This document shows positions 1 through 64,000 of a DNA stretch of 64,000 nt, piece by piece. The stretch spans positions 558,001-622,000 of the forward strand of contig NZ_CP042862.1 in assembly GCF_008001015.1 (NCBI RefSeq), given 5' to 3'. The notes under the pieces were generated by a model, which was not told the origin of the DNA, searched no databases, and saw only the letters and a list, made by a program, of their open reading frames with translations. How positions within the stretch are numbered: position 1 is the stretch's first letter; each line of letters begins with the position of its first letter. The DNA comes from Serinicoccus profundi (GTDB lineage: Bacteria > Actinomycetota > Actinomycetes > Actinomycetales > Dermatophilaceae). A program made the translations under genes and the position numbers.

Positions 1-860
1 AGCCTCGCCGAGATCGGCGGCACGGGCGTCTTCGCCTCGGCCCTGCGCGACGCGTTGCTCGACGGGCGCATCGACCTCGCCGTGCACTCGCTCAAGGACC
101 TGCCGACCGCGCCGGCCGACGGTCTCGTGGTCGCTGCCGTGCCCGAGCGGGAGGACCCGCGCGACGTGCTCGTCGCCCGCGACGACCTCACCCTGGCCGA
201 CCTGCCCGCGGGAGCGGTCGTCGGCACCGGGTCACCGCGCCGCGCCGCCCAGCTGCGGCTGCTGCGCCCGGACCTGGAGATCCGCGACATCCGCGGCAAC
301 GTGGACTCGCGGATCCGGATGGTGCATGACCAGGTGCTCGACGCCGTCGTCCTGGCCCGGGCCGGGCTGGCTCGCCTGGACCGCCTCGCCGAGGCCACCG
401 AGGTCCTCGACCTCGACACCATGCTGCCCGCCGCCGGGCAGGGAGCGCTCGCCGTCGAGTGCCGCGCGGACGCCCCCGACCTCGCGGCCCGCCTCGCCGA
501 GGCCCTCGAGCACCCGGCCACCCGGACCGCCGTCGACGCCGAGCGTGCGGCGCTGGCCGCGCTCGAGGCCGGCTGCACGGCCCCGTCGGTGCGCTCGCCG
601 AGCTCTCGGGAGCCGACGAGCGCCGCAGCGGCGACGGCATACCCGACCCCGGCGCCGCCCACCCCGGCGGGCGGGCGCCCGCCACCCTCACCCTTCACGC
701 GTTCGCGGCCCTGGACACCGGGGCCCAGCGACGTGTGGCGACCGGCGCGAGCGATGCGCCGGAGGAGCTGGGCCGTGCCATGGCCGAGCTCCTGCTGAAC
801 CGTCCCGACCCGACCGGCCTCGTCGCCGCCGGGTCACACACACCGGAGTCCGACCTGTGA
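1..860 (+). CDS. hemC: Porphobilinogen deaminase (hydroxymethylbilane synthase), 5' end outside window, apparent frameshift
   Basis: Cytoplasmic heme-pathway enzyme that polymerises four porphobilinogens into hydroxymethylbilane. The frame is open from base 1, and the family motifs [29 protein letters not shown] and [10 protein letters not shown] are present. The cofactor-binding cysteine lies at bases 574-576 in the context AGCTAP. Directly after it, near base 585, the frame breaks. The expected continuation VGALAELSG is in the +3 frame from base 585 and runs to the TGA at 858-860, so one G appears to be missing. About 60 N-terminal residues lie outside the window. It heads the heme operon and its stop overlaps the next start (GTGA). 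An essential gene broken by one base suggests a sequence error, but a real mutation cannot be excluded. Confidence 0.92.
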
Positions 861-2500
861 GCACCGACGCCGCCCCCGTCCACCTGACCCCCGTGTCCGC
901 GCCGCCCATCGCGGCCGCCCGCGTCGCCTTCGTCGGCGCGGGACCCGGAGACCCCGGCCTGCTCACCGTGCGGGCGCGCGACTACCTCGCGGTCGCCGAT
1001 GTCGTCGTCGTCGACGCCGCCCACCGGGAGGAGGACCTCCGCCCCCTCATCAGCGAGGACACCCAGGTCGTGCGCACCGTCCGCGGCGAAGAGGGGCCGG
1101 CCCTCACCCCCGCCGCCCGCTCCAAGCTCCTGGTGCGGACCGCGTCCGCCTTCGACGACCCCACCCACCTCGTGGTCCGGCTGCTCGTCGACGAGGTCTC
1201 CGCGGGCTCGCTCGTCGACGAGGCGCGGGCCTGCCACGACGCCGGGGTCGCCTTCGAGATCGTCCCGGGCGTCAGTGCCGCCTGGGCCGTGCCCGCCTAC
1301 GCCGGGATGCTGCCCGACGGCCAGCGCGGGCAGGTCCACGTCGTCGACGCCGCCGACAACGGGGTGGACTGGTCGCACTCGGTCGCCGAGGACATCACCG
1401 TCGTGGTCCGCGGCACCCCGGGCCGGCTCCAGCGCGCCCTCCAGCAGCTGCTGCAGGCCGGTCGCCCGGGGGAGAGCCCGCTCGCCCTCACCGCCCACGG
1501 CACCACGACCACCCAGCAGACCCTCGTGACGACCCTGCAGGAGCTGCTCGACAACAGCTCCGACCTCGAGGAGGACGCCGTCGCCGTCGTGGGTCGACCG
1601 GTCGAGCTGCGCGCCGAGCTGTCCTGGTGGGAGTCCAAGCCGCTCTTCGGCTGGTCGATCCTCGTGCCGCGGACCAAGGAGCAGTCGGGGCCGATGACCG
1701 ACCGGATCGCGGGCTACGGCGCGAGCGCCTCCGTGGTCCCCACGATCAGCGTGGAGCCTCCTCGCACGCCCCAGCAGATGGACCGCGCCGTCAAGGGTCT
1801 CGTGACCGGACGGTATGAGTGGATCGGCTTCACCTCGGTCAACGCCGTGCGCGCCGTGCGGGAGAAGTTCGAGGCGCTCGGGCTCGACGCCCGAGCCTTC
1901 GCGGGCCTCAAGCTGGCCGCGGTCGGCGGGGTCACCGCGGAGGCGCTGCGCGAGTGGGGTCTGGAGCCCGACCTCGTGCCGGACGGCGAGCAGTCCGCCC
2001 GTGGCCTGCTGGAGTCCTGGCCGCCCTTCGATGAGGTACTCGACCCGATCAACCGGGTCTTCCTGCCGCGTGCCGACATCGCCACCGACACCCTCGTGGC
2101 GGGCCTGGAGGCGATGGGCTGGGAGGTCGACGACGTGACGGCCTACCGCACCGTCCGCGCGGCGCCCCCCGCCGCGCCGGTGCGTGAGGCCATCAAGGGC
2201 GGCGCCTTCGACGCCGTCTGCTTCACCTCCTCCTCCACCGTCCGCAACCTCGTGGGCATCGCCGGCAAGCCGCACCCCACCACGATCGTCGCCTGCATCG
2301 GGCCCGCGACCGCCAAGGCGGCCGAGGAGCACGGTCTGCGGGTGGATGTCGTGGCCCCCGAGCCGAGCGCGGCCAGCCTCGTCGACGCCCTGGCCGAGCA
2401 CACCCGGGGGCTCATGGCCGAGGCCCAGGCGCAGGGCGAGGAGTTCGTCCGCCCGAGCCGGCGCAAGCCTGCCCCCCGGCGCGCACGGTCGCGCCGGTGA
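857..2500 (+). CDS. hemD: Uroporphyrinogen-III methyltransferase-like / uroporphyrinogen-III synthase fusion (HemD)
   Basis: A 547-residue two-domain protein of the actinobacterial CobA-HemD fusion type. The N-terminal half (about residues 22-265) is a tetrapyrrole methylase fold with the motif [10 protein letters not shown] at residues 27-36. The usual YDxLV motif is replaced by VDAAH, so methyltransferase activity is uncertain. The C-terminal half (about 265-535) matches uroporphyrinogen-III synthase ([46 protein letters not shown]), which closes hydroxymethylbilane to uroporphyrinogen III. The protein ends in a basic Arg/Pro tail. The GTG at 857 overlaps the hemC stop and was chosen for that coupling; the upstream open frame is a shadow of hemC. 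It overlaps hemB by 4 nt. Confidence 0.93.
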
Positions 2501-3489
2501 CCGCATACACCCGACCGCAGGAGCGACCGCGGCGGCTGCGCTCGACGCCCGCCCTGCGCCGGCTGGTGGCGCAGACCCGGCTGCACCCGGCCGAGCTCGT
2601 GCTCCCGGTCTTCGTCCGCGACGGCATCGAGGAGCCGCAGCCGATCCGCTCCATGCCCGGGGTCGTGCAGCACACGCCGACGAGCGTGGTGCAGGCCGCC
2701 CGGGAGGCGCGCGCCGCCGGGGTGGGCGGGATCATGGTCTTCGGGGTGCCGCGGCCGGAGGACAAGGACGCGACCGGACAGGTCGGCCTGCGGGCGGACG
2801 GCGTGCTCAACGCCGCGCTGCGGACCCTGCGCGAGGAGCTCGGGGACGAGACGGTGCTCATGAGCGACCTGTGCCTGGACGAGTTCACCGACCACGGGCA
2901 CTGCGGGGTCCTGGATCAGCGGGGCCGGGTCGACAACGACGCCACCCTGGAGATCTACGCCGAGATGGCGATCGCCCAGGCCCGGGCCGGAGCCCACGTC
3001 GTCGGACCCAGCGGGATGATGGACGGCCAGGTGCAGGTGGTGCGCGAGGCGCTCGACGGGGCAGGGCATCAGGACGTCGCCGTCCTCGCCTACACCGCGA
3101 AGTACGCCAGCGCCTGCTACGGCCCGTTCCGCGAGGCCGTGGCCTCGACGCTCACCGGTGACCGCACGACCTACCAGCAGGACCCCGCTAACCGCACCGA
3201 GAGCCTGCGCGAGCTTCGGCTCGACCTCGAGCAGGGCGCCGACATGGTCATGGTCAAGCCGGCGCTGCCCTACCTCGACGTGCTTGCTGATGTCGCCGCG
3301 ACCGCGGACGTGCCCGTGGCGGCCTACCAGGTGAGCGGGGAGTACGCAATGATCGAGGCGGCCGCCTCCCAGGGACTCCTGGACCGGGACCGTATGGTGA
3401 TGGAATCGTTGACGTCGATCCGCCGAGCAGGGGCTCAGGTGGTCCTCACGTACTACGCGACGGAGGCGGCGCGACTCCTAGGAGGGTGA
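2497..3489 (+). CDS. hemB: Delta-aminolevulinic acid dehydratase (porphobilinogen synthase)
   Basis: A 330-residue enzyme condensing two 5-aminolevulinate molecules into porphobilinogen. The two Schiff-base lysines are visible: Lys202 in [12 protein letters not shown] and Lys254 in [12 protein letters not shown]. The metal loop reads [14 protein letters not shown]. The middle zinc cysteine of the zinc-dependent enzymes is an Asp here, pointing to the magnesium/potassium-dependent class. The GTG start at 2497 overlaps the hemD stop by 4 nt, and a MarR gene follows 6 nt after the stop. It belongs to the hemC-hemD-hemB operon. Confidence 0.97.
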
Positions 3490-3495
3490 TGGGGC

Positions 3496-3969
3496 ATGGT
3501 GCGGTGGCTGGACGATGAGGAGCAGCGGGCCTGGCGCGCCATCCTGCGTGCGTCGCACCTCATGACGCTGATCATGGAGGAGGCGCTGGACGAGTTCGGG
3601 GTCTCCCTCGGTGAGTACGAGCTCATGAGCATGGTGTCGGAGGCGCCCGGGTGGCAGATGCGGATGGCCGAGCTGGCCCACCTCGTGGTCCAGTCGCGCA
3701 GTCGCGTGAGCCACACGGCGACGCGGTTGGAGAAGCGCGGCTGGGTGGAGCGGGTCCGTGCCCCGCAGGACCGTCGCGGTGTCGTCCTCGTGCTGACGGC
3801 GGCGGGTCAGGAGCAGCTGGTCAAGCTCGCCCCGGTGCACGTGGAGAGCGTGCGCGCGGCCCTCATCGACCACGTGACCCGCGAGGAGCTCGTCGCGCAG
3901 GGGGAGGTCATGCGTCGCGTCGTGCGCGCCACCCGGCACCGGGACGACGAGGCGCTGGACGCCGTCTGA
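3496..3969 (+). CDS. MarR-family transcriptional regulator within the heme operon
   Basis: A 157-residue winged-helix regulator. The core (residues about 30-120) has the MarR pattern: helix-turn-helix WQMRMAELAHLVVQSRSRVS, then SHTATRLEKRGWVERV and the wing basic motif PQDRRGVVLVLT. It is preceded by GGAGGG and lies 6 nt downstream of hemB, so it is probably co-transcribed with the heme genes. Its ligand is not evident from sequence. Heme, redox or phenolic signals are all possible, and the position suggests but does not prove control of the local heme or cytochrome genes. The downstream hemL has its own promoter. Confidence 0.9.
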   Translation: MVRWLDDEEQRAWRAILRASHLMTLIMEEALDEFGVSLGEYELMSMVSEAPGWQMRMAELAHLVVQSRSRVSHTATRLEKRGWVERVRAPQDRRGVVLVLTAAGQEQLVKLAPVHVESVRAALIDHVTREELVAQGEVMRRVVRATRHRDDEALDAV

Positions 3970-4004
3970 GCCGCACCACCGGCGGCTCCCAGGACCCCCG
4001 CTCG

Positions 4005-4010
4005 TAGGCT
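4005..4010 (+). promoter_or_regulatory. -10 element of leaderless hemL promoter
   Basis: TAGGCT ends 6 nt before the hemL ATG. No Shine-Dalgarno sequence fits between, so the transcript probably starts at the ATG itself. Confidence 0.6.
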
Positions 4011-4016
4011 GGGACC

Positions 4017-5339
4017 ATGACCGTCCCGCCCGTGAACCACCCTGACGACGCCCCCGCCTCCCGCGCCCTCCTCGACCGGGCCCGGGCCGTCATCCCCGGC
4101 GGGGTGAACTCCCCGGTGCGGGCCTTCCGTTCGGTCGGCGGCACCCCGCGATTCATGGAGCGGGCGCAGGGGCCGTGGCTCTGGGACGCCGACGGGCGCC
4201 GCTACCTCGACCTCGTGTGCTCCTGGGGCCCGATGATCCTCGGGCACGCGCACCCCGACGTCCGCGCCGCGGTCGCCGAGGCCGCGGCCGACGGTTTCTC
4301 CTTCGGTATGCCCACCGCCCGGGAGGTCGCCCTCGCTGAGGAGATCGTGGCCCGGGTGGAGCCGGTCGAGCAGGTGCGCCTGGTCAACTCCGGCACCGAG
4401 GCGACGATGAGCGCCATCCGGCTGGCCCGCGGGTTCACCGGCCGCTCCACGGTCGTGAAGTTCGCCGGTTGCTACCACGGCCACGTCGACGCGCTCCTGG
4501 CCTCCGCCGGCTCGGGTGTCGCGACCTTCGGCCTCCCGGACAGCCCCGGGGTCCCGGCCTCGGCCGCCTCGGAGACGATCGTCCTGCCCTACAACGACCT
4601 CCCCGCGCTGGAGGCCGCCTTCGCCGAGCGCGGCAGCGAGATCGCCGCCGTCATCACCGAGGCCGCCGCCGGCAACATGGGGGTGGTGCCCCCGGCGCCC
4701 GGGTTCACCGACGCCCTGCGCCGCCTCACCCGGCAGCACGGCGCCCTCCTCGTGAGCGACGAGGTGATGACCGGCTTCCGCTGCTCGCGCTCGGGGTGGC
4801 TCGGGCTGGAGGGCGTGCCGGAGGGCGGCGCCCCCGACCTGTTCACCTTCGGCAAGGTCATGGGGGGCGGCTTCCCGGCCGCGGCCTTCGGTGGCCGGGC
4901 CGACGTCATGGCCCAGCTCGCCCCCGAGGGCCCCGTCTACCAGGCCGGCACGTTGTCCGGCAACCCCCTCGCGTCGGCGGCCGGCCTGGCCACCCTCCAA
5001 CGGTGCACCGACGAGGTCTACCAGCGCCTCGACGAGGTCAGCGAGGCGCTCGCCGGTGCGGTGACCGACGCCTTCACGCGGCACGGCATACCCCACCGGA
5101 TCCAGTGGGCGGGGTCGATGTTCAGCGTCTTCTTCCGCGAGGGCGCGGTGCACGGCTACGACGAGGCCAAGGACCAGGACACCGCGCTCTTCGGCCGGTT
5201 CTTCCACGCCATGCTGCGGCGCGGCGTGCACCTGCCGCCGAGCTGCTTCGAGTCGTGGTTCGTCTCGGCCGCGCACGACGACGAGGCGGTCGAGCACGCG
5301 GTGCGGGCCATCGAGGACAGCGCTGCCGAGGTCGCCTGA
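4017..5339 (+). CDS. hemL: Glutamate-1-semialdehyde 2,1-aminomutase
   Basis: A 440-residue PLP-dependent class-III aminotransferase-fold enzyme that makes 5-aminolevulinate from glutamate-1-semialdehyde in the C5 heme pathway. Diagnostic motifs are [18 protein letters not shown] at the N-terminus, [16 protein letters not shown], the substrate loop [25 protein letters not shown], and the PLP lysine Lys280 in [14 protein letters not shown]. The length is normal. The ATG at 4017 is supported by the TAGGCT hexamer just upstream. The codon for Ile in HGIPHR is the very rare ATA, inside a copy of the GGCATACC word discussed in the findings. Confidence 0.98.
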
Positions 5340-5386
5340 ACAGGCGTCCCAGCAGGCGCTCAGCCTGCCGTGGGAGAATCACGCGC

Positions 5387-6097
5387 ATGTCTGGAGCCGA
5401 CGGTCTGCCCCCCAGCGACGGCACGCCGCGGACCCTGCACGACGGCAGCCCGGTCACCCTCGTGCACGTCGTGCGCCACGGTGAGGTGCACAACCCCGAG
5501 CGCATCCTCTACGGCCGGCTCCCCGGATACCACCTCTCCGACCTCGGGCAGCAGATGGCGCGGACGGCCGCCGACCACCTGGCCGACCGCGACATCCGCC
5601 GGGTGGTGTCCTCGCCGCTGGAGCGGGCGCAGGAGACGGCCGCGCCGATCGCGGCGGCCCACGGCCTCGACGTCGCCTCCGACGAGCGCTTCCTCGAGAG
5701 CGGCAACATCTTCGAGGGGGAGCGGGTGGACCGCCGGATGCTCGCCGAACCACGGCACTGGCCGGCCTACGTCAATCCCTTCCGCCCGTCGTGGGGGGAG
5801 CCCTACACCGAGATCGCGACCCGGATGCGGTCCGGACTGGAGGACCTGCGCGAGCAGGTCGAGGGCTACGAGGGGGTCGTCGTCAGCCACCAGCTGCCGA
5901 TCTGGACGCTGCGCCGCGCGATTACCGGCCGGCGCCTCTGGCACCACCCGCGACACCGTGAGTGCAGCCTGGCGTCGGTGACGACCGTGCTCTTCCACGG
6001 GGTCCTGCCCGTGCGGGTGATGTATGCCGAGCCGGCCGCCCACCTGCTCCCGGCCGCGGTGGACGTGACCGGCACGGCGGAGCCGGTGGCGCCGTGA
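5387..6097 (+). CDS. Histidine phosphatase (phosphoglycerate mutase-like) family protein
   Basis: A 236-residue member of the histidine phosphatase superfamily. The catalytic phosphohistidine is His31 in VHVVRHGEVHNP, and SSPLERAQETA and VVVSHQLPIWTLR supply the other active-site Arg and His. The substrate is unknown. The same family member sits between hemL and the thioredoxin/ccs genes in mycobacteria (Rv0525 position), so it is part of a conserved heme/cytochrome neighbourhood. The start was chosen at the ATG 5387. A GAGAAT hexamer lies 7 nt upstream, so this too may be leaderless. The stop overlaps the next start (GTGA). Confidence 0.9.
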   Translation: MSGADGLPPSDGTPRTLHDGSPVTLVHVVRHGEVHNPERILYGRLPGYHLSDLGQQMARTAADHLADRDIRRVVSSPLERAQETAAPIAAAHGLDVASDERFLESGNIFEGERVDRRMLAEPRHWPAYVNPFRPSWGEPYTEIATRMRSGLEDLREQVEGYEGVVVSHQLPIWTLRRAITGRRLWHHPRHRECSLASVTTVLFHGVLPVRVMYAEPAAHLLPAAVDVTGTAEPVAP

Positions 6098-6735
6098 GCG
6101 GCCGCAGTCACCCTCGCCGCCGCCTGGCGGTCCCGGCGACGGCGATGCTCGTCCTCGCGCTCGGCGCCTGCTCCGGCGACGACGGCACCAGCATCACCGA
6201 CCAGATGCGCCAGGGAGACCAGAAGGGCTACGTGCAGGGCGACGGGTCGATCCAGCAGGTCGCCGCTGCTGACCGCGACGAGGAGGTGACCCTTGAGGGC
6301 ACCACCCTGGAGGACGAGCCCTGGAGCAGCACCGAGCACGCCGGCGAGGTGGTCGTCGTCAACGTCTGGGGCTCCTGGTGCGGCCCGTGCGTCGCCGAGA
6401 TCCCTGCGCTCGTCGAGGTCGAGAGCGCGTTCCGCGAGGCGGGGGAGCCGGTGACCTTCATCGGGCTCAACTCCCGTGACACGGTGCCCAACGCCCGGGC
6501 GTTCGAGAAGAAGTACGCCATCCCCTACCCCTCGTTGCAGGACGACGGCGGCCGGACCCGCGCCCAGCTCGGCAGCCTGGCGGTGGCCACGCCCACCACG
6601 CTCGTGATCGACGGCGAGGGGCGGTTGGCCGCCCGCGTGAGCGGGGAGGTCGAGGCCAGCACGTTGCGCGGTCTCATCGCCGACGTCCTCGCGGACGGGA
6701 CCGTCGAGGCGGGCGGGGACGGGACCTCGAGGTGA
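6094..6735 (+). CDS. TlpA/ResA-like thioredoxin lipoprotein for cytochrome c maturation
   Basis: A 213-residue exported thiol-disulfide protein. The N-terminus is a lipoprotein signal (basic RRR stretch, hydrophobic segment, lipobox LGAC with the lipidated Cys26). The thioredoxin fold starts near residue 80 and carries the redox motif WCGPC (Cys96 and Cys99), followed by a cis-Pro region ATPTTLVI. Expected role: keeping apocytochrome c heme-binding cysteines reduced outside the membrane, with electrons from CcdA encoded next. GTG 6094 overlaps the upstream stop, and its own stop overlaps the ccdA start. Confidence 0.93.
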   Translation: MSGRSHPRRRLAVPATAMLVLALGACSGDDGTSITDQMRQGDQKGYVQGDGSIQQVAAADRDEEVTLEGTTLEDEPWSSTEHAGEVVVVNVWGSWCGPCVAEIPALVEVESAFREAGEPVTFIGLNSRDTVPNARAFEKKYAIPYPSLQDDGGRTRAQLGSLAVATPTTLVIDGEGRLAARVSGEVEASTLRGLIADVLADGTVEAGGDGTSR

Positions 6736-7499
6736 GCGACCTCGTCCTCACCGGTCCGCTGCTGCTGGCCGTCGGCGTCGCCGCGCTCGCCGGGGTCGTC
6801 TCCTTCGCCTCGCCGTGCGTCCTCCCGCTCGTGCCCGGCTTCCTCGGCTACCTCGGGGGTATGACGCCCGGTCGCCCGGGCGCTGCCGCCGCCAGGGGCG
6901 AGGCCGACGCGCCGGGGCGTGGTCGGCTGGTGCTCGGCGCGCTGCTCTTCGTCCTCGGCTTCACGGCCGTCTTCCTGCTCATGAGCGTGGCCATCTCCGG
7001 TCTCGGGCTGACCCTCATCGAGCACCAGGGCCTCCTGCTGCGGGTGGCCGGGCTGGTCGTCATCGCCCTCGGCCTGATCATGATCGTCCAGCCGGGCAGC
7101 TCCTGGCAGGTGCGCTGGCGCCCCGCCGCCGGGCTCGCCGGTGCGCCGCTGCTGGGCGTGGCCTTCGGGCTGGGTTTCACCGCGTGCACGGGGCCGGCGC
7201 TCGCCGCGATCCAGACCCTGGGCACCTCGATCCTGCCGGGCGAGGGCCAGCTGGGTCGCGCGGTCGTGCTGGGCACGGCCTACAGCCTCGGTCTGGGCCT
7301 GCCCTTCCTGCTCGTCGCGGCCGGCGTCGGCTGGGTGAGCCGGGCCTCGCGCTGGCTGCGCGACCACTACCTGATCATCCAGCGGGTCGGTGGGGGACTG
7401 CTCGTCGTGCTGGGGCTACTCATGCTCACCGGGGTGTGGGCCGGGTTGACGGCCTGGGTGCAGGCGCAGCTCGTCAGCGGTTTCGAGACGGTGCTCTAG
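6732..7499 (+). CDS. ccdA: Cytochrome c biogenesis protein CcdA
   Basis: A 255-residue polytopic membrane protein (about six helices) of the DsbD-transmembrane family. It shuttles electrons from cytoplasmic thioredoxin to the extracytoplasmic thioredoxin encoded upstream. The two redox cysteines sit in ASPCVLPLVPGFLGYLGG near the N-terminus and in GLGFTACTGPALAAI. It overlaps the TlpA-like gene by 4 nt and directly abuts resB (TAG then ATG), consistent with one operon. Confidence 0.95.
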   Translation: MSDLVLTGPLLLAVGVAALAGVVSFASPCVLPLVPGFLGYLGGMTPGRPGAAAARGEADAPGRGRLVLGALLFVLGFTAVFLLMSVAISGLGLTLIEHQGLLLRVAGLVVIALGLIMIVQPGSSWQVRWRPAAGLAGAPLLGVAFGLGFTACTGPALAAIQTLGTSILPGEGQLGRAVVLGTAYSLGLGLPFLLVAAGVGWVSRASRWLRDHYLIIQRVGGGLLVVLGLLMLTGVWAGLTAWVQAQLVSGFETVL

Positions 7500-9167
7500 A
7501 TGGCGACCGACCAGCAGCCGCGGCAGCGGATCGAGGCGAGCTACCCCAAGGACCGCACCGCCCTGGGCGGGCCCCGCCTCGGGCCGGTCGGCTGGGCGCG
7601 CTGGGCGTGGCGGCAGCTGACGAGCATGCGCACCGCGCTCGCGCTGCTGCTGCTCCTCGCGGTGGCCGCGATCCCCGGCTCGATCTTCCCCCAGCGCGGG
7701 GTCGACCCGGTTCGGGTGCGGCGGTACTTCGAGGACGACCCCGACCTGGCCCGGTGGTTGGACCGGCTGGGGATGTTCGACGTCTACGCCTCGCCGTGGT
7801 TCGCCTCGATCTACCTCCTGCTCATGATCAGCCTCATCGGGTGCGTGCTGCCGCGGATGCGCCAGCACCTGCGGGCCGTGCGGGCGCAGCCGCCGCGGAT
7901 CCCCGCGCGCCTGGAGCGACTCCCGGTGCACCGCCGCGTGGTCCTGGACGCCGCGCCCTCCGAGGTGGTCGCGGCGGCGCGGGCCCAGCTGGCCGGGCGA
8001 CGCTACCGGCTGCGCGAGGAGGAGGACGGCGCCCTCGTCGTGGCGGCGGAGAAGGGCTTCGCCAAGGAGACCGGCAACCTGCTCTTCCACCTGGCCCTGC
8101 TCGGCATCATCGTCTCCGTCGCGGCTGGTCACCTCTTCGGCTGGCGCGGCGAGATCATCATCAAGGAGGGCGAGTCCTGGACCTCCGGGGCGGGCACCTT
8201 CGACACCCTCAGCCTCGGCCCGCTCGTCGACGAGGCCGACATCCCCGCCTTCACCGTCGAGCTCAACGACCTGGACGTGCAGTTCGAGGCCCAGGCACAG
8301 GGTGCGCAGTTCGGCCAGCCCCGGGTCTTCGAGGGGGTGGCGACGGTCGAGGCGGACGGCGCGGAACGCCAGGTCGACTTCGGGGTCAACCAGCCGCTGT
8401 CGGTCGGGCGCACCTCGATGTACCTCCTCGGCAACGGGTATGCCCCCGTCGTCACCGTCCGCGACCCGGAGGGGGAGATCCTCTTCTCCGACGCGGTGAC
8501 CTTCTTGCCGCAGGACAACACCTACGGCTCCGACGGTGTCATCAAGGTGCCAGCGGCCGACCCCGGGCTCGGCTTCGCCGGTGGCTTCCTGCCGACCATC
8601 TCGATGGGGGAGGAGACCGGCATGACCTCCTCCTTCCCGGGGCTGGTCGACCCGGCCCTGGTCCTCACCGCCTACGAGGGCGAGCTCTTCCCCGAGGGCC
8701 GCTCGCAGTCGGTCTTCGCCCTACCGACCGAGACCCTCGACCAGGTGATGCAGGACGACGGGGAGCCGAGCCGGATGCTGCTGCGCCCCGGCGACCAGCT
8801 CGAGATCCCCGGTGACCGCGGCACCATCGAGTTCGAGACGGTGATCCGGTGGGGCGGCATGCTCGTCCGGCACGACCCGGGCCGGCTCCCCGCCTTGGTC
8901 TTCGCGGGGACGGCCCTGGTCGGGCTCGTGCTCATGCTCGGGGTCCGCCGCCGCCGGGTCTTCGTCCGCGTCCACCCTGCCGCCGGGGATCCCGCGGCCC
9001 CGGGGGCGCGGCATACTGGACTGAGCGTCGCGGCCCTGCCCAAGGGCACCGACCCCGGCCTGGACGACCTGGTCGACGGGCTCCTCGAGCGAATCACCGA
9101 GGCCTGCGGGGGTCGGCTGATCGAGCCGGGCGACGACGCACGAGACAACAACGAGGATGAGGTATGA
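7500..9167 (+). CDS. resB: Cytochrome c biogenesis protein ResB (Ccs1)
   Basis: A 555-residue membrane component of the system II heme handling and ligation complex. It shows the ResB architecture: early helices (RTALALLLLLAVAAIPGSIF, then the segment around IYLLLMISLIGCVLP), a helix at NLLFHLALLGIIVSVAAGH, a large extracytoplasmic domain (about 225-455), a last helix near LVFAGTALVGLVLMLGV, and a cytoplasmic tail. It works with CcsB to export heme and attach it to CxxCH cysteines. ATG 7500 follows the ccdA TAG without a gap. Confidence 0.95.
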   Translation: MATDQQPRQRIEASYPKDRTALGGPRLGPVGWARWAWRQLTSMRTALALLLLLAVAAIPGSIFPQRGVDPVRVRRYFEDDPDLARWLDRLGMFDVYASPWFASIYLLLMISLIGCVLPRMRQHLRAVRAQPPRIPARLERLPVHRRVVLDAAPSEVVAAARAQLAGRRYRLREEEDGALVVAAEKGFAKETGNLLFHLALLGIIVSVAAGHLFGWRGEIIIKEGESWTSGAGTFDTLSLGPLVDEADIPAFTVELNDLDVQFEAQAQGAQFGQPRVFEGVATVEADGAERQVDFGVNQPLSVGRTSMYLLGNGYAPVVTVRDPEGEILFSDAVTFLPQDNTYGSDGVIKVPAADPGLGFAGGFLPTISMGEETGMTSSFPGLVDPALVLTAYEGELFPEGRSQSVFALPTETLDQVMQDDGEPSRMLLRPGDQLEIPGDRGTIEFETVIRWGGMLVRHDPGRLPALVFAGTALVGLVLMLGVRRRRVFVRVHPAAGDPAAPGARHTGLSVAALPKGTDPGLDDLVDGLLERITEACGGRLIEPGDDARDNNEDEV

Positions 9168-10192
9168 CGAACGCTTCCCTGGCGCAGGCCAGCGACATCG
9201 CGATCTGGGCCGCCATCGTGGTGCTGGCGGTGGCGATGCTCGCCTTCTCGGTGCACCTCGCGGTCACCGGCTCGGCGAGGACGCGGCGGGCCGAGCGGCC
9301 AACGCTGGACGAGCGGCGCGGCGTCCCGGTGTCGGCGGGCGCGAGCCGTCACGCCGACGCCGCCCACGCCCCTGACGTCCACGCCGCGGGTCCTGGCTCC
9401 GCCACCACGGTCCCCGCCTCACCCACCGACCGGCCCGCCCCCTCGCGCCGCTGGGGTGTCATCGGTCTCCAGCTCACCTGGCTGGGCACCTTCCTCGTCG
9501 TCGGCGGCACCGTGCTGCGCGGGCTGTCGGTGAGCCGGGCGCCGCTGGGCAACATGTACGAGTTCGCGCTCTTCACCGCCTCCTTCGCGCTCGTGGTCTA
9601 CTCCGCGTGGAGCCTGCGCAAGGACCGGCTCTGGCTGGGCGCCTTCGTCGTCGTGCCGGTGCTGCTCATCCTCGGCGCCGCCAAGCTGTGGTGGTACACC
9701 GAGGCCTCCCAGCTCATGCCCGCCCTCGACAACATCTGGCTGGTCATCCACGTGACCATCGCCACCTTGTCGATCGCCCTCTTCCTGCTCGGGGCGGCGG
9801 TGGCGACGGCCTACCTGCTGCGCGACAGCGCCCAGCGCAAGGGCGAGGTGCGGGGCTGGCTCGCGGCCCTGCCGGAGGCGGTGACGCTGGAGCGGATCAC
9901 CTACGGCGTGCACATCGTCGCCTTCCCGCTGTGGACCTTCGCCGTGATGTCCGGCGCCATCTGGGCCGAGCAGGCCTGGGGCCGCTACTGGGGCTGGGAC
10001 CCCAAGGAGACGTGGAGCTTCGTCATCTGGGTGGTGTATGCCGCCTACCTGCACGCCCGCGCGACCTCCGGATGGACGACGCGCAAGGCGACCTGGGTGG
10101 CCATCGCCGGCTTCGGCTGCATCGTGGTCAACTACACCGTGGTCAACCTGCTCATGACCGGGCTGCACTCCTACTCCGGGGTGGCCAATTGA
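9164..10192 (+). CDS. ccsB: Cytochrome c biogenesis protein CcsB (CcsA/ResC family)
   Basis: A 342-residue polytopic heme-handling protein, partner of ResB in system II. The WWD heme-binding signature is present as WGRYWGWDPKETWSFVIW near residue 275. The conserved histidines lie in LVIHVTIATLS and GVHIVAFPLWTF. The first about 95 residues hold one helix and a long variable, Pro/Ala-rich linker. The ATGA overlap with resB supports translational coupling. Confidence 0.96.
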   Translation: MTNASLAQASDIAIWAAIVVLAVAMLAFSVHLAVTGSARTRRAERPTLDERRGVPVSAGASRHADAAHAPDVHAAGPGSATTVPASPTDRPAPSRRWGVIGLQLTWLGTFLVVGGTVLRGLSVSRAPLGNMYEFALFTASFALVVYSAWSLRKDRLWLGAFVVVPVLLILGAAKLWWYTEASQLMPALDNIWLVIHVTIATLSIALFLLGAAVATAYLLRDSAQRKGEVRGWLAALPEAVTLERITYGVHIVAFPLWTFAVMSGAIWAEQAWGRYWGWDPKETWSFVIWVVYAAYLHARATSGWTTRKATWVAIAGFGCIVVNYTVVNLLMTGLHSYSGVAN

Positions 10193-10437
10193 TCGCGGCG
10201 CGCTACACGGTGATGCGGCTGCTGATCTTCATCGGCTTCTTCGCCCTCTTCCGCCTCGTCCGGCTGGACGTCCTCTGGGCGACGGTCGCGGCGTTGCTGG
10301 TCTCCATGGTGGTGTCCTACTTCCTGCTCGCCCCGGACCGTCAGCGGCTGGCCGCGGGTCTGGAGCGGCGCGTCGAGCGCCGGATGGAGCGTCGCCGAGC
10401 GCAGGTGGACGCCGAGCGGGTCGACGAGGAGGAGTGA
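10189..10437 (+). CDS. DUF4229 small membrane protein
   Basis: An 82-residue protein with two predicted helices (about residues 8-23 and 28-46) and a strongly charged Arg/Glu coiled tail, matching the actinobacterial DUF4229 family that habitually follows the ccs genes. Function is unknown. The TTG start at 10189 gives a 4-nt TTGA overlap with the ccsB stop. An internal ATG at 10213 is possible but would cut the first helix. It is the last gene of the cytochrome maturation operon, and convergent menA follows 26 nt later. Confidence 0.75.
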   Translation: MIAARYTVMRLLIFIGFFALFRLVRLDVLWATVAALLVSMVVSYFLLAPDRQRLAAGLERRVERRMERRRAQVDAERVDEEE

Positions 10438-10463
10438 CGCGGGCGGCGTGAGCCGCGGGCCGG

Positions 10464-11339
10464 TCAGGACAGGGCCAGACCCAAGGACAGCGCGACGGCA
10501 TACCCGAGCTGCAGGATGCCGGTCTGCGCCAGGGCCGGCAGCAGCGCGGGGCCGAAGGTGCCCTCGTCGGTGACGAGCCGGTAGGGCCTCCAGGCCAGGG
10601 GGGCGGCGAGCAGGCCGAGCAGGGCGAGGGGGTGGGCGATCGCCGCCAGCCCGACGGCGACGAAGGCCCCGATGAGCAGGCCGGCGTAGAGGCGGCGGGT
10701 GCGGCGGAAGCCGATGCGGACCGCGAGGGTGCGCTTGCCGGCCTCCCGGTCGCCCTCGAGGTCGCGCAGGTTGTTGGTCACGAGGATCGCGCTCGCGAGC
10801 AGGCCGCAGCCGATGGCGCCGCCGAGGGCGCCGAGGTCCAGCGCGTGCGCCTGGGTCCACGTGGTGCCGAGGACGGCGAAGAGGCCGAAGAAGACGAAGA
10901 CCATGACCTCCCCGAGACCGCGGTAGCCGTAGGGCTTGGACCCCCCGGTGTAGTGCCAGGCCGCCCAGAGCGCGAGCAGCCCCAGCAGGATGAGCAGCCA
11001 GGTGCCCGACAGCGCGACGAGCGCGAGCCCGGAGAGCCCCGCGCCGAAGAACGCCGCGAAGGCGGCGGTGCGGACGTTGGCGGGATCGGCGAGCCGCTGG
11101 CCGACGAGCCGGACCGGGCCGACCCGGTCCTCGTCGGTGCCGCGGATGCCGTCGGAGTAGTCGTTGGCGTAGTTGACACCGACCTGGAAGCCGAGGGCGA
11201 CGCACAGGGCGAGCACCGCGAGACCCAGGTCGGAGTCGCCGAGCGCGTGCGCCGCGGCGGTGCCGACGAGGACGGGGGCGACGGCGGCGGGGAGCGTGCG
11301 TGGGCGCGCTCCCTCGATCCACTGGGCGAGGGTTGCCAT
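10464..11339 (-). CDS. menA: 1,4-dihydroxy-2-naphthoate polyprenyltransferase
   Basis: A 291-residue UbiA-family membrane prenyltransferase that attaches the polyprenyl tail to dihydroxynaphthoate in menaquinone synthesis. Both Mg-pyrophosphate motifs are visible: NYANDYSDGIRGTDE near residue 60 and NNLRDLEGDREAGKRTLAVR near residue 180. Multiple hydrophobic helices fill the rest. It begins 11 nt after the small PLDc_N gene and shares an operon with menE; the menA-ccs convergence is conserved in actinobacteria. Confidence 0.96.
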   Translation of the reverse strand: MATLAQWIEGARPRTLPAAVAPVLVGTAAAHALGDSDLGLAVLALCVALGFQVGVNYANDYSDGIRGTDEDRVGPVRLVGQRLADPANVRTAAFAAFFGAGLSGLALVALSGTWLLILLGLLALWAAWHYTGGSKPYGYRGLGEVMVFVFFGLFAVLGTTWTQAHALDLGALGGAIGCGLLASAILVTNNLRDLEGDREAGKRTLAVRIGFRRTRRLYAGLLIGAFVAVGLAAIAHPLALLGLLAAPLAWRPYRLVTDEGTFGPALLPALAQTGILQLGYAVALSLGLALS

Positions 11340-11350
11340 GGGTATGCCTC

Positions 11351-11629
11351 TTAGAGGTCTCTCAGGAAGTCGGGGTCGTCATCGGGGCCGAGGGGGCCGC
11401 GGGGCGGGCCGGAACGGCCGCCCCGGTTGCCGAAGATGATGTCGAGGAGGCTGCGCGGTCGGCCGGCGATGAGCCAGGCCAGGCCACCGGCGACCGGGAA
11501 GATGAGGCAGACGATGACCCACAGCGGCTTGGGAAGACCGCGGACCTGGCCCTCCTCGGTCTGGATCGCATCCACGATGCAGAAGACGGTGAACGCCAGC
11601 AGCGCCACGGCGATGACCACGCGGAGCAC
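11351..11629 (-). CDS. PLDc_N domain small membrane protein
   Basis: A 92-residue protein with two transmembrane segments (residues about 4-22 and 36-56), matching the N-terminal membrane domain of cardiolipin synthases found alone in many actinobacterial proteins (PLDc_N). The linker WVIVCLIFPVAGGLAWLIAG and following Arg/Pro-rich tail fit that family. No HKD catalytic domain is present, so it is not a phospholipase by itself. The GTG start has a clear AAGGAGG upstream. It sits between menE and menA on the same strand. Confidence 0.85.
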   Translation of the reverse strand: MLRVVIAVALLAFTVFCIVDAIQTEEGQVRGLPKPLWVIVCLIFPVAGGLAWLIAGRPRSLLDIIFGNRGGRSGPPRGPLGPDDDPDFLRDL

Positions 11630-11647
11630 GCTGCCCCTCCTTCCACG

Positions 11648-12775
11648 TCAATGCAGGTGAGATCCCATTCTGCCACCCCGCAGGAGCAGTCGACGCGCCG
11701 CCGCACGGTCGGGCTTGCCGCTCTCCAGCAGCGGGAGCTCATCGACCACCTCCAGCGCTCGCGGCAGGGCGTGCGCGGGCAGGTGGGGGCGCAGGGCGTC
11801 GCGCAGCAGCGGGGGTAGGCCCTCGCCGCCGTCCACGCGCCCCTCGCCCCCGGGGGCGAGGGTCACCAGCGCGGCAACCCGCTGCCCCCACTCGGGGTCC
11901 TCCACGCCCACGACCAGGGCGTCCTGCACCTCGGGAAGGGCGTGCAGGGCCGCCTCCACGTCGCGCGGCTCGACCTTGTGGCCGCCGGTGACGATGACGT
12001 CGTCGACCCGGCCCAGGACCGCGAGGCGACCGCTGCGGCATACCCCCCGGTCCTCGGTGACGAACCATCGCCCGGACTCGTCGGTGACGAAGGCACGCGC
12101 GGTGCGGTCCGGGTCGCCGACGTAGCCCTCGGCCAGGACGGGCCCGCCCAGCCAGATCCGGCCCTGCGGCGTCACCTCGACGCGGACCCCCGGCAGGGGG
12201 ACGCCGTCGTAGACGCACCCGCCGCACGTCTCGGACATGCCGTAGGTCGTCACGACCTGCGCGCCCGCGTCCTGAGCGCGCCGTAGCAGGCCGTCGTCGC
12301 TCGCCGAGCCGCCGACGAGGACGGCGTCGAAGGCGCGCAGCGCCGCCGCCCCGGCCGGGTCGCCGAGGACGCGGTGCAGCTGGGTGGGGACGAGGGAGAC
12401 GTGGTGCCGGACGCCGGGGTCGAGCCGGGAGACGGCCCGCGCGAAGCCGGACGCGGTGAACGGCTCGCCCGGGTCGAGCTCGACCGGGTCGGTGCTGGCG
12501 AGCGCGGACCGGGCCAGGACCTGCAGGCCGGCGACGTGGTGGGTGGGGAGGGTGAGCAGCCACTGGGCGTGCCCGCCGAGGTGCTGCGCGGTGCCGGTGC
12601 CCGACGCGCGGAGCGCGGAGGCGGGCAGGCGCACCTGCTTGGGGGTGCCGCTGGAGCCCGAGGTCGCGACGACGACGGGTCGATCGACCTCCCCGGTGAG
12701 GATCTGGCGCAGCGGTCCGCGCAGGTCGGCCCAGGCCGCGCCGGGGTGGACGGCGAGGTCGTCAGGCGCGGGCAC
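11648..12775 (-). CDS. menE: o-Succinylbenzoate-CoA ligase
   Basis: A 375-residue ANL-superfamily adenylating enzyme activating o-succinylbenzoate to its CoA thioester for MenB. The phosphate-binding loop is ATSGSSGTPKQVRLP (about residue 38). A8-like and C-terminal motifs appear as GRVDDVIVTGGHKVEP and DVEAALHALPEVQDALVVG. At 375 residues it is shorter than standard acyl-CoA ligases, as is normal for actinobacterial MenE. Start GTG at 12775; the upstream lipoprotein stop is only 9 nt away. Confidence 0.93.
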   Translation of the reverse strand: MPAPDDLAVHPGAAWADLRGPLRQILTGEVDRPVVVATSGSSGTPKQVRLPASALRASGTGTAQHLGGHAQWLLTLPTHHVAGLQVLARSALASTDPVELDPGEPFTASGFARAVSRLDPGVRHHVSLVPTQLHRVLGDPAGAAALRAFDAVLVGGSASDDGLLRRAQDAGAQVVTTYGMSETCGGCVYDGVPLPGVRVEVTPQGRIWLGGPVLAEGYVGDPDRTARAFVTDESGRWFVTEDRGVCRSGRLAVLGRVDDVIVTGGHKVEPRDVEAALHALPEVQDALVVGVEDPEWGQRVAALVTLAPGGEGRVDGGEGLPPLLRDALRPHLPAHALPRALEVVDELPLLESGKPDRAAARRLLLRGGRMGSHLH

Positions 12776-12784
12776 GACCTGTGC

Positions 12785-13405
12785 TCAGGGGGTCTCGAGG
12801 AAGCGCTCGACGTCGACGAACCACTCGCCGTCGATCTTGACCAGCGTCATGGTCGAGTCGCCCATCGACTCCGCGAAGAGCTCGGAGTAGTTGTCCTCGT
12901 CGATGACGGCGGTGTCTCCCTCGGCGTTGACCTCCGCGCCGGAGATCTGCATGGCGCCGAGGATGTCGCGGCCCTCCTCGCCGAGGCCCTGGGCCTCCAC
13001 CGCCGCGGACATCGTCTCGGGCAGCTGCTGCTGGCAGAGCTCGAGGTCCTCGGGCACCTGCGCCATCGGCTGCGTCGTGTCGGTGAAGGAGAGCATGAGG
13101 GTGCAGGCGGCCGGGTCGGCGTCGACCAGCGCGAGCAGGAACTCCTTGGCCCGGTCGGCGGCCGCCTGGCCGTCCTCACCACCCTCGACCTCGTCGGGGG
13201 CCAGACTCGTGACGGCGGAGTCGTCGGCGGCGGCACCGTCGTCGGAGGAGCCTGCCGGGCTGGTCGTCTGGGCCGCGTCGTCTGCGCCGTTGGCGTCGGC
13301 GGTCGCGGGAGCCTGCTCGGTCGGCTCGACCACCTCGGCTCCGTCGTCGCAGGCGCCGAGCAGCAGAGCGGGGGCGGCCAGCAGGGCCAAGAGTGAGCGT
13401 CGCAT
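12785..13405 (-). CDS. Putative lipoprotein, Asp/Glu/Ala-rich
   Basis: A 206-residue predicted lipoprotein. MRRSLLALLAAPALLLGAC is a type II signal with lipidated Cys19. A low-complexity Asp/Ala/Ser linker follows (to about residue 75), and then a compact domain, about residues 80-206, of the NTF2/lumazine-binding look (EFLLALVDADPAACTLML ... KIDGEWFVDVERFLETP). ATG 13405 was preferred over the longer frame because GGAGG precedes it and the signal peptide begins there. Function is unknown. It is encoded inside the menaquinone cluster, upstream of menE. Confidence 0.85.
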   Translation of the reverse strand: MRRSLLALLAAPALLLGACDDGAEVVEPTEQAPATADANGADDAAQTTSPAGSSDDGAAADDSAVTSLAPDEVEGGEDGQAAADRAKEFLLALVDADPAACTLMLSFTDTTQPMAQVPEDLELCQQQLPETMSAAVEAQGLGEEGRDILGAMQISGAEVNAEGDTAVIDEDNYSELFAESMGDSTMTLVKIDGEWFVDVERFLETP

Positions 13406-13490
13406 CGAGGGGGATCCTCCCTGGTCGCGGCCGGGAACCGTCCTGCTCATCCTCTCACGGGGACGAGCAGCGGCCCTGTCAGGAGGACGC

Positions 13491-14420
13491 TCAGAAGTAC
13501 CACGGGAAGGGGCCCCAGTCGGGCTCACGCTTCTGCAGGAAGGAGTCGCGCCCCTCGACCGCCTCGTCGGTCATGTAGGCCAGTCGCGTCGCCTCACCCG
13601 CGAAGACCTGCTGCCCCATGAGCCCGTCGTCGGTGAGGTTGAGCGCGAACTTCAGCATCCGCTGCGCGGTGGGGCTCTTGCCGAGGATCTCGCGGGCCGC
13701 CTGGATCGCCTCGGTCTCCAGGCCCGCGTGGTCGGCGACGATGTTGACCGCGCCCATGCGCTGCATCTGCTCGGCGTCGTAGGCGCGGCCGAGGAAGAAG
13801 ATCTCCCGGGCGTTCTTCTGGCCCACCATCTTGGCGAGGTAGGCCGACCCGTAGCCGGCGTCGAAGCTGCCCACGTCGGCGTCGGTCTGCTTGAAGCGGG
13901 CGTGCTGGCGGGAGGCGATGGTCAGGTCGCAGACCACGTGCAGGCTGTGCCCGCCCCCGGCGGCCCAGCCGCCGACGACGGCGATGACCACCTTGGGCAT
14001 GGTGCGGATGAGCCGCTGCACCTCCAGGATGTGCAACCGGCCACCCTCGGCCTTGACCCGCGCGCTGTCGACGCTGTCCGCCGTCTCGCCCTCGGCATAC
14101 TGGTAGCCGCTGCGCCCCCGGATCCGCTGGTCGCCCCCGGAGCAGAAGGCCCAGCCGCCGTCCTTGGGCGACGGGCCGTTGCCGGTGAGCAGGACCACGC
14201 CGACGTCGGGAGTCATGCGGGCATGGTCGAGGGCGCGGTAGAGCTCGTCCACCGTGTGCGGCCGAAAGGCGTTGCGGACCTCGGGGCGGTCGAAGGCGAT
14301 GCGGACGCAGCCGAGCTCGACGTGCCGGTGGTAGGTGATGTCTGTGAGGTCGAAGCCTTCGACCGCCTCCCACTGCGCGGGGTCGAAGGGGTCGGTGCCG
14401 TCGGGGATCTGCGCGCTCAC
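13491..14420 (-). CDS. menB: 1,4-dihydroxy-2-naphthoyl-CoA synthase
   Basis: A 309-residue crotonase-fold enzyme that cyclises o-succinylbenzoyl-CoA. Oxyanion-hole and family motifs are FCSGGDQRIRGRSGYQY and VVGGWAAGGGHSLHVVCDLTIA, and the C-terminal LQKREPDWGPFPWYF is the usual MenB ending. It has the long actinobacterial N-terminus. The GTG start is supported by the promoter hexamer directly upstream. The lipoprotein-menE-menA genes follow on the same strand after an 85-nt gap. Confidence 0.97.
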   Translation of the reverse strand: MSAQIPDGTDPFDPAQWEAVEGFDLTDITYHRHVELGCVRIAFDRPEVRNAFRPHTVDELYRALDHARMTPDVGVVLLTGNGPSPKDGGWAFCSGGDQRIRGRSGYQYAEGETADSVDSARVKAEGGRLHILEVQRLIRTMPKVVIAVVGGWAAGGGHSLHVVCDLTIASRQHARFKQTDADVGSFDAGYGSAYLAKMVGQKNAREIFFLGRAYDAEQMQRMGAVNIVADHAGLETEAIQAAREILGKSPTAQRMLKFALNLTDDGLMGQQVFAGEATRLAYMTDEAVEGRDSFLQKREPDWGPFPWYF

Positions 14421-14427
14421 GCGGCTC

Positions 14428-14433
14428 AGCCTA
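14428..14433 (-). promoter_or_regulatory. -10 element of leaderless menB promoter
   Basis: Read on the minus strand, TAGGCT ends 7 nt before the menB GTG, with GTGACA just upstream of it. Confidence 0.55.
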
Positions 14434-14568
14434 GATTGTCACCAGGGGGGCGGCCCCGAGGGCGAGGGGTGAACTGACCAGCGCGCAGACCACCGGCCCG
14501 TTCGGGCCGCGCCGGAAGTCGGGGACCACCAGCAACTCCAGCCACGTCCGAGGCGCCGACGGCCCTCT
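14434..14568 (-). other. Possible gene remnant between the VOC gene and menB
   Basis: On the minus strand the reading frame of the VOC gene stays open for about 45 codons after its TGA, to a TAG at 14431-14433. It reads like actinobacterial protein (TWLELLVVPDFRRGPNGPVV) with GC-rich third positions but has no start codon of its own. It may be a gene remnant or a former C-terminal extension. A perfect inverted repeat CGGCCCG-TT-CGGGCCG sits at 14494-14509 and could act as a weak terminator. Confidence 0.3.
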
Positions 14569-14979
14569 TCAGCCGTCCCGGCTGGACAGCACGCAGAACT
14601 CGTTGCCCTCCGGGTCGGTGAGCACCGTCCAGCTCACGTCCTCGCTCTGGCCGACATCCGCGCGGGCCGCGCCGAGCTCGATGAGCCGCGCGATCTCGGC
14701 CTCACGGTCCTGGCTCGTGTGCGGCGCGAGGTCGATGTGCAGGCGGTTCTTGAGCTCCTTGCCCTCCGGCACCGGCACGAACACCAGGCCCTGACCCCGC
14801 CGCATCCATGCATCGAGGTCCACCTCGTGCTCCGGCCCCTCCATGGCGAACTTCGGGACGGCCACGGCCTCCTCCGGGGTGTCGTAGACCACCAGCCAGT
14901 CGAGGGCCTGCGCCCACCACCGGGCCTGGGCCTGCGGATCCGTGCAGTCGACGACGACGGTGTACCACTTGAGTGCCAT
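14569..14979 (-). CDS. VOC superfamily (glyoxalase-like) protein
   Basis: A 136-residue protein with the vicinal-oxygen-chelate fold pattern: MALKWYTVVVDCTDPQAQAR at the start, RLHIDLAPHTSQDREAEIA in the middle, and VLTDPEGNEFCVLSSRDG at the end. This is the glyoxalase-like domain commonly seen in actinobacteria. The metal-site His and Glu (RLHID, GNEF) are present, but the substrate is unknown. ATG 14979 was chosen because GAAAGGG precedes it. It is divergent from menC, with 125 nt between the starts. Confidence 0.85.
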   Translation of the reverse strand: MALKWYTVVVDCTDPQAQARWWAQALDWLVVYDTPEEAVAVPKFAMEGPEHEVDLDAWMRRGQGLVFVPVPEGKELKNRLHIDLAPHTSQDREAEIARLIELGAARADVGQSEDVSWTVLTDPEGNEFCVLSSRDG

Positions 14980-15091
14980 GGGGCGCCCTTTCTCTCGGTC
15001 GACCCGAGTCTGCTCCACCTCGCGGTCAGCCGCCGTCCGTGATCGAGGAGAGGGGCGCCCGGCGTCGTCCGTGATCCTGGGCTGCGATGCC

Positions 15092-15097
15092 TAGGGT
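15092..15097 (+). promoter_or_regulatory. -10 element of leaderless menC promoter
   Basis: TAGGGT ends 7 nt before GTG 15105. This argues against the upstream in-frame ATG at 15087, which would lie before the -10 element. Confidence 0.55.
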
Positions 15098-15104
15098 GGG
15101 CTGC

Positions 15105-16112
15105 GTGCCCACCCCGCCGACCCCCGACCTCGACGAACTGCTCGCCGCCGCCCACGTGGTGCGGCTGCCGCTGCGAGTGCGCTTCCGCGGGGTGACCGAG
15201 CGGGAGGCGGTCCTGCTGCGCGGGCCGCAGGGGTGGGCCGAGTGGGCGCCGTTCACCGAGTATGCCGATGCCGACGCCGCCCGCTGGCTCGCCGCGGCGG
15301 TAGAGGCGGGCTGGGGGAGTCTGCCGCAGCCGGTGCGCGAGAGCGTCGGCGTCAACGCCACGGTCCCGGCGGTGCCGGCCGGCGACGTGGAGCAGGTGCT
15401 CGCCCGCTACGACGCGCGCCGGACGGCCAAGGTCAAGGTCGCCGAGGCCGGGCAGGGTCTCACCGACGACGTCGAGCGGGTCGGTGAGGTCCGCCGCGTC
15501 CTCGGGCCGCGGGCTCGGATCCGGGTGGACGCCAACGGTGCGTGGTCGGTCGACGACGCCACCCGGGCCCTCACGGCGCTCGCGCCGCTGGGGCTGGAGT
15601 ATGCCGAGCAGCCGTGCGCCACGGTCGAGGAGCTGACCGCCCTCCGGCTGGCGCTGGCGCGGGCCGGGGTGGATGTCAGGGTCGCGGCGGATGAGTCGAT
15701 CCGGCGCGCCGAGGACCCCCTGGAGGTGGCGCGACGCGGCGCCGCCGACCTCGTCGTCGTCAAGGCGGCCCCGCTCGGCGGGATCGCGCGGGCCCTGGAG
15801 ATCATCGAGGCCGCGGGCCTGCCGGCCGTCGTGTCCTCGGCGCTCGACACCTCGGTCGGGCTGGCGCTCGGCGTGCGGCTCGCCGCCGCGCTGCCCGTGC
15901 TCGAGCACGACTGCGGCCTGGGCACCGGAGCCCTGCTGGCCCAGGACGTCGTCCCCGACCCCTTGCTGCCCGTAGGTGGCGAGCTCACCGCCACCCGCGC
16001 GGACGCCGTCCGCGACCAGGTCGACCCGGAGCGGCTCACGGCATACCGGGTGGACGCCGAGCGCGAGACCTGGTGGCTCGCGCGCCTGCGCCGGGCTCAC
16101 GCCCTCCTCTGA
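15105..16112 (+). CDS. menC: o-Succinylbenzoate synthase
   Basis: A 335-residue enolase-superfamily enzyme dehydrating SHCHC to o-succinylbenzoate. It has the catalytic KxK pair in RTAKVKVAE, metal ligands in RVDANGAWS, EYAEQPC and VAADESIR, and the second catalytic lysine in LVVVKAAPLGG. It supplies the substrate of MenE, encoded on the other strand. The start is set at GTG 15105 by the promoter position. The preceding N-terminal six residues of the longest frame are not conserved-looking. Confidence 0.95.
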   Translation: MPTPPTPDLDELLAAAHVVRLPLRVRFRGVTEREAVLLRGPQGWAEWAPFTEYADADAARWLAAAVEAGWGSLPQPVRESVGVNATVPAVPAGDVEQVLARYDARRTAKVKVAEAGQGLTDDVERVGEVRRVLGPRARIRVDANGAWSVDDATRALTALAPLGLEYAEQPCATVEELTALRLALARAGVDVRVAADESIRRAEDPLEVARRGAADLVVVKAAPLGGIARALEIIEAAGLPAVVSSALDTSVGLALGVRLAAALPVLEHDCGLGTGALLAQDVVPDPLLPVGGELTATRADAVRDQVDPERLTAYRVDAERETWWLARLRRAHALL

Positions 16113-16123
16113 CGACCAGAAGA

Positions 16124-16186
16124 TTTACGCGACGGAAACATCGGCAACGCACTTGTTACACGCGCGCGCCGCTTCCGGAAACATCG
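16124..16186 (+). promoter_or_regulatory. Probable GlnR-type nitrogen control region of amt
   Basis: TTTAC-N6-GAAAC (16124-16139) matches one GTnAC-N6-GAAAC half of an actinobacterial GlnR box. GTTAC (16155-16159) and a second GAAAC (16178-16182) follow. CGGAAACATCG is directly repeated at 16133-16143 and 16176-16186. The spacing of the second pair is not canonical. This is inference from motif and from the ammonium transporter downstream. Confidence 0.4.
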
Positions 16187-16284
16187 CGGGTCTTGACTGG
16201 TGCCCACAGCGACCGGACTCCCATCCCCGATGACGTGACTCAGGGGAGTGCGGGCGCACCGCACCACTCACTGGAGGCAGAACG

Positions 16285-17553
16285 ATGGAACTCACGGCAA
16301 GCGACGTCTGGGTCATGGTCTCCGCAGCACTCGTGCTGCTCATGACTCCCGGGCTGGCGTTCTTCTACGGCGGTATGGCCCGCGCCAAGGCCGCCCTCAA
16401 CATGGTGATGATGTCCTTCATCTCCATCGGCCTGGTCGGCGTCGTCTGGGCGCTGTGGGGCTACGGCATGACCTCGGCCCCGGCCCTGCTCGGCGGCCTG
16501 GTCGGCAACCCGGCCGAGGACTTCGGCCTCATGAGCCACGTCGGCACCCCCGACCTCATCGGCATCGGCTTCGGCGCCACCTTCGCGATCATCACGGTCG
16601 CCCTCATCTCCGGCGCGGTCGCCGACCGCACCCGCTTCGGCTCCTGGTCGGTCTTCGTGCCGATCTGGGTCACCCTGGTCTACTGCCCGCTGGCGTTCAT
16701 GGTCTGGGGCGGCGGGCTCCTCTCCGCGGACGGCGCCATCGGGCGCACCTTCGGCGAGGCGATCGACTTCGCCGGCGGCACGGTCGTGCACATCAACGCC
16801 GGCCTCGCGGCCCTGGTGCTCGTCTACATCATCGGCTCGCGCAGCGACTTCGGCCCCAAGGGCTTCCACAAGCCGCACAACATCCCGCTCGTGATGATCG
16901 GCACCGCGATGCTGTGGTTCGGCTGGTTCGGCTTCAACGGTGGCGCCGCCGGCACCGCCGAGGAGGCCGGCCTCATCTGGGTCAACACCATGGTCGCCCC
17001 GGCTGCGGCGATGCTCGCCTGGCTCGTGACCGAGCGGGTCCGCGACGGGCACGCCACCTCGATCGGCGCCGCCTCCGGTGTCGTCGCCGGACTGGTCGCC
17101 ATCACCCCGGCCTGCGCCAGCGTCTCGCCGCTGGGCGCCCTGCTCATCGGTGTGGTCGCGGGCATCGGCTCGGCGCTCGCCGTGGGCCTGAAGTACAAGT
17201 TCGGGTATGACGACGCGCTCGACGTCGTCGGTGTCCACCTCGTCGCCGGCATCATCGGCACCGTGATGATCGGCTTCCTCGCGCTGCCGACGGACGGCGA
17301 GGGCGGCGGCCTGTTCTACGGCGGCGGCGCCGGCCAGCTGGTCGCGCAGGTCGTGGCCACCCTCTTCACCCTCGTCTTCACCGGCGTGATGACCGCGATC
17401 ATCGGCCTGGCGATCGCCAAGACCATCGGCTTCCGCGTCAGCGCGGAGGACGAGGCCCGCGGCGTGGACCTGTCCGAGCACAGCGAGTCCGCCTACGCCT
17501 TCGGTGAGGGGGATGCCTCCTACGACCCCATTGCCGAGGAGGCCCGCGTCTAG
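16285..17553 (+). CDS. amt: Ammonium transporter (Amt/MEP/Rh family)
   Basis: A 422-residue channel with about eleven helices. Family features include the early segment LLMTPGLAFFYGGMARAKAA, the pore motif FAGGTVVHINAGLAALVL, and LWFGWFGFNGGAAGTA, which carry the conserved Phe, Trp and pore histidine regions. It imports ammonium under nitrogen limitation. GGAGG lies 9 nt before the ATG. Unlike the common arrangement, no PII gene (glnK/glnB) or glnD follows: a strong terminator ends the transcript and an unrelated MarR gene lies beyond. Confidence 0.97.
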   Translation: MELTASDVWVMVSAALVLLMTPGLAFFYGGMARAKAALNMVMMSFISIGLVGVVWALWGYGMTSAPALLGGLVGNPAEDFGLMSHVGTPDLIGIGFGATFAIITVALISGAVADRTRFGSWSVFVPIWVTLVYCPLAFMVWGGGLLSADGAIGRTFGEAIDFAGGTVVHINAGLAALVLVYIIGSRSDFGPKGFHKPHNIPLVMIGTAMLWFGWFGFNGGAAGTAEEAGLIWVNTMVAPAAAMLAWLVTERVRDGHATSIGAASGVVAGLVAITPACASVSPLGALLIGVVAGIGSALAVGLKYKFGYDDALDVVGVHLVAGIIGTVMIGFLALPTDGEGGGLFYGGGAGQLVAQVVATLFTLVFTGVMTAIIGLAIAKTIGFRVSAEDEARGVDLSEHSESAYAFGEGDASYDPIAEEARV

Positions 17554-17577
17554 TCGCTCGGGGCGACGCGCGAGCTG

Positions 17578-17617
17578 CCTCACCCCCGGTGCCTCTCCCG
17601 AGGTGCCGGGGGTGAGG
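17578..17617 (+). terminator. Terminator after amt
   Basis: Perfect 12-bp arms CCTCACCCCCGG and CCGGGGGTGAGG enclose a 16-nt centre that can itself partly pair. No T-run follows. It lies between convergent amt and the MarR gene, so it may serve both. Confidence 0.75.
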
Positions 17618-17667
17618 TCTGTCAGGGTGCGGGTCACCGGGCGCACGGCGCCGCTCGGGCGCGCGCC

Positions 17668-18105
17668 TCAGTCGAGCAGGGCGAGCAGGAGCCGCCGCAG
17701 CTCGCGCCGGTCGGCCGGGTCGAGCCGGGAGACCGCGCGCTCAGCCGCCTCGGTGCGGTGCACCCGGACCTGCTCGGCGCGTCGGCGCCCCTGCGTGCTG
17801 AGCCGCAGGAGCGCCGCGCGGCGGTCGGCGGGGTCGGGGGAGCGGGTCAGCAGGCCGGCGGCCTCGAGGGCGTCGGCGACCTCGGTCGCCGACCGCGGCG
17901 TGATGCCCAGGTGCTCGGCCAGCCCGGAGACGCGCACGCCCTCCTCCGCATGGCGGTGCAGCGAGAGCAGGGCACGCTGCTGGTGGGGGGTCAGTCCGCC
18001 TCCGTGCCCGGCCGCCGCCCGCGCACCGGTATGCCGCCACTGGCGGGCGACGCGCATCAGCAGGTCGAGCTCGGTGAGGTCGTCGGGGGCGGGATCGGAC
18101 GGCAT
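17668..18105 (-). CDS. MarR-family regulator divergent from an ABC exporter
   Basis: A 145-residue winged-helix protein. The HTH and wing are VRVSGLAEHLGITPRSATEV, then ADALEAAGLLTRSPDPADRR with the DRR basic tip, flanked by dimerisation helices at both ends. It is transcribed away from the ABC exporter gene. The shared 103-nt gap contains an inverted repeat overlapping AT-rich promoter sequence, the classic layout for a repressor of an adjacent multidrug exporter. The ligand is unknown. Confidence 0.9.
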   Translation of the reverse strand: MPSDPAPDDLTELDLLMRVARQWRHTGARAAAGHGGGLTPHQQRALLSLHRHAEEGVRVSGLAEHLGITPRSATEVADALEAAGLLTRSPDPADRRAALLRLSTQGRRRAEQVRVHRTEAAERAVSRLDPADRRELRRLLLALLD

Positions 18106-18134
18106 ACCCCCATCCTAGCGAGGTAGCCGAATAA

Positions 18135-18163
18135 AGAGGCAACCTCACTATATTGTCACCTCT
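18135..18163. promoter_or_regulatory. Putative MarR operator in the divergent promoter region
   Basis: AGAGGCAAC and GTCACCTCT form imperfect 9-bp arms (7 of 9 paired) around an 11-bp AT-rich centre containing TATATT. It lies between the MarR start (18105) and the exporter start (18209). Confidence 0.5.
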
Positions 18164-18208
18164 GAATCAGCGGGTCCGCCCGCTCCGCACCACGACAGGG
18201 GGTCCTGC

Positions 18209-20075
18209 ATGGACGACCTCACCCACCCGCGCGGCGACGGCGGGTCCCGCCGGTCCGGCGCACGCGTCGACCCCAAGGACACCGCCCAGCTGGCCGCCCA
18301 CCCGGTGAGCGCCCGACGGGTGCTCGCGCTCTTCGCCCCGCACCGCGCCACGATCGCCGTGGTCCTGGGCCTCATCGTCACCAGCTCCGCGCTGGGGCTG
18401 GCCACGCCCTTCCTCACCAAGGAGATCGTCGACGTCGCGATCCCCGAGCAGGACGTCCGGCTGCTGCTCGTGCTCGTCGGCCTCATGGTGGGCGTCGCGG
18501 TCATGACCGCAGTCCTCGGCGTCATCCAGACCTGGCTGTCCACCACGATGGGCCAGCGCATCATGCACCAGCTGCGCAGCCAGCTCTTCACCCATCTGCA
18601 GCGGCAGCCGCTGGCCTTCTTCACCCGCACCCGAGCCGGTGAGGTGCAGTCGAGGCTCACCCACGACGTCTCCGGGCTGCAGGGTGTCGTCACCTCGACC
18701 GCGACCTCGCTGGCCGGCAATGCCGCCACCGTCGTCGGCACCCTCGTCGCCATGCTCGCCCTCAGCCCGACCCTGGCGCTGCTCTCCCTCGTCGTCATCC
18801 CGCCCTCGGTGCTGATCACCCGCTCCGTGGCCCGGCTGCGCCGGGACGCCACCGAGCGCCGGCAGCGGGCGCTCGCCGGGCTGCACTCCCAGGTCGAGGG
18901 AGTCGCTCTCGGTCAGCGGGGCCCGGCTCAGCAGGACCCTCGGCGCCGGCGACCAGCTGGCCGACCGTTTCATCGCGACGAGCGAGGGCCTGCTCGACCT
19001 CGAGGTCGCAGCCCAGATCGCCGGCCGCTGGCGGCAGGCCACGATGGGCATCGTCTTCGCGGTGGTGCCCGCCGCGCTCTACCTCGTGGCCGGCCTGCCG
19101 GTCACCGGCGAGGGCATCACCATCGGCACCCTCGTCGCCTTCACCGCGCTCCAGGCCGGGCTCTTCCGCCCGATCATGGGCCTGCTCTCGATCGGGGTGC
19201 AGGTCACCGCGTCGATGGCGCTCTTCAGCCGGATCTTCGAGTACCTCGACCTCCCGCTGACCGTCGCCGAGCCCACCGGTGGGCAGGAGCGGGCGCTCGC
19301 CGAGCCGGTGCGCGGCGAGCTGCGCCTCGAGGGGGTGACCTACCGCCACCCCGACGCCGGGAGCGGACCGGCCGCCCTGAGCGACATCGACCTCACCGTC
19401 CCGGCCGGTGCCACGGTCGCGCTCGTCGGTCACACCGGGTCCGGCAAGAGCACGCTGGCCTCCCTCCTGACCCGGCTGGACGACCCCACCCACGGCCGCA
19501 TCACCCTCGACGGGGTGGACCTGAGGTCGCTGCCCTCGGCGGCGCGTGCCTCCGTGCTCGGCGTCGTCACCCAGGAGACCTACCTGCTGCACGCCAGCGT
19601 CCGGGAGAACCTCCGCTTCGCCCGCCCGGAGGCCACCGACGCCGAGATCGAGCGGGCCGCCGCCGACGCCCAGATCCACGACGTCATCACCGCCCTGCCC
19701 GACGGCTACGACACCGTGGTCGGCGCCCGCGGTCACCGGTTCTCCGGCGGGGAGCAGCAGCGGCTCGCCCTCGCCCGCACCCTGCTGCGCGACCCCCAGG
19801 TCCTCATCCTCGACGAGGCGACGAGCGCCCTCGACACCCGCACCGAGCGGGCGGTGCAGGAGGCGCTGGACCGGCTGGGTCGCGACCGGACCGTCGTCAC
19901 CATCGCGCACCGGCTCTCCACGGTCCGCGACGCCGACCTCGTGGTCGTCCTCGAGGCCGGGCGCGTGGTCGAGCAGGGCACCCACGAGGAGCTCCTCGAC
20001 CTCGACGGGAGGTATGCCGCCCTCCTCGCCGCCGGTGGCGCCCGCCCGGGCGCACCGGCCGCCCTGGCCGCGTGA
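18209..20075 (+). CDS. ABC transporter, fused permease and ATPase (exporter type), apparent frameshift
   Basis: A half-size exporter of about 621 residues if the frame is repaired. The transmembrane domain (about residues 35-320) begins in one frame and continues in another. Near 18898-18900 a GGG run carries one extra G; deleting it gives the expected continuation EESLSVSGARLSRTLGAG. The ATPase domain is complete: Walker A VGHTGSGKSTLAS, Q-loop VTQETYLLHAS, signature FSGGEQQRLALAR, Walker B VLILDEATSALD and H-loop TIAHRLSTV. The substrate is unknown; the divergent MarR gene suggests xenobiotic or antibiotic export. The long frame that seems to fuse this gene to the cold-shock gene is an artefact of the shift. 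Confidence 0.88.
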
Positions 20076-20122
20076 GGCATACCCCTCCTGAGAAGGCATT
20101 CGACCCGCGCCCCCATGCGGGA

Positions 20123-20128
20123 TATCCT
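20123..20128 (+). promoter_or_regulatory. -10 element upstream of the cold-shock gene
   Basis: TATCCT, predicting a transcript start near 20135 and a leader of about 40 nt ending in GAGGTG before the GTG. Confidence 0.4.
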
Positions 20129-20173
20129 CAAGGGCGATCCCGTTCATCCCCCACACACCCCGTGAGGTGCCCC

Positions 20174-20575
20174 GTGCCCACCGGCAAGGTCAGGTTCTAC
20201 GACGAGGACAAGGGCTTCGGCTTCCTGTCCAGCGACGAGGGCCACGATGTCTACGTGCCCCGCTCCGCGCTGCCCGAGGGGGTCGGTGCGCTGGAGCGCG
20301 GGAGCAAGGTCGAGTTCGACATCGTCGCGGGCAAGCGCGGCGACCAGGCGCTGCACGTGCGGTTGCTGGACCCGGCGCCCTCGGTCTCCCGCGGGCTGTC
20401 CATCCGCGACCGCAAGCCGGCCGAGGACATGGTGGTCGTGGTGGAGGACCTCATCACCCTGCTCGACCAGGCGTCCACCTCCCTGCGCAAGGGCCACTAC
20501 CCGGACCGGACGCACGGGGCCGCCATGGCCAAGGCGCTGCGCGCGGTCGCCGACCAGTTCGAGGCAGGGAAGTAG
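20174..20575 (+). CDS. Cold-shock domain protein with C-terminal extension
   Basis: A 133-residue protein. Residues 1-67 form a cold-shock domain with RNP1 KGFGFL. RNP2 reads VYVPRSAL rather than the usual VFVHFSAI, so the conserved His is Pro here. The C-terminal half (about 70-133) is a helical extension (MVVVVEDLITLLDQASTSLR) typical of longer actinobacterial CspB relatives. Presumably it binds single-stranded RNA or DNA. GTG 20174 has GAGGTG 4-9 nt upstream. The DUF3027 gene follows 5 nt after the stop, probably in the same transcript. Confidence 0.9.
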   Translation: MPTGKVRFYDEDKGFGFLSSDEGHDVYVPRSALPEGVGALERGSKVEFDIVAGKRGDQALHVRLLDPAPSVSRGLSIRDRKPAEDMVVVVEDLITLLDQASTSLRKGHYPDRTHGAAMAKALRAVADQFEAGK

Positions 20576-20580
20576 GCCGC

Positions 20581-21327
20581 ATGCCCGCACCCAGGAGTGA
20601 CGCCGTCCTCACCGGGGCCATCGAGGTCGCGCGCGCCGCTGCGCTCGAGATCGCCGAGCCCGGCACCGTGGGGGAGCACCAGGAGGTCGTCCTCGAGGGC
20701 GACCGCCTGGCGACGCACTACTTCGGGTGCTCCGCGTCGGCCTACCCCGGCTGGCGCTGGGCCGTCACCCTGTCGCGGGTGCCGCGGGCCCGCAAGGCCA
20801 CGGTCAGCGAGGTGCACCTGCTGCCCGGAGAGGGCGCGATGCTCGCGCCGGAGTGGCTGCCGTATGCCGAGCGCCTCGCGCCGGGCGACATCGGCCCCGG
20901 CGACCGCACCGCGTTCGTCGAGGACGACCCCCGGCTGGAGGCCGGCTTCGAGGCCACCGGCGAGGAGGACGTCGACGCCGTCGCGCTCTGGGAGCTCGGC
21001 CTGGGTCGACCCCGGGTGCTCTCCGCCGAGGGCCGGGAGGCCGCCGCGACCCGCTGGGTCGACGGCGACCACGGGCCCGCGAGCGAGGGCGCCCGCAAGG
21101 CCCCCGCGCCCTGCCGCACCTGTGGCTACTTCGTGCCGATGTCCGGGGCGCTGCGCTCGGTCTTCGGCGTCTGCGCCAACGAGTGGTCGCCCGCCGACGG
21201 CGCCGTCGTCGCGCTCGACTTCGGCTGCGGCGCGCACAGCGAGGTCGACGTCGAGGAGCGGCCCAGCGAGAAGATCGACCCGCCGGTGCTCGACGACGAG
21301 AGCGAGATCGTCTTCACCGAGCGCTGA
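20581..21327 (+). CDS. DUF3027 family protein
   Basis: A 248-residue actinobacterial conserved protein of unknown function. The N-terminal part (YFGCSASAYPGWRWAVTLSR) and the cysteine cluster near the C-terminus (CRTCGYFVPMSG, VCANEWSPADG, FGCGAHSE) are typical of DUF3027; the four cysteines suggest a metal site. Linkage to a cold-shock gene and a DUF2530 gene recurs in actinobacteria. ATG 20581 lies 5 nt after the cold-shock stop. It is convergent with the DUF2530 gene, only 4 nt apart. Confidence 0.9.
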   Translation: MPAPRSDAVLTGAIEVARAAALEIAEPGTVGEHQEVVLEGDRLATHYFGCSASAYPGWRWAVTLSRVPRARKATVSEVHLLPGEGAMLAPEWLPYAERLAPGDIGPGDRTAFVEDDPRLEAGFEATGEEDVDAVALWELGLGRPRVLSAEGREAAATRWVDGDHGPASEGARKAPAPCRTCGYFVPMSGALRSVFGVCANEWSPADGAVVALDFGCGAHSEVDVEERPSEKIDPPVLDDESEIVFTER

Positions 21328-21331
21328 GCGC

Positions 21332-21622
21332 TCACGCGTCGGCGGCGTTGCCCTTGCCGCGGCGCAGGTAGGCATACCCCAGCACGCCGCCGACGATCCC
21401 GGCGACGGGGACCCAGACCCACCAGTCGCGTTCTCCCGTGCGCAGGCCCGGCACGGCCAGCAGGACGACCAGCACGACGACCCACGCGAGGACGCCCCAC
21501 CGCACCAGCGTGATGGTGCGCAGCGTGACCTCCGGGGGGTGGACGACGGCCGTGGTGCCCGGGGTCGCTCCCGCCGGGTCGCCGAGGGGCTGCTGGTCGC
21601 CGTTGCCGGTGGGGCTGCTCAC
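21332..21622 (-). CDS. DUF2530 family membrane protein
   Basis: A 96-residue protein with an N-terminal soluble part and two helices (about residues 40-56 and 68-84), ending in a basic tail, matching the actinobacterial DUF2530 family of unknown function. Its GTG start lies 18 nt from the start of the divergent purine permease gene, and both appear to be driven by one symmetric promoter. Confidence 0.8.
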   Translation of the reverse strand: MSSPTGNGDQQPLGDPAGATPGTTAVVHPPEVTLRTITLVRWGVLAWVVVLVVLLAVPGLRTGERDWWVWVPVAGIVGGVLGYAYLRRGKGNAADA

Positions 21623-21627
21623 CCCAC

Positions 21628-21634
21628 TACGCTA
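21628..21634. promoter_or_regulatory. Bidirectional leaderless promoter (shared -10)
   Basis: TACGCTA contains TACGCT on the plus strand (7 nt before ATG 21641) and TAGCGT on the minus strand (6 nt before GTG 21622). The two overlapping hexamers can serve both divergent genes. Confidence 0.5.
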
Positions 21635-21640
21635 ACCCGC

Positions 21641-23104
21641 ATGTCGACCACCGCGCGGGACACGCGCTCCTCCGGCTTCCTCGACAGCTACTTCCAGATC
21701 TCGCAGCGCGGCTCCACGCTGGCGCGCGAGCTGCGGGGCGGGCTGGCGACCTTCTTCACGATGGCCTACATCGTCGTGCTCAACCCGCTCATCATCGGCA
21801 CGGTGCCCGACGGCACCGGCGAGTTGCTCGCCGGCGGCGACCTCGCCGTCATCGCCGCCTGCACCGCCCTCGTCGCGGGCCTGCTGTCGATCCTCATGGG
21901 CGTGGTCGCCAACTACCCGCTCGCGCTCGCGACCGGGCTCGGCCTCAACGCCTTCGTCGCCTACGGCATCGCCAGCCTGGAGGGGATGACCTGGGCCGAC
22001 GCCATGGGGCTGGTCGTGCTCGAGGGGCTCATCATCCTCGTGCTCGTCCTCACCGGCTTCCGCGAGGCGGTCTTCCGGGCGGTGCCGACCCAGCTCAAGA
22101 CGGCCATCAGCGTCGGCATCGGGTTGTTCATCACCATCATCGGCCTGGTCGACGCCGGCATCGTCCGCAAGCCCGCCGGGGGTCCGGTGCCGGTGGAGCT
22201 GGGCGTCGGCGGCTTCCTCGCGGGCTGGCCGACCGTCGTCTTCCTCGTCGGACTGTTCGCCATCGCCGTGCTCATGGCGCTGCGGGTGCAGGGCGCGATC
22301 CTCTACGGCATCGTCGGCGGCACGCTGCTCGCGATCCTCGTCGAGGCGGTCTTCGAGATCGGCCCGCAGACCCAGGACGGCAGCAACCCCACCGGCTGGG
22401 GTCTCGGCGTGCCGGCCCTGCCGGACAGCGTCGTCGCGGCCCCCGACTTCTCGCTGCTCGGGCAGTTCAGCCTGCTCGGGTCGGTCGAGGCGATCGGGGT
22501 GACGGCCGTCTTCCTGCTCGTCTTCACCCTCATGCTCGCCGACTTCTTCGACACCATGGGCACGATGGTCGCCGTCGGCGCCGAGGCCGGCCTGCTCGAC
22601 GAAGAGGGCAACCCGCCCCGCACCCGGCAGATCCTCGTCGTCGACTCGATCGGCGCGATCGCCGGTGGTGCCGGCGGGGTGAGCAGCAACACGTCATACA
22701 TCGAGAGCGCCTCGGGCGTGGGGGAGGGCGCCCGGACCGGTCTCGCCTCCGTGGTCACCGGCCTGCTCTTCCTCCTGACGACCTTCCTGTCGCCGCTGGT
22801 CGCGATCGTGCCGCACGAGGCGGCGACGCCGGCGCTGGTCGTCGTGGGCTTCCTCATGATGCAGCAGGTCGTCGGCATCGACTGGGACGACCTGGAGATC
22901 GCCTTCCCGGCCTTCCTCACCATCGTCTTCATGCCGTTCACCTACTCCATCACGGCCGGTATCGGCGCGGGCTTCGTCTCCTGGGTGCTGCTCAAGGTGG
23001 TGCGCGGCAAGGCCCGGTCGGTGCACCCGCTCATGTGGCTCGTCGCCGTGCTCTTCCTCATCTACTTCGGCATCGACCCGATCCGGGGCCTGCTGGGCGA
23101 GTGA
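21641..23104 (+). CDS. NCS2-family purine permease (AzgA-like)
   Basis: A 487-residue polytopic transporter of the adenine/guanine/hypoxanthine AzgA branch of NCS2. Signature stretches are ARELRGGLATFFTMAYIVVL at the first helix, LATGLGLNAFVAYGI, VFTLMLADFFDTMGTMVAVG and GAGGVSSNTSYIESASGVGE. It imports purines by proton symport. ATG 21641 follows the TACGCT hexamer. A MarR-MFS operon starts 52 nt downstream. Confidence 0.95.
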   Translation: MSTTARDTRSSGFLDSYFQISQRGSTLARELRGGLATFFTMAYIVVLNPLIIGTVPDGTGELLAGGDLAVIAACTALVAGLLSILMGVVANYPLALATGLGLNAFVAYGIASLEGMTWADAMGLVVLEGLIILVLVLTGFREAVFRAVPTQLKTAISVGIGLFITIIGLVDAGIVRKPAGGPVPVELGVGGFLAGWPTVVFLVGLFAIAVLMALRVQGAILYGIVGGTLLAILVEAVFEIGPQTQDGSNPTGWGLGVPALPDSVVAAPDFSLLGQFSLLGSVEAIGVTAVFLLVFTLMLADFFDTMGTMVAVGAEAGLLDEEGNPPRTRQILVVDSIGAIAGGAGGVSSNTSYIESASGVGEGARTGLASVVTGLLFLLTTFLSPLVAIVPHEAATPALVVVGFLMMQQVVGIDWDDLEIAFPAFLTIVFMPFTYSITAGIGAGFVSWVLLKVVRGKARSVHPLMWLVAVLFLIYFGIDPIRGLLGE

Positions 23105-23117
23105 GGAGGGACCCCCT

Positions 23118-23155
23118 CGATCGTTAGGTCAAGTAATGAGATAAACTAACGATCG
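23118..23155. promoter_or_regulatory. 38-bp palindromic operator and promoter of the MarR-MFS operon
   Basis: Perfect 10-bp arms CGATCGTTAG and CTAACGATCG flank an 18-bp AT-rich centre with a probable -10 (TAAACT, 23142-23147). The palindrome ends 1 nt before the MarR ATG. Binding here would block transcription, which fits autorepression. Confidence 0.7.
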
Positions 23156-23156
23156 T

Positions 23157-23630
23157 ATGCCTGACGCCACCCCTGACCCCGCCACCGCGGCACTCGCGCA
23201 CGACCTGCGCATCGCCTGCATGCGGGTGGCCCGACGGGTCCGCTTCGACGCCGACAACACCATCGCCCCGCACCACTTCAGCGTGCTGGTGCGCCTCCAC
23301 GAGCAGCCGCGCACGCTGGGCGAGCTCGCCGCCATCGAGCAGGTCAGCGCCCCGAGCATGAGCCGCAGCGTCGGACAGCTCGCCGAGCTGGGGTATGTCG
23401 AGCGTGCCCCCGACCCCGACGACGGGCGCCTCGTGCGCCTCTCGCTCACGCCGGACGGCCGGAGGGTCCTGGAGCGCGAGCGCGAGCACCGGGACGCCTG
23501 GATGGCCGCCCGGCTCGAGGGGCTCAGCGAGCGTGACCGCACCCTGCTGCGGCGGGCGACCGACCTCGTCGAGGGCATCCTCGAGGCCGACCGCGCGCAG
23601 GACCGCGCCCGTCGGGGGGAGTCCCGATGA
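23157..23630 (+). CDS. MarR-family regulator of an adjacent MFS exporter
   Basis: A 157-residue regulator. The winged helix spans about residues 35-100: RTLGELAAIEQVSAPSMSRS, VGQLAELGYVERAPDPDDGR, LVRLSLTPDGRR. Dimerisation helices lie at both ends. It is co-transcribed with the MFS gene (4-nt ATGA overlap) and almost certainly controls it through the perfect palindrome at its own start. The ATG follows the operator directly, so the mRNA is leaderless or nearly so. Confidence 0.92.
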   Translation: MPDATPDPATAALAHDLRIACMRVARRVRFDADNTIAPHHFSVLVRLHEQPRTLGELAAIEQVSAPSMSRSVGQLAELGYVERAPDPDDGRLVRLSLTPDGRRVLEREREHRDAWMAARLEGLSERDRTLLRRATDLVEGILEADRAQDRARRGESR

Positions 23631-24907
23631 GCGCGATGTTCTCCGCGCTCTCGGTGCGCAACTACCGCATCTACGCCACCGGCGCGATCATCTCCAACAC
23701 CGGCACCTGGATGGGGCGGGTGGCCCAGGACTGGGTCGTGCTCACCGAGCTGACCGACAACTCCGCCCAGGCGCTCGGCATCGTCACCGGGCTGCAGTTC
23801 CTGCCGATCCTGCTCTTCACCCCGGTCGCGGGCGCGATCAGCGACAACTTCTCCAAGCGCCGGGTCATGCTCGTCAGCCAGTCGGCCATGGCCTTCTTCG
23901 CCATCGTCATGGGCGTGGCGGTCCTCACCGGGCAGATGGAGCTGTGGCACATGTTCGTGCTCTCCTTCCTCTCCGGCACGGCTGCCGCGGTGGACGCCCC
24001 CGCGCGTCAGTCCTTCGTCTCCGAGATGGTGCCCAAGGCCCAGCTCACCAATGCGGTGGGGCTCAACTCGGCCTCCTTCCACTCCGGGCGCCTGCTCGGC
24101 CCGGGTGTCGCCGGCCTGCTCATCGCCGCCTTCGGGACCGGCCCGACCCTGCTCCTCAACGCCCTGACCTTCGTCGCCGTCCTCGTCGCGCTCCTGGCGA
24201 TGGACACCAGCCAGCTGGCGAGCAAACCGCGCACCGGCCCCCGTGGCCGGGTCAGCGAAGGGGTCGCCTACGTCCGCAGCCGGCCGGACATCCAGCTCAT
24301 CCTCGTCATCGCCTTCATGCACGGCACCTTCGGGATGAACTTCCAGATCTTCAACGCGCTCATGTCCACCGAGGCCTTCGACAAGGACGTCACCGAGTTC
24401 GGGATCACCGGCTCGGTCATGGCCATCGGCTCACTCGCCGGGGCCCTGCTCGCGGCCCGCCGGGACCGCCCTCGCTGGCGGCTGCTGCTGGGCTCGCTCG
24501 CGGCCTTCTCCGTCTGCACGGGGCTGCTGTCCTTCGCACCGACCTTCACGGCATACACCCTGCTGCTCGTGCCCACCGGGCTGTTCGCCCTCACCGTCAT
24601 GGTCAGCGCCAACGCGATGGTGCAGCTCACCGTCGACCAGGCGGTCCGGGGTCGGGTCATGGCGCTCTACATGGCGGTCTTCATGGGCGGCACCCCCCTC
24701 GGCGCGCCCTTCCTGGGCTGGTTCGCCGAGGAGTTCGGCCCGCGCCCGACAGTGCTCATCTCGACCCTCATGTGCGGCGGCACCGCCCTCCTGGCCACCC
24801 TCCACGTGATGCGCCACGACCACCTCCGCCTGCGCTTCCGCGCCACCTGGCCCCGCCCGGTCGCCCTGGTGCGCATGACCGAACCCCTCCCTGAGAAGGT
24901 GACCTGA
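23627..24907 (+). CDS. MFS transporter (EntS/MFS_3-like exporter)
   Basis: A 426-residue, 12-helix major facilitator. It opens with FSALSVRNYRIYATGAIISN, has the loop 2-3 motif GAISDNFSKRRVML, and the mid-protein PARQSFVSEMVPKAQLTNAV typical of the enterobactin-exporter-like MFS_3 group. Export of a drug or small metabolite is inferred from the upstream MarR gene. Its stop overlaps the start of a 27-residue membrane peptide gene. Confidence 0.92.
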   Translation: MSAMFSALSVRNYRIYATGAIISNTGTWMGRVAQDWVVLTELTDNSAQALGIVTGLQFLPILLFTPVAGAISDNFSKRRVMLVSQSAMAFFAIVMGVAVLTGQMELWHMFVLSFLSGTAAAVDAPARQSFVSEMVPKAQLTNAVGLNSASFHSGRLLGPGVAGLLIAAFGTGPTLLLNALTFVAVLVALLAMDTSQLASKPRTGPRGRVSEGVAYVRSRPDIQLILVIAFMHGTFGMNFQIFNALMSTEAFDKDVTEFGITGSVMAIGSLAGALLAARRDRPRWRLLLGSLAAFSVCTGLLSFAPTFTAYTLLLVPTGLFALTVMVSANAMVQLTVDQAVRGRVMALYMAVFMGGTPLGAPFLGWFAEEFGPRPTVLISTLMCGGTALLATLHVMRHDHLRLRFRATWPRPVALVRMTEPLPEKVT

Positions 24908-24990
24908 TGAGTGCCCGAACCCGCCGCATCGTCGTCCTGGTGGCCCTGGCCGCCCTGATCCTCGTCCCCGTCCTGGCGACCCTGGGCTGA
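24907..24990 (+). CDS. 27-residue single-helix membrane peptide, coupled to the MFS gene
   Basis: The ATG at 24907 overlaps the MFS stop (ATGA). The frame encodes five to seven polar or basic residues (SARTRR) followed by an uninterrupted hydrophobic helix (IVVLVALAALILVPVLATL) and a TGA at 24990. It fits exactly in the space before the next gene (24994). Third positions are GC-rich as in neighbours. It could be an accessory subunit of the exporter or an independent small membrane protein. No family is recognised. Confidence 0.6.
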   Translation: MSARTRRIVVLVALAALILVPVLATLG

Positions 24991-24993
24991 CCG

Positions 24994-26817
24994 ATGACCT
25001 TCACCACGCGCCCCACGCTCACCGGCACCTTAGGCATGGTCTCGAGCACCCACTGGATCGCCTCCTCGACCGGTATGCGGATGCTCGAGCTCGACGGCAA
25101 CGCCGCCGACGCGGCGGTCGCCGCCGGCTTCGTCCTCCAGGTCGTCGAGCCGCACCTCAACGGGCCCGGAGGGGACCTGCCGCTCATCGTCTCCTCGGTC
25201 CAGGACCCCACGCCCCGCGTCCTCTGCGGGCAGGGCCCGGCCCCCGCCGGTGCCACCCCCGAGCACTTCGCGCAGGCAGGCCTCGACCGCGTGCCCGGGT
25301 CGGGACCGCTGGCCACGGCGGTGCCCGGGGCCGTCGACGCGTGGTTCACCCTCCTGCGCGACCGCGGCACGATGAGCGCCCGGCAGGTGCTCGAGCCGGC
25401 GATCCACTACGCCCGCCACGGGCACCCGATCGTGCCGAGGGTGAGCTCGACCATCGAGTCGGTCCGCGAGCTGTTCACCTCCGACTGGCACACCTCTGCC
25501 GAGCAGTGGCTCATCGACGGTGAGGCCCCCGCGCCGGGCAGCATCGTCACCAACCCGGCCTGGGCGCACACCCTCGAGCGCCTCCTGGAGGCCGAGCGCG
25601 CCGCGGTGCAGGGTGGCGCCTCCCGCGAGGGGGGCATCGACGCCGTGCTCCGCACCTGGCGGCAGGGCTTCGTCGCCGAGGCCATCGGGGCCTTCGCGCA
25701 GCAGGCCTTCCGGCACAGCGGCGGGGCCGTGCTCCCCGGCGTCATCACCGCGCAGGACGTCGCCGGCTTCGAGGCGACCTGGGAGGACGCCGTCACCATG
25801 CAGTGGCGGGGGCACACGATCGCCAAGACCGGCCCGTGGGGGCAGGGTCCGGCGCTGCTGCAGGTCCTCGCGATGGTCGACGAGGTCGCCGGCGGCCCGG
25901 AGGCCCACGTCGACCTCGACACCGTCGAGGGGCTCCACACCCTCGTCGAGGCCTGGAAGCTCGCCATGGCCGACCGGGAGGCGTGGCTGGGAGACAGCGT
26001 CGAGGAGGGCTCCGAGCTCCACGTGCCGGTCGCCGAGCTCCTCGCCGCGGACTACCTCGCCCAGCGCGCCGCGCTCATCTTCGAGCAGGCCAGCCGCGAG
26101 CTGCGCCCCGGCTCCCCGGGGGGTCGCACCCCGCGCCTGGCCGCGCAGGCCCTGCACGTCGAGGGCGCCGAGGTGGACCCCGACGACGCCACGGCCGGCG
26201 AGCCGACGGTGCAGCGCGACGGGGCCACCCGGGGCGACACCTGCCACGTCGACGTCGTCGACCGGTGGGGCATGCTCGTCTCGGCGACGCCCAGCGGCGG
26301 CTGGCTGCAGTCCAGCCCGTTCATCCCCGAGCTCGGCCTCGCCCTGGGCAGCCGGCTGCAGATGATGTGGCTCGAGCAGGGTCTGCCCAGCTCTCTGGTC
26401 CCCGGCGCCCGGCCGCGCACGACCCTCACGCCGACGATGGTGCTGCGCGACGGCATACCCGTCCTCGCGTGCGGCACCCCGGGCGGCGACCAGCAGGACC
26501 AGTGGCAGAGCGTCTTCCTGCTGCGCCACCTGGCCGGCGGTCTGGGGTTGCAGGAGGCCATCGACGCCCCCAACGTGCACACCACGAGCTTCCCCGGCTC
26601 CTTCCACCCGCGCGCCAGCGAGCCCGGCGTCCTCGTGGCCGAGTCCCGGCTGGGGGAGAGCGTCCTGGCCGGGCTGCGGGCTCGCGGCCACGAGGTGCTC
26701 GACCAGGGGCCCTGGAGCCTGGGCCGGATGTGCGCCGTCGCCCGCGACCCGGAGACCGGCGTCCTGAGCGGTGCTGCCAACCCTCGGGGAATGCAGGGGT
26801 ATGCCGTCGGGCGTTGA
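24994..26817 (+). CDS. Gamma-glutamyltransferase family protein
   Basis: A 607-residue Ntn-hydrolase homologous to gamma-glutamyltranspeptidases. The N-terminal part has GMVSSTHWIASSTGMRML and LDGNAADAAVAAGFVLQVVE. The probable autoprocessing nucleophile is Thr416 in RGDTCHVDVVDRWG, and the small subunit ends with CGTPGGDQQDQWQ and related motifs. The LNGPGGD motif replaces the usual GIGGGG. There is no signal peptide, so it is probably cytoplasmic. It may act on gamma-glutamyl compounds or cephalosporin-like amides; the substrate is not predictable. It starts 3 nt after the membrane peptide gene and may belong to the MarR-controlled operon. Confidence 0.9.
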   Translation: MTFTTRPTLTGTLGMVSSTHWIASSTGMRMLELDGNAADAAVAAGFVLQVVEPHLNGPGGDLPLIVSSVQDPTPRVLCGQGPAPAGATPEHFAQAGLDRVPGSGPLATAVPGAVDAWFTLLRDRGTMSARQVLEPAIHYARHGHPIVPRVSSTIESVRELFTSDWHTSAEQWLIDGEAPAPGSIVTNPAWAHTLERLLEAERAAVQGGASREGGIDAVLRTWRQGFVAEAIGAFAQQAFRHSGGAVLPGVITAQDVAGFEATWEDAVTMQWRGHTIAKTGPWGQGPALLQVLAMVDEVAGGPEAHVDLDTVEGLHTLVEAWKLAMADREAWLGDSVEEGSELHVPVAELLAADYLAQRAALIFEQASRELRPGSPGGRTPRLAAQALHVEGAEVDPDDATAGEPTVQRDGATRGDTCHVDVVDRWGMLVSATPSGGWLQSSPFIPELGLALGSRLQMMWLEQGLPSSLVPGARPRTTLTPTMVLRDGIPVLACGTPGGDQQDQWQSVFLLRHLAGGLGLQEAIDAPNVHTTSFPGSFHPRASEPGVLVAESRLGESVLAGLRARGHEVLDQGPWSLGRMCAVARDPETGVLSGAANPRGMQGYAVGR

Positions 26818-26869
26818 CCTCGTGCACCGCCTACGCTGACGGTGCACCCCGATCACCACAGGAGGACCC

Positions 26870-27268
26870 GTGCCCGGTGGTAAGACACGGTTGGCCAAGC
26901 AGGCCATCAAGTACGGCCCGGTCGTCTACGCCATGGCGCAGAAGTACGGCCCGCAGGTCGTCGACCAGCTCCTCAAGCAGCGGGAGCCGGCGACGAAGTT
27001 CGTCCAGGACCAGGCCTCGCGGGCCCGCACCAACCCGCGCAAGCACGCCCTCGCGCACGCCGACACCGTCGTGGAGGGGTCGCTGCAGCAGGTCTTCCAC
27101 CGCGGCCAGGCCTACTGGGTGGTCTTCTCGCGCAACGAGCCGGTCGGCGTGCACCCGCTCACCGACGCGCCCTTCGAGACGCTGCTGCTCAACGCCGACC
27201 CCGGCAAGCGGCAGACCCCCGAGGCGCTGCGCCGCACGGTGCACCTGCCGAGGCGGGCGCGCCGATGA
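26870..27268 (+). CDS. Conserved actinobacterial protein of unknown function
   Basis: A 132-residue basic protein. The first half is amphipathic helix (KYGPVVYAMAQKYGPQVVDQ). The second half looks like a small beta domain (VVEGSLQQVFHRGQAYWVVF, then NEPVGVHPLTDAPFETLL) with a basic tail. I recognise no named family. GTG 26870 has a strong AGGAGG. It overlaps pdxH by 4 nt, so the two are co-translated. Confidence 0.8.
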   Translation: MPGGKTRLAKQAIKYGPVVYAMAQKYGPQVVDQLLKQREPATKFVQDQASRARTNPRKHALAHADTVVEGSLQQVFHRGQAYWVVFSRNEPVGVHPLTDAPFETLLLNADPGKRQTPEALRRTVHLPRRARR

Positions 27269-27954
27269 GCGGCGACGCGCTGGGCGGCCGCACCGACTAC
27301 AGCGGGGAGGGGATCGTCGAGGCGGACGCCCCGGACGCCCCGCTGCCGCTCGTGCAGGCCTGGCTGGACGCCGCGATCACCCGGCAGGCGGAGCAGGGCG
27401 ACGTGCCGGAGCCGACCGCGATCTCCATCGCGACCGTCGACGGCGAGGGTATGCCGGACGTCCGGACCGTCCTCATGCGCTTCCTCGACGACGCGGGCCC
27501 CGGGTTCCTCACCAACACCGCGTCCGCCAAGGGACGACAGCTGCGGGAGAGCGACGCGGTCGCCGCGGCCCTCACCTGGCCCTCGATGTTCCGGGCCGTC
27601 CGGTTCCGGGGGCACGCGGCGGCCCTCGAGCACGACCTCGTGGCCGACTACTTCCGCAGCCGCCCCTACGGCTCCCGGATCAGCGCGCACGCCTCGGCCC
27701 AGAGCGACCCGGTCGCCGACCGCGCCGCGCTGGAGGAGGCCTACCAGGCGTGCGAGCAGCGCTGGCCGGACACTGGTGACCCCGATGACGTGCCGCTGCC
27801 CGCCCACTGGGGCGGCTACCGGATCGTGGCCGAGCAGGTCGAGGTGTGGGCGGGCCGGCGCAACCGGCTCCACGACCGCCTGGCGTGGACCAGGGTCGGG
27901 CCCGGTGGGCTGGGTGACCCGCAGGCCTGGCGTCGGGGGCGGATCCAGCCATGA
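27265..27954 (+). CDS. pdxH: Pyridoxamine 5'-phosphate oxidase
   Basis: A 229-residue FMN enzyme oxidising PNP/PMP to PLP. Motifs: ISIATVDGEGMPDVRTVLMR, GFLTNTASAKGRQL, SRPYGSRISAHASAQS, and the C-terminal substrate and FMN-contact region VEVWAGRRNRLHDRL ending in RRGRIQP. ATG 27265 overlaps the preceding stop by 4 nt. Confidence 0.95.
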   Translation: MSGDALGGRTDYSGEGIVEADAPDAPLPLVQAWLDAAITRQAEQGDVPEPTAISIATVDGEGMPDVRTVLMRFLDDAGPGFLTNTASAKGRQLRESDAVAAALTWPSMFRAVRFRGHAAALEHDLVADYFRSRPYGSRISAHASAQSDPVADRAALEEAYQACEQRWPDTGDPDDVPLPAHWGGYRIVAEQVEVWAGRRNRLHDRLAWTRVGPGGLGDPQAWRRGRIQP

Positions 27955-27991
27955 GCACCGCTCGGCACGCCGGCGCGGCCGACCACGACCG

Positions 27992-27997
27992 TAGGAT
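27992..27997 (+). promoter_or_regulatory. -10 element of leaderless ideR promoter
   Basis: TAGGAT ends 6 nt before GTG 28004. Confidence 0.55.
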
Positions 27998-28003
27998 GAT
28001 GAC

Positions 28004-28699
28004 GTGAGCGGCGATCTGATCGACACGACGGAGATGTACCTCAAGACCATCTTCGAGCTGGAGGAGGACGGCGTCCTGCCCATGCGCGCCCGCATCGCCG
28101 AGCGGCTGGGCCAGTCCGGGCCGACCGTCTCCCAGACGGTCGCGCGGATGGAGCGCGACGGTCTGCTCGAGCTCGCAGAGGACCGGCACCTCGTGCTGAC
28201 CACGGAGGGTCGCAGCGCAGCCGTGCGCGTCATGCGCAAGCACCGCCTGGCCGAGCGTCTGCTCATGGATGTCATCGGGCTCGACCCCGCCTTCGTCCAC
28301 GAGGAGGCGTGCCGGTGGGAGCACGTCATGAGCGAGCAGGTGGAGCGGCGCATCCTGGAGCTCGTCGAGGACGGCACCAGCTCGCCCTACGGCAACCCCG
28401 TGCCCGGGCTGAGCGAGCTCGGCCGCGACGACGCGCCGCCCCCGCGGGGCGAGCCCAGCAGCGAGCTCGCCGAGCGGCCCGGACGCACCCCGGCGCGCGT
28501 GGTGCGCCTCGGCGAACCCGTGCAGGTCGACCCCGAGGTGCTGGCGCTGCTGCTCGACTCCGGCATCCGCCCGGGCGCCGCCGTGGAGATCTGGGGCGAG
28601 GAGGGGCGGACCATCGTCGGCGCGGTCGACGGAGAGGCCGTCTCCCTGCCTCACGACGTGGCCGGCCACGTGTTCTGCGCCGTGACCCCCGCGTCGTGA
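28004..28699 (+). CDS. ideR: Iron-dependent regulator of the DtxR/IdeR family
   Basis: A 231-residue metalloregulator. The N-terminal winged helix (LIDTTEMYLKTIFELEEDGV, ARIAERLGQSGPTVSQTVAR) is followed by the metal-binding dimerisation domain. The ligands Met11, and the Cys, Glu and His of EACRWEHVMSEQVERR, match the IdeR site, as do the His and Glu of MRKHRLAERLL. A C-terminal SH3-like FeoA domain spans about residues 160-230. It represses iron uptake when Fe2+ is bound. Full conservation of the ligands favours iron sensing over an MntR role. It is a single gene with its own leaderless promoter. Confidence 0.93.
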   Translation: MSGDLIDTTEMYLKTIFELEEDGVLPMRARIAERLGQSGPTVSQTVARMERDGLLELAEDRHLVLTTEGRSAAVRVMRKHRLAERLLMDVIGLDPAFVHEEACRWEHVMSEQVERRILELVEDGTSSPYGNPVPGLSELGRDDAPPPRGEPSSELAERPGRTPARVVRLGEPVQVDPEVLALLLDSGIRPGAAVEIWGEEGRTIVGAVDGEAVSLPHDVAGHVFCAVTPAS

Positions 28700-28819
28700 C
28701 CTGTGAGATGGGTCACTCCGGCGCTGGGAGAATGGGCAAGGAGACCGGCATACGTGCAGGTCAGATGACCTGTGACGGGTGTGGCCTTCACGTTCTATCC
28801 ACAACGTCGTTACCTGAGC

Positions 28820-28849
28820 GTGACATTTGACCGCCGCCCTGTGTAACCT
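28820..28849 (+). promoter_or_regulatory. Promoter of the riboswitch/NlpC transcript
   Basis: GTGACA (28820-28825), an 18-nt spacer, then TAACCT (28844-28849), about 30 nt before the riboswitch. Confidence 0.45.
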
Positions 28850-28879
28850 CGAAGAGTCCTCCTCCCTGGGGGGATCCCC

Positions 28880-29045
28880 GAGCGTGACTGCCTAGTCCTG
28901 TCCGCGCGCAAACGGGGCCGTGGCACGTACGAACCGCTTTGACAGGAGCGGGGGAACCACCTCTGGAGCCGTCCCGCGGCTCCTTGGGGCGCAGGGCCGA
29001 TGCGATCGGCCTAGGGGCACTCCAGCCCAAGCCCGACAGCTCACC
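28880..29045 (+). promoter_or_regulatory. Cyclic di-AMP (ydaO-yuaA) riboswitch
   Basis: The region carries the conserved core of this class: CTGCCTAGTCCTGTC near the 5' side, GACAGGAGCGGGGGAACCA at 28941-28959, TTGGGGCGCAGGGCCGATGC at 28984-29003, AGGGGCAC, and closing sequence CCCAAGCCCGACAGCTCAC. GCGTGA (28882-28887) can pair with TCAC near 29041 as P1. In actinobacteria this class precedes secreted NlpC/P60 or resuscitation-factor cell wall hydrolases, as it does here, and c-di-AMP binding usually turns expression off. Boundaries are approximate. With the promoter, it accounts for the long gene-free stretch 28700-29066. Confidence 0.88.
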
Positions 29046-29066
29046 CCGCAGGCACTGGAGGATTAC

Positions 29067-29924
29067 ATGACCCAGCGCATCACCGGCCGCCACCGTCGGC
29101 CCGGTCGTCTCCGCACGACCAGCTCCACCCTCACCCGCACGGCGGCCGTCGCCGCGACGTCGACCGGCCTGCTGGCCGGAGCGGCGCTGAGCGCCAACGC
29201 CACCCCCGAGGTGGCCAAGGACCGCGAGGCCATCCAGCGTCTCGGCATGGACGTCAGCGCCGACCGCACGGTCACCGTGGACCGTCCGGCCCAGGCCGTC
29301 GCGGCCCCGTCCGACGTCGAGCTCGAGTCCTTCGGCATCGGTGGCTTCACCGCCTACACCCCCGAGGTCGAGGTCGAGGTTCCGGTCGTCGCCGAGGCCG
29401 CCCCGGTGCAGGAGCAGGCCGCTGCCCCCGTCGAGGAGCAGGCTGCCGCCCCGGTCCAGGAGCAGGTCTCCACCCGTGAGGAGACCAGCGCCAGCCGCAC
29501 CAACGAGCGTGCCGCCACCCCGGAGCCCGTCGTCGAGGCCGAGCCGGTCGTCGCCGCCGAGCCCGAGCCGGAGCCCGCCGCTCCCGCCCCCAGCGGCGGT
29601 GTCTTGGGTGTGGCCGCCGGCCTGACCGGGACCCCGTATCAGTGGGGCGGAAGCACTCCGGCTGGTTTCGACTGCTCCGGATTCACCAGCTACGTCTTCG
29701 CCCAGGTCGGCATCTCCCTGCCGCGGACCGCTGCGCAGCAGCAGGCCTTCGCCACCCCGGTGAGCAACCCGCAGCCGGGCGACCTGGTGTTCTACGGCTA
29801 CCCGGCCTACCACATCGGCATCTACGCTGGCGACGGCATGATGTACGACTCCCCGCGGCCGGGCAAGGTGCTCGATCTGCGCCCCGTCTTCGACGGCGTG
29901 TCCGGCTACGGCCGGGTCGGCTGA
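29067..29924 (+). CDS. Secreted NlpC/P60 peptidoglycan hydrolase
   Basis: A 285-residue secreted cysteine peptidase that cleaves peptide stems of peptidoglycan. A long Arg-rich n-region and hydrophobic stretch (TAAVAATSTGLLAGAALSANA) form the signal peptide. Residues about 85-195 are a low-complexity Pro/Ala/Glu/Val linker with repeats of PVQEQAAAPVEEQ type. The NlpC/P60 domain (about 190-285) has catalytic Cys203 in GFDCSGFTSYVF and His249 in YHIGIYAG. GGAGG precedes the ATG by 7 nt. Expression is probably set by the c-di-AMP riboswitch, linking wall hydrolysis to turgor and osmotic signalling. Confidence 0.93.
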   Translation: MTQRITGRHRRPGRLRTTSSTLTRTAAVAATSTGLLAGAALSANATPEVAKDREAIQRLGMDVSADRTVTVDRPAQAVAAPSDVELESFGIGGFTAYTPEVEVEVPVVAEAAPVQEQAAAPVEEQAAAPVQEQVSTREETSASRTNERAATPEPVVEAEPVVAAEPEPEPAAPAPSGGVLGVAAGLTGTPYQWGGSTPAGFDCSGFTSYVFAQVGISLPRTAAQQQAFATPVSNPQPGDLVFYGYPAYHIGIYAGDGMMYDSPRPGKVLDLRPVFDGVSGYGRVG

Positions 29925-29943
29925 CCCAGCACCTCAGCACTGC

Positions 29944-29986
29944 CCGAAGGGCCCCGTACCGCATCGCGCGGGACGGGGCCCTTCGG
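29944..29986 (+). terminator. Terminator after the NlpC/P60 gene
   Basis: Perfect 14-bp arms CCGAAGGGCCCCGT and ACGGGGCCCTTCGG with a 15-nt loop. Confidence 0.8.
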
Positions 29987-30018
29987 CATACCTGGGGCCT
30001 TTCGGCATACCCGGGGCA
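29982..30018. repeat. Two tandem copies of TTCGGCATACCYGGGGC
   Basis: Copies at 29982-29998 and 30001-30017 differ by one base. Both contain GGCATACC, and the first overlaps the terminator arm. Confidence 0.6.
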
Positions 30019-30110
30019 GAACGCCGCGCCCCCGCGTCAGCACCCGGGGCGCTCGGAACAGGGGTGCGGGGACAACCCGGCCCGGCCCGCCGGTCTGCTG
30101 CCGCTCCGCC

Positions 30111-31205
30111 TCAGCGGGCGGCGAGGGCGTCGTCGGGGGAGGGCTCGGTGCTCGCCTCGTCCGACTCGTCGTCGAACTCGCCGAGGATCTGCTCGAGGAT
30201 GTCCTCCATCGAGGCCATGCCGACCACGCGCCCGTGCTCGTCGCGCACCAGCGCCAACTGGCCGCGCTGCTGCCGCAGGCTGGACACCGCGTCGATGAGC
30301 GGCATGTCCGAGGGCAGCGAGGCGACCGGCTGCAGGAAGTCGCCCAGCGGGCGCTCCCCGCGCCCCTGCGCCGAGGCGAGGATGGCGTCGCGGACGTGGA
30401 CGAGCCCGCGGATCCGCCGCTGACCCTCCCGGCCGGTCGGCTCCACCACGAAGAGTCGGCTGCGGCCGCTCTCGCGACTGATCCGCTCGACGTCGGCCGC
30501 GGTGGCGGTGCGCGGGATCGTCACCGCCCGGGTGGTCGGGAACATCACCGAGGCGACCTTCTCCTCCTCCAGGCGCAGGGCGCCGGTGAGGATCTGGTGG
30601 TCGGCGTCCTCGAGCACGCCGTGCTCGTAGGACTGGGCCAGCAGCAGCTGCAGGTCGGCGGGGGTCTGGGTGTTGCCGAGGGCATCGACCGGGTCGACCC
30701 CGCCGAGCTTGAGCAGGGCGTTGGCCAGGGCGTTCATCAGCCACAGCACCGGGCGCATGACCCAGGTGAAGGCGCGGAAGGGCAGCGCCAGCATCATCGC
30801 CGAGCTCTCCGGGTGCGAGATCGCCCAGGACTTGGGCGCCATCTCGCCGACCACCATGTGCAGGAAGACCACGACCGAGACCGCGATGGCCACGGCGATC
30901 GCGTGCACCATGACGTCCGGGACGCCGAGGGCGTAGAACACCGGCTCGAGCAGGTAGGCGAGCGCCGGCTTGGCCAGCGCGCCCAGCGCCAGGGTGCACA
31001 GCGTGATGCCCAGCTGGGCGCCGGCCAGCATGAGGGACAGCTCCTTGGAGGCGTCCACCGCGGCGCGCGCTGCGCGGCTGCCCTCCTCGGCGCGCTCCTC
31101 GAGCCGGTGCCGCTTGGCCGCGACGATCGCGAACTCCGCGGCCACGAAGAAGCCGTTGGCCACGAGCAGCACGACGCTCAGCAGCAGGGCCTGGGTGGTG
31201 CTCAT
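30111..31205 (-). CDS. DUF21/CBS domain membrane protein (CNNM/HlyC-CorC family), short form
   Basis: A 364-residue protein: DUF21 membrane domain (about 1-190) with helices including TQALLLSVVLLVANGFFVAA and the motif VVGEMAPKSWAIS, then a CBS pair (about 205-340, ending VRDEHGRVVGMASMEDILEQ). It ends right after the CBS pair, so the C-terminal CorC_HlyC domain is absent. Relatives are implicated in magnesium or other cation homeostasis. It overlaps its longer paralogue upstream by 4 nt, so the two are co-translated and may form a heterodimer. Confidence 0.92.
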   Translation of the reverse strand: MSTTQALLLSVVLLVANGFFVAAEFAIVAAKRHRLEERAEEGSRAARAAVDASKELSLMLAGAQLGITLCTLALGALAKPALAYLLEPVFYALGVPDVMVHAIAVAIAVSVVVFLHMVVGEMAPKSWAISHPESSAMMLALPFRAFTWVMRPVLWLMNALANALLKLGGVDPVDALGNTQTPADLQLLLAQSYEHGVLEDADHQILTGALRLEEEKVASVMFPTTRAVTIPRTATAADVERISRESGRSRLFVVEPTGREGQRRIRGLVHVRDAILASAQGRGERPLGDFLQPVASLPSDMPLIDAVSSLRQQRGQLALVRDEHGRVVGMASMEDILEQILGEFDDESDEASTEPSPDDALAAR

Positions 31206-32659
31206 CGGGCTGCCTCCAGCTGCGGTGCGGATGCGTGGGTCTCGTCGTCGGTGGCGATCACCAGGCCGTCGCCGAGCTGCTCGCGCTCCTCGGCACGCAG
31301 CTCGTGCCAGTCCTGCGCGGTGCGGGTGACCAGCGGGTGCATCATGACGACGTCCGGGACGTAGCGCTGGGTGCTCACCACGTCGATCCGGGTGAGGTGG
31401 ACGTACTCCTCGCCCTCGCCGTCGCGGGTGGTCCAGGTGACGACGACGCTGTCGCCCTCCTCGGCCGTCCGGCCCAGCTGGTCCAGGATCAGGCCGGAGA
31501 GGGTGTCGTAGTGCTCGTGCTCGGGCAGCTCGATCCCGGTCAGCTGGGCGACCTCGTCGATGCGCAGCCGGGCCGAGAGGTCCCAGATGCCGTTGGCGCG
31601 GGCCGCGCTGGTGGCCTGCTCGTCGTCGTCCTCGTCCCAGATCTCGCCCACGACCTCCTCGGCGACGTCCTCGAAGGTCACGATCCCGGCGAACCCGCCG
31701 TACTCGTCGACGACCACGGCCAGCTGCTGGTGGCTCTCGCGGAGCGCCTCGAGCACCTTGGGCAGCGGCAGCGACTCGGGCAGGATCACCGCGTCATCGG
31801 CCAGGTCGCGCACCAGGGTGGTATGCCGTGCGGCCGGCTCGACCTCGAGAAGGTCGTGCAGACCGATCACGCCGACAATGTCGTCGATGTCGCGGCCGAT
31901 GACCGGGAAGCGGGAGTGGCCGGTCTCCAGCGCCTCGAGCACCGCCGCGGCGGGAACGTCGGCCTGGATCGTCTCGACCGACGTGCGCGGCGTCATGACC
32001 TCCTCGGCGACCCGGTCACGGAAGGCCAGGCCCCGCTCCAGCAGGGTCGAGAGGTCCTCGTCGAGGGTGCCCCCGCTGTGCGACTCGGCGATGATCCGGG
32101 TGAGGTCCTCCGGGGTCGCGCCCTGAGGGAGCTCCTCGACCGGGTCGATCCCGACCGAGCGGAGCAGCGCGTTGGAGGCCTTGTCGAAGAGGTTGATGAC
32201 CGGCCCGAGCACGGTGAGGTAGAGCAGGGTGCTGCGCGAGAGGGCACGGGCCAGCGGCACCGGGCGGGCGATCGCCCAGTTCTTGGGGCCGAGCTCGCCG
32301 ATGACCATCTGCAGGATGGTGGAGAAGACGAGCGTCCCTATCGAGAAGAGCGAGATCATGGCGGCGCGCGCGAGCAGCCCGGCGTCGGCATACTCATCGG
32401 TCAACCCGCGCACGAGCAGGGCCTCACCGAGGTAGCCGACGAGCAGTGCGGTCACGGTGATCCCGAACTGCGCGCCCGAGAGGGTGAAGGACAGGCGGGA
32501 GGTGACCTTGAGCGCGCGTTGTGCAGGCGCGTCACCCTCGTCGGCGAGCTGGCGCAGCTTGCCGCGGTCGACGCTGACGTAGGCGAACTCCTGGGCGACG
32601 AAGTAGCCCGTCATCACGGTCAGGACGACGATGACGACGACGCCGCTGACGATCAGCAT
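31202..32659 (-). CDS. DUF21/CBS/CorC_HlyC domain membrane protein, long form
   Basis: A 485-residue CNNM-like protein: DUF21 domain (about 1-205; LSGAQFGITVTALLVGYLGE, VIGELGPKNWAIARP), CBS pair (about 220-350; MTPRTSVETIQ, VVDEYGGFAGIVTFEDVAEE) and a C-terminal CorC_HlyC FAD-like domain (about 365-450; GIELPEHEHYDTLSGLILDQ). It is probably involved in divalent cation efflux or homeostasis. It is the first gene of a two-gene operon with the short paralogue and divergent from crcB. Confidence 0.93.
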   Translation of the reverse strand: MLIVSGVVVIVVLTVMTGYFVAQEFAYVSVDRGKLRQLADEGDAPAQRALKVTSRLSFTLSGAQFGITVTALLVGYLGEALLVRGLTDEYADAGLLARAAMISLFSIGTLVFSTILQMVIGELGPKNWAIARPVPLARALSRSTLLYLTVLGPVINLFDKASNALLRSVGIDPVEELPQGATPEDLTRIIAESHSGGTLDEDLSTLLERGLAFRDRVAEEVMTPRTSVETIQADVPAAAVLEALETGHSRFPVIGRDIDDIVGVIGLHDLLEVEPAARHTTLVRDLADDAVILPESLPLPKVLEALRESHQQLAVVVDEYGGFAGIVTFEDVAEEVVGEIWDEDDDEQATSAARANGIWDLSARLRIDEVAQLTGIELPEHEHYDTLSGLILDQLGRTAEEGDSVVVTWTTRDGEGEEYVHLTRIDVVSTQRYVPDVVMMHPLVTRTAQDWHELRAEEREQLGDGLVIATDDETHASAPQLEAAR

Positions 32660-32771
32660 GAGGTGTCCCCCGCACCTCTGGGCAGCCGGGCGATGGTGCC
32701 GCCCGGCCAGGGACTCGGAGGTTGCGCGTCAGAGCACGGTCGATCCATGCGGACCAGTGTACGACCGCCGG

Positions 32772-32777
32772 TAGGGT
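32772..32777 (+). promoter_or_regulatory. -10 element of leaderless crcB promoter
   Basis: TAGGGT ends 6 nt before GTG 32784. The lack of a leader leaves no room for a fluoride riboswitch. Confidence 0.5.
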
Positions 32778-32783
32778 CGCACC

Positions 32784-33197
32784 GTGTCATCGTCCACAGG
32801 CGCCGCCCGGCACCCCCTGCACCCGGCGACCCTGATGAGCGTCGCGCTGGGAGGGGCGGTGGGGGCGCTGCTGCGGTGGGGGTTGGAGCTGGCGCTCCCC
32901 ACGGAGCAGACGGCCTGGCCCTGGGCGACCCTGCTGGCCAACGTCCTCGGCAGCGCGGCCCTCGCGTGGCTGGTGGTGCACGGCGACCGCCGCCACCACC
33001 CGTCCTGGGTCCGCCCCGCCGTCGGCACCGGGCTGCTCGGCGGGTTCACGACCTTCTCGACGTATGCCGTGCAGGTCGCGGTGATCGGGTCGGGGACGCC
33101 GGCGCTCGCCCTGCTCTACCTCTTGGCCACGGCCGCGCTGTGCGTCCTCGCGGCCGCGCTGGCCGGGGGAGCCGCCCGGCGGTGGGGTCGCCGATGA
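32784..33197 (+). CDS. crcB: Fluoride channel subunit CrcB/Fluc (first copy)
   Basis: A 137-residue, four-helix membrane protein. Conserved Fluc segments: LGGAVGALLRWGLELALP in helix 1, NVLGSAALAW in helix 2 and TGLLGGFTTFSTYAVQ in helix 3, the pore region with the phenylalanine box. It forms a dual-topology or paired channel that exports fluoride. A second crcB overlaps by 4 nt, so the channel is probably a heterodimer, usual for Gram-positive pairs. Confidence 0.93.
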   Translation: MSSSTGAARHPLHPATLMSVALGGAVGALLRWGLELALPTEQTAWPWATLLANVLGSAALAWLVVHGDRRHHPSWVRPAVGTGLLGGFTTFSTYAVQVAVIGSGTPALALLYLLATAALCVLAAALAGGAARRWGRR

Positions 33198-33571
33198 CCG
33201 GGGGTGTGCCGGTGCTCGTCGCCGTGCTGTGCGTCGCGGTCGGCGGCGCGGCCGGCGCGGTGCTGCGCCACCTGGCCTCACGGCCGCCGCTCGGGCCGTT
33301 CCGCGGGGTGCTGGCGGTCAACGTGGCCGGGGCGGCCGGGCTGGGCGTCCTCGTCGGGCTGGCCGACACCCTCGCGCCCTGGCTGTTCCTGCTCCTCGGG
33401 ACGGGTCTGTGCGGGGCGCTGACGACCTGGAGCACGCTCGCGGTGCAGACCTGGGAGACCGGGCGGTGCTCGCCGCGGCGAGCGGCGGCATACCTCGGCC
33501 TGAACCTCGCCCTCGGCGTGCCGGCCGCGCTGCTCGCCCTGGCCCTCACCGCGGCCCTCGTCGGCCCGTGA
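33194..33571 (+). CDS. crcB: Fluoride channel subunit CrcB/Fluc (second copy)
   Basis: A 125-residue partner of the preceding CrcB. Motifs are VGGAAGAVLRHLAS, LAVNVAGAAGLGVLVG and GTGLCGALTTWSTLAVQ. The FTTFST motif of its partner is TTWST here, so the pore phenylalanine is replaced by Trp on this side. ATG 33194 overlaps the previous stop. Confidence 0.92.
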   Translation: MTGGVPVLVAVLCVAVGGAAGAVLRHLASRPPLGPFRGVLAVNVAGAAGLGVLVGLADTLAPWLFLLLGTGLCGALTTWSTLAVQTWETGRCSPRRAAAYLGLNLALGVPAALLALALTAALVGP

Positions 33572-33677
33572 CCCCCGGCGGGATCACCGACACGACCCGC
33601 ATCTCCCGAGGTCTGTCGGTGCCCTCTCCTACGGTGGAAGCCACATCCCGACCGGAGACGAGAGGAGGGCGGGACAC

Positions 33678-34952
33678 GTGGTGCGCTTCCTGCACACGGC
33701 CGACTGGCAGATCGGCATGACCCGTCGCTTCCTCGAGCCGGAGGCGCAGGCGAGGTTCACCGCGGCCCGCGCCGAGGCCGTCCGCGAGGTGGGACGAGTG
33801 GCTGTGGAGCAGCGGTGCGACTTCGTCGTGGTCTGCGGCGACGTCTTCGAGAGCAACCACCTCACCGGCCAGACCGTGCGTCGCGCGCTGGAGGCGCTGC
33901 GCTCGGTGCCGGTGCCCGTCTACCTCCTGCCCGGCAACCACGACCCCCTCGACGCCGCGTCGATCTACCGCTCCGACGTCTTCGCGCAGGAGCGTCCCGC
34001 GCACGTCCACGTCCTCGACACCGCCGGGGCGCACGAGGTCACACCCGGGGTCGAGCTGGTGGCCGCGCCCTGGGAGAGCAAGCACCCCGGCCGCGACCTC
34101 GTGGGCGAGGCCCTCATGACGCTGCCCGAGGGGCCCGCGCCGGAGGGCGTCGTCCGGGTGCTCGTGGGCCACGGCGGGGTCGACGACTTCGACCCGGAGT
34201 GGCGCGACGCCGCGACCATCCGCACCGGCCCGCTGACCGCAGCGCTCGACGAGGGCCGGGTCCACTACGTCGCACTGGGCGACCGCCATTCCTTCACCGC
34301 CGTCGCGGGACGCGACGACATCTACTACCCCGGTGCCCCGGAGCCCACCCGGGAGACCGAGGTCGACCCCGGGCAGGTCCTCGTGGTCGAGGTCGACCCG
34401 GCTCGCACGGCAGGGGAGCGGGTCCAGGTGGCGGCCCATCCGGTCGCGACCTGGCGCTTCCTCGTCCTCGACCGCGAGGTCGACAGCGATACCGACCTCG
34501 ACGCGCTCGACGCGGAGCTGGGTGCTCTCCACGACAAGGACCGCACGGTCGTCTTCCTCAACCTGCGCGGCACCCTGGGCGTGGCTCAGCACGCCCGGTT
34601 GGAGCAGGTGCGGGAGCGGCATCGTGACCACCTCGGCGCGCTCGTCGAGCGGGAGCAGCACCGGGAGGTGAGCGTCGTCTCCGAGGAGGAGGTATGGCGC
34701 GACCTCGGGCTCGGTGGATACCTCGCGAGCGCCGTCGACCAGATCCAGGGACAGGCACAGGGGTCGGCGGCCGAGGATGCCGAGGTCGACCCCCTCGCGG
34801 ACCGGGCGGGGCGTTCCGCGCTGCGGCGCGAAGGTCGGGCCGTCGGTGGGAAGGAGCCGCGCCGCGGGTTCGTCGTGGGCCGGGCCGATGACGACGAGAG
34901 CGCCCGCGACGCGCTGTCGCTGCTCTACCGGCTGAGCAGGAGCCGATCATGA
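33678..34952 (+). CDS. Metallophosphoesterase of the YhaO/SbcD (Mre11-like) family
   Basis: A 424-residue predicted DNA repair nuclease. All Mre11/SbcD metal motifs are visible: HTADWQIG near residue 6, VVCGDVFESN, LLPGNHDPLD, VLVGHGGVDD and ALGDRHS. The ATPase partner lies immediately downstream with a 4-nt overlap. The partner's YhaN-like Walker motifs place the pair nearer to Bacillus YhaO/YhaN than to canonical SbcCD. The C-terminal 80 residues are an acidic and basic variable tail. GAGGAGGG precedes the GTG; a second GTG (33681) directly follows and could also be the start. Confidence 0.9.
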   Translation: MVRFLHTADWQIGMTRRFLEPEAQARFTAARAEAVREVGRVAVEQRCDFVVVCGDVFESNHLTGQTVRRALEALRSVPVPVYLLPGNHDPLDAASIYRSDVFAQERPAHVHVLDTAGAHEVTPGVELVAAPWESKHPGRDLVGEALMTLPEGPAPEGVVRVLVGHGGVDDFDPEWRDAATIRTGPLTAALDEGRVHYVALGDRHSFTAVAGRDDIYYPGAPEPTRETEVDPGQVLVVEVDPARTAGERVQVAAHPVATWRFLVLDREVDSDTDLDALDAELGALHDKDRTVVFLNLRGTLGVAQHARLEQVRERHRDHLGALVEREQHREVSVVSEEEVWRDLGLGGYLASAVDQIQGQAQGSAAEDAEVDPLADRAGRSALRREGRAVGGKEPRRGFVVGRADDDESARDALSLLYRLSRSRS

Positions 34953-37768
34953 GGCTGCACGAGATCACGCTGCGCGACGTGCGCGGCGTCACCGAGCGCA
35001 CGGTCCGCTTCCCGGACCGCGGCGTCGTCGTGGTCGAGGGGCCCAACGAGATCGGCAAGTCGACGTTGCTGGAGGCCTTCGACCGGCTGCTGGATCTCAA
35101 GGCGACGTCCAAGAGTGCCAGGGCGCAGGCTCTGCAGCCGATCGGGCGCGACGTCGGGCCCTTCGTCGAGGCCGAGTTCACCCTCGGCGGGCAGCGGGTG
35201 CGGCTGGCCAAGCAGTGGTTGCGCGGCGCCCGCACCGAGCTCGACATCCTCGGCGACCGGCCCGAGCACCTGACCGGGTCCGCGGCGCAGGCACGCCTCG
35301 ACCAGCTCGTCGCTGGCCTCGACAGCACCCTGTGGGATGCACTGCGCCTGGCGCAGAGCGGCGACGGCACCCTCGTCCCGCTCATGTCCAGCGGCGTCCT
35401 GCAGGAGGCGCTCGACGCAGCGGCCGACGCCCACCTGCACGACGGCGGTGGTGAGCGCGTGCTGGAGCTCGTCGAGGAGGAGTTCCTGCGCTACTTCACC
35501 GCTCGCACGGCCCGACCCACCGGTGACTACCGTCTCGCCATCGAGGCCTACCACGCGGCCCAGGCGGACGTCGCCGAGGCGCACCGCCGACTCGTCGAGG
35601 CGGAGGAGCTGCTGGCGCGGCAGGAGCGCGCGCGCCAGGCTGCCGAGCACGCGCACGATCAGGTCGGTGGTCGGGAGGGCGCACTCCGGGGCGCCGAGGA
35701 GGCGGCGGACGCGGTCGCGGAGATCGTGACGGCCCACGAGCGGGCCGCCGACCGGCTCCGGGAGGCGCGCACGCTGGCCCGGGCGGCCGAGCAGGCCCTC
35801 CGGCTGCGACGGGAGCGTGTTGACGCCGTGGCGCGGCTGGCTGCGGTGGTGGCCGAGCACGAGGAGCAGCTGGCCGGCCTGGCGGGCACGGGGGCCTCGG
35901 TGAAGGCCGAGCTCGCGCAGGCCCAGGAATCCCTCGTCGCCGCCGAGTCGGCGGTGGAGGTGGCCGAGACGACCCTCGAGCACGCTCGCGCGCGGCGGGA
36001 GGTGGGCGAGCGGCGTGCGGAGCTCGACGAGCTCGAGCGCGCAGTGGCGAGCCTGCGTGGGCTGGCCGCGCAGGTGCAGCGGGAGAGGCGGGCTCTGCCG
36101 GGGTCGCCGGTGAGTGAGGCGCAACGGCGCGCGGTCGAACGGCTCGCCCAGGAGGTGGCCGTGCTGGAGGCCCGGCACGAGAGCGCCAGTGCGAGGGTGT
36201 CGGTCGAGTCCCTGGGGGCCGAGGTGCGCCTCAGCTCGGTGGAGGGCGACGGTCCTGAGGTGCTCACGCGCGACGAGACCCGTGAGCTGGCCGCGACCGA
36301 CGACCTCGAGGTCGTCGTGCCGGGCGCCGTGCGTGTCGTCGTGCGCTCCCCCGACGGGGCGCGCCGGCGCGCCGAGCTCGGGACGGCGCGGGAGGCGCTG
36401 ACGACCGCGCTGGAACGGCTGGGTTGCGAGGACGTGCGGCAGGTCGAGGAGGCCTCGGCACGGACTGCCGAGGCGACCGGGCGACTGCAGGAGGCCGAGC
36501 GCGACCTGAGTGCGATGCTGGCCGCTCACGGCATCACCGGGCGCGACCAGCAGGAGGCGCTCTCCTCCGGAGACATCCCGCCCCGGCTCCAGGAGCGCGT
36601 CGACGCCTGCCGTCGGCGGGTGGCAGGTCTCGAGGACGACCTGCGGCGTGATCCGACCTCGCCTGTGGCCGACCTCCCGGGAGCCGCAGGACAGGGGGGA
36701 GCGGCGATGCACGCGGGTCAGCAGGCGACCTCAGACCTTCGTGCCGACGACTCCGGCCGGGACGACGAGCTGGTCGTCACCGAGGCTGCCGCCTGCGCCG
36801 CGGAGGCTGAGCAGACCGCAGGGGAGCGGCTGCGCGCGGCGCGGGAGGCCCGCCGGGCCGCGTCGAGCGCGTGGTCCACGTCGCGAGACCGGGCCAGGGA
36901 GGTCATGGCAGCGTTGGACCGGCTGCACGGGCAGCTGGAGAGCGAGCGCGAGCGCCTGGCTCAGGACGAGGCCGACCTCCTCCGCGAGCGCTCGGACCAC
37001 ACCGACGACGCCCTGTCCGACGACGCCCGTCGCCTGGGCGAGGAGCTCGCGGTCGCCGAGCACGCAGCAACCGAGGCCGAAGACGCGCTGCGCACGGCCG
37101 ACGTCCAGGGGCTCACCACCCGCGTGCGGGAGGGGCAGAGCGCCCTGGCCGCCGCACGCCGAGACCACGAGCGCGCCCGCGAGCTGCTGCATACCCTCAC
37201 CGGGCAGGTCGAGCTCGCCGCGAGCGAAGGTCGCCAGGAGCTCTACGCCCTCGCCGAGGCGGCGCTGGATGACGCGGAGCGGCGCCTCGCCGGCCTGGAC
37301 CGGCGGGCGCGAGCCGTGCGCCACCTGCGGGGAGCGCTCCACGAGCACCGCGAGTCGGCGCACCGCGCCTACGTCCGGCCGTTCACGGCGGCCCTGGAGC
37401 GGTTGGGCCGCCAGGTCTACGGCCCGTCCTTCGCCGTCACCATCGACGAGCAGCTGAGTGTGCGGGCCCGGACCCTCGACGGGGTGACCGTGCCCTTCGA
37501 GGAGCTCTCTGGCGGCGCCAAGGAGCAACTCGGCATCCTCGCGCGCATCGCGGTGGCCCACCTCGTCGACCCTGCTCAGGGGGTGCCGGTCGTCATCGAC
37601 GACGCGCTGGGCTATTCCGACCCGCAGCGGCTAGAGCAGATGGGTCGGATCTTCGCCGACGGCGCGGCCGGCGAGGACGGTGACGTGCAGGTCATCCTGC
37701 TCACCTGCACCCCGGACCGCTACGCCACGATCCCCGGTGCCCACACCGTGCGGCTCCAGGCGTCCTGA
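34949..37768 (+). CDS. SMC-like ATPase of the YhaN/SbcC (Rad50-like) family
   Basis: A 939-residue protein with an N-terminal ATPase lobe (Walker A VEGPNEIGKSTLLEAF near residue 33), a long coiled-coil-rich middle (about 200-840, very rich in Ala, Glu, Arg), and a C-terminal lobe with signature FEELSGGAKEQLGILARIA and Walker B VPVVIDDALGYSDPQRL. Asp-Asp at Walker B and the GPNEIGKST loop match YhaN rather than SbcC. I see no CxxC zinc hook in the coiled coil. It probably forms a nuclease/ATPase complex with the upstream protein in double-strand-break or end processing. The two genes overlap by 4 nt. Confidence 0.9.
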   Translation: MRLHEITLRDVRGVTERTVRFPDRGVVVVEGPNEIGKSTLLEAFDRLLDLKATSKSARAQALQPIGRDVGPFVEAEFTLGGQRVRLAKQWLRGARTELDILGDRPEHLTGSAAQARLDQLVAGLDSTLWDALRLAQSGDGTLVPLMSSGVLQEALDAAADAHLHDGGGERVLELVEEEFLRYFTARTARPTGDYRLAIEAYHAAQADVAEAHRRLVEAEELLARQERARQAAEHAHDQVGGREGALRGAEEAADAVAEIVTAHERAADRLREARTLARAAEQALRLRRERVDAVARLAAVVAEHEEQLAGLAGTGASVKAELAQAQESLVAAESAVEVAETTLEHARARREVGERRAELDELERAVASLRGLAAQVQRERRALPGSPVSEAQRRAVERLAQEVAVLEARHESASARVSVESLGAEVRLSSVEGDGPEVLTRDETRELAATDDLEVVVPGAVRVVVRSPDGARRRAELGTAREALTTALERLGCEDVRQVEEASARTAEATGRLQEAERDLSAMLAAHGITGRDQQEALSSGDIPPRLQERVDACRRRVAGLEDDLRRDPTSPVADLPGAAGQGGAAMHAGQQATSDLRADDSGRDDELVVTEAAACAAEAEQTAGERLRAAREARRAASSAWSTSRDRAREVMAALDRLHGQLESERERLAQDEADLLRERSDHTDDALSDDARRLGEELAVAEHAATEAEDALRTADVQGLTTRVREGQSALAAARRDHERARELLHTLTGQVELAASEGRQELYALAEAALDDAERRLAGLDRRARAVRHLRGALHEHRESAHRAYVRPFTAALERLGRQVYGPSFAVTIDEQLSVRARTLDGVTVPFEELSGGAKEQLGILARIAVAHLVDPAQGVPVVIDDALGYSDPQRLEQMGRIFADGAAGEDGDVQVILLTCTPDRYATIPGAHTVRLQAS

Positions 37769-37811
37769 CGAGGCAGGCCCTGCGGGACCCGCGCCCTGAG
37801 CGGCACCAGCC

Positions 37812-38279
37812 TCAGTCGGCGACGCGGGTGGTGGGCTCGTGGGCGACGGGGAAGTTCACCGACGCGGCGATGAAGCAGGCGCCCGCGGCCTCCGCGTGCA
37901 GCTGCGGCACGAGGTCCACGTGCGCGGCGTCCGCCACCGTCACCGTCGGACGGAGCAGCACCCGGGTGAAGTGGCCGCCGAGGCCGGCCTGCTCCATGGT
38001 GCCGACCGGGCTGTCCTCGTAGCCCACGACGGTGACGCCGTGCGTCACGGCGACGTGGAGGAAGGAGAGCAGGTGGCACTCGCTCAACGCGGCCACGAGC
38101 AGCACCTCGGGGTTCCAGCGTGCGCGGTCGCCGTGGAAGGCGCGGTCGGCGGACAGCTCCAGCTCGGGCCGTCCGGCGCTGCGCGCGAGCACGCTGCGGT
38201 CGTAGTCGCGGTAGCCGGACGTCCCCGTGCCGCGGTCGCCGGTCCAGGTGAGCTCCAGCTCGTAGGTGTGCGTGGCCAT
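37812..38279 (-). CDS. OsmC/Ohr family protein
   Basis: A 155-residue peroxiredoxin-like protein. The two OsmC cysteines are visible in ECHLLSFLHVAV and GACFIAASVNFPV, with the expected ADRAFHGDRARWNPEVLLVA lead-in. OsmC proteins reduce organic peroxides. ATG 38279 was chosen because the domain (THTYELELTWTG) starts there; the much longer upstream frame is antisense to the SRPBCC gene. Confidence 0.92.
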   Translation of the reverse strand: MATHTYELELTWTGDRGTGTSGYRDYDRSVLARSAGRPELELSADRAFHGDRARWNPEVLLVAALSECHLLSFLHVAVTHGVTVVGYEDSPVGTMEQAGLGGHFTRVLLRPTVTVADAAHVDLVPQLHAEAAGACFIAASVNFPVAHEPTTRVAD

Positions 38280-38353
38280 GCGTCCAGCGTGGCACGCGGG
38301 CGAGGTGAGCGACGGCATACCCGTCTCGGGTCGCGCTACGCGGCAGCCCTCGT

Positions 38354-38359
38354 TAGCGT
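38354..38359 (+). promoter_or_regulatory. -10 element of the SRPBCC gene promoter
   Basis: TAGCGT ends 7 nt before ATG 38367. The GGAGG at 38361-38365 lies too near the ATG to be an ordinary ribosome site. Confidence 0.45.
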
Positions 38360-38366
38360 CGGAGGT

Positions 38367-38831
38367 ATGACAGAGCAGACGAGCATCAGTGTCACCCGCA
38401 CCATCGATGCGTCCGCGAAGGACGTCTTCGAGGTGTTGTCCCTCCCGGAGAACCACGTCGCGATCGACGGCTCGGGCTTCGTCCAGTCCGTCGACCACGG
38501 TGACCGGATCACCGAGACCGGCCAGAAGTTCACGATGAACATGACCGGCGACCACATGGGCGGCGACTACCAGACCGACAACCACGTCACCGGCTATGAC
38601 AAGGACCACCTCCTCGCGTGGCAGACCGCCCCCGCGGGCACCCAGCCCCCCGGCTGGGAGTGGGTCTGGGAGCTCACCCCGCAGGGCCCCGACAGCACCG
38701 AGGTCCGGCTGACCTACGACTGGGCCAAGGTCACCGACCAGGCCCTGCTCAAGAAGGTCAGCTTCCCCCTGGTGAAGGAGTCCCAGCTGGAGGACAGCCT
38801 CAACAACCTCGCCGCGGCCAGCAACAGCTGA
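38367..38831 (+). CDS. SRPBCC superfamily protein (polyketide cyclase/START-like)
   Basis: A 154-residue START-like protein: ISVTRTIDASAKDVFEVLSL at the N-terminus, a beta-sheet core (ITETGQKFTMNMTG, YDKDHLLAWQTAP), TEVRLTYDWAKVTD, and a C-terminal helix (ESQLEDSLNNLAAA). The fold binds hydrophobic ligands; no function is assigned. It is a monocistronic gene, divergent from OsmC and ended by a strong hairpin. Confidence 0.88.
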   Translation: MTEQTSISVTRTIDASAKDVFEVLSLPENHVAIDGSGFVQSVDHGDRITETGQKFTMNMTGDHMGGDYQTDNHVTGYDKDHLLAWQTAPAGTQPPGWEWVWELTPQGPDSTEVRLTYDWAKVTDQALLKKVSFPLVKESQLEDSLNNLAAASNS

Positions 38832-38847
38832 CCCTCACGCGACCGAC

Positions 38848-38879
38848 CGCCCGCCGGACCCCTCGGGGTGTGGCGGGCG
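38848..38879 (+). terminator. Terminator after the SRPBCC gene
   Basis: 8-bp arms CGCCCGCC and GGCGGGCG, with an inner CCCC/GGGG pairing. Confidence 0.65.
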
Positions 38880-38964
38880 TCGCCGTTCGAGAGCATCACC
38901 AGACCCGTCCGCCCCTCCCCGCACGTGAGAGGATGGGCCGGGTCCGGCGCTCTGGCGTCGGCAC

Positions 38965-39037
38965 GCCCTCGTAGCTCAGGGGATAGAGCACCGCTCTCCT
39001 AAAGCGGGTGTCGCAGGTTCGAATCCTGCCGGGGGCA
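38965..39037 (+). tRNA. tRNA-Arg (anticodon CCT)
   Basis: A 73-nt cloverleaf: acceptor GCCCTCG/CGGGGGC, D-arm GCTC...GAGC, anticodon stem CCGCT/AGCGG with loop CT-CCT-AA (anticodon 38998-39000), and T-arm GCAGG-TTCGAAT-CCTGC. The 3' CCA is not encoded. It decodes AGG. Accessory-looking genes follow, but no repeat of the tRNA 3' end or integrase gene was found nearby. Confidence 0.97.
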
Positions 39038-39149
39038 CAGTGCGGTCGACCGCCTCGGGCAGAGCGAGGCCCAGCACGTTCGATGGCCTGCCCGGACCCC
39101 TGCGCCGAGTTCTGGCCGACATCCGGGAGCGATCGGCTGGATGGGGCGC

Positions 39150-39155
39150 TACCCT
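39150..39155 (+). promoter_or_regulatory. -10 element of the HEAT-repeat gene
   Basis: TACCCT ends 6 nt before ATG 39162, which decides that start over the in-frame ATG 39141. Confidence 0.45.
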
Positions 39156-39161
39156 GGCACG

Positions 39162-39716
39162 ATGGATGGCTCGGGGCGGGCAAGCGGTGACACCGGAGGC
39201 GTTGAGCAGCACCCCGTGGACAGCCGAGGACGGCCCGACCTGCGCACCTTCCACCGGTCAGCAGAGTTCTACGCGCAACTGCATCTCGAGGGCGTCGAGG
39301 AGTTCGACTTCCACAAGCGGGTGGAAGGCCAGTGGGGGCTCATCGCCCGGGGGAAGGATGCCGTCGCCCATCTGGTCAACCTGCTCCACCATCCGGACCC
39401 CGAAGCGCGCGCTGACGGCGCCGCCGGCCTGGCACAGATCGGTGAGACGGACCCCGCAGTCCAGTCCACCCTCATCGCCACCCTGGAACACGCAGCCACC
39501 CACGAGGAACGCGACACGCTGCTGCAAGCCCTGGGTCAGATGCGAAGTAGGGCCGCCCTTCCGGCCATCGCGAGGCTGATTCGTTCCGACGCCACAGACG
39601 GTGATACCCAGGCCATGGCCATCGAGGCTCTGGGCAAGATCGCGAGGAAGGGGTTCGACAAGCGCCCCGGTCCTCGTGCCGCAGCTCTGGAGTACCTCGC
39701 CCGCTCCGGCGCGTGA
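39162..39716 (+). CDS. HEAT-repeat (PBS-lyase-like) protein
   Basis: A 184-residue all-helical protein. From about residue 70 it shows HEAT-like repeats: AVAHLVNLLHHPDPEARADG, then AAGLAQIGETDPAVQSTLIA, LLQALGQMRSRAALPAIARL and MAIEALGKIARKG. Such repeats form protein-interaction scaffolds; the function is unknown. It sits just after tRNA-Arg and has a slightly less GC-biased third position than neighbours, which could reflect acquisition. Confidence 0.75.
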   Translation: MDGSGRASGDTGGVEQHPVDSRGRPDLRTFHRSAEFYAQLHLEGVEEFDFHKRVEGQWGLIARGKDAVAHLVNLLHHPDPEARADGAAGLAQIGETDPAVQSTLIATLEHAATHEERDTLLQALGQMRSRAALPAIARLIRSDATDGDTQAMAIEALGKIARKGFDKRPGPRAAALEYLARSGA

Positions 39717-39924
39717 GCGTCGATCGAGGGCCCATCCTGGGGCCGGAGCACCCTCGAGCAGGCGTCGCCGCCCGGCTCACCTCAGGGGGGCCGAAGGTGC
39801 GCGAGTGCACCGGTTGTGCTGCCAGAAGGGGCCGGCGCGCGGCATACTCGCTGCAGTCGCGCATGTCCACTCAGCGTCCTCCGGTCACGGACCCCGAGTG
39901 CTGGCACCTGCAGAGGAGGGTGTG

Positions 39925-40251
39925 GTGAAGAGACGTCGGTGGGGGCTGGTGATCCTGGTTCTGCTCGGCGGGAGCCTCGGCGCCTGCGACCGGGAGGAAG
40001 GGCAGGACTTCACCCTCCTGACGCACTGCGGCATCGACGAGCTGACGTTCGAGGGGGAGTGGTATGAGCGCGTCGGCGGCTCTCTCGACGACGGTTCCGG
40101 CAACCCTCCGGAAGGCTGGGACAACCCGGAGCAGGAGGGCACCATCACCCGTGTCGACGATGCGACCCTCGTCTTCACCGACCAGGCCGGCCACCGCGAG
40201 CAGTTCAGCCTCCGCGCCGGGGCCACCGACGCGAAGGACGGCTGCGACTGA
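39925..40251 (+). CDS. Small putative lipoprotein
   Basis: A 108-residue predicted lipoprotein: KRRRWGLVILVLLGGSLGAC with lipidated Cys21, then a compact domain (FTLLTHCGIDELTFEGEWYE ... ITRVDDATLVFTDQAGHREQ) ending GATDAKDGCD. The cysteines in THCGI and at the C-terminus could form a disulfide. GTG 39925 was chosen because AGGAGG ends 5 nt upstream; GTG 39922 is too near. The upstream 200 nt (39717-39924) hold no gene. The 3' end is duplicated downstream (see repeat). Confidence 0.75.
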   Translation: MKRRRWGLVILVLLGGSLGACDREEGQDFTLLTHCGIDELTFEGEWYERVGGSLDDGSGNPPEGWDNPEQEGTITRVDDATLVFTDQAGHREQFSLRAGATDAKDGCD

Positions 40252-40316
40252 GGGGCGCCGACGCAGAGGACGGTTGCGACTGAGCGCGGCCGACGCGAAG
40301 GACGGCTGGTGGCTGA
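40226..40316. repeat. Three 32-bp-period repeats of the lipoprotein gene 3' end
   Basis: CCGACGCGAAGGACGGCTGC-type units start at 40226, 40258 and 40290. The first two each end in GCGACTGAG; the first contains the real stop codon. The third diverges at its end and merges into the palindromic terminator. Confidence 0.8.
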
Positions 40317-40336
40317 GGGCCCTCAGCCACCAGCCG
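40303..40336. terminator. 34-bp perfect palindrome, bidirectional terminator
   Basis: CGGCTGGTGGCTGAGGG is followed without any spacer by its exact reverse complement. It lies between the convergent lipoprotein and SIS genes. Confidence 0.8.
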
Positions 40337-40363
40337 AGGCTTCGAAGACGAGGGCTGCCTGGC

Positions 40364-41245
40364 TCAGACCCCGTCGAGGACGACGGCGCGGGTGAGGTGA
40401 CGGGGGCGGTCGGCGTCGAGCCCGCGACGCTCGGCGAGCGCGACGGCGAGGCGTTGGGCGACGACGAGCCCGGCGAGCGGATCCAGGTCGTGGTGCACCC
40501 AGGTCGCGCCGGTCGCCGCCACCTCGCCCTCCAGGTCGTCGGGACCTGCCCCGAGCGACCACACGAGGCGTCCGGGCTGGGCGATGGCGATCGGTCCGTG
40601 GCGGTAATCCATCGCCGGGTAGGACTCGGCCCAGAACTGCGCGGCCTCCCGCGTCTTCAGCGCCGCCTCGTGCGCCAGCCCGATGGTCCACCCGGACCCC
40701 AGGAAGGTCACCTGGTCGGCGTCGAGATAGGGCTGCAGGTCCACCTCGAGAGCGCGGGACGCGTCCCGAGCCGCCTCGACGAGGGATTCGCCCAGGTGGG
40801 CCCGGAGCAGAGCCAGGGTCGAGGTCGCGAAGCGGGTCTGGACCACCGAGCGTTCGTCGGCGAAGGGCAGCACGACCCCCTCGTCGGCCGCAGCCAGGGC
40901 GGGGCCGTCGGGTGCCGCGGTGATGACCGTCCGCGGGGTGCCCTCGAAGGCCTCCAGGAGTCGCACCACCTCCGTCGTGGTCCCCGACCGGGTGATGGCG
41001 ACGACGCGGTCGAACTCACGGTGCGGCGGTACCTCGGAGGCGGTGAACGCCTCCGTGCGGCCCTGGCCGGCGACCTGTCGGAGCGCGGCATACGCCATGG
41101 CCATGAACCACGACGTCCCGCAGCCGACGACGGCGACCGTCTCGCCGGCCTGGGGGAGCCCAGGGCCTCCGGCGCTGCCGATCTCCGCCGCGCGGGACCA
41201 GCACGCGGGCTGGCTCTCGATCTCCTCGTGCACGTAGGTGCTCAT
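40364..41245 (-). CDS. SIS domain sugar-phosphate isomerase/deaminase-like protein (AgaS/GlmS-like)
   Basis: A 293-residue protein with two SIS modules: GCGTSWFMAMAYAALRQVAG with ITRSGTTTEVVRLLEAF, and FLGSGWTIGLAHEAALKTRE with ESYPAMDYRHGPIAIAQPG. The layout (double SIS, no glutaminase domain) resembles AgaS or the isomerase half of GlmS, suggesting an amino-sugar phosphate substrate. It starts inside the stop of the Gfo/Idh/MocA gene (4-nt overlap), so the two are co-translated. Regulation by the nearby DeoR protein is likely. Confidence 0.85.
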   Translation of the reverse strand: MSTYVHEEIESQPACWSRAAEIGSAGGPGLPQAGETVAVVGCGTSWFMAMAYAALRQVAGQGRTEAFTASEVPPHREFDRVVAITRSGTTTEVVRLLEAFEGTPRTVITAAPDGPALAAADEGVVLPFADERSVVQTRFATSTLALLRAHLGESLVEAARDASRALEVDLQPYLDADQVTFLGSGWTIGLAHEAALKTREAAQFWAESYPAMDYRHGPIAIAQPGRLVWSLGAGPDDLEGEVAATGATWVHHDLDPLAGLVVAQRLAVALAERRGLDADRPRHLTRAVVLDGV

Positions 41246-42252
41246 CGGGCCACCTGCTGTCCCAGGCCGGACCAGGCGAGCGGCTCGCCGAGGCCGGCGG
41301 GGACCGGCGGGACCACGACCGGTCGTCCGCCGTCGCGCAGCGACTCAGTGGCGGCACATCCGGCCGCCACGGCCTGGCGGGCGGCGAGCGGTGAGGTCAG
41401 GGTCGGGGCCCCGGTGGTGACGTGCTGGACGAACTCCGCGAGCAGCCGGGGGTCGGCACCACCGTGCCCGCCTGTCTCCTCCGGCACCGTCACGGTGAGG
41501 TCGGCGTCGTCCCGGTAGCCGCTGCGACGCGAGTTCCACGCCTTGATCTGGGCGCCGGCGGAGTCGCCGAAGTTCTCCAGCCGGCCGTGGGTGCCGATGA
41601 CGGTGTAGTTGCGCCAGTAGTCGGGGCTGAAGTGGCACTGCTGGTAGGAGGCCAGCACCCCGTTGTCGAGCTCCATCGTCATCATCGAGATGTCCTCGAC
41701 GTCGACCGTGTCGTTGAGCCCGGTCAGGGTGTGCGGCGGCCACCGGCTCGGGTCGAACCACTCCATCATCGTGGCGTCCCCCTGGCCGCCGCGGTCGGTG
41801 ATATCTCCGTAGACGGCCAGCGTCCCGAGCGCGCTGGTGCGAGCGGTATACCCCCCGGCCAGCCAGTGGATGACGTCGATGTCGTGCGCCCCCTTCTGCA
41901 GCAGCAGGCTCGTGGTGCGTCGACGGTCGGCGTGCCAGTCCTTGAAGGAGAAGTCGCCGCCGTGGCCGACGAAGTGGCGGCACCAGACGGCCTTCACCTC
42001 ACCGATCGCGCCCTGGTGGATGAGGTCCCGCATCGCGGTGATGACCGGCATGTGCCGCATGTTGTGGCCGACGTAGACCGGCGTGCCCGAGTCGTGGGCG
42101 GCCTGCAGGACGCGGTCGCACCCGGCGGTCGTGATCGCCAGCGGCTTGTCGACGAAGACGGGTATGCCTGCCCCGAGGAAGTCCACCGCGAGCGCCTCGT
42201 GCGTGTCGTCCGGGGTCGTGAGCACCAGGCCGATCCGAAGTGATGTCGTCAT
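41242..42252 (-). CDS. Gfo/Idh/MocA oxidoreductase lacking the N-terminal NAD-binding region
   Basis: A 336-residue sugar/inositol dehydrogenase homologue. It opens MTTSLRIGLV, the normal first beta strand, but jumps at once to LTTPDDTHEALAVDFLGAGI and VFVDKPLAIT. In intact members these are separated by about 60-70 residues containing the GxGxxG Rossmann loop and the acidic cofactor residue. The rest (VYVGHNMRHMPVI, the C-terminal alpha/beta domain with KGAHDIDVIHWLAGG) is complete. It looks like an in-frame internal deletion, so NAD(P) binding is probably lost. It overlaps the SIS gene by 4 nt and is divergent from the DeoR gene. Confidence 0.85.
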   Translation of the reverse strand: MTTSLRIGLVLTTPDDTHEALAVDFLGAGIPVFVDKPLAITTAGCDRVLQAAHDSGTPVYVGHNMRHMPVITAMRDLIHQGAIGEVKAVWCRHFVGHGGDFSFKDWHADRRRTTSLLLQKGAHDIDVIHWLAGGYTARTSALGTLAVYGDITDRGGQGDATMMEWFDPSRWPPHTLTGLNDTVDVEDISMMTMELDNGVLASYQQCHFSPDYWRNYTVIGTHGRLENFGDSAGAQIKAWNSRRSGYRDDADLTVTVPEETGGHGGADPRLLAEFVQHVTTGAPTLTSPLAARQAVAAGCAATESLRDGGRPVVVPPVPAGLGEPLAWSGLGQQVAR

Positions 42253-42305
42253 GGGGAGTCCTCTTCCTCGGCGCGGTGGGCCCGCGCGGTGTCGGTGATC
42301 GGTTT

Positions 42306-42349
42306 TGTGTATTTTGGCGGAATGAAGTGCATGCGGATGTGTGTTTTGG
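42306..42349. promoter_or_regulatory. Probable DeoR operator: two in-phase TGTGTNTTTTGG repeats
   Basis: TGTGTATTTTGG (42306-42317) and TGTGTGTTTTGG (42338-42349) match at 11 of 12 bases, 32 bp apart (about three helical turns), in an unusually AT-rich gap between the Gfo/SIS operon and the DeoR gene. Confidence 0.5.
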
Positions 42350-42380
42350 TGGGCTGGTCGACGCTGGCCGGAGGTGGCGC

Positions 42381-43166
42381 ATGTCCCGGCACCAGCGCCT
42401 GAACGAGATCCTCGCGATGCTCTCGACCGAGGGCCGCCTCGACGTGGAGCAGGCCGCCGAGGCGCTCGGCGTCTCCACCGCGACGGTGCGCCGCGACTTC
42501 GACCACCTGGCCCAGCAGCAGCTCATCACCCGGACGCACGGCGGAGCGGTGTCCACGAGCAGCTCCTACGACCTGCCGCTGCAGTACAAGATCGCCCGTC
42601 AGGCCAAGGAGAAGCAGCGCATCGCGGCGATGGCGGCGGCCATGGTGCGGCCGGGTGACACCGTGGCGCTCAACGGTGGCACGACGACCAACGAGGTGGC
42701 GCGGGCCATCGCCAGCCGCGCCGACCTGGCGCAGGGCGGCACACCGGCGGTGACGGTCGTCACCAACGCCCTCAACATCGCCACCGAGCTGGCCGTCCGG
42801 CCGCACGTCAAGATCGTCGTCATCGGCGGGACGGTGCGCCCGCAGTCCTACGAGGTCTTCGGCCCGCTCGCCATGCCCCTCATCGGCCAGCTCAACGTCG
42901 ACATCGCCTTCCTCGGGGTCGACGCGGTCAGCGCCCGGCACGGCGCGTCCGCCCACAACGAGGGGGAGGCCAGCACCAACCGCGCCCTGGCGGCCCAGGC
43001 CTCGAAGGTCGTCGTCGTGGCGGACGCCACCAAGGTCGGGCAGCGGGCGTTCGCCCGCATCTGCGGCGCCGATGAGGTCGACACCCTCGTGACCGACGCC
43101 GCACCGCAGGAGCAGGAGCTGCGCGGCTTCGAGGAGGGCGGGGTCGAGGTCGCCGTCGCTGGCTGA
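42381..43166 (+). CDS. DeoR-family transcriptional regulator
   Basis: A 261-residue sugar-responsive repressor. The N-terminal HTH (SRHQRLNEILAMLSTEGRLD, VEQAAEALGVSTATVRRDFD, then THGGAV) is followed by the DeoR C-terminal sugar-phosphate sensor domain (ALNGGTTTNEVARAIAS, VVTNALNIATELAVRP, FLGVDAVSARHGAS, ATKVGQRAFARICG). GGAGG precedes ATG 42381. It probably controls the divergent Gfo/SIS operon and itself through the two repeats upstream; the inducer is likely a phosphorylated sugar. Confidence 0.92.
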   Translation: MSRHQRLNEILAMLSTEGRLDVEQAAEALGVSTATVRRDFDHLAQQQLITRTHGGAVSTSSSYDLPLQYKIARQAKEKQRIAAMAAAMVRPGDTVALNGGTTTNEVARAIASRADLAQGGTPAVTVVTNALNIATELAVRPHVKIVVIGGTVRPQSYEVFGPLAMPLIGQLNVDIAFLGVDAVSARHGASAHNEGEASTNRALAAQASKVVVVADATKVGQRAFARICGADEVDTLVTDAAPQEQELRGFEEGGVEVAVAG

Positions 43167-43174
43167 CGCGGCGC

Positions 43175-44266
43175 TCACGAGATCACCCGGAGCTCGCCGG
43201 CGGACCGGGTGCTCACTGAGTCGGCGAAGTGACAGGCGGCGGTATGCCCCGAGGAGATCTCGTGCGGGGGCGGGGTCTCCTGGCAGGCCTCGACGGCCAA
43301 CGGGCACCGGGTGCGGAAGCGGCAGCCCGAGGGTGGGTCGATGGGGGAGGGCGGGTCCCCCTCGACGAGGGGCGCGGACCGCTGCTCCCCGCCATACCTC
43401 AGCTCGGGGGCGGCCGCGAGCAGCGACCGGGTGTAGGGGTGCGCGGTGCGGGTGTAGACCGGCTCGCAGTCACCGAGCTCGACCACCCGCCCGAGGTACA
43501 TCGTGGCGACCCGGTCGGCGATGTGCCGGACCACCTGGAGGTCGTGCGCGACGAAGACGTAGCTCAGCCCCAGCTCGGCCTGGAGGTCCTTGAGCAGGTT
43601 CACCACCTGGGCGCGGACCGAGACGTCGAGCGCCGAGACGGGCTCGTCGCAGACGAGCAGGCTCGGGTTGAGGGCGATGCCCCGGGCGATGCCGATGCGC
43701 TGCTGCTGCCCGCCGGAGAACTCGTGCGGGTAGCGCTGCGCGTGCTCGGGCCGCAGGCCGACCAGCTCGAGCAGCTCCTTGACCCGGCGCTCGTGCTGGG
43801 CGCGGGGCACGAGGTCGCGGTGGATGACCAGGGGCTCGGCGACGATCTGGCCGACGGTCTGGCGCGGGTCCAGCGCGCTGAACGGGTCCTGGAAGATCAG
43901 CTGGATGTGTCGCGCCATCTCCCGTCGCTCGGAGCGGGAGGCCGACGCCAGGTCGTGGCCGCGGAAGATCACCTGGCCCTCGGTGGGCCGCTCCAGCCCG
44001 GTCATCACCCGGGCCAGCGTCGACTTGCCGCATCCGGACTCGCCGATGACCCCGAGGGTCTCGCCACGCCGGACCGACAGATCGACCCCGTCCAGGGCCT
44101 GGACGACCCGTCGTGGCCCGAGGGGCAGCGGGCGGTGCACGGGGTAGTGCTTGGTCACGCCCTGCAGCCCGGTGCTCTCGCCGGCGTCGTCGAACGAGCA
44201 GGAGCTGGTGACCAGATCGACGGCGATCAGGGCACCCAACGTGCCGGTGCGGTGTGCGTGGGACAT
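43175..44266 (-). CDS. Peptide/nickel-type ABC transporter ATPase (DppF-like), orphan
   Basis: A 363-residue ATPase: Walker A GESGCGKSTLARVM, Q-loop IFQDPFSALDPRQTVG, signature FSGGQQQRIGIARG, Walker B LLVCDEPVSALD, and a C-terminal oligo/dipeptide domain with the cysteine pattern GCRFRTRCPLAVEACQ. The N-terminal about 35 residues (TGTLGALIAVDLVTSSCSFD) do not look like the family, whose members start close to GVTKHYPV, so a rearranged 5' end is possible. No DppB/C permease, DppD or binding protein is nearby, so it cannot act alone as an importer here. Confidence 0.85.
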   Translation of the reverse strand: MSHAHRTGTLGALIAVDLVTSSCSFDDAGESTGLQGVTKHYPVHRPLPLGPRRVVQALDGVDLSVRRGETLGVIGESGCGKSTLARVMTGLERPTEGQVIFRGHDLASASRSERREMARHIQLIFQDPFSALDPRQTVGQIVAEPLVIHRDLVPRAQHERRVKELLELVGLRPEHAQRYPHEFSGGQQQRIGIARGIALNPSLLVCDEPVSALDVSVRAQVVNLLKDLQAELGLSYVFVAHDLQVVRHIADRVATMYLGRVVELGDCEPVYTRTAHPYTRSLLAAAPELRYGGEQRSAPLVEGDPPSPIDPPSGCRFRTRCPLAVEACQETPPPHEISSGHTAACHFADSVSTRSAGELRVIS

Positions 44267-44337
44267 GCATCCTCCAGGACTGTCTGCCAGGGGCCGCGTC
44301 CTCCGGACGAGTTGAGACCCACCTCCGAGAGGACGCC

Positions 44338-44682
44338 ATGAGCACCGAAGCGATCGATCCGACCGTCCCGCCGAGCGGCACCGGCTGCGTGGAGTGCCTC
44401 GAGGGCGGCGGATGGTGGGTGCACCTGCGCCGCTGCGCCGCCTGCGGCCACGTCGGGTGCTGCGACAGCTCCCCGGCCCAGCACGCGACCGAGCACTCCA
44501 CGAGCGCCGGGCACCCGGTCGTGCAGAGCTTCGAGCCGGGGGAGGACTGGTTCTGGGACTACGAGAAGGCCACCGGGGTGCTGGGGCCGCAGCTCGCCGC
44601 CCCGACGAGCCGCCCGGAGGACCAGCCGGTGCCGGGCCCGGCCGGGTCGGTGCCCCCGAACTGGCGCTCCCAGCTGCACTGA
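44338..44682 (+). CDS. UBP-type zinc finger protein
   Basis: A 114-residue protein containing a ZnF-UBP module, as in ubiquitin-specific proteases but found alone in many bacteria. The ligands are TGCVECLEGGGWWVHLRRC, AACGHVGCCDSS, HATEHSTSAGHPV, followed by EPGEDWFWDYE. Function in bacteria is unknown; it probably binds a C-terminal peptide. It is divergent from the DppF gene and 54 nt upstream of an MFS gene. Confidence 0.9.
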   Translation: MSTEAIDPTVPPSGTGCVECLEGGGWWVHLRRCAACGHVGCCDSSPAQHATEHSTSAGHPVVQSFEPGEDWFWDYEKATGVLGPQLAAPTSRPEDQPVPGPAGSVPPNWRSQLH

Positions 44683-44724
44683 GCCCCGCGTCGGGACGGC
44701 GGACCGCATCACGGGCGCTGCTGC

Positions 44725-44730
44725 GATAGT
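44725..44730 (+). promoter_or_regulatory. -10 element of the MFS gene 44737-46005
   Basis: GATAGT ends 6 nt before the ATG, indicating a leaderless transcript separate from the zinc-finger gene. Confidence 0.45.
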
Positions 44731-44736
44731 GCTCGC

Positions 44737-46005
44737 ATGACGGATGCCGCCCCCGCGCCCGACACCACCGCGGTGCAGTCGCGCACCGTCCTGACCCTCA
44801 TGGGCAGCCAGACCCTCGGCGGGATCGGGGTGGCCAGCGGCATCGCCGTGGGCGCCATCGTCGCCGCCGACGTGAGCGGACGCGACGCGCTCTCGGGTCT
44901 CGCGACGACCACGCAGGTGCTGGGCGGGGCGCTGTTCACCATCCCGGTCGCCGCGCTCATGGGCCGCCATGGTCGTCGCCTCGGGCTCGCGACGGCCTAC
45001 CTCATCGGTGGCGTCGGCGCCGCGCTCGCGATCGCCGCCACGACCCTCGGTGCCTTCTGGCTGCTGCTCGTCGGCACCACGCTGTTCGGGGCCTCGACCA
45101 CCGCCAACAGCCAGGCGAGGTATGCCGCGACCGACCTCGCCGTGCCCGAGCGCCGCGGGCGGCAGCTGAGCTGGGTGGTGTGGGCCACGACCATCGGGTC
45201 GGTCCTCGGGCCCAACATGGTCGGCCCGGGCAGGGCGGTGGCGGAGGTGCTGGGGCTGCCACCGCTCGCAGGGGCGTGGGTCTTCTCCTTCCTCGGGTTC
45301 GTCCTCGCGGCCGTGCTGCTGCACGTGGCGCTGCGGCCCGACCCCTTGCTCACCGCCCGCCGACTCGCCGGCGTGGACACCGACGTGCCCGCCGGTCGGC
45401 AGGGCAACGTCGCCGACGGCCTGCGCCTCATCCGAGCCACCCCGACGGCACTCTGGGGCACCGCCGTGGTCACGGTCGGGCACGTCGTCATGGTCTCCGT
45501 CATGGTCATGACACCGCTGCACATGCGGCACGGGCAGGCCGAGATCGAGCTCATCGGGCTGGTCATCAGCCTGCACATCCTCGGGATGTACGGCCTGGCG
45601 CCCGTCACCGGTCAGCTCACAGACCGACTGGGGCCGCGCCCCGTCGCGCTCCTCGGGGTCGGACTCCTCGTGCTGGCCTGCGCGCTGGCCGCCCTCAGTC
45701 ACGACGGCTTCTCCGGCGGCCTCACGGTGGCGCTCTTCCTCCTCGGGCTGGGCTGGTCGTGCACCTTCGTCGCGGGCTCGGGGACCGTGGCGGGCTCGGT
45801 GCCGGTCGGCCAGCGGGCCTCCGTGCAGGGCGCTGCGGACCTGGTCATGGGCCTGACCGCGGCCCTCGGGGGCGCGCTCGCCGGGGTGGTCATGGACGTC
45901 TTCGGGTATGCCGTGCTGTGCGCGGTCGCGGCCCTCGCCGCGGTGACGCTCGCGGCATACACCCTGCTGCGGGAGGACCACGAACGACGCCCCGTCGGGG
46001 TGTAG
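44737..46005 (+). CDS. MFS transporter
   Basis: A 422-residue, 12-helix major facilitator. Visible features are LMGRHGRRLGLATAYLIGG (loop 2-3 motif A), GASTTANSQARYAATDLAVP and PVTGQLTDRLGPRPVALLGV (repeated motif in the second half). The substrate is unknown; no regulator is adjacent apart from the leaderless promoter. It is followed by the large helicase-like gene, which has its own -10 element. Confidence 0.9.
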   Translation: MTDAAPAPDTTAVQSRTVLTLMGSQTLGGIGVASGIAVGAIVAADVSGRDALSGLATTTQVLGGALFTIPVAALMGRHGRRLGLATAYLIGGVGAALAIAATTLGAFWLLLVGTTLFGASTTANSQARYAATDLAVPERRGRQLSWVVWATTIGSVLGPNMVGPGRAVAEVLGLPPLAGAWVFSFLGFVLAAVLLHVALRPDPLLTARRLAGVDTDVPAGRQGNVADGLRLIRATPTALWGTAVVTVGHVVMVSVMVMTPLHMRHGQAEIELIGLVISLHILGMYGLAPVTGQLTDRLGPRPVALLGVGLLVLACALAALSHDGFSGGLTVALFLLGLGWSCTFVAGSGTVAGSVPVGQRASVQGAADLVMGLTAALGGALAGVVMDVFGYAVLCAVAALAAVTLAAYTLLREDHERRPVGV

Positions 46006-46064
46006 ACCGCCGGACGAGAGCCGGGTGAGGTGTGGCGGAGGACGGCGAGGTGTCCGGGAGTCGT

Positions 46065-46070
46065 TAGCCT
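46065..46070 (+). promoter_or_regulatory. -10 element of the helicase-like gene
   Basis: TAGCCT ends 6 nt before GTG 46077. Confidence 0.5.
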
Positions 46071-46076
46071 GGGCCG

Positions 46077-49000
46077 GTGAGCTCGCTGCGTCCCCCCCAC
46101 ACCCTCGACGAGGCCCGCGTCGAGGCCGTCCAGCGCGCCCGGACGCGCTGGCGGCACGAGGTCGCCGAGCTCGGTGGGGCCAACACCCTGCTGTGGCACC
46201 GCACCTCCCTCACCGGGACCTTCGACCTCAACCTGGCGCACCCGGGGGGTGTCGCCAAGCTGCTGTCGGGGCGGCCGACCCCGTTGTCGGACCTCGTCCG
46301 GGAGCAGGTGGCCTTCACCGACGCCGCGCGCCGGCTCGGCGGCATCCGCGACAAGGTCACCGAGATGCGCCGCGAGCACGGCCTGGAGACGAGCTTCCTC
46401 GCGATCGGGCTGGCGACCTGGACCCTGCACCGCGTGCCGGTGCCGCCGAGGGCTCCCGTGCTGCTGCGCGCCTGCACGATCACGCCCACCGACGCCGCGC
46501 ACTCCGACTTCGTCCTCGAGCTGCACGAGGACGTCGTCTTCAACCCCGTGCTCGAGCACTACCTGCGCAGCGAGGCCCACCTGCAGCCCGACCCGGCGCT
46601 GCTCGCGGGGCTGTCCTCGCAGAGCCACGGCTTCGACCCACGGCTGACCTACCGTGCGCTGGAGGACATCTGCGTGGAGATGGCCGGCTTCGCCATCGGC
46701 CCGCAGATGGTCATCAGCACCTTCCCCTGGGCCAAGCTGCCGCTGGTCACGTCCTACACCGGCGACCCCGAGCCGCTGGCCGCCCACGACGTCGTCGCGG
46801 CGATGGCCGGCGCCGACGTGCAGCAGGAGGTGAGCGAGCCCGACCCGGAGCGCGCCGAGGACCCGGCCCGCGAGCTGAGCGCCCTGGACGCCGACGCCTC
46901 CCAGCGCCTCGTCGTCGACGAGGTGTCGCACGGCGGCAACATCGTCCTCGACACGCCCTCGGGGACCGGCGCCACGCAGACGATCGCCAACATCGTCGTC
47001 GGCGCGCTGTCCGAGGGGCGCACGGTCATGGTCTGCTCGGAGGACCGCGCGTCGCTGCAGGCGCTGCGCCGGCGCCTCGAGCACGTCGGCCTGGGTGATC
47101 TGTGCCTGCACCTGGCCGAGGACCCCGCGTCGATGCGCCGCACCCTGGCCGGCGTGCGGCATACCCTCGACCACCTGCCCGACGAGGAGGAGCCGGACCT
47201 CGGTCCCGACCCCCTGCCGGCGCGCGCCGACGCCCTCTCGGTGCTGCGGCGCGAGCAGGAGGTGCTGCACCGCGAGCACGCGCCCTGGGCGCTGACGCTG
47301 GCCCGGACCGAGGACGACCTGTCCGCACTCGCGACGCTGGATCAGCCGCCCGCCTCCCGGGTCCGGCTGCCCCTCGACGTCCTCACCGAGCTCACCGACG
47401 ACGAGCTCTCCGAGGTCACCGACGCGCTCATCGAGGCGGCCGACTGCGGCGCCTGGTCGGCGGCGCGCACCGAGGACCCGTGGTATGCCGCCCGCCTGGC
47501 CAGCGAGGACGACGCCGCCCGCGCGACCGAGATCGTGGGACGCCTCGTGGCGGGGGAGTTCAGCACCGCCCGCGAGCAGGCGGACGCCGTGTGCCGCGCC
47601 GCCGGTATGCCGGTGCCGGCCACCCTGGCGCAGTGGTCCCACCGGCTGGGCCTCATCGCCCGGGCGAGCGACACCCTCGACCACTTCTCGCCGGGGATCT
47701 ACGACGCCCCGCTCGACGACATGGTCGCCGCCACCGCCGACCGTGACGCCGTGGCGCAGCGCCCCGGAGCCGTCGCCCGCGCGCGGCTGCGCCGACAGGT
47801 CCGCCAGCAGCTGCGGCCCGGCACGCCCCCGCCGGACCTCGCGCACCGGGTCCGGATGGCCCGTGACGAGCGTCGCGAGTGGGAGGAGGTCGCGGGCAAG
47901 GCCGCTCGCCCCACGGCCCCGGAGGGCTGGGAGGAGGCGCTCACCGCGCACACCCCCCTCGGGGAGGACCTGGCCTGGTTGGAGCAGGTGCTGACCGGCA
48001 CCTCCGCCGGTCACGAGCTCTCCACCACCCATCTCGACACCGTGCTCGAGCGGCTCGTGCGCCTCGACGCGCGCTCGGAGCGCGCCGCCGTGGCGGCGCA
48101 GGCCCACCCCCTGCTCGCGCCGCTGCGCGAGCGCGGCCTCGGCGAGCTCGTCGACGACCTCGCCCGACGCGGCGTGCCCGCCGACCGGGTCGCCCCCGAG
48201 GTGCGCTTCGTGCACCGCAGCTCGGTGCTCGACCACCTGACCTCCGACGCGGTGCCGCAGCAGGTCGGTGGCGAGGCGGTCCGGGAGGCCGAACGCTCCT
48301 TCCGTGCCGCCGACCGCGCCCACCTGCACCGCAACGCGCTGCGGGCCCGCCGCGCCGCGCTGCGGCGACTGCGGCGCACCCTGGCCGGTCATGCCTCACA
48401 GCTCGGCGCCTGGCAGCGTGCGCTGGAGGCCAGCCGGGTGGGGGCGGTGGACTCACGCGACATCATCAGCCGAGCACCGGACGTCGTCCTCGCCGCGGCG
48501 CCGGTGATCCTCGCGAGCCCGCTCGCCGTCCCGGCCGTCCTGCCGCCGGACCTCACCGTCGACCTCGTCGTCATCGACCGCGCCGGCCGCACCACCACGG
48601 CCCGGTCGGCACCGGCCCTGGCCCGCGGGCGCCAGGTGCTCGTCGTCGGCGACAGCGGCGGCCCCGGGCCGCGTGACTTCTCCGTCGTCGCCGACCCCCG
48701 CGCCGATCCAATCCCGGACGGCACGGCGACGTCGTCCCTGCTGCGGGACGCCTCCGCGGTGCTCCCCGTCCGGCACCTGACGGTCCACTACCGCGCCCTC
48801 GACCAGGGCCTCGTCGCACCGCTGGCTCCGCTCATGCCCCGCCCGGTCCACTCCTTCCCGGGCGTCGAGCGTGGCCCTAGCGTGCGCGAGCACGTCGTCG
48901 TGGGACACGTGAGCGCGCAGGTCGAGGCTGCCGTGCGACTCGTCCTCCGGCACGCCCGCTCCGGCCCCGAGAGCCTTCTGCTGGTCACCGACGACGACGC

Positions 49001-49652
49001 GGGGGCCGAGGACGCCGGCATCGCGCTGCGCGAGGCCATGGGAGAAGGGCGACTGCCCGCCTCGCTCTCCGACGACGAGCAGGACAGCGAGGCCTTCCTC
49101 GTGTTGCCCGTCCACCGGGTCGCCGGGCATACGCGGGACCGCGTCGTCTGGCTGGGGTCGCCCGAGAGCGTCGCCCGACCCGAGAGCGCCGGGGCGGTGC
49201 TCGCTGCGGCGCGCCGCAGCGTGGACCTCGTCACCGCGACTCCCGTCGACAGCTGGCCCGACAGCCCCGACCACGGGGCGCACCTCGTGCGTCGCGCGCT
49301 CGTCGCGGATGTCGAGGAGCACGGGCACGGCTCGGCGGTCCTCGCCGAGCTCGTGCGCCGCCTGCGCTCGGAGGGCCTGGAGGTCAAGCAGGGTGTGGGC
49401 CACGGCCCGCACGCGATCGATCTCGCCGTGGTGGCCGAGGACGACGAGACGAGGTATGCCGTGGCCGTCGACGGTGACGTCCAGACCGGCGCGACGAGCC
49501 TGCCGGGCCGTGATGACGTGCGGCTCCGCCACGAGCAGCTCACCCGCATGGGCTGGGCGCCGGTCAAGGTCCGGACGACGGATGTGTTCACCGACCCGGC
49601 CCGCGAGGTCGCGCGGGTCCTGCACGCCCTGCGCGAGCAGCCGCGGCGCTGA
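46077..49652 (+). CDS. Large SF1 helicase/nuclease-like protein with degenerate catalytic motifs
   Basis: A 1191-residue protein built like AAA_11/AAA_12 superfamily 1 helicases with a C-terminal DUF559/Vsr-like nuclease domain, but its hallmarks are altered. Walker A reads DTPSGTGATQTIANIV, with Ala in place of the catalytic Lys (about residue 307). The motif II region reads VDLVVIDRAGR, with Arg where Glu is expected. The nuclease-like end (HAIDLAVVAEDDETRYAVAV, then DGD) lacks the usual Glu of ECDG. HYR of motif IV-like (HLTVHYRALDQG) is kept. The N-terminal 230 residues (about DUF4011-like) and the middle are helical. The ORF is intact and long, so it is under selection, perhaps as a non-catalytic DNA-binding protein. 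The downstream small gene appears coupled. Confidence 0.75.
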   Translation: MSSLRPPHTLDEARVEAVQRARTRWRHEVAELGGANTLLWHRTSLTGTFDLNLAHPGGVAKLLSGRPTPLSDLVREQVAFTDAARRLGGIRDKVTEMRREHGLETSFLAIGLATWTLHRVPVPPRAPVLLRACTITPTDAAHSDFVLELHEDVVFNPVLEHYLRSEAHLQPDPALLAGLSSQSHGFDPRLTYRALEDICVEMAGFAIGPQMVISTFPWAKLPLVTSYTGDPEPLAAHDVVAAMAGADVQQEVSEPDPERAEDPARELSALDADASQRLVVDEVSHGGNIVLDTPSGTGATQTIANIVVGALSEGRTVMVCSEDRASLQALRRRLEHVGLGDLCLHLAEDPASMRRTLAGVRHTLDHLPDEEEPDLGPDPLPARADALSVLRREQEVLHREHAPWALTLARTEDDLSALATLDQPPASRVRLPLDVLTELTDDELSEVTDALIEAADCGAWSAARTEDPWYAARLASEDDAARATEIVGRLVAGEFSTAREQADAVCRAAGMPVPATLAQWSHRLGLIARASDTLDHFSPGIYDAPLDDMVAATADRDAVAQRPGAVARARLRRQVRQQLRPGTPPPDLAHRVRMARDERREWEEVAGKAARPTAPEGWEEALTAHTPLGEDLAWLEQVLTGTSAGHELSTTHLDTVLERLVRLDARSERAAVAAQAHPLLAPLRERGLGELVDDLARRGVPADRVAPEVRFVHRSSVLDHLTSDAVPQQVGGEAVREAERSFRAADRAHLHRNALRARRAALRRLRRTLAGHASQLGAWQRALEASRVGAVDSRDIISRAPDVVLAAAPVILASPLAVPAVLPPDLTVDLVVIDRAGRTTTARSAPALARGRQVLVVGDSGGPGPRDFSVVADPRADPIPDGTATSSLLRDASAVLPVRHLTVHYRALDQGLVAPLAPLMPRPVHSFPGVERGPSVREHVVVGHVSAQVEAAVRLVLRHARSGPESLLLVTDDDAGAEDAGIALREAMGEGRLPASLSDDEQDSEAFLVLPVHRVAGHTRDRVVWLGSPESVARPESAGAVLAAARRSVDLVTATPVDSWPDSPDHGAHLVRRALVADVEEHGHGSAVLAELVRRLRSEGLEVKQGVGHGPHAIDLAVVAEDDETRYAVAVDGDVQTGATSLPGRDDVRLRHEQLTRMGWAPVKVRTTDVFTDPAREVARVLHALREQPRR

Positions 49653-49653
49653 C

Positions 49654-49914
49654 GTGGACGCGGCGAGCGGCGCGACCCACGGTGCGGGCAGCGACGCGGA
49701 GCAGACCGGTGGGCCGGGGGCGCAGGGCGCGGCGCCGGTGCGGCGGTCGACCCGCAGGCGGGTCGTGGCGCCGCCGACCAACCCCGCGGCGGACCAGTCG
49801 GATGACGTCCCTGCCCCGGCCCGTCGCGCCGGTGACCACCAGCGCCGCGCCCCGGTCCGGCTCGACCCACGGGACAGCTGGATCCTCGAGCAGCGCCCGC
49901 CCCACTGGGACTGA
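49654..49914 (+). CDS. Small basic protein downstream of the helicase-like gene
   Basis: An 86-residue, Arg-, Pro- and Ala-rich, probably disordered protein ending in the more ordered motif RDSWILEQRPPHWD. GTG 49654 lies 1 nt after the helicase-like stop, so translation is coupled. I recognise the PPHW ending as common in small actinobacterial proteins encoded after this helicase-like gene (recollection, not verified). It may be a partner that binds the large protein through its C-terminus. Confidence 0.65.
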   Translation: MDAASGATHGAGSDAEQTGGPGAQGAAPVRRSTRRRVVAPPTNPAADQSDDVPAPARRAGDHQRRAPVRLDPRDSWILEQRPPHWD

Positions 49915-49942
49915 GCGACCACCTCACGCACCGCACGACATA

Positions 49943-49976
49943 AGGACCCCGGCACGGTGATCCGTGCCGGGGTCCT
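49943..49976. terminator. Bidirectional terminator between convergent operons
   Basis: Perfect 15-bp arms AGGACCCCGGCACGG and CCGTGCCGGGGTCCT around TGAT. Confidence 0.85.
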
Positions 49977-50016
49977 GCTGCGTGCCGGCGGTGTCCCGCC
50001 GGGGTGTCACCTCAGG

Positions 50017-50424
50017 TCAGAGGGTGCCGTCCGCCCGCCGCTGCGCCAGCAGGTCGCGGATCTCGCGGAGGGTGGCCACCTCGTCGGTGACGGCGACCTC
50101 CTCGACGACCTTGTGGCGGTTGATGCGCTCGGTGACCTTGTTCATCGGGGCGACGATGACGAAGTACACGACGGCCGCGGTGAGCAGGAAGACGATGAGC
50201 GCGTTGATGATCGCCGCGAAGTCCATGTAGGTCGCGTCGTTGCCGCTGATGATGTGGAAGCCGAGGCCCGACGCCTCCGCGCCACCCACGGCGTTGAGCA
50301 GCGGGGTGATGACGCTGGAGACGATGGTGTCGACGACGGCGGCGAAGGCCGAGCCGATGACGACCGCGACGGCCAGCTCGACCACGTTGCCGCGCATGAT
50401 GAAGTCCTTGAAGCCGCTGAGCAT
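50017..50424 (-). CDS. mscL: Large-conductance mechanosensitive channel
   Basis: A 135-residue two-helix channel that opens under membrane tension to release osmolytes. The start is MLSGFKDFIMRGNVVELAVA, with the pore helix continuing VVIGSAFAAVVDTIVSSVIT. The second helix (IINALIVFLLTAAVVYFVIV) and the C-terminal bundle (DEVATLREIRDLLAQR) follow. AAGGAGGAG precedes the ATG. A promoter about 100 nt upstream gives it a structured leader. Confidence 0.97.
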   Translation of the reverse strand: MLSGFKDFIMRGNVVELAVAVVIGSAFAAVVDTIVSSVITPLLNAVGGAEASGLGFHIISGNDATYMDFAAIINALIVFLLTAAVVYFVIVAPMNKVTERINRHKVVEEVAVTDEVATLREIRDLLAQRRADGTL

Positions 50425-50473
50425 GGCTCCTCCTTTCTGTCCGCGCAGGGCAGGGGAGTATGCGCGGTGTGAT

Positions 50474-50528
50474 GGTTGGTTGTGGGCCCCTCGTCGTGCC
50501 GCTCCCCTGGGGCCAACCACGAAGTATA
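50474..50528 (-). promoter_or_regulatory. mscL promoter and structured leader
   Basis: On the minus strand, TATACT (50523-50528) is a strong -10. Just inside the predicted transcript, GGTTGGCCCC-type sequence can pair with GGGGCC and CCAACC about 35 nt later, forming an interrupted stem. The leader is about 95 nt long. No known riboswitch class is recognised. Confidence 0.4.
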
Positions 50529-50584
50529 GACACATCCGGGTGGGGGGTTCACCCCTTCGGGGGAGTCCGCCACGGTGAGGTGAC

Positions 50585-51226
50585 TCACCGGTCACCCTGT
50601 GGGGGGCGCACCGCCACGAGCATCGCGGCCCCGAGCGGGTCGGCACCGCGAGCGGCCGCGAGGCCCGCCGCGGTGTCCTCCTCGACCGCCAGCCACAGCC
50701 CCGGCTGGTCGCCGGTGCGGGCCTGCAGGACCAACGCCTGCCGGGCCACCACGGCGCCGTCGACCGGTGAGTGGACGTCCACCTCGTCGCCGGCGCCGGT
50801 GGCCTCGGCCACGGCCGCATCGGCCAGCGGCACGAAGACCGCCACGGCGTCGTCGACCCCCGCCAGCAGTCCGGAGGTCCGCAGGTCGGCCCTCGTGAGG
50901 GCCTCTCCCTGCTGCAGCGGCACGGCCAGGTGGGCGGAGCCGGTGGGGGCGGTCTCCAGGGCCCCGGCGGGCAGGGCGTCCGGGGGGAGGTGCCGCAGCT
51001 CGGTGTCGCCGGGTCCGAGGGGCGTCCCGACGGGCAGCAGCCGGGTCGCGACGACGACAGGGACGTCCTCGGGCCGGGGCTGGGAGAGCACGAGGTGCAG
51101 CCCACCGCCGACGACGACGGCGGCCAGGGCGGCGGCGAGCCAGCGTCGCACGGAGGCATGACTGAGCCGACGCACCGCGCGCGGACGCCGTCGGGGGCTG
51201 TCGGATCGTGGAGGAGGTCGTCTCAC
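50585..51226 (-). CDS. SAF-domain membrane-anchored protein (CpaB/FlgA-like)
   Basis: A 213-residue protein: Arg-rich cytoplasmic N-terminus, one helix (AAALAAVVVGGGLHLVLS, about residues 31-48), then a SAF domain (PVVVATRLLPVGTPLGPGDT, LAVPLQQGEALTRADLR). The fold is that of the pilus protein CpaB/RcpC and flagellar FlgA, but no pilus genes are nearby, so the role is unknown. The start is GTG 51226. It lies between mscL and the FmdB gene on the same strand, each with its own spacing. Confidence 0.85.
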   Translation of the reverse strand: MRRPPPRSDSPRRRPRAVRRLSHASVRRWLAAALAAVVVGGGLHLVLSQPRPEDVPVVVATRLLPVGTPLGPGDTELRHLPPDALPAGALETAPTGSAHLAVPLQQGEALTRADLRTSGLLAGVDDAVAVFVPLADAAVAEATGAGDEVDVHSPVDGAVVARQALVLQARTGDQPGLWLAVEEDTAAGLAAARGADPLGAAMLVAVRPPQGDR

Positions 51227-51267
51227 CCCACCGACGCTAGGGCCGGCGACCCCGGCTCAGCCAGGGC

Positions 51268-51717
51268 TCAGGAGGAGCCTGTGGAGGACGAGCCGGACCC
51301 GCGCGAGGATGTGGACGACGATGCGGAGCTGCCGGTGCCGCCCGTCGAGGTCGACCCGCTCGAGCCGGACCCACCCGAGCCGGACCCACCCGAGGTCGAG
51401 GTCCCGGAGGTGACGGAGCCCGAGGCCCCGGAGCCGCTCGAGCCGGAGCTCCCCGTGTCGGACCCGCCCTTGTCGCCGCCCGAGCCGGAGCCGCCGGAGC
51501 TGCCCGAGCCGCCCGAACCCCCCGAGGAGGAGCTGCCCGATCCCCGGGAGTCGGTGCGGTAGAAACCCGACCCCTTGAAGACGACCCCGACCGCGCTGAA
51601 GACCTTGCGCAGCCGACCCTCGCACTCGGGGCATACCGTCATCGCGTCGTCGGTGAAGGCCTGCTGGATGTCGAAGGCGTGACCGCAGTCCTTGCAGGCA
51701 TATGAATACGTGGGCAC
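51268..51717 (-). CDS. FmdB-family zinc ribbon protein with long Gly/Ser tail
   Basis: A 149-residue protein. Residues 1-45 are the FmdB zinc ribbon (PTYSYACKDCGHAFDIQQAF and MTVCPECEGRLRKVF, two CxxC pairs). Residues about 60-149 are almost pure Gly, Ser and Thr with scattered Asp, far longer than the serine-rich tails usual in this family. GTG 51717 was chosen because the domain begins VPTYSYAC. Its location next to the 5-formyl-THF cyclo-ligase region matches mycobacteria (Rv0991c), though here penicillin acylase intervenes. Confidence 0.88.
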   Translation of the reverse strand: MPTYSYACKDCGHAFDIQQAFTDDAMTVCPECEGRLRKVFSAVGVVFKGSGFYRTDSRGSGSSSSGGSGGSGSSGGSGSGGDKGGSDTGSSGSSGSGASGSVTSGTSTSGGSGSGGSGSSGSTSTGGTGSSASSSTSSRGSGSSSTGSS

Positions 51718-51764
51718 GAGGCCGGATTCTACGTCGCCTCCCACCCGGCCCGTGCACCGTCACC

Positions 51765-51770
51765 TAGGCT
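51765..51770 (+). promoter_or_regulatory. -10 element of the penicillin acylase gene
   Basis: TAGGCT ends 7 nt before GTG 51778. Confidence 0.55.
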
Positions 51771-51777
51771 GGGAGCC

Positions 51778-54462
51778 GTGTCCCGCCCCCTCTGGCAGCG
51801 TCTGGCCGTGCCGATCGCCGCGATCCTCGTGGTCGTGGTGGTCGCGACCGCGGTCATCGGGGTGGGTCTGACCCGGCGGGGTTTTCCCCAGGTCTCGGGG
51901 GAGCTGGAGGTGGCCGGTCTGAGCGGTGAGGTCGAGGTGATCCGCGACGACCTCGGCGTCCCGCACATCTACGCCGACACCGCCGAGGACCTCTTCCGGG
52001 CCCAGGGCTTCGTCGCCGCGCAGGACCGCTTCTTCCAGATGGACCTGCGCCGTCACATCGTCAGCGGTCGTCTCTCCGAGCTCGTCGGGGAGGGCGGGCT
52101 GGAGACCGACACGGTCATCCGCACGCTGGGGTGGCGGCGGGTCGCCGAGCAGGAGCTCTCCCTGCTCTCCCCGGAGGCGCGGACCTACCTGTCCGCCTAC
52201 GCCGCCGGCGTCAACGCCTACATCGACAGCCGTGGTGGCCCCTCGGCCATGGGGGTCGAGTACCCCCTCCTCGCCTCGAGCGCCCCCGGTTACACCGTGC
52301 GGCCGTGGGACGAGGTGGACTCCCTGGCCTGGCTCAAGGCGATGGCCTGGGACCTGCGTGGCAACTACGCGGACGAGCTGGCCCGGGGGCGCCTCGTCGG
52401 CCAGGTCTCCCTCGACCAGCTCGACGCGCTCTACCCCGACTACCCCTTCGACGAGCACCCGCCCATCCTCGACCGGAGCGAGTGGACGGCGCCGACGCCG
52501 CCTCCCGCGGGGGTCACGGACAGCCGGGGCGGCACCCGCGGCACGCTCCTCGCGCCGGTGCCCGGGCAGACGGACGCGGCCGACCTCGCCGGGCTGGGGG
52601 AGCCCGTCGCGCCGGACGGTCCGACGTCGGACGAGACGCACCAGTGGATGGCCGGGTCGGCGCAGGGGGCCTTCGACGACACGAGCACGGTCCTCGCGGC
52701 GGTGCCCGAGCTCATGGGTCACGGTGAGGGCATCGGCTCCAACTCCTGGGTCGTCTCCGGCGAGCACACCGCCTCCGGTATGCCGTTGCTCGCCAACGAC
52801 CCGCACCTCGCGATCTCCCAGCCCGGGATCTGGATGCAGAGCGGTCTGCACTGCCGGGAGCTGAGCGAGGAGTGCCCCTTCGACGTCACGGGGTTCACCT
52901 TCGCCGGCTTCCCCGGCGTGGTCATCGGGCACAACCAGTCGATCGCCTGGGGCTTCACCAACCTCGACCCGGACGTCACCGACTTCTACCTCGAGGACAC
53001 CGTGGAGGACACGGTGCTGCGCGAGGACGACTACGTCCCGATGGACGTGCGCACCGAGACGATCCGCGTCGCCGGGGGCGACGACGTGGAGATCGACGTG
53101 CGCGAGACCTCGCACGGCCCCATCGTCTCCGACGTGCTCGAGGAGGTCGGGCGCATGGGCGACAACGGCCCGCTCGACGGCGTCCACACCTCCCGGGACT
53201 TCGAGGTGGCGCTGCGCTGGACCGGGCTGGAGCCCTCGCGCACCGCCGAGGCCGTCTTCGCGCTCAACGCCGCGACCGACTGGGAGGAGTTCCAGGGGGC
53301 TGCCGAGCTCTTCGCGGTCCCCTCGCAGAACCTGCTGTATGCCGACACCGAGGGCAACATCGGCTACCAGGCCCCGGGCCTGGTGCCCATCCGCCGCAGC
53401 TCCACCCACGCGACCCCGCCGGGGTTCTACCCCGCGCCGGGCTGGGAGGAGCAGTACGCCTGGCAGGGGTGGGTCGACTTCGAGGACCTCCCCTCGTCCT
53501 ACAACCCCGAGGACGGCATCGTCGTCGCGGCCAACCAGGCCGTCGTCCGCGGCTCGACGCCCTTCCTCACGACCGAGTACGACAAGGGCTACCGCTCCAC
53601 CCGCATCCTCGACCTGCTCCAGGAACGGCTCGGGGAAGGGCCGCTCACCAGCGCCGACATGAGCGAGATCCAGCTCGACGACACGAGCACCTTCGCCCTC
53701 GATGTCGTGCCCTACCTCACCGACGTCGAGCTGGACGGCGCGTTCTACACCGAGCCGCAGGACCTCCTCCAGGACTGGGACGGCAGTTCGCCGGCGCAGG
53801 GGGAGCAGGCCGCCGCGGCGGCCTACTTCTACGCGGTCTACGACAACCTGCTCGAGGCCGTCTTCGACGACGAGCTGCCCCCCGATCTCGGCGCGACCGG
53901 CAACTCCCGCTCGATGCAGATCATGGCCGAGCTCATGGCCTCCCCGGAGAGCGTCTGGTGGGACGACCAGCGCACACCGGGTGTCATCGAGTCACGTGAC
54001 GAGGTGCTGCGCAGCGCGCTCGTCGACGCGCGCCTGGACCTCACGCGGCAGATCTCCAAGGACCCCGGCGACTGGAGCTGGGGCCAGTTGCACCGTGCGC
54101 ACCTGCGGCACCAGGTGCTCGGTGAGGAGGGGGTGCCCGCCCTCGTGCAGGGGATCGTCAACCGCGGGCCCTACCCCGTCGCGGGCAGCAGTGCCATGGT
54201 CAACGCCATGAACTGGGACGCCAGCACCGGCAGCTTCGACGTCTCCTCGGCGCCCTCGATGCGGATGGTCGTCGACCTCGCCGACCTGGACGCCTCCACC
54301 TGGGTCAACCAGACCGGCACCTCGGGACACCCCTTCCACGCCAACTACGACGACCAGACGCAGGCCTGGCTCGAGGGGCGCACCTATCCGTGGGCCTTCA
54401 CCCGCGCCGCCGTGGAGGAGGCGGGCGTCCAGACCCTCATCCTGCAGCCCGAGGAGGGCTGA
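51778..54462 (+). CDS. Penicillin acylase family protein (Ntn hydrolase)
   Basis: An 894-residue exported or membrane-anchored amidase precursor. An N-terminal helix (AVPIAAILVVVVVATAVIGV-like, residues about 9-29) targets it to the membrane. The alpha-subunit part holds LGVPHIYADTAEDLFRAQGF and AQDRFFQMDLRRHIVSGRL. The autoprocessing nucleophile is Ser321 in GIGSNSWVVSGEHTASG, starting the beta-subunit. Further family motifs are LANDPHL, FPGVVIGHNQSIAWGFTNLD, GNIGYQAPG and VVAANQAV. It hydrolyses amides such as beta-lactam side chains or N-acyl homoserine lactones; the substrate is not predictable. It is monocistronic. Confidence 0.95.
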   Translation: MSRPLWQRLAVPIAAILVVVVVATAVIGVGLTRRGFPQVSGELEVAGLSGEVEVIRDDLGVPHIYADTAEDLFRAQGFVAAQDRFFQMDLRRHIVSGRLSELVGEGGLETDTVIRTLGWRRVAEQELSLLSPEARTYLSAYAAGVNAYIDSRGGPSAMGVEYPLLASSAPGYTVRPWDEVDSLAWLKAMAWDLRGNYADELARGRLVGQVSLDQLDALYPDYPFDEHPPILDRSEWTAPTPPPAGVTDSRGGTRGTLLAPVPGQTDAADLAGLGEPVAPDGPTSDETHQWMAGSAQGAFDDTSTVLAAVPELMGHGEGIGSNSWVVSGEHTASGMPLLANDPHLAISQPGIWMQSGLHCRELSEECPFDVTGFTFAGFPGVVIGHNQSIAWGFTNLDPDVTDFYLEDTVEDTVLREDDYVPMDVRTETIRVAGGDDVEIDVRETSHGPIVSDVLEEVGRMGDNGPLDGVHTSRDFEVALRWTGLEPSRTAEAVFALNAATDWEEFQGAAELFAVPSQNLLYADTEGNIGYQAPGLVPIRRSSTHATPPGFYPAPGWEEQYAWQGWVDFEDLPSSYNPEDGIVVAANQAVVRGSTPFLTTEYDKGYRSTRILDLLQERLGEGPLTSADMSEIQLDDTSTFALDVVPYLTDVELDGAFYTEPQDLLQDWDGSSPAQGEQAAAAAYFYAVYDNLLEAVFDDELPPDLGATGNSRSMQIMAELMASPESVWWDDQRTPGVIESRDEVLRSALVDARLDLTRQISKDPGDWSWGQLHRAHLRHQVLGEEGVPALVQGIVNRGPYPVAGSSAMVNAMNWDASTGSFDVSSAPSMRMVVDLADLDASTWVNQTGTSGHPFHANYDDQTQAWLEGRTYPWAFTRAAVEEAGVQTLILQPEEG

Positions 54463-54466
54463 GCGA

Positions 54467-54504
54467 CCCGACCGCACCCGCTGCGGGCGCCCCGCGGTGT
54501 CGGG
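54467..54504. terminator. Terminator between convergent genes
   Basis: CCCGACCGC pairs with GCGG-TG-TCGGG (2-nt bulge) around a GC-rich loop. Confidence 0.55.
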
Positions 54505-54510
54505 CAGTGC

Positions 54511-55140
54511 TCACTCGACGGGGACGGCGCATACCCCGCTCGTCGGACGCAGCACCGCGTCGACGACGACGTCGTGCCCGGCCGCCGGCACCTGCGGCAC
54601 CACCTCGTGGTCGTGCAGGACGATGACGACCGGCGCCCCGGCGGAGAGCGTCCGCAGCGTGGGCAGCACGGTGTCGTAGTAGCCCCCGCCCTGGCCGAGC
54701 CGCACGCCGTCCCGCGACACCGCCAGGCCCGGCACGAAGGCGAGATCCACGCCCCCCAGGGCGACCTCCCCGAGGGGGGACCGGTCCGGATCCTCCAGGT
54801 CGGCCCAGTCGAGCCGGGGTCGTTCGAGGGTGAGCGGCACCAGCACCCTGACCCCCGCCGCGCGCAGCGCCGCGGTCAGCCCGTCGACCGGTGGCTCGGT
54901 GCGCATCGGCTCGTAGGCCGTGACCGTCATCCCGGCGACGTCAGCCCGGCCCCGGCTCGCGGCATACTGTCGCAGGTGCTCGAGGCCGGCGGTTCCCAGG
55001 GCGTGCGCGACACCGGCGCGCGCCTCCGGTGGCCAGCCGTCGACCAGCTCGCGGCGGGCGGCGCGGACGAGCGTCCGCCAGCTCGCCTTGTCGGCGGCGA
55101 CGTCGCCGCTGGGACGGTATGCGGGCAGCGGGTGACTCAT
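54511..55140 (-). CDS. 5-formyltetrahydrofolate cyclo-ligase
   Basis: A 209-residue ATP-dependent enzyme converting 5-formyl-THF to 5,10-methenyl-THF. Motifs: ASWRTLVRAARREL (ATP-binding basic helix), YEPMRTEPPVDGL, VLVPLTLERPRLDW, and the signature FVPGLAVSRDGVRLGQGGGY followed by YD. A CACAAT hexamer 8 nt before the ATG may give a leaderless mRNA. It is divergent from moeA with only 37 nt between starts. In mycobacteria galU lies between these two; it is absent here. Confidence 0.93.
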   Translation of the reverse strand: MSHPLPAYRPSGDVAADKASWRTLVRAARRELVDGWPPEARAGVAHALGTAGLEHLRQYAASRGRADVAGMTVTAYEPMRTEPPVDGLTAALRAAGVRVLVPLTLERPRLDWADLEDPDRSPLGEVALGGVDLAFVPGLAVSRDGVRLGQGGGYYDTVLPTLRTLSAGAPVVIVLHDHEVVPQVPAAGHDVVVDAVLRPTSGVCAVPVE

Positions 55141-55165
55141 GCCGCCCGATTGTGGCGCATGCTCC

Positions 55166-55171
55166 TAGGCT
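55166..55171 (+). promoter_or_regulatory. -10 element of the moeA/glp promoter
   Basis: TAGGCT ends 6 nt before ATG 55178. Confidence 0.55.
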
Positions 55172-55177
55172 GGGGTC

Positions 55178-56476
55178 ATGAGATCCGTCGACGAGCACCT
55201 GGACGCCGTGCTGGCTCAGATCGAGCCGGTCGCCACCGTGACCCTGCCGGTGCGCCGCGCGCTCGGGCTGGTCACCACGACCGACGTCCACAGCCAGGCC
55301 GACCTGCCGCGCTTCGACAACTCCTCGATGGACGGGTATGCCGTGCGCCGGGCCGACCTGGAGGGCGCCTCGGGCGAGAGCCCGGTCGTGCTGCCGGTCA
55401 CCGGGGACGTCGCCGCCGGGGACCAGGCGCGGCACGTGCTGGAGCCGGGGCAGGTGTGGCGGATCATGACCGGCGCCCCGATGCCCGAGGGTGCCGACGC
55501 CGTGGTCAAGGTGGAGGACACCGACGGTCACCCGCGCGAGCCCCAGCTGCGCGTCCACCCCGACGAGGGCGCCAACATCCGCCGCGCCGGTGAGGACGTG
55601 CGCACCGGCGACCTCGTGCTGCCGGCCGGCAGCCGGATCGGCGCGGGGGAGATCGCCGCGCTGCTCTCGGCGGGGATCCACGAGGTCGAGGTGATCGGAC
55701 CGGTCCGGGTGGCGATCCTGTCGACCGGGGACGAGCTCGTGCGCCCCGGCGACCCCGTCGGCCCCGGCCAGATCATCGACTCCAACGGGCCCATGCTCGA
55801 GGCGCTCGTCCGGGAGGCCGGGGCCTACGTCGTGCACGTCGGGCACCTGCCGGACGAGGAGAGCGCGACCACGCGGACGATCCACCGGATGCTCGACCAC
55901 GCCGACGTCATCATCACGACCGGCGGGGTGAGCAAGGGGGAGTTCGACATCGTCAAGAAGGTCCTCACCGGGCAGGGGTCGATGGAGTTCGTCGAGGTCG
56001 CCATGCAGCCGGGCAAGCCGCAGGGCTTCGGGGTGCTCGGGCGCCGGGACGTGCCGGTCTTCACCCTGCCGGGCAACCCGGTGAGCACGCTCGTGAGCTT
56101 CGAGGTCTTCGTGCGGCCCGCGCTGCAGCGGCGCGGCGGGCGGCGTGAGGGTGGTCGCGTGGCACGAGGGCTGGCGACGACCGGGTGGCGCAGCTCCCCG
56201 GACCGCCAGGCCTACACCCGGGTGCGCCTCGACCGCGACGCGACCGGGGAGTATGCCGTCTCGCCCGCCGGCGGGGCCGGCTCCCACCTCGTGGCCCCGC
56301 TCGCGATGGCCGACGCCCTGGCGGTGTCGGCGCCGGAGGCCACCGAGGTCACCGCCGGGTCCGAGGTGGAGCTGCTCCTGCTGCGCCCCCGCGCCGAGAT
56401 CGACGCGCGACTGGACGCCGAGGCGGAGCGCGACGCTGTCACGGTCGAGGCGGCCGGACGCCCGGGGTCGCGATGA
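55178..56476 (+). CDS. MoeA-type molybdotransferase / gephyrin-like Glp protein
   Basis: A 432-residue protein with the MoeA architecture: domain [23 protein letters not shown] and [17 protein letters not shown], the MPT-binding domain [50 protein letters not shown] and [15 protein letters not shown], and a C-terminal beta domain. It could insert molybdate into molybdopterin. In corynebacteria a MoeA paralogue in this position (Glp) binds FtsZ and the membrane protein GlpR. The SepX/GlpR-like gene three positions downstream makes a cell-division role likely here. Sequence alone cannot separate the two roles. It overlaps moaC by 4 nt. Confidence 0.93.
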
Positions 56477-56949
56477 CTGACCGGCTGACGCACCTGCGCG
56501 CCGACGGCACGGCCTACATGGTCGATGTCAGCGGCAAGGACGTCACCGCCCGGACGGCCACGGCACGGGGGCGGGTCGATCTCTCCGCGGAGGCGGTGGC
56601 GGCGCTGCGCGGCGGGACGGTGCCCAAGGGCGACGCGCTCGGCGTGGCGCGGATCGCCGGCATCCAGGCCGCCAAGCGCACCCCCGACCTCGTGCCGCTG
56701 TGCCACCCGATCGCGATCCACGGGGTGGAGGTCGACCTCGAGGTCGACGACGCCGGTGTCGAGATCTCCGCGACCGTGCGCACCGCGGACCGCACCGGCA
56801 TCGAGATGGAGGCGCTGACCTGCGTGAGCGTCGCCGCGCTCGCGCTCGTCGACATGATCAAGGCCGTCGACAAGCTCGCCGTCATCGGTCACGTCCGGGT
56901 GGTGGCGAAGTCCGGCGGCCGCTCGGGTGACTGGGTGCGCGAGGAGTGA
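56473..56949 (+). CDS. moaC: Cyclic pyranopterin monophosphate synthase
   Basis: A 158-residue MoaC making cyclic pyranopterin monophosphate, the first molybdopterin intermediate. Motifs: [80 protein letters not shown] and [14 protein letters not shown] 56473 overlaps the moeA/glp stop, and the GNAT start overlaps its stop, so translation is coupled throughout. Its presence suggests that at least some real molybdenum cofactor synthesis occurs. Confidence 0.96.
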
Positions 56950-57572
56950 GCTGGGCCTGGCCGACGCAGGTGCGGCACGTGCTGCCGGACGGGCGGCGGC
57001 TGGTCCTGCGGGGCCTGGGGCGCGCAGACCGGGCGGCGTGGGAGGACCTGCGGAGCCGCAACGAGGCGTGGCTGGCGCCCTGGGAGTCGACGACGCCCGG
57101 CGACCGCTCGGGCCGGCTGCCCTTCCACCAGATGCGACGGGTGCTGGACCGGGGAGCCCGCGACGGGATGCTGCTGCCCTTCGTCATCGAGGTCGACGGG
57201 CGTCTCGTCGGCCAGATGCAGCTCTTCGACGTGCTCTGGGGCGCGCGCCGTTCGGGCTGGGCCGGCTACTGGCTGGCCCGCGAGGCGACCGGTCGCGGGG
57301 TGGCGACGTGGGCGCTCGCCGCGCTCGTCGACCACGCGCTCCTGGAGGTCGGGCTGCACCGCCTCGAGGTGGCGATCCGGCCGGAGAACGCCGCCTCGCT
57401 CGCGGTGGTGGGCCGGCTCGGCCTCCCCGAGGAGGGCCGGCAACGGGGGCTCATGCACGTGGACGGCGGGTGGGCCGACCACCGCGCCTTCGCCGTGCTC
57501 GCCGAGGATCTGAGGCCCGGCGGGTATGCCCCCGGCGGGCTCGTCGCCCACCTCCACGGCCGCGCCGGCTGA
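56946..57572 (+). CDS. GNAT-family acetyltransferase (RimJ/RimL-like)
   Basis: A 208-residue N-acetyltransferase: [20 protein letters not shown] at the start, [20 protein letters not shown] with the acetyl-CoA loop, and [20 protein letters not shown] near the end. RimJ/RimL relatives acetylate protein N-termini, but the substrate here is unknown. The position between moeA/moaC and the SepX-like gene matches mycobacterial Rv0995. GTG 56946 overlaps the moaC stop. Confidence 0.92.
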
Positions 57573-57669
57573 GCACGCGTCCGGGTCGGCCGGGGGCCAA
57601 TCACGGGAGTCACAGCAGAAACTCCTGCGACACTCCGGCGACGTCATCGGATCGGGCGGACGCGGCGCA

Positions 57670-57675
57670 TACCGT
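57670..57675 (+). promoter_or_regulatory. -10 element of the SepX/GlpR-like gene
   Basis: TACCGT ends 7 nt before GTG 57683, which decides that start over GTG 57674. Confidence 0.4.
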
Positions 57676-57682
57676 GATTCCC

Positions 57683-58699
57683 GTGCCCCCGCTCAGCAGC
57701 CTGATCTTCGTCGTCATCGTGGCGGTCTGGGCTGTCTATCTCGTCCAGCACTGGGTGCGCCGCCGTGAGCACCTGGCGACCGCCCGGTCGGTCGACCGCT
57801 TCTCCGAGGCCATGCGGGTGCTGGAGCGGCGCCGGGCGCTGCCGCGCCCCGACGTGGCCGACCCCGCACCCGCGGCCTACACGGTCTCCCCGCTGCGCCC
57901 GGCCCGCCCCGAGGTGACCGTCAAGCGTGGCGCGACCTCGAGCGCCGCCCCCGTGGCCCGTCCGGCCGGCTCCCGCCCGGCGGTCGCCCGCCAACCGGTC
58001 GGTGCCACCGCGGTCGCTCCGGCTCCCGGGGTCCGCCGCGCGCGCCGGGCCGCCCAGGTGCGCGCCGTCGTGCTCCTCGCCGCCTCCGGCGTCATGGTCA
58101 CGCTCGTCGCGCTCGGGGTGAGCCCCGTCCTGCACTGGGGCTGGAGCTTCGCCGGTGTCGGGGTGCTCGGCGCCACCCTGCTCCTGGTGCGCCGCTCGGC
58201 GATCAGCCAGCAGGCTCGCCGCCGCGTCACGACGGCCCGGACGGCGCCTCGCGCGTCCGCCACGACGCCGCGCCAGCAGGTCGCCGCACCGCACACCGAC
58301 GGCGCCGAGCTGACCACCACCCCGGCGGCGCAGGACTCCCCGCTGGCCGCGCAGGCTCGCGCGGCCGCCGGCACGATGACGGCCCGCCCGGCCCGCCCGG
58401 CCCGCCGGGTCGTCGACCTGGAGCCCGCCCGCCCCTCCCTCTTCGACATCGACGAGGTGGAGGCCGGTCTCGCGCCGGCCGTCGAACCCGAGGTCGCGGT
58501 CGCCGACGAGGCCCTCGTCGCACCCCCCGGGTCGTGGAGCCCCACCCCGGTCCCGCCCCCGACCTACACCCTCAAGGCCAAGGCCTACCGCGGCACCGCC
58601 CAGCCACCCACGGGCTCGACCCAGCTGCCCGCGGACGGCACCGAGATGGCTCTCGATGAGGAGTTCGAGGACCTCCCGCGCATCGACCGCGTGGGCTGA
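57683..58699 (+). CDS. SepX/GlpR-like membrane protein of the division machinery
   Basis: A 338-residue actinobacterial membrane protein. One N-terminal helix (LSSLIFVVIVAVWAVYLVQH), a basic segment (WVRRREH, RSVDRFSEAMRVLERRR), a Pro/Ala/Arg-rich linker, two central helices (about residues 130-147 and 152-171), and a long Pro/Ala-rich disordered tail ending EEFEDLPRIDRVG. Location after MoeA, MoaC and RimJ-like genes matches SepX of Streptomyces and GlpR of Corynebacterium, receptors that link the gephyrin-like Glp to FtsZ rings. Assignment rests on architecture and position. Confidence 0.75.
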   Translation: MPPLSSLIFVVIVAVWAVYLVQHWVRRREHLATARSVDRFSEAMRVLERRRALPRPDVADPAPAAYTVSPLRPARPEVTVKRGATSSAAPVARPAGSRPAVARQPVGATAVAPAPGVRRARRAAQVRAVVLLAASGVMVTLVALGVSPVLHWGWSFAGVGVLGATLLLVRRSAISQQARRRVTTARTAPRASATTPRQQVAAPHTDGAELTTTPAAQDSPLAAQARAAAGTMTARPARPARRVVDLEPARPSLFDIDEVEAGLAPAVEPEVAVADEALVAPPGSWSPTPVPPPTYTLKAKAYRGTAQPPTGSTQLPADGTEMALDEEFEDLPRIDRVG

Positions 58700-58716
58700 C
58701 CGCAGGGCCCGGCCGT

Positions 58717-58746
58717 TTGGGTCGTCGCGGCGCCGGTCTGTATAGT
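58717..58746 (+). promoter_or_regulatory. Promoter of tRNA-Ala
   Basis: TTGGGT, an 18-nt spacer, then TATAGT, 14 nt before the mature tRNA. Confidence 0.6.
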
Positions 58747-58760
58747 TGCGTCTCGCACAC

Positions 58761-58833
58761 GGGGCTGTGGCGCAGTTGGTAGCGCGTCTCGTTCGCAATG
58801 AGAAGGTCAGGGGTTCGATTCCCCTCAGCTCCA
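58761..58833 (+). tRNA. tRNA-Ala (anticodon CGC)
   Basis: A 73-nt cloverleaf: acceptor GGGGCTG/CAGCTCC, anticodon stem TCTCG/TGAGA with loop TT-CGC-AA, and T-arm GGGG-TTCGATT-CCCC. The 3' CCA is not encoded. It decodes GCG. Confidence 0.97.
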
Positions 58834-58845
58834 CCCGTGAACCGG

Positions 58846-58875
58846 AAACGGCCTCGCCACTGGCGGGGCCGTTTT
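58846..58875 (+). terminator. Rho-independent terminator of tRNA-Ala
   Basis: AAACGGCC and GGCCGTTTT arms, with inner CGCC/GGCG pairing and a short T-run. Confidence 0.8.
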
Positions 58876-58915
58876 CGCGTCCGCGGGCTGGCGTGGGGGC
58901 CTCAGCCGCCCGCAC

Positions 58916-58921
58916 TAGGCT
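58916..58921 (+). promoter_or_regulatory. -10 element of argF
   Basis: TAGGCT predicts a transcript start near 58928 and a leader of about 55 nt ending in GAAGGAG before ATG 58984. Confidence 0.45.
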
Positions 58922-58983
58922 GATCCGCGAGGACCGGACCACCTGGCACCACCCGACGTGCCCGAGCCACGAAGGAGCCACCC

Positions 58984-59988
58984 ATGGCCGTTGACCTGAG
59001 AGGTCGCAGCCTGCTGTCCCTGGTCGAGGAGACGCCGGAGGAGATCCAGGCGCTGCTGGACCTCGCCGCCGAGCTCAAGGCGGCCAAGCGTGCCGGCACG
59101 GAGGAGCGACGCCTGGTCGGTCGTTCGATCGCCCTCATCTTCGAGAAGACCTCCACCCGCACCCGCAGCGCCTTCGAGGTCGCAGCCGCGGACCAGGGCG
59201 CGCACACCACCTTCCTCGACCCCAAGAGCACCCAGATCGGGCACAAGGAGTCGATCAAGGACACGGCGCGCGTGCTGGGCCGGATGTATGCCGCCATCCA
59301 GTACCGCGGCGCCGCGCAGGCCACCGTCGAGCAGCTGCACCGGTATGCCGGGGTGCCGGTCTACAACGGCCTCACCGACGAGTGGCACCCGACGCAGATG
59401 CTCGCCGACGCCCTGACCATGAGTGAGCACGTGGGCAAGCCCTGGGCGCAGATGTCCTTCGCCTACCTCGGGGACGCCCGCAACAACACCGGCCACTCGC
59501 TGCTGCTGCTCGGGGCCAAGCTGGGGTGCGACGTGCGGATCGGCGCCCCGGAGGGACTCCAGCCGGCCCCCAAGGTCGTGCGTCTGTGCGAGGAGGTCGC
59601 CGCCACCACCGGTGCCCGGCTGACGATCACCGAGGACCCCCGCGAGGCCGTCGCGGGCGTTGACGCCGTGCATACCGACGTGTGGGTGTCCATGGGCGAG
59701 CCGGCGAGCGCCTGGCAGGAGCGGATCGACCTGCTGCTGCCCTTCCAGGTGGACCGCGCGATGATGGAGGCGACCGGGAACCCGGGGGCGGTCTTCATGC
59801 ACTGCCTGCCGGCCTTCCACGACACCGACACCGAGGTGGGGACGCAACTCATGTCGACCAATCCGGAGCTCAAGAACGGACTCGAGGTGACCGACGAGGT
59901 CTTCGAGTCCGCGGCCAGCATCGTCTTCGACCAGGCGGAGAACCGTCTGCACACCATCAAGGCCCTCATGGTGGCGACGCTCGGATGA
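58984..59988 (+). CDS. argF: Ornithine carbamoyltransferase
   Basis: A 334-residue enzyme making citrulline from ornithine and carbamoyl phosphate. The carbamoyl-phosphate site is [14 protein letters not shown]; the ornithine site is [14 protein letters not shown]; further motifs are [20 protein letters not shown] and [14 protein letters not shown]. Its length and HDTDTE region resemble the long OTCase type also used catabolically (ArcB). No other arg or arc genes are near, so it stands apart from an arginine operon. A PH-domain gene overlaps its stop by 4 nt. Confidence 0.96.
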
Positions 59989-60515
59989 CGGTGGCCCAGC
60001 CTGAGATCCCGCACGCCGCGACGGGCGGCCCGCCGCTGCGCGAGCCTGAGCACCGCGTCAGCCCACGGGCCGTGCGCTACTGGGCGGTCCAGGGGTTCAT
60101 CGGGGCGCTCCTGCTCTGGGTGACCTTCTTCCTCGTGCACTGGTTCATCCCCGACGGGGTGGCGCGCTGGCTCGGGCCGCTGTTCGTGGTGATCCTCGTC
60201 TACACCGTGGTCGAGCAGGCGCTGGAGCCGGGGATCCGCTACCGCCGCACGCGCTGGGAGGTCACCGGTGAGCGGGTCTTCGCCCAGACCGGGTGGCTCT
60301 CGCGCGACCAGCGCATCGCGCCGCTGTCCCGGGTGCAGACGGTGGACACCGAGCGCGGCCCGCTCATGCGCCTCTTCCGCCTCGCCAACGTCACCGTGAC
60401 CACCGCGTCGGCGGCCGGGCCCATCCGGCTGACCTGCCTGGACTCCGATGTCGCCGACCGGGTCACCGCGGAGCTGGCCCGGGTCACCGGCCAGACCGCC
60501 GGCGACGCGACGTGA
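59985..60515 (+). CDS. Bacterial PH domain membrane protein (YdbS-like)
   Basis: A 176-residue protein with two N-terminal helices (about residues 34-52 and 59-77) and a bPH2 domain ([56 protein letters not shown]). YdbS/YdbT pairs are membrane proteins of unknown function often encoded together, as here. ATG 59985 overlaps the argF stop, and the next gene overlaps its stop. Confidence 0.9.
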
Positions 60516-62185
60516 GCGGCCTGCCCCCTCCCACCGGGGAGCCGCGCACCGCCACGGCGCCGGGCACGCCGCCGGTGCCGGCCGGGGTCGGTGGTGCGCA
60601 GGACTGGCAGCGCCTCAGCCCCCGGATGCTCCTCGTGCACCCGGTCCGGGCCATCCGCTCGATGATCGTGCCGATCGCGCTGGTGATCTTCGGCGTGAGC
60701 CGCGGCGACGGCAACAGCTTCTGGTTCTGGGCCGCGCCGGTCTTCGCCGTCCTGGCCGTGCTCTTCGGCGTGCTGGCGTGGTTCTACACCCGCTACCGCT
60801 TCACCCAGGAGCAGCTGCAGCTGCGCACCGGGGTGCTGAGTCGCAAGGTCGTCACCGCGCCGTTGGACCGCATCCGCAGCGTCGACCTGGAGTCCACGCC
60901 GATCCACCGCATCCTCGGCCTCACCAAGGCCAAGGTGGGCACCGGGGTGGACGACACCCAGATCGAGCTGGACGGCCTCACCCGCGATCAGGGCTCGGAG
61001 CTGCGCACCTACCTGCTGCGCCGCAGCGAGGCGGCCGCCCCCGGCGCATACCGGGGCGTCGCTGCCCCGGGGGAGGTGGCTGGCAGCGCCGGTCCGCACG
61101 CGGGTGACCCGGGGGAGATGCCTCGAGGCGCACCAGGCGTCGGCGGACCGGAGAGCGCGCCTCAGGGCGAGCTCGGCGGCCAGCAGGACACCGAGCTCGC
61201 CCGGATCGACTGGGGCTGGCTGCGGTATGCGCCGTTCAGCCTCTCCAGCCTCGTCGTCGTCGCCGGTGCGCTGGGTGTCCTCGGGCAGTTCGGGGACGAC
61301 CTCCCGATCGACGAGATCGGCGTGGTGGAAGACGCCTGGGCGTGGGTCGTGGCCCAGGCCGTGGTGCTGCTCCTCGCCGGTGGACTGCTCGTGCTGGTGG
61401 TGGTGTGGCTCGTAGTGTCGACGGCGTCCTACGTGCTCAACTGGTGGAACCTTCGCCTGGTCCGCGAGGCGGGGGGCAAGATCCGCACGACCCGCGGGCT
61501 GCTCACCACCCGGAGCCAGACCATCGAGAGCTCCAAGATCCGCGGCGTCGTCATGACCGAGCAGTTCCTGCTGCGCTTCGTGCGCGGTGCCGAGCTCACC
61601 GCGCTCGCGACCGGGGTGGGCAGCGAGGGGACGGCCAAGCTCCTGCCGCCGGCGCCGCGGGCCGTGGTGCAGTCCGTCGGCCACGCGCTCCTGGAGGAGG
61701 ACGGCCCGCTCACGATGATCCTCACCGGGCACGGCCGCCGGGCCAGGCGCCGCATCCACGTCAGCGAGCAGTGGGGGTCGCTCTTCCTGGCGGTCGTCGT
61801 GGCGGTGCCGACCTACTGGCTGGACGTCTGGTGGTTCGCGAGCTGGCCGTGGTGGGTGCCGCTGGCCGTCCTCGCCGTCTCCGGCCTGATCAACGCCGCG
61901 ATCGCCGAGAGCGCCTGGCGCAACCTCGGGCACGGCCTCACCGAGCGCCACCTCGTCGTGCAGACGGGAGCGGTCATCCGGACCCGTCAGGTGCTCGAGC
62001 GGGCGGGCGTCATCGGCTGGGTGGTGCACCAGGGCTTCTTCCAGCGTCGCCTGGGTCTGGCCGACCTCACGGCGACCACCGCGGCGGGCTCGGAGAGCGT
62101 CGTCGCCCCCAACATCCCGCTCGGCGTCGCGCTCGACCTCGCCGACGCCACGACCCCGGGAATGCTGGCGGGCTGGCGGGCGTAG
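60512..62185 (+). CDS. Tandem bacterial PH domain membrane protein (YdbT-like)
   Basis: A 557-residue protein with helix pairs and repeated bPH2 domains: first after helices near residues 48-90 (FTQEQLQLRTGVLSRKVVTA, LDRIRSVDLESTPIHRILGL), second after about residue 305 (IRTTRGLLTTRSQTIESSKI), and a third unit near the C-terminus (ERHLVVQTGAVIRTRQVLER). A disordered Gly/Pro linker spans about 175-230. It is likely to form a membrane complex with the preceding small PH protein; function unknown. The GTG start overlaps the previous stop. Confidence 0.88.
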   Translation: MSGLPPPTGEPRTATAPGTPPVPAGVGGAQDWQRLSPRMLLVHPVRAIRSMIVPIALVIFGVSRGDGNSFWFWAAPVFAVLAVLFGVLAWFYTRYRFTQEQLQLRTGVLSRKVVTAPLDRIRSVDLESTPIHRILGLTKAKVGTGVDDTQIELDGLTRDQGSELRTYLLRRSEAAAPGAYRGVAAPGEVAGSAGPHAGDPGEMPRGAPGVGGPESAPQGELGGQQDTELARIDWGWLRYAPFSLSSLVVVAGALGVLGQFGDDLPIDEIGVVEDAWAWVVAQAVVLLLAGGLLVLVVVWLVVSTASYVLNWWNLRLVREAGGKIRTTRGLLTTRSQTIESSKIRGVVMTEQFLLRFVRGAELTALATGVGSEGTAKLLPPAPRAVVQSVGHALLEEDGPLTMILTGHGRRARRRIHVSEQWGSLFLAVVVAVPTYWLDVWWFASWPWWVPLAVLAVSGLINAAIAESAWRNLGHGLTERHLVVQTGAVIRTRQVLERAGVIGWVVHQGFFQRRLGLADLTATTAAGSESVVAPNIPLGVALDLADATTPGMLAGWRA

Positions 62186-62192
62186 AGCAGGC

Positions 62193-62756
62193 ATGGGTGA
62201 CTTCGACATCGAGAAGCTGTTGGCCGAGCAGGGTGGGGCGCCCGAGGCGGCCGGGGACCGCGACGGTGCGAGCCGCGAGGGCTCCGCGACCGACGCCGAG
62301 GTACCGGGCGGCGACGGCTCCGCGACCGACGCCGAGGTGCCGGGCGGCGAGGGCTCCGCGACCGACGCCGAGGGGCCGGGCGGCGACGGAGCGGTGGACC
62401 TGACCTCGGCGTCCGGGGTGCGGATGGCTGACGACGCGGACCTCGACGACCACGCCCGCTACGACCGCGCCACCTTCGCCTTCGAGACCAAGGACTACCT
62501 GCGGGCGGCCGCGCTCCTCGGACCGTTGGCCGAGGCCGACCCGGGCAATGCCGAGGTGCGGCTACTGCTGGCCCGCAGCTACTACCACTCCGCGCGGCTG
62601 GGCCGGGCCGAGACCGAGCTCCGGGCGCTCCTCGAGCGTTGGCCCAGCGAGGCCTACGCCCACCTCGTCCTGGCCCGCACCCTGCAGCGCGCGGGCCGCG
62701 CCGAGGAGGGCGCCCCGCACCTCAAGATCGCCGAGGCGATGGGCCTGGAGGCCTAG
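62193..62756 (+). CDS. TPR-containing protein with repetitive N-terminus
   Basis: A 187-residue protein. The first 65 residues are acidic, disordered and contain three near-identical 12-residue repeats of GSATDAEVPGGD type. The C-terminal 110 residues are tetratricopeptide-like (KDYLRAAALLGPLAEADPGN, RLGRAETELRALLERWPSEA, LARTLQRAGRAEEGAPHLKI). It is probably an interaction adaptor. It starts 7 nt after the PH gene with an imperfect ribosome site and may be the fourth gene of the argF transcript. Confidence 0.8.
   Translation: MGDFDIEKLLAEQGGAPEAAGDRDGASREGSATDAEVPGGDGSATDAEVPGGEGSATDAEGPGGDGAVDLTSASGVRMADDADLDDHARYDRATFAFETKDYLRAAALLGPLAEADPGNAEVRLLLARSYYHSARLGRAETELRALLERWPSEAYAHLVLARTLQRAGRAEEGAPHLKIAEAMGLEA
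62280..62387. repeat. Three tandem 36-bp repeats inside the TPR gene
   Basis: Units start at 62280, 62316 and 62352, each opening GGCTCCGCGACCGACGCCGA. Only a few bases differ. The length is a multiple of three, so copy number can change in frame. Confidence 0.9.
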
Positions 62757-62757
62757 C

Positions 62758-63228
62758 GTGGACGAGCGGCCCGGCACGCAGGCGCGCACGACCGACCTGC
62801 GCCGTGGTCGCATCGCCGGCCGGCTGCTCGTCCTGAGCCCGGGCGTCGTGGGGGCCCTGCACGTGACGCTGCTCCTCGCCGATCCCGGCCAGGGCGCCCC
62901 CGCGGACGTCCCCTCCGGGGATCCCCACGGCTATGCGCTCTTCGCCGCCACCTTCCTGGCGTTCGTGGCGCTGCCGGTCCTGCTGGGCCTGGGACTTTGG
63001 GGTGGGCATGGCCTGCGTCGCCAGCGGCGCTCGGGGGTGGTGCTGCTCCTGCTCGCGGCCGCCGCCGGCCTGCTCCAGTGCGCCCTCTTCCTGTGGCTCA
63101 CCCCCGCCTGGGGGCCGTACGCCGTCGTCACGCTGCTCACGGTCCTTGCCGTCCTCTGGGTGCTCGTGGTGCTCGGGTGCGCGCTGCTCGTGGCCCGCAC
63201 ATGGCGGGCGGTGGGCGGCCCTCGCTGA
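62758..63228 (+). CDS. Four-helix membrane protein of unknown function
   Basis: A 156-residue protein with four predicted helices (about residues 22-40, 60-80, 90-110 and 118-142), Arg-rich at the N-terminus and in the 85-90 loop. No family is recognised. GTG 62758 starts 1 nt after the TPR stop, so the genes are probably co-transcribed. It is the last gene before the repeat array. Confidence 0.7.
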   Translation: MDERPGTQARTTDLRRGRIAGRLLVLSPGVVGALHVTLLLADPGQGAPADVPSGDPHGYALFAATFLAFVALPVLLGLGLWGGHGLRRQRRSGVVLLLLAAAAGLLQCALFLWLTPAWGPYAVVTLLTVLAVLWVLVVLGCALLVARTWRAVGGPR

Positions 63229-63236
63229 GGGAGGGC

Positions 63237-63824
63237 ACGGCATACCTCACGTCGCCAGCGACCATCTGCGACGCTCGGCTCTGCGACGCTCGGTGAGGAG
63301 GAGCGCGTGCACGGGTCCAATTCGGGTATGCCGCTGCCAGCGGTGAGGATGGGTGCGCGTGTACGGATCCTCTTCGGGTTTGCCGCGTCCAGCGGTGAGG
63401 ATGGGTGCGCGTGTACGGATCCTTCTCGGGTATGCCGCTGCCAGCGGTGAGGGGTCCGCGTGTACGGATCCTCCTCGGGTATGCCGCTGCCAGCGGTGAG
63501 GATCGCTGCGCGTGTACGGATCCTCCCCGCTGACGGCATACCTCCCGTCCCCGGAAGCCGTTGCCCGCGACCATCTGCGACGCTCGGTGAGGATGGGTGC
63601 GTGTGTACGGATCCTCCCCGCTGACGGCATACCCCCGTTCCCGGAAGCCGTCGCCGGCGACCATCTACGACGCTCGGTGAGGATGGGTGCGTGTGTACGG
63701 ATCCTCCCCGGGTAGGCCGCTGCTAGCGGTGAGGATGGGCGCGCGTGTACGGATCCTCCTCGGGTATGCCGCTGCCAGCGGTGAGGATGGGTGCGCCTGC
63801 ACGGATCCTCCCCACCGGCGAGGC
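63237..63824. repeat. Array of palindromic intergenic repeats (nine copies, 49-91 bp period)
   Basis: A gene-free stretch filled with repeats of GTGTACGGATCCTC. Copies begin at 63307 (variant), 63359, 63411, 63460, 63512, 63603, 63693, 63745 and 63797 (variant), giving spacings 52, 52, 49, 52, 91, 90, 52, 52. Short units contain CGGGTATGCCGCTGCCAGCG and end GGTGAGGATGGGTGCGC. Long units carry an alternative insert with GACGGCATACC and CGACCATCTGCGACGCTCGG. ATCCTC near the start of a unit can pair with GAGGAT near its end, and CCGCT with AGCGG inside, so each unit can form a stem. It lies between convergent genes. The minus-strand frames across it encode only repetitive peptide and are not annotated as genes. 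Confidence 0.9.
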
Positions 63825-64000
63825 TCAGGTCCAGAAGTCGAACCACATCCGCAGGTTCCAGGCCTCGCGCGGGATGGTGATGGCGGTGTGGACCGGCCAG
63901 TACCACGCGAAGGCGGCGATGGCGAGGGTGAGGTAGCCGATGACGACGACCGCGCCCCAGCGGCGCCGCTCCGGGCTCGCGTCGGCGCGGCCGAGCACGA
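63825..64000 (-). CDS. Probable dolichyl-phosphate-mannose-type protein mannosyltransferase, C-terminal end only
   Basis: Only the last 57 codons are in the window; the gene continues past base 64000. The visible end has one hydrophobic helix (WGAVVVIGYLTLAIAAFAWY) followed by WPVHTAITIP and a final aromatic, basic stretch AWNLRMWFDFWT. Such an RMW..W end after the last helix is characteristic of actinobacterial PMT-family glycosyltransferases. The same gene (Rv1002c) lies downstream of the SepX-like gene in mycobacteria. It is convergent with the membrane protein gene across the repeat array. Confidence 0.6.
   Translation of the reverse strand, partial: VLGRADASPERRRWGAVVVIGYLTLAIAAFAWYWPVHTAITIPREAWNLRMWFDFWT

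Follow-up and report, generated by a model that had tools for sequence, protein, structure and literature searches.

Abundance and placement of the word

The window, that is, the whole 64-kb stretch of the Serinicoccus profundi chromosome analysed here, carries 61 copies of the heptamer GTATGCC (33 on the plus and 28 on the minus strand; Table 1), where a third-order Markov model, whose expectations are themselves raised by the word's own presence, gives 5.9. The preliminary description of this DNA had reported more than 50 copies of GTATGC/GCATAC and judged that such a heptamer should occur only a handful of times; both statements hold (71 copies of the hexamer against 20.4 expected), and all 16 example coordinates offered there fall within 4 bases of a copy. 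Under the same model, the extended form GGTATGCC is present 41 times in the window, with 2.4 expected. GTACGC, which had been described as much rarer than GTATGC, occurs five times (7.0 expected), always on the plus strand, at positions 3102, 3342, 6513, 53454 and 63117.

Table 1. Copies of the GTATGCC word in the window
Position	Strand	Context
636..642	-	
4306..4312	+	
5085..5091	-	
6022..6028	+	
8438..8444	+	
9010..9016	-	
10036..10042	+	
10497..10503	-	
11342..11348	+	
12037..12043	-	
14094..14100	-	
15260..15266	+	
15599..15605	+	
16040..16046	-	
18029..18035	+	
18101..18107	-	
20012..20018	+	
20076..20082	-	
20862..20868	+	
21371..21377	-	
23155..23161	+	
24550..24556	-	
26452..26458	-	
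26799..26805	+	
27449..27455	+	
28747..28753	-	
29985..29991	-	
30004..30010	-	
31821..31827	+	
32387..32393	-	
33062..33068	+	
33487..33493	-	
38314..38320	-	
39841..39847	-	
41087..41093	-	
42162..42168	+	
43242..43248	+	
45120..45126	+	
45906..45912	+	
45954..45960	-	
47158..47164	-	
47483..47489	+	
47605..47611	+	
49126..49132	-	
49454..49460	+	
51630..51636	-	
52778..52784	+	
53337..53343	+	
54961..54967	-	
55336..55342	+	
56251..56257	+	
57524..57530	+	
59286..59292	+	
59343..59349	+	
63239..63245	-	
63326..63332	+	local repeat array
63430..63436	+	local repeat array
63479..63485	+	local repeat array
63535..63541	-	local repeat array
63626..63632	-	local repeat array
63764..63770	+	local repeat array

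The enrichment is real and genome-wide. Counts over the whole 3.48 Mb genome give 1,695 copies of GGTATGCC, or one per ~2 kb, without strand skew (858 plus, 837 minus), whereas the reversed word, used as a control, occurs 24 times (13 plus, 11 minus); the GTATGCC-based word appears once per ~1.4 kb. Markov tests covered the window and sampled sequence totalling 464 kb, or 13% of the genome, where counts are likewise far from expectation, with 83 copies of GGTATGCCGT against 0.9. The fuller consensus, GGTATGCCG(T/C), is asymmetric and forms no palindrome, and sequence conservation fades ~10 bases out from the word.

As had been claimed, the word lies both in genes and between them and on both strands: its density in the 464 kb sample is 0.69/kb in genes, predicted by a home-made GC-frame method, and 0.73/kb in gaps, with all six frames used. 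Codon or codon-pair usage would find some support in the commonest coding frame, Tyr-Ala, which accounts for 115 of 261 genic copies, but the predicted genes of the sample hold 263 copies, whereas shuffling of synonymous codons leaves 32 (an ~8-fold difference), a result that, together with the use of every frame and the equal intergenic density, leaves this explanation with hardly any credit. The same holds for a dispersed mobile repeat, since the flanks past ~10 bases are not conserved.

The spacing of the word is Poisson-like and shows no excess of close pairs, as 18 of 304 gaps are shorter than 100 bases against ~22 expected, a figure that led a role in termination to be rejected; 13 of these 18 pairs are inverted and 5 have the same orientation. 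In Neisseria, close pairs of the uptake word are in excess and lie at terminators.

Conservation and origin of the copies

Copies of the word tend to be kept in place between species. From G000 to G040, 42 of 58 are retained, against 2,272 of 5,443 letter-permuted heptamers, and the effect is weak from G007 to G000 (42 of 79, with 47% in the control). At conserved Tyr positions, TAT, a rare codon, persists in 18 of 20 cases within the word and in 7 of 32 outside it.

It had also been proposed that the word arises by C-to-T decay of a methylated site, GTACGC turning into GTATGC. The contrast between these two words is real, because the observed/expected ratio of GTACGCC is 0.92 in word-bearing and 2.17 in word-less genomes, a ~2.4-fold difference, and at two sites GTACGCC in G000 corresponds to the word in both G040 and G007, all of which would suit a mutational origin, either by such decay or through a context-biased repair enzyme. 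However, word-less relatives hold 114 GTACGCC in 467 kb, a pool of 0.24/kb that is too small for a word present at 0.70/kb; GTACACC, the product expected from the opposite strand, shows no excess (18 copies, with 20 expected), so that only one of the two expected products is enriched; and none of the three gains that could be polarised came from GTACGCC (they derive from GTGTGAC, GTAGGCC and GTGCGCC), another 15 differences not being polarisable. Of the three genomes compared, G007 and G040 form the closer pair. Moreover, once it has arisen the word is retained, even where this means using a rare codon. Decay is therefore not the main source of the word, and a mutational origin in general seems very improbable; the rarity of GTACGCC is consistent with its being one convenient synonymous precursor.

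Distribution within the family

Comparison with related genera places the word in one actinobacterial family, where 90 of 159 genomes contain at least 300 copies of GTATGCCG (range 322-4,724). Such counts were not seen in the other families sampled, the maximum outside the family being 386, in 7.5 Mb, when 198 genomes of the phylum were surveyed. In the sole tree available, that of the ComEC domain (60 rows, with many weak forks), the source of the window falls among Ornithinimicrobium/Serinicoccus. Relatives differ in the flanks of the word, which form dialects (logos of 21-323 copies), and in some of them other words take its place. All 13 Janibacter-type genomes (g19, g23) are poor in GTATGCCG and carry 97-886 copies of CTCCCTTCG, which does not exceed 47 in any of the 146 remaining genomes of the family. 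Similarly, GTAGCGGC is present 1,070 times in G022, the congener poor in GTATGCC, and 88-258 times in the 30 others. Word-less genomes scanned for other words were G482, G474 and 20 kb of G515; the candidates, CCGTACGG, GCCGTACG and CGCCGTAC in G474 and CTGCGCGA in G482, are unconvincing, at 1.8- to 2.9-fold over shuffles.

A dense, genome-wide word that is conserved in place could also be where a protein of recombination or chromosome organisation binds: a Chi-like or KOPS-like site, as had been suggested, or that of a nucleoid protein. Chi and KOPS words are strand-biased, and no strand bias of note was detected here in 20 stretches across the chromosome, whose replication origin was not located (58/58 in sum for the first ten and 72/76 for the last ten). 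Thousands of selected sites would furthermore be hard to maintain without a drive, and the word is lost or replaced in relatives, so a site of this kind appears unlikely.

Competence genes and Tad clusters

The genome of the window has a comEA-comEC operon and two Tad clusters, here labelled A (TadA, TadB, TadC, Flp-like, TadE, TadF and TadG-like) and H (a TIGR03819 ATPase, two T2SSF proteins and Rv3655c- and Rv3654c-type pilins). ComEC, detected in 155 of 159 family genomes, is near universal and useless as a discriminator of word status. Tad gene number was compared in 80 genomes picked by the analyst from the 159 with word status known, and split 50/30 after the counts had been seen: all 50 word-bearing genomes (35 with strong and 9 with moderate enrichment in GTATGCCG, and 6 with a replacement word) have at least three T2SSF and at least two TadA matches, whereas 8 of the 30 word-less ones have at most two T2SSF (p = 2e-4) and 7 of the 30 a single TadA (p = 6e-4), statistics that treat relatives as independent, which they are not. 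The nine moderate genomes hold 153-361 copies (in G439, 196 against 125 in the control); without them, the T2SSF contrast is 0/41 against 8/30 (p = 0.0006) or, by genus, 0/30 against 5/19 (p = 0.006).

This association is one-sided, and neither T2SSF nor TadA counts serve as a full predictor of the word. The machinery alone does not predict it either, because cluster A genes are present in the word-less G482, G515, G453, G124, G466 and G080, cluster types having been seen for part of the genomes, among the matches listed. Word-less G474 has a cluster A from which tadA, tadB and the greater part of tadC are missing; its congeners G442 and G494 have 1,062 and 3,681 copies of the word, and the cluster is whole in G442. 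Genome-wide, G474 shows 6 T2SSF and 3 TadA matches, two of the three TadA places being among the matches listed, and the cluster A ATPase may thus lie elsewhere in that genome. On the other side, G427 is word-rich (3,111) and has no TIGR03819 match over the cut-off. The minor pilins of cluster A, which are receptor candidates only, are found in both word-bearing and word-less genomes among those examined.

Comparison with known systems

The DUS of Neisseriaceae is an abundant word of ~10-12 bases, spread over the whole chromosome and with dialects among relatives (PMC3630211, PMC5031613). The actinobacterial word resembles it in abundance, chromosome-wide spread and dialects, and shares ATGCCGT, possibly by chance, with the Neisseria word ATGCCGTCTGAA, which is read by the minor pilin ComP. 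It differs in that its hosts are Gram-positive actinobacteria with Tad/Flp pili, in the lack of an excess of close inverted pairs, in having given way to unrelated words in some members of the family, and in an uptake role that is predicted from sequence. The USS of Pasteurellaceae, for which ComN/PpdA is the predicted receptor (PMC12616744), is likewise found throughout the genome, is of similar length and has divergent dialects, but its sequence is unrelated (AAGTGCGGT) and it belongs to gamma-proteobacteria with another pilus type. Several of the features that characterise DUS and USS are found here as well: hundreds to thousands of copies far over expectation, spread over the chromosome on both strands (genome-wide) and in genes and gaps (in the 464 kb sample), upkeep beyond protein-coding need, as seen in shuffles and interspecies conservation, dialects among relatives, and competence genes in word-bearing species.

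Cyanobacterial HIP1 (GCGATCGC) offers another model, as it is very frequent in its clade, missing from exceptional genomes and linked to two orphan methyltransferases (PMC4390886). A word iterated in this way because of an orphan DNA methyltransferase, or of some other modification or repair factor, would have no uptake role, and the word replacement in the Janibacter-type genomes and G022 fits a change of methylase specificity equally well. However, HIP1 is palindromic and the actinobacterial word asymmetric, a two-strand deamination pattern is absent from GTACGCC/GTACACC, and an association with Tad gene number is not predicted; these objections are weak, and such a word is rather unlikely.

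As for the pilus, transformation of Micrococcus luteus requires ComEC and two tad clusters, tad-1 and tad-2 (PMC4322843). In that species tad-2 holds flp and a fused tadB/C. The gene complement of the window's genome is similar, with comEA-comEC and a pair of Tad clusters, A and H. The term 'uptake sequence' was not found in the M. luteus papers searched.

A predicted uptake word

Among the readings offered in the preliminary description, an uptake word is the best fit, in view of the strand symmetry, the equal presence in genes and gaps, the restriction to a family, the dialects, the replacement words and the tie to a competence-type pilus; the Chi/KOPS and C-to-T readings are not supported. 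Thus, GGTATGCCG(T/C) is predicted, with a probability of roughly 0.65, to be a self-recognition word of the DNA-uptake type for natural transformation. We infer that DNA carrying the word would be preferred by a receptor on the cell surface, for which a minor pilin of a Tad/Flp competence pilus is the likeliest candidate, and that the pilus and ComEA/ComEC would then import this DNA for recombination with the chromosome. Because fragments with the word would be taken up more, copies born by mutation would spread and be kept by biased recombination, a molecular drive that would act across thousands of sites on either strand. A change of receptor would let the old word decay and a new one accumulate, and loss of the pilus would lead to decay of the old word.

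A name-based literature search returned no paper on natural transformation or competence in Ornithinimicrobium or on an uptake sequence in Intrasporangiaceae. For the exact word, the papers among the matches listed (20 of 400 and 12 of 568) seemed, from their titles, to contain the sequence by chance. To our knowledge, uptake 'self' tags have so far been reported in only two families, of very different bacteria. The present word is somewhat likely to represent a further uptake-specificity system, the third to have evolved independently. It would be the first to occur in Gram-positive bacteria and the first to rely on a Tad/Flp pilus for reading, and it would be ancient across the actinobacterial family. 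There, a switch of receptor would on at least two occasions have brought in a new word (CTCCCTTCG for the Janibacter-type genomes, GTAGCGGC for a single lineage of Ornithinimicrobium), and the word would have been lost repeatedly, partly along with Tad genes. If so, preference for self DNA would have arisen a third time, with another pilus, and the natural switches and losses of the word would offer material for studying receptor-word co-evolution. In addition, adding the word to DNA could be a practical key to transforming Terrabacter, Knoellia and Ornithinimicrobium.

Abundance of the word in the genome

The preliminary description had noticed by eye that GTATGCC/GGCATAC is over-represented in the window, and counting upheld this: 61 copies are present (33 on the plus and 28 on the minus strand), as compared to 5.9 expected under a third-order Markov model, and each of the 16 example coordinates falls no more than 4 bases from a copy. 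The longer form GGTATGCC occurs 41 times in the window against 2.4 expected under the same model, and 858 + 837 times genome-wide, whereas the pattern read backwards, used as a control, gives 13 + 11 copies. A single contig of 3.476 Mb contains the window, at positions 558,001-622,000. Sampling 464 kb of this genome (the window and 20 further stretches) gave 83 copies of GGTATGCCGT versus 0.9 expected, and the consensus reads G-GTATGCC-G-(T/C), with so little information beyond about ten bases that a dispersed repeat can be discarded as the source. Over the 20 chromosome-wide stretches the strands are near balance (58/58 copies summed over the first ten, 72/76 over the last ten), and the spacing is Poisson-like (CV 0.98, 304 gaps). 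The end of the window harbours a degenerate local array, which may represent a repeat element formed around copies of the word (Table).

Codon-pair frequencies, which could have explained the enrichment, do not account for it. The 349 predicted genes of the 464 kb sample contain the word 263 times versus 32 after synonymous-codon shuffling (265 versus 32.2 in a rerun with slightly different gene calls), it is read in all six frames, most frequently the Tyr-Ala one, and its density is similar between genes (0.73/kb) and within them (0.69/kb), all of which rules out codon usage as the source. A blind 8-mer scan against synonymous shuffles placed GTATGCCG at the top in the window's genome and in five others (G430, G415, G243, G018 and G010), and GGTATGCC in G007. 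The word was not the top 7-mer in G243 and G018, and lay outside the top six in G020, for which only 28 kb of predicted coding sequence was available and which carries 404 copies genome-wide.

Conservation in place and the origin of the copies

To assess conservation, a syntenic region of 140 kb, of which 91-111 kb could be aligned, was compared among the window's genome (G000), G040 and G007, with 7-mers composed of the same letters as control. From G000 to G040 the word was kept in 42 of 58 aligned copies versus 2,272 of 5,443 control words (42%; p 3e-6), and from G040 to G007 in 83 of 97 versus 54% (p 4e-11). The remaining directions gave 42/68 (control 44.5%), 43/60 (43%), 82/111 (55%) and 42/79 (47%), the last one hardly exceeding the control. 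At sites retaining tyrosine, the rare codon TAT was kept in 18/20 cases inside the word versus 7/32 outside it for G000/G040, 30/33 versus 9/26 for G040/G007, and 16/19 versus 13/38 for G000/G007. As the amino acid is constant in these comparisons, it is the DNA word itself, and not the protein, that is maintained.

The suggestion that the word derives from a methylated site decaying by GTACGC to GTATGC change found no support. GTACACC, the other-strand product expected of such a decay, is not enriched (18 versus 20 expected); GTACGCC reaches just 0.24/kb in four relatives without the GTATGCC word, a small pool compared to the 0.70/kb of the word; and the three polarised gains all arose from words other than GTACGCC (together with 8 losses and 15 unpolarised differences). 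Measured against a first-order expectation, GTACGCC itself is scarcer in word-bearing genomes (105 observed versus 114 expected, nine pooled) than in genomes without the GTATGCC word (114 versus 53, four pooled), two of the latter (G022 and G524) having a replacement word. Several one-step neighbours keeping TAT, GTATGCT not among them, are commoner in word-bearing genomes, as decaying copies of the word would give.

Distribution, dialects and replacement words

A count over the order (396 genomes, 109 genera) found hundreds of copies of GGTATGCCG only in the family of the window's genome, which we take to be Dermatophilaceae, or Intrasporangiaceae sensu lato; the maximum elsewhere in the order was 61, in 8.3 Mb. 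Within the family, 90 of 159 genomes, from 31 genera, carry 322-4,724 copies of GTATGCCG, 10 carry 150-299 and 59 fewer than 150, and the top count outside the family in a phylum survey of 198 genomes was 386, in a 7.5 Mb genome. Three genera (g1, g17 and g127) each contain rich and poor genomes. By its named ComEC relatives, the window's genome belongs to Ornithinimicrobium/Serinicoccus. In a tree of the ComEC domain, which in the window's genome is 91% identical to that of Serinicoccus chungangensis, the nearest named locus, word-less clades such as Phycicoccus jejuensis (G501, genus g25) and Intrasporangium flavum are nested among word-bearing ones, so that, even with many weak forks, the word was likely lost in some lineages of the family.

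The flanks of the word differ among genomes, in a comparison resting on 21-323 copies per genome. The commonest base before GTATGCC(G) is G in the window's genome, G007 and G537 (genus g16), C in G415 (g17), G430 (g115) and G010, and A in G018. In G243 (g24) the word is lengthened to about 15 bases, GCCGTATGCCGCTGG, which in the stretches L224-L227 is, unlike in the window's genome, about 7 times denser between genes (1.20 versus 0.17 per kb).

Genera g19 and g23, here termed Janibacter-type because they include Janibacter melonis (G096) and Janibacter sp. Soil728 (G497), respectively, are poor in the GTATGCC word and rich in CTCCCTTCG, with 97-886 copies in 13/13 genomes; the remaining 146 family genomes have no more than 47. 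These names, like those of Phycicoccus jejuensis and of Flexivirga endophytica (G475) in a further genus, g129, rest on ComEC hits with identical contig coordinates. In the Janibacter-type genome G524, the 8-mer CTCCCTTC was found 33 times versus 1.9 in synonymous shuffles, using all six frames. The same genome (L197-L201, L267) shows a palindrome, CCTTAAGG, whose 8 placed copies all lie between predicted genes and which resembles a family of repeats or terminators. G022, with 38 copies of GGTATGCC, is the sole poor one of 24 counted members of its genus (at least 285 in the others), and contains 1,070 copies of GTAGCGGC versus 88-258 in 30 congeners; the reversed control is uninformative for GTAGCGGC, since the reversed pattern is itself a common word. 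Such complementary words would be expected if a specific reader had changed its taste, and a changed methylase would also yield them.

Competence and Tad machinery

The window's genome contains a comEA-comEC operon adjoining leuS and degV genes, and two Tad clusters, A and H (Table), the former presumably next to prfB. For comparison, transformation of Micrococcus luteus is described as requiring two tad clusters and ComEC (PMC4322843).

Table. Location and composition of features in the window's genome and in the word-less genome G474.
Genome	Feature	Location	Description
G000	Tad cluster A		TadA, TadB, TadC, Flp-like, TadE, TadF, TadG-like
G000	Tad cluster H		TIGR03819 ATPase, two T2SSF proteins, Rv3655c-type TadE, Rv3654c-type pilin
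G000	TadE-type gene pair	203,635-204,232	Further pair, apparently a third Tad cluster
G000	Degenerate local repeat array	window 63237-63861	Spacing 49-52 and 90 bases; GGATCC and several word copies, both orientations
G474	tadC remnant, cluster A	L269 10415-10612	66-residue match to tadC end

Tad-type matches were compared in 80 family genomes of our choice, 50 of them counted as word-bearing and 30 as word-less; the former comprise 35 genomes strongly enriched in GTATGCCG, 9 with moderate enrichment and 6 that carry a replacement word. All 50 word-bearing genomes have at least three T2SSF and at least two TadA matches, versus word-less genomes with two or fewer T2SSF in 8/30 cases (Fisher p 2e-4) and a single TadA in 7/30 (Fisher p 6e-4); counted by genus, the T2SSF contrast is 0/30 versus 5/19 (p 0.006). 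The word-less G474 is assembled in one contig, and its congeners G442 and G494 have 1,062 and 3,681 copies. The cluster A of G474, intact in G442, lacks tadA and tadB, has of tadC only the remnant given in the Table, and still keeps flp, tadE, tadF and a tadG-like gene. A further comparison suggests that a weak TadB hit in G474 reflects low-complexity query sequence. Six T2SSF and three TadA matches remain elsewhere in G474, two of the three TadA places being among the matches listed.

A simple machinery rule is nonetheless argued against by the presence of cluster A genes in six word-less genomes (G482, G515, G453, G124, G466 and G080), and by the word-rich G427, which gave no TIGR03819 match over the cut-off. 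Outside cluster A, the word-rich G415 shows no match to TadE (PF07811), which indicates that the extra TadE pair of the window's genome is not needed for the word.

A putative DNA-uptake word

According to a 2025 paper (PMC12616744), such motifs are known from Neisseriaceae and Pasteurellaceae and from no other family. Among the titles listed from an open-access library, there was no earlier report of an actinobacterial or Gram-positive uptake word, of natural transformation in Ornithinimicrobium, of an uptake sequence in Intrasporangiaceae, or of these exact words. GGTATGCCGT and the Neisseria uptake sequence ATGCCGTCTGAA (PMC5031613) have ATGCCGT in common, a 7-base overlap whose likelihood by chance was roughly estimated, after the fact, at a few in a thousand.

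With a probability of roughly two in three, we infer that the word is a self-recognition word of the DNA-uptake type, for which the minor pilins of cluster A, by analogy with ComP, would be the obvious candidate receptors. Biased uptake of word-carrying DNA would then drive both the spread and the upkeep of the word, and such a drive would explain how thousands of sites persist and why strand and gene position are immaterial. It would also explain why no examined word-bearing genome falls under the Tad gene minimum, and why relatives may use dialects or another word altogether.
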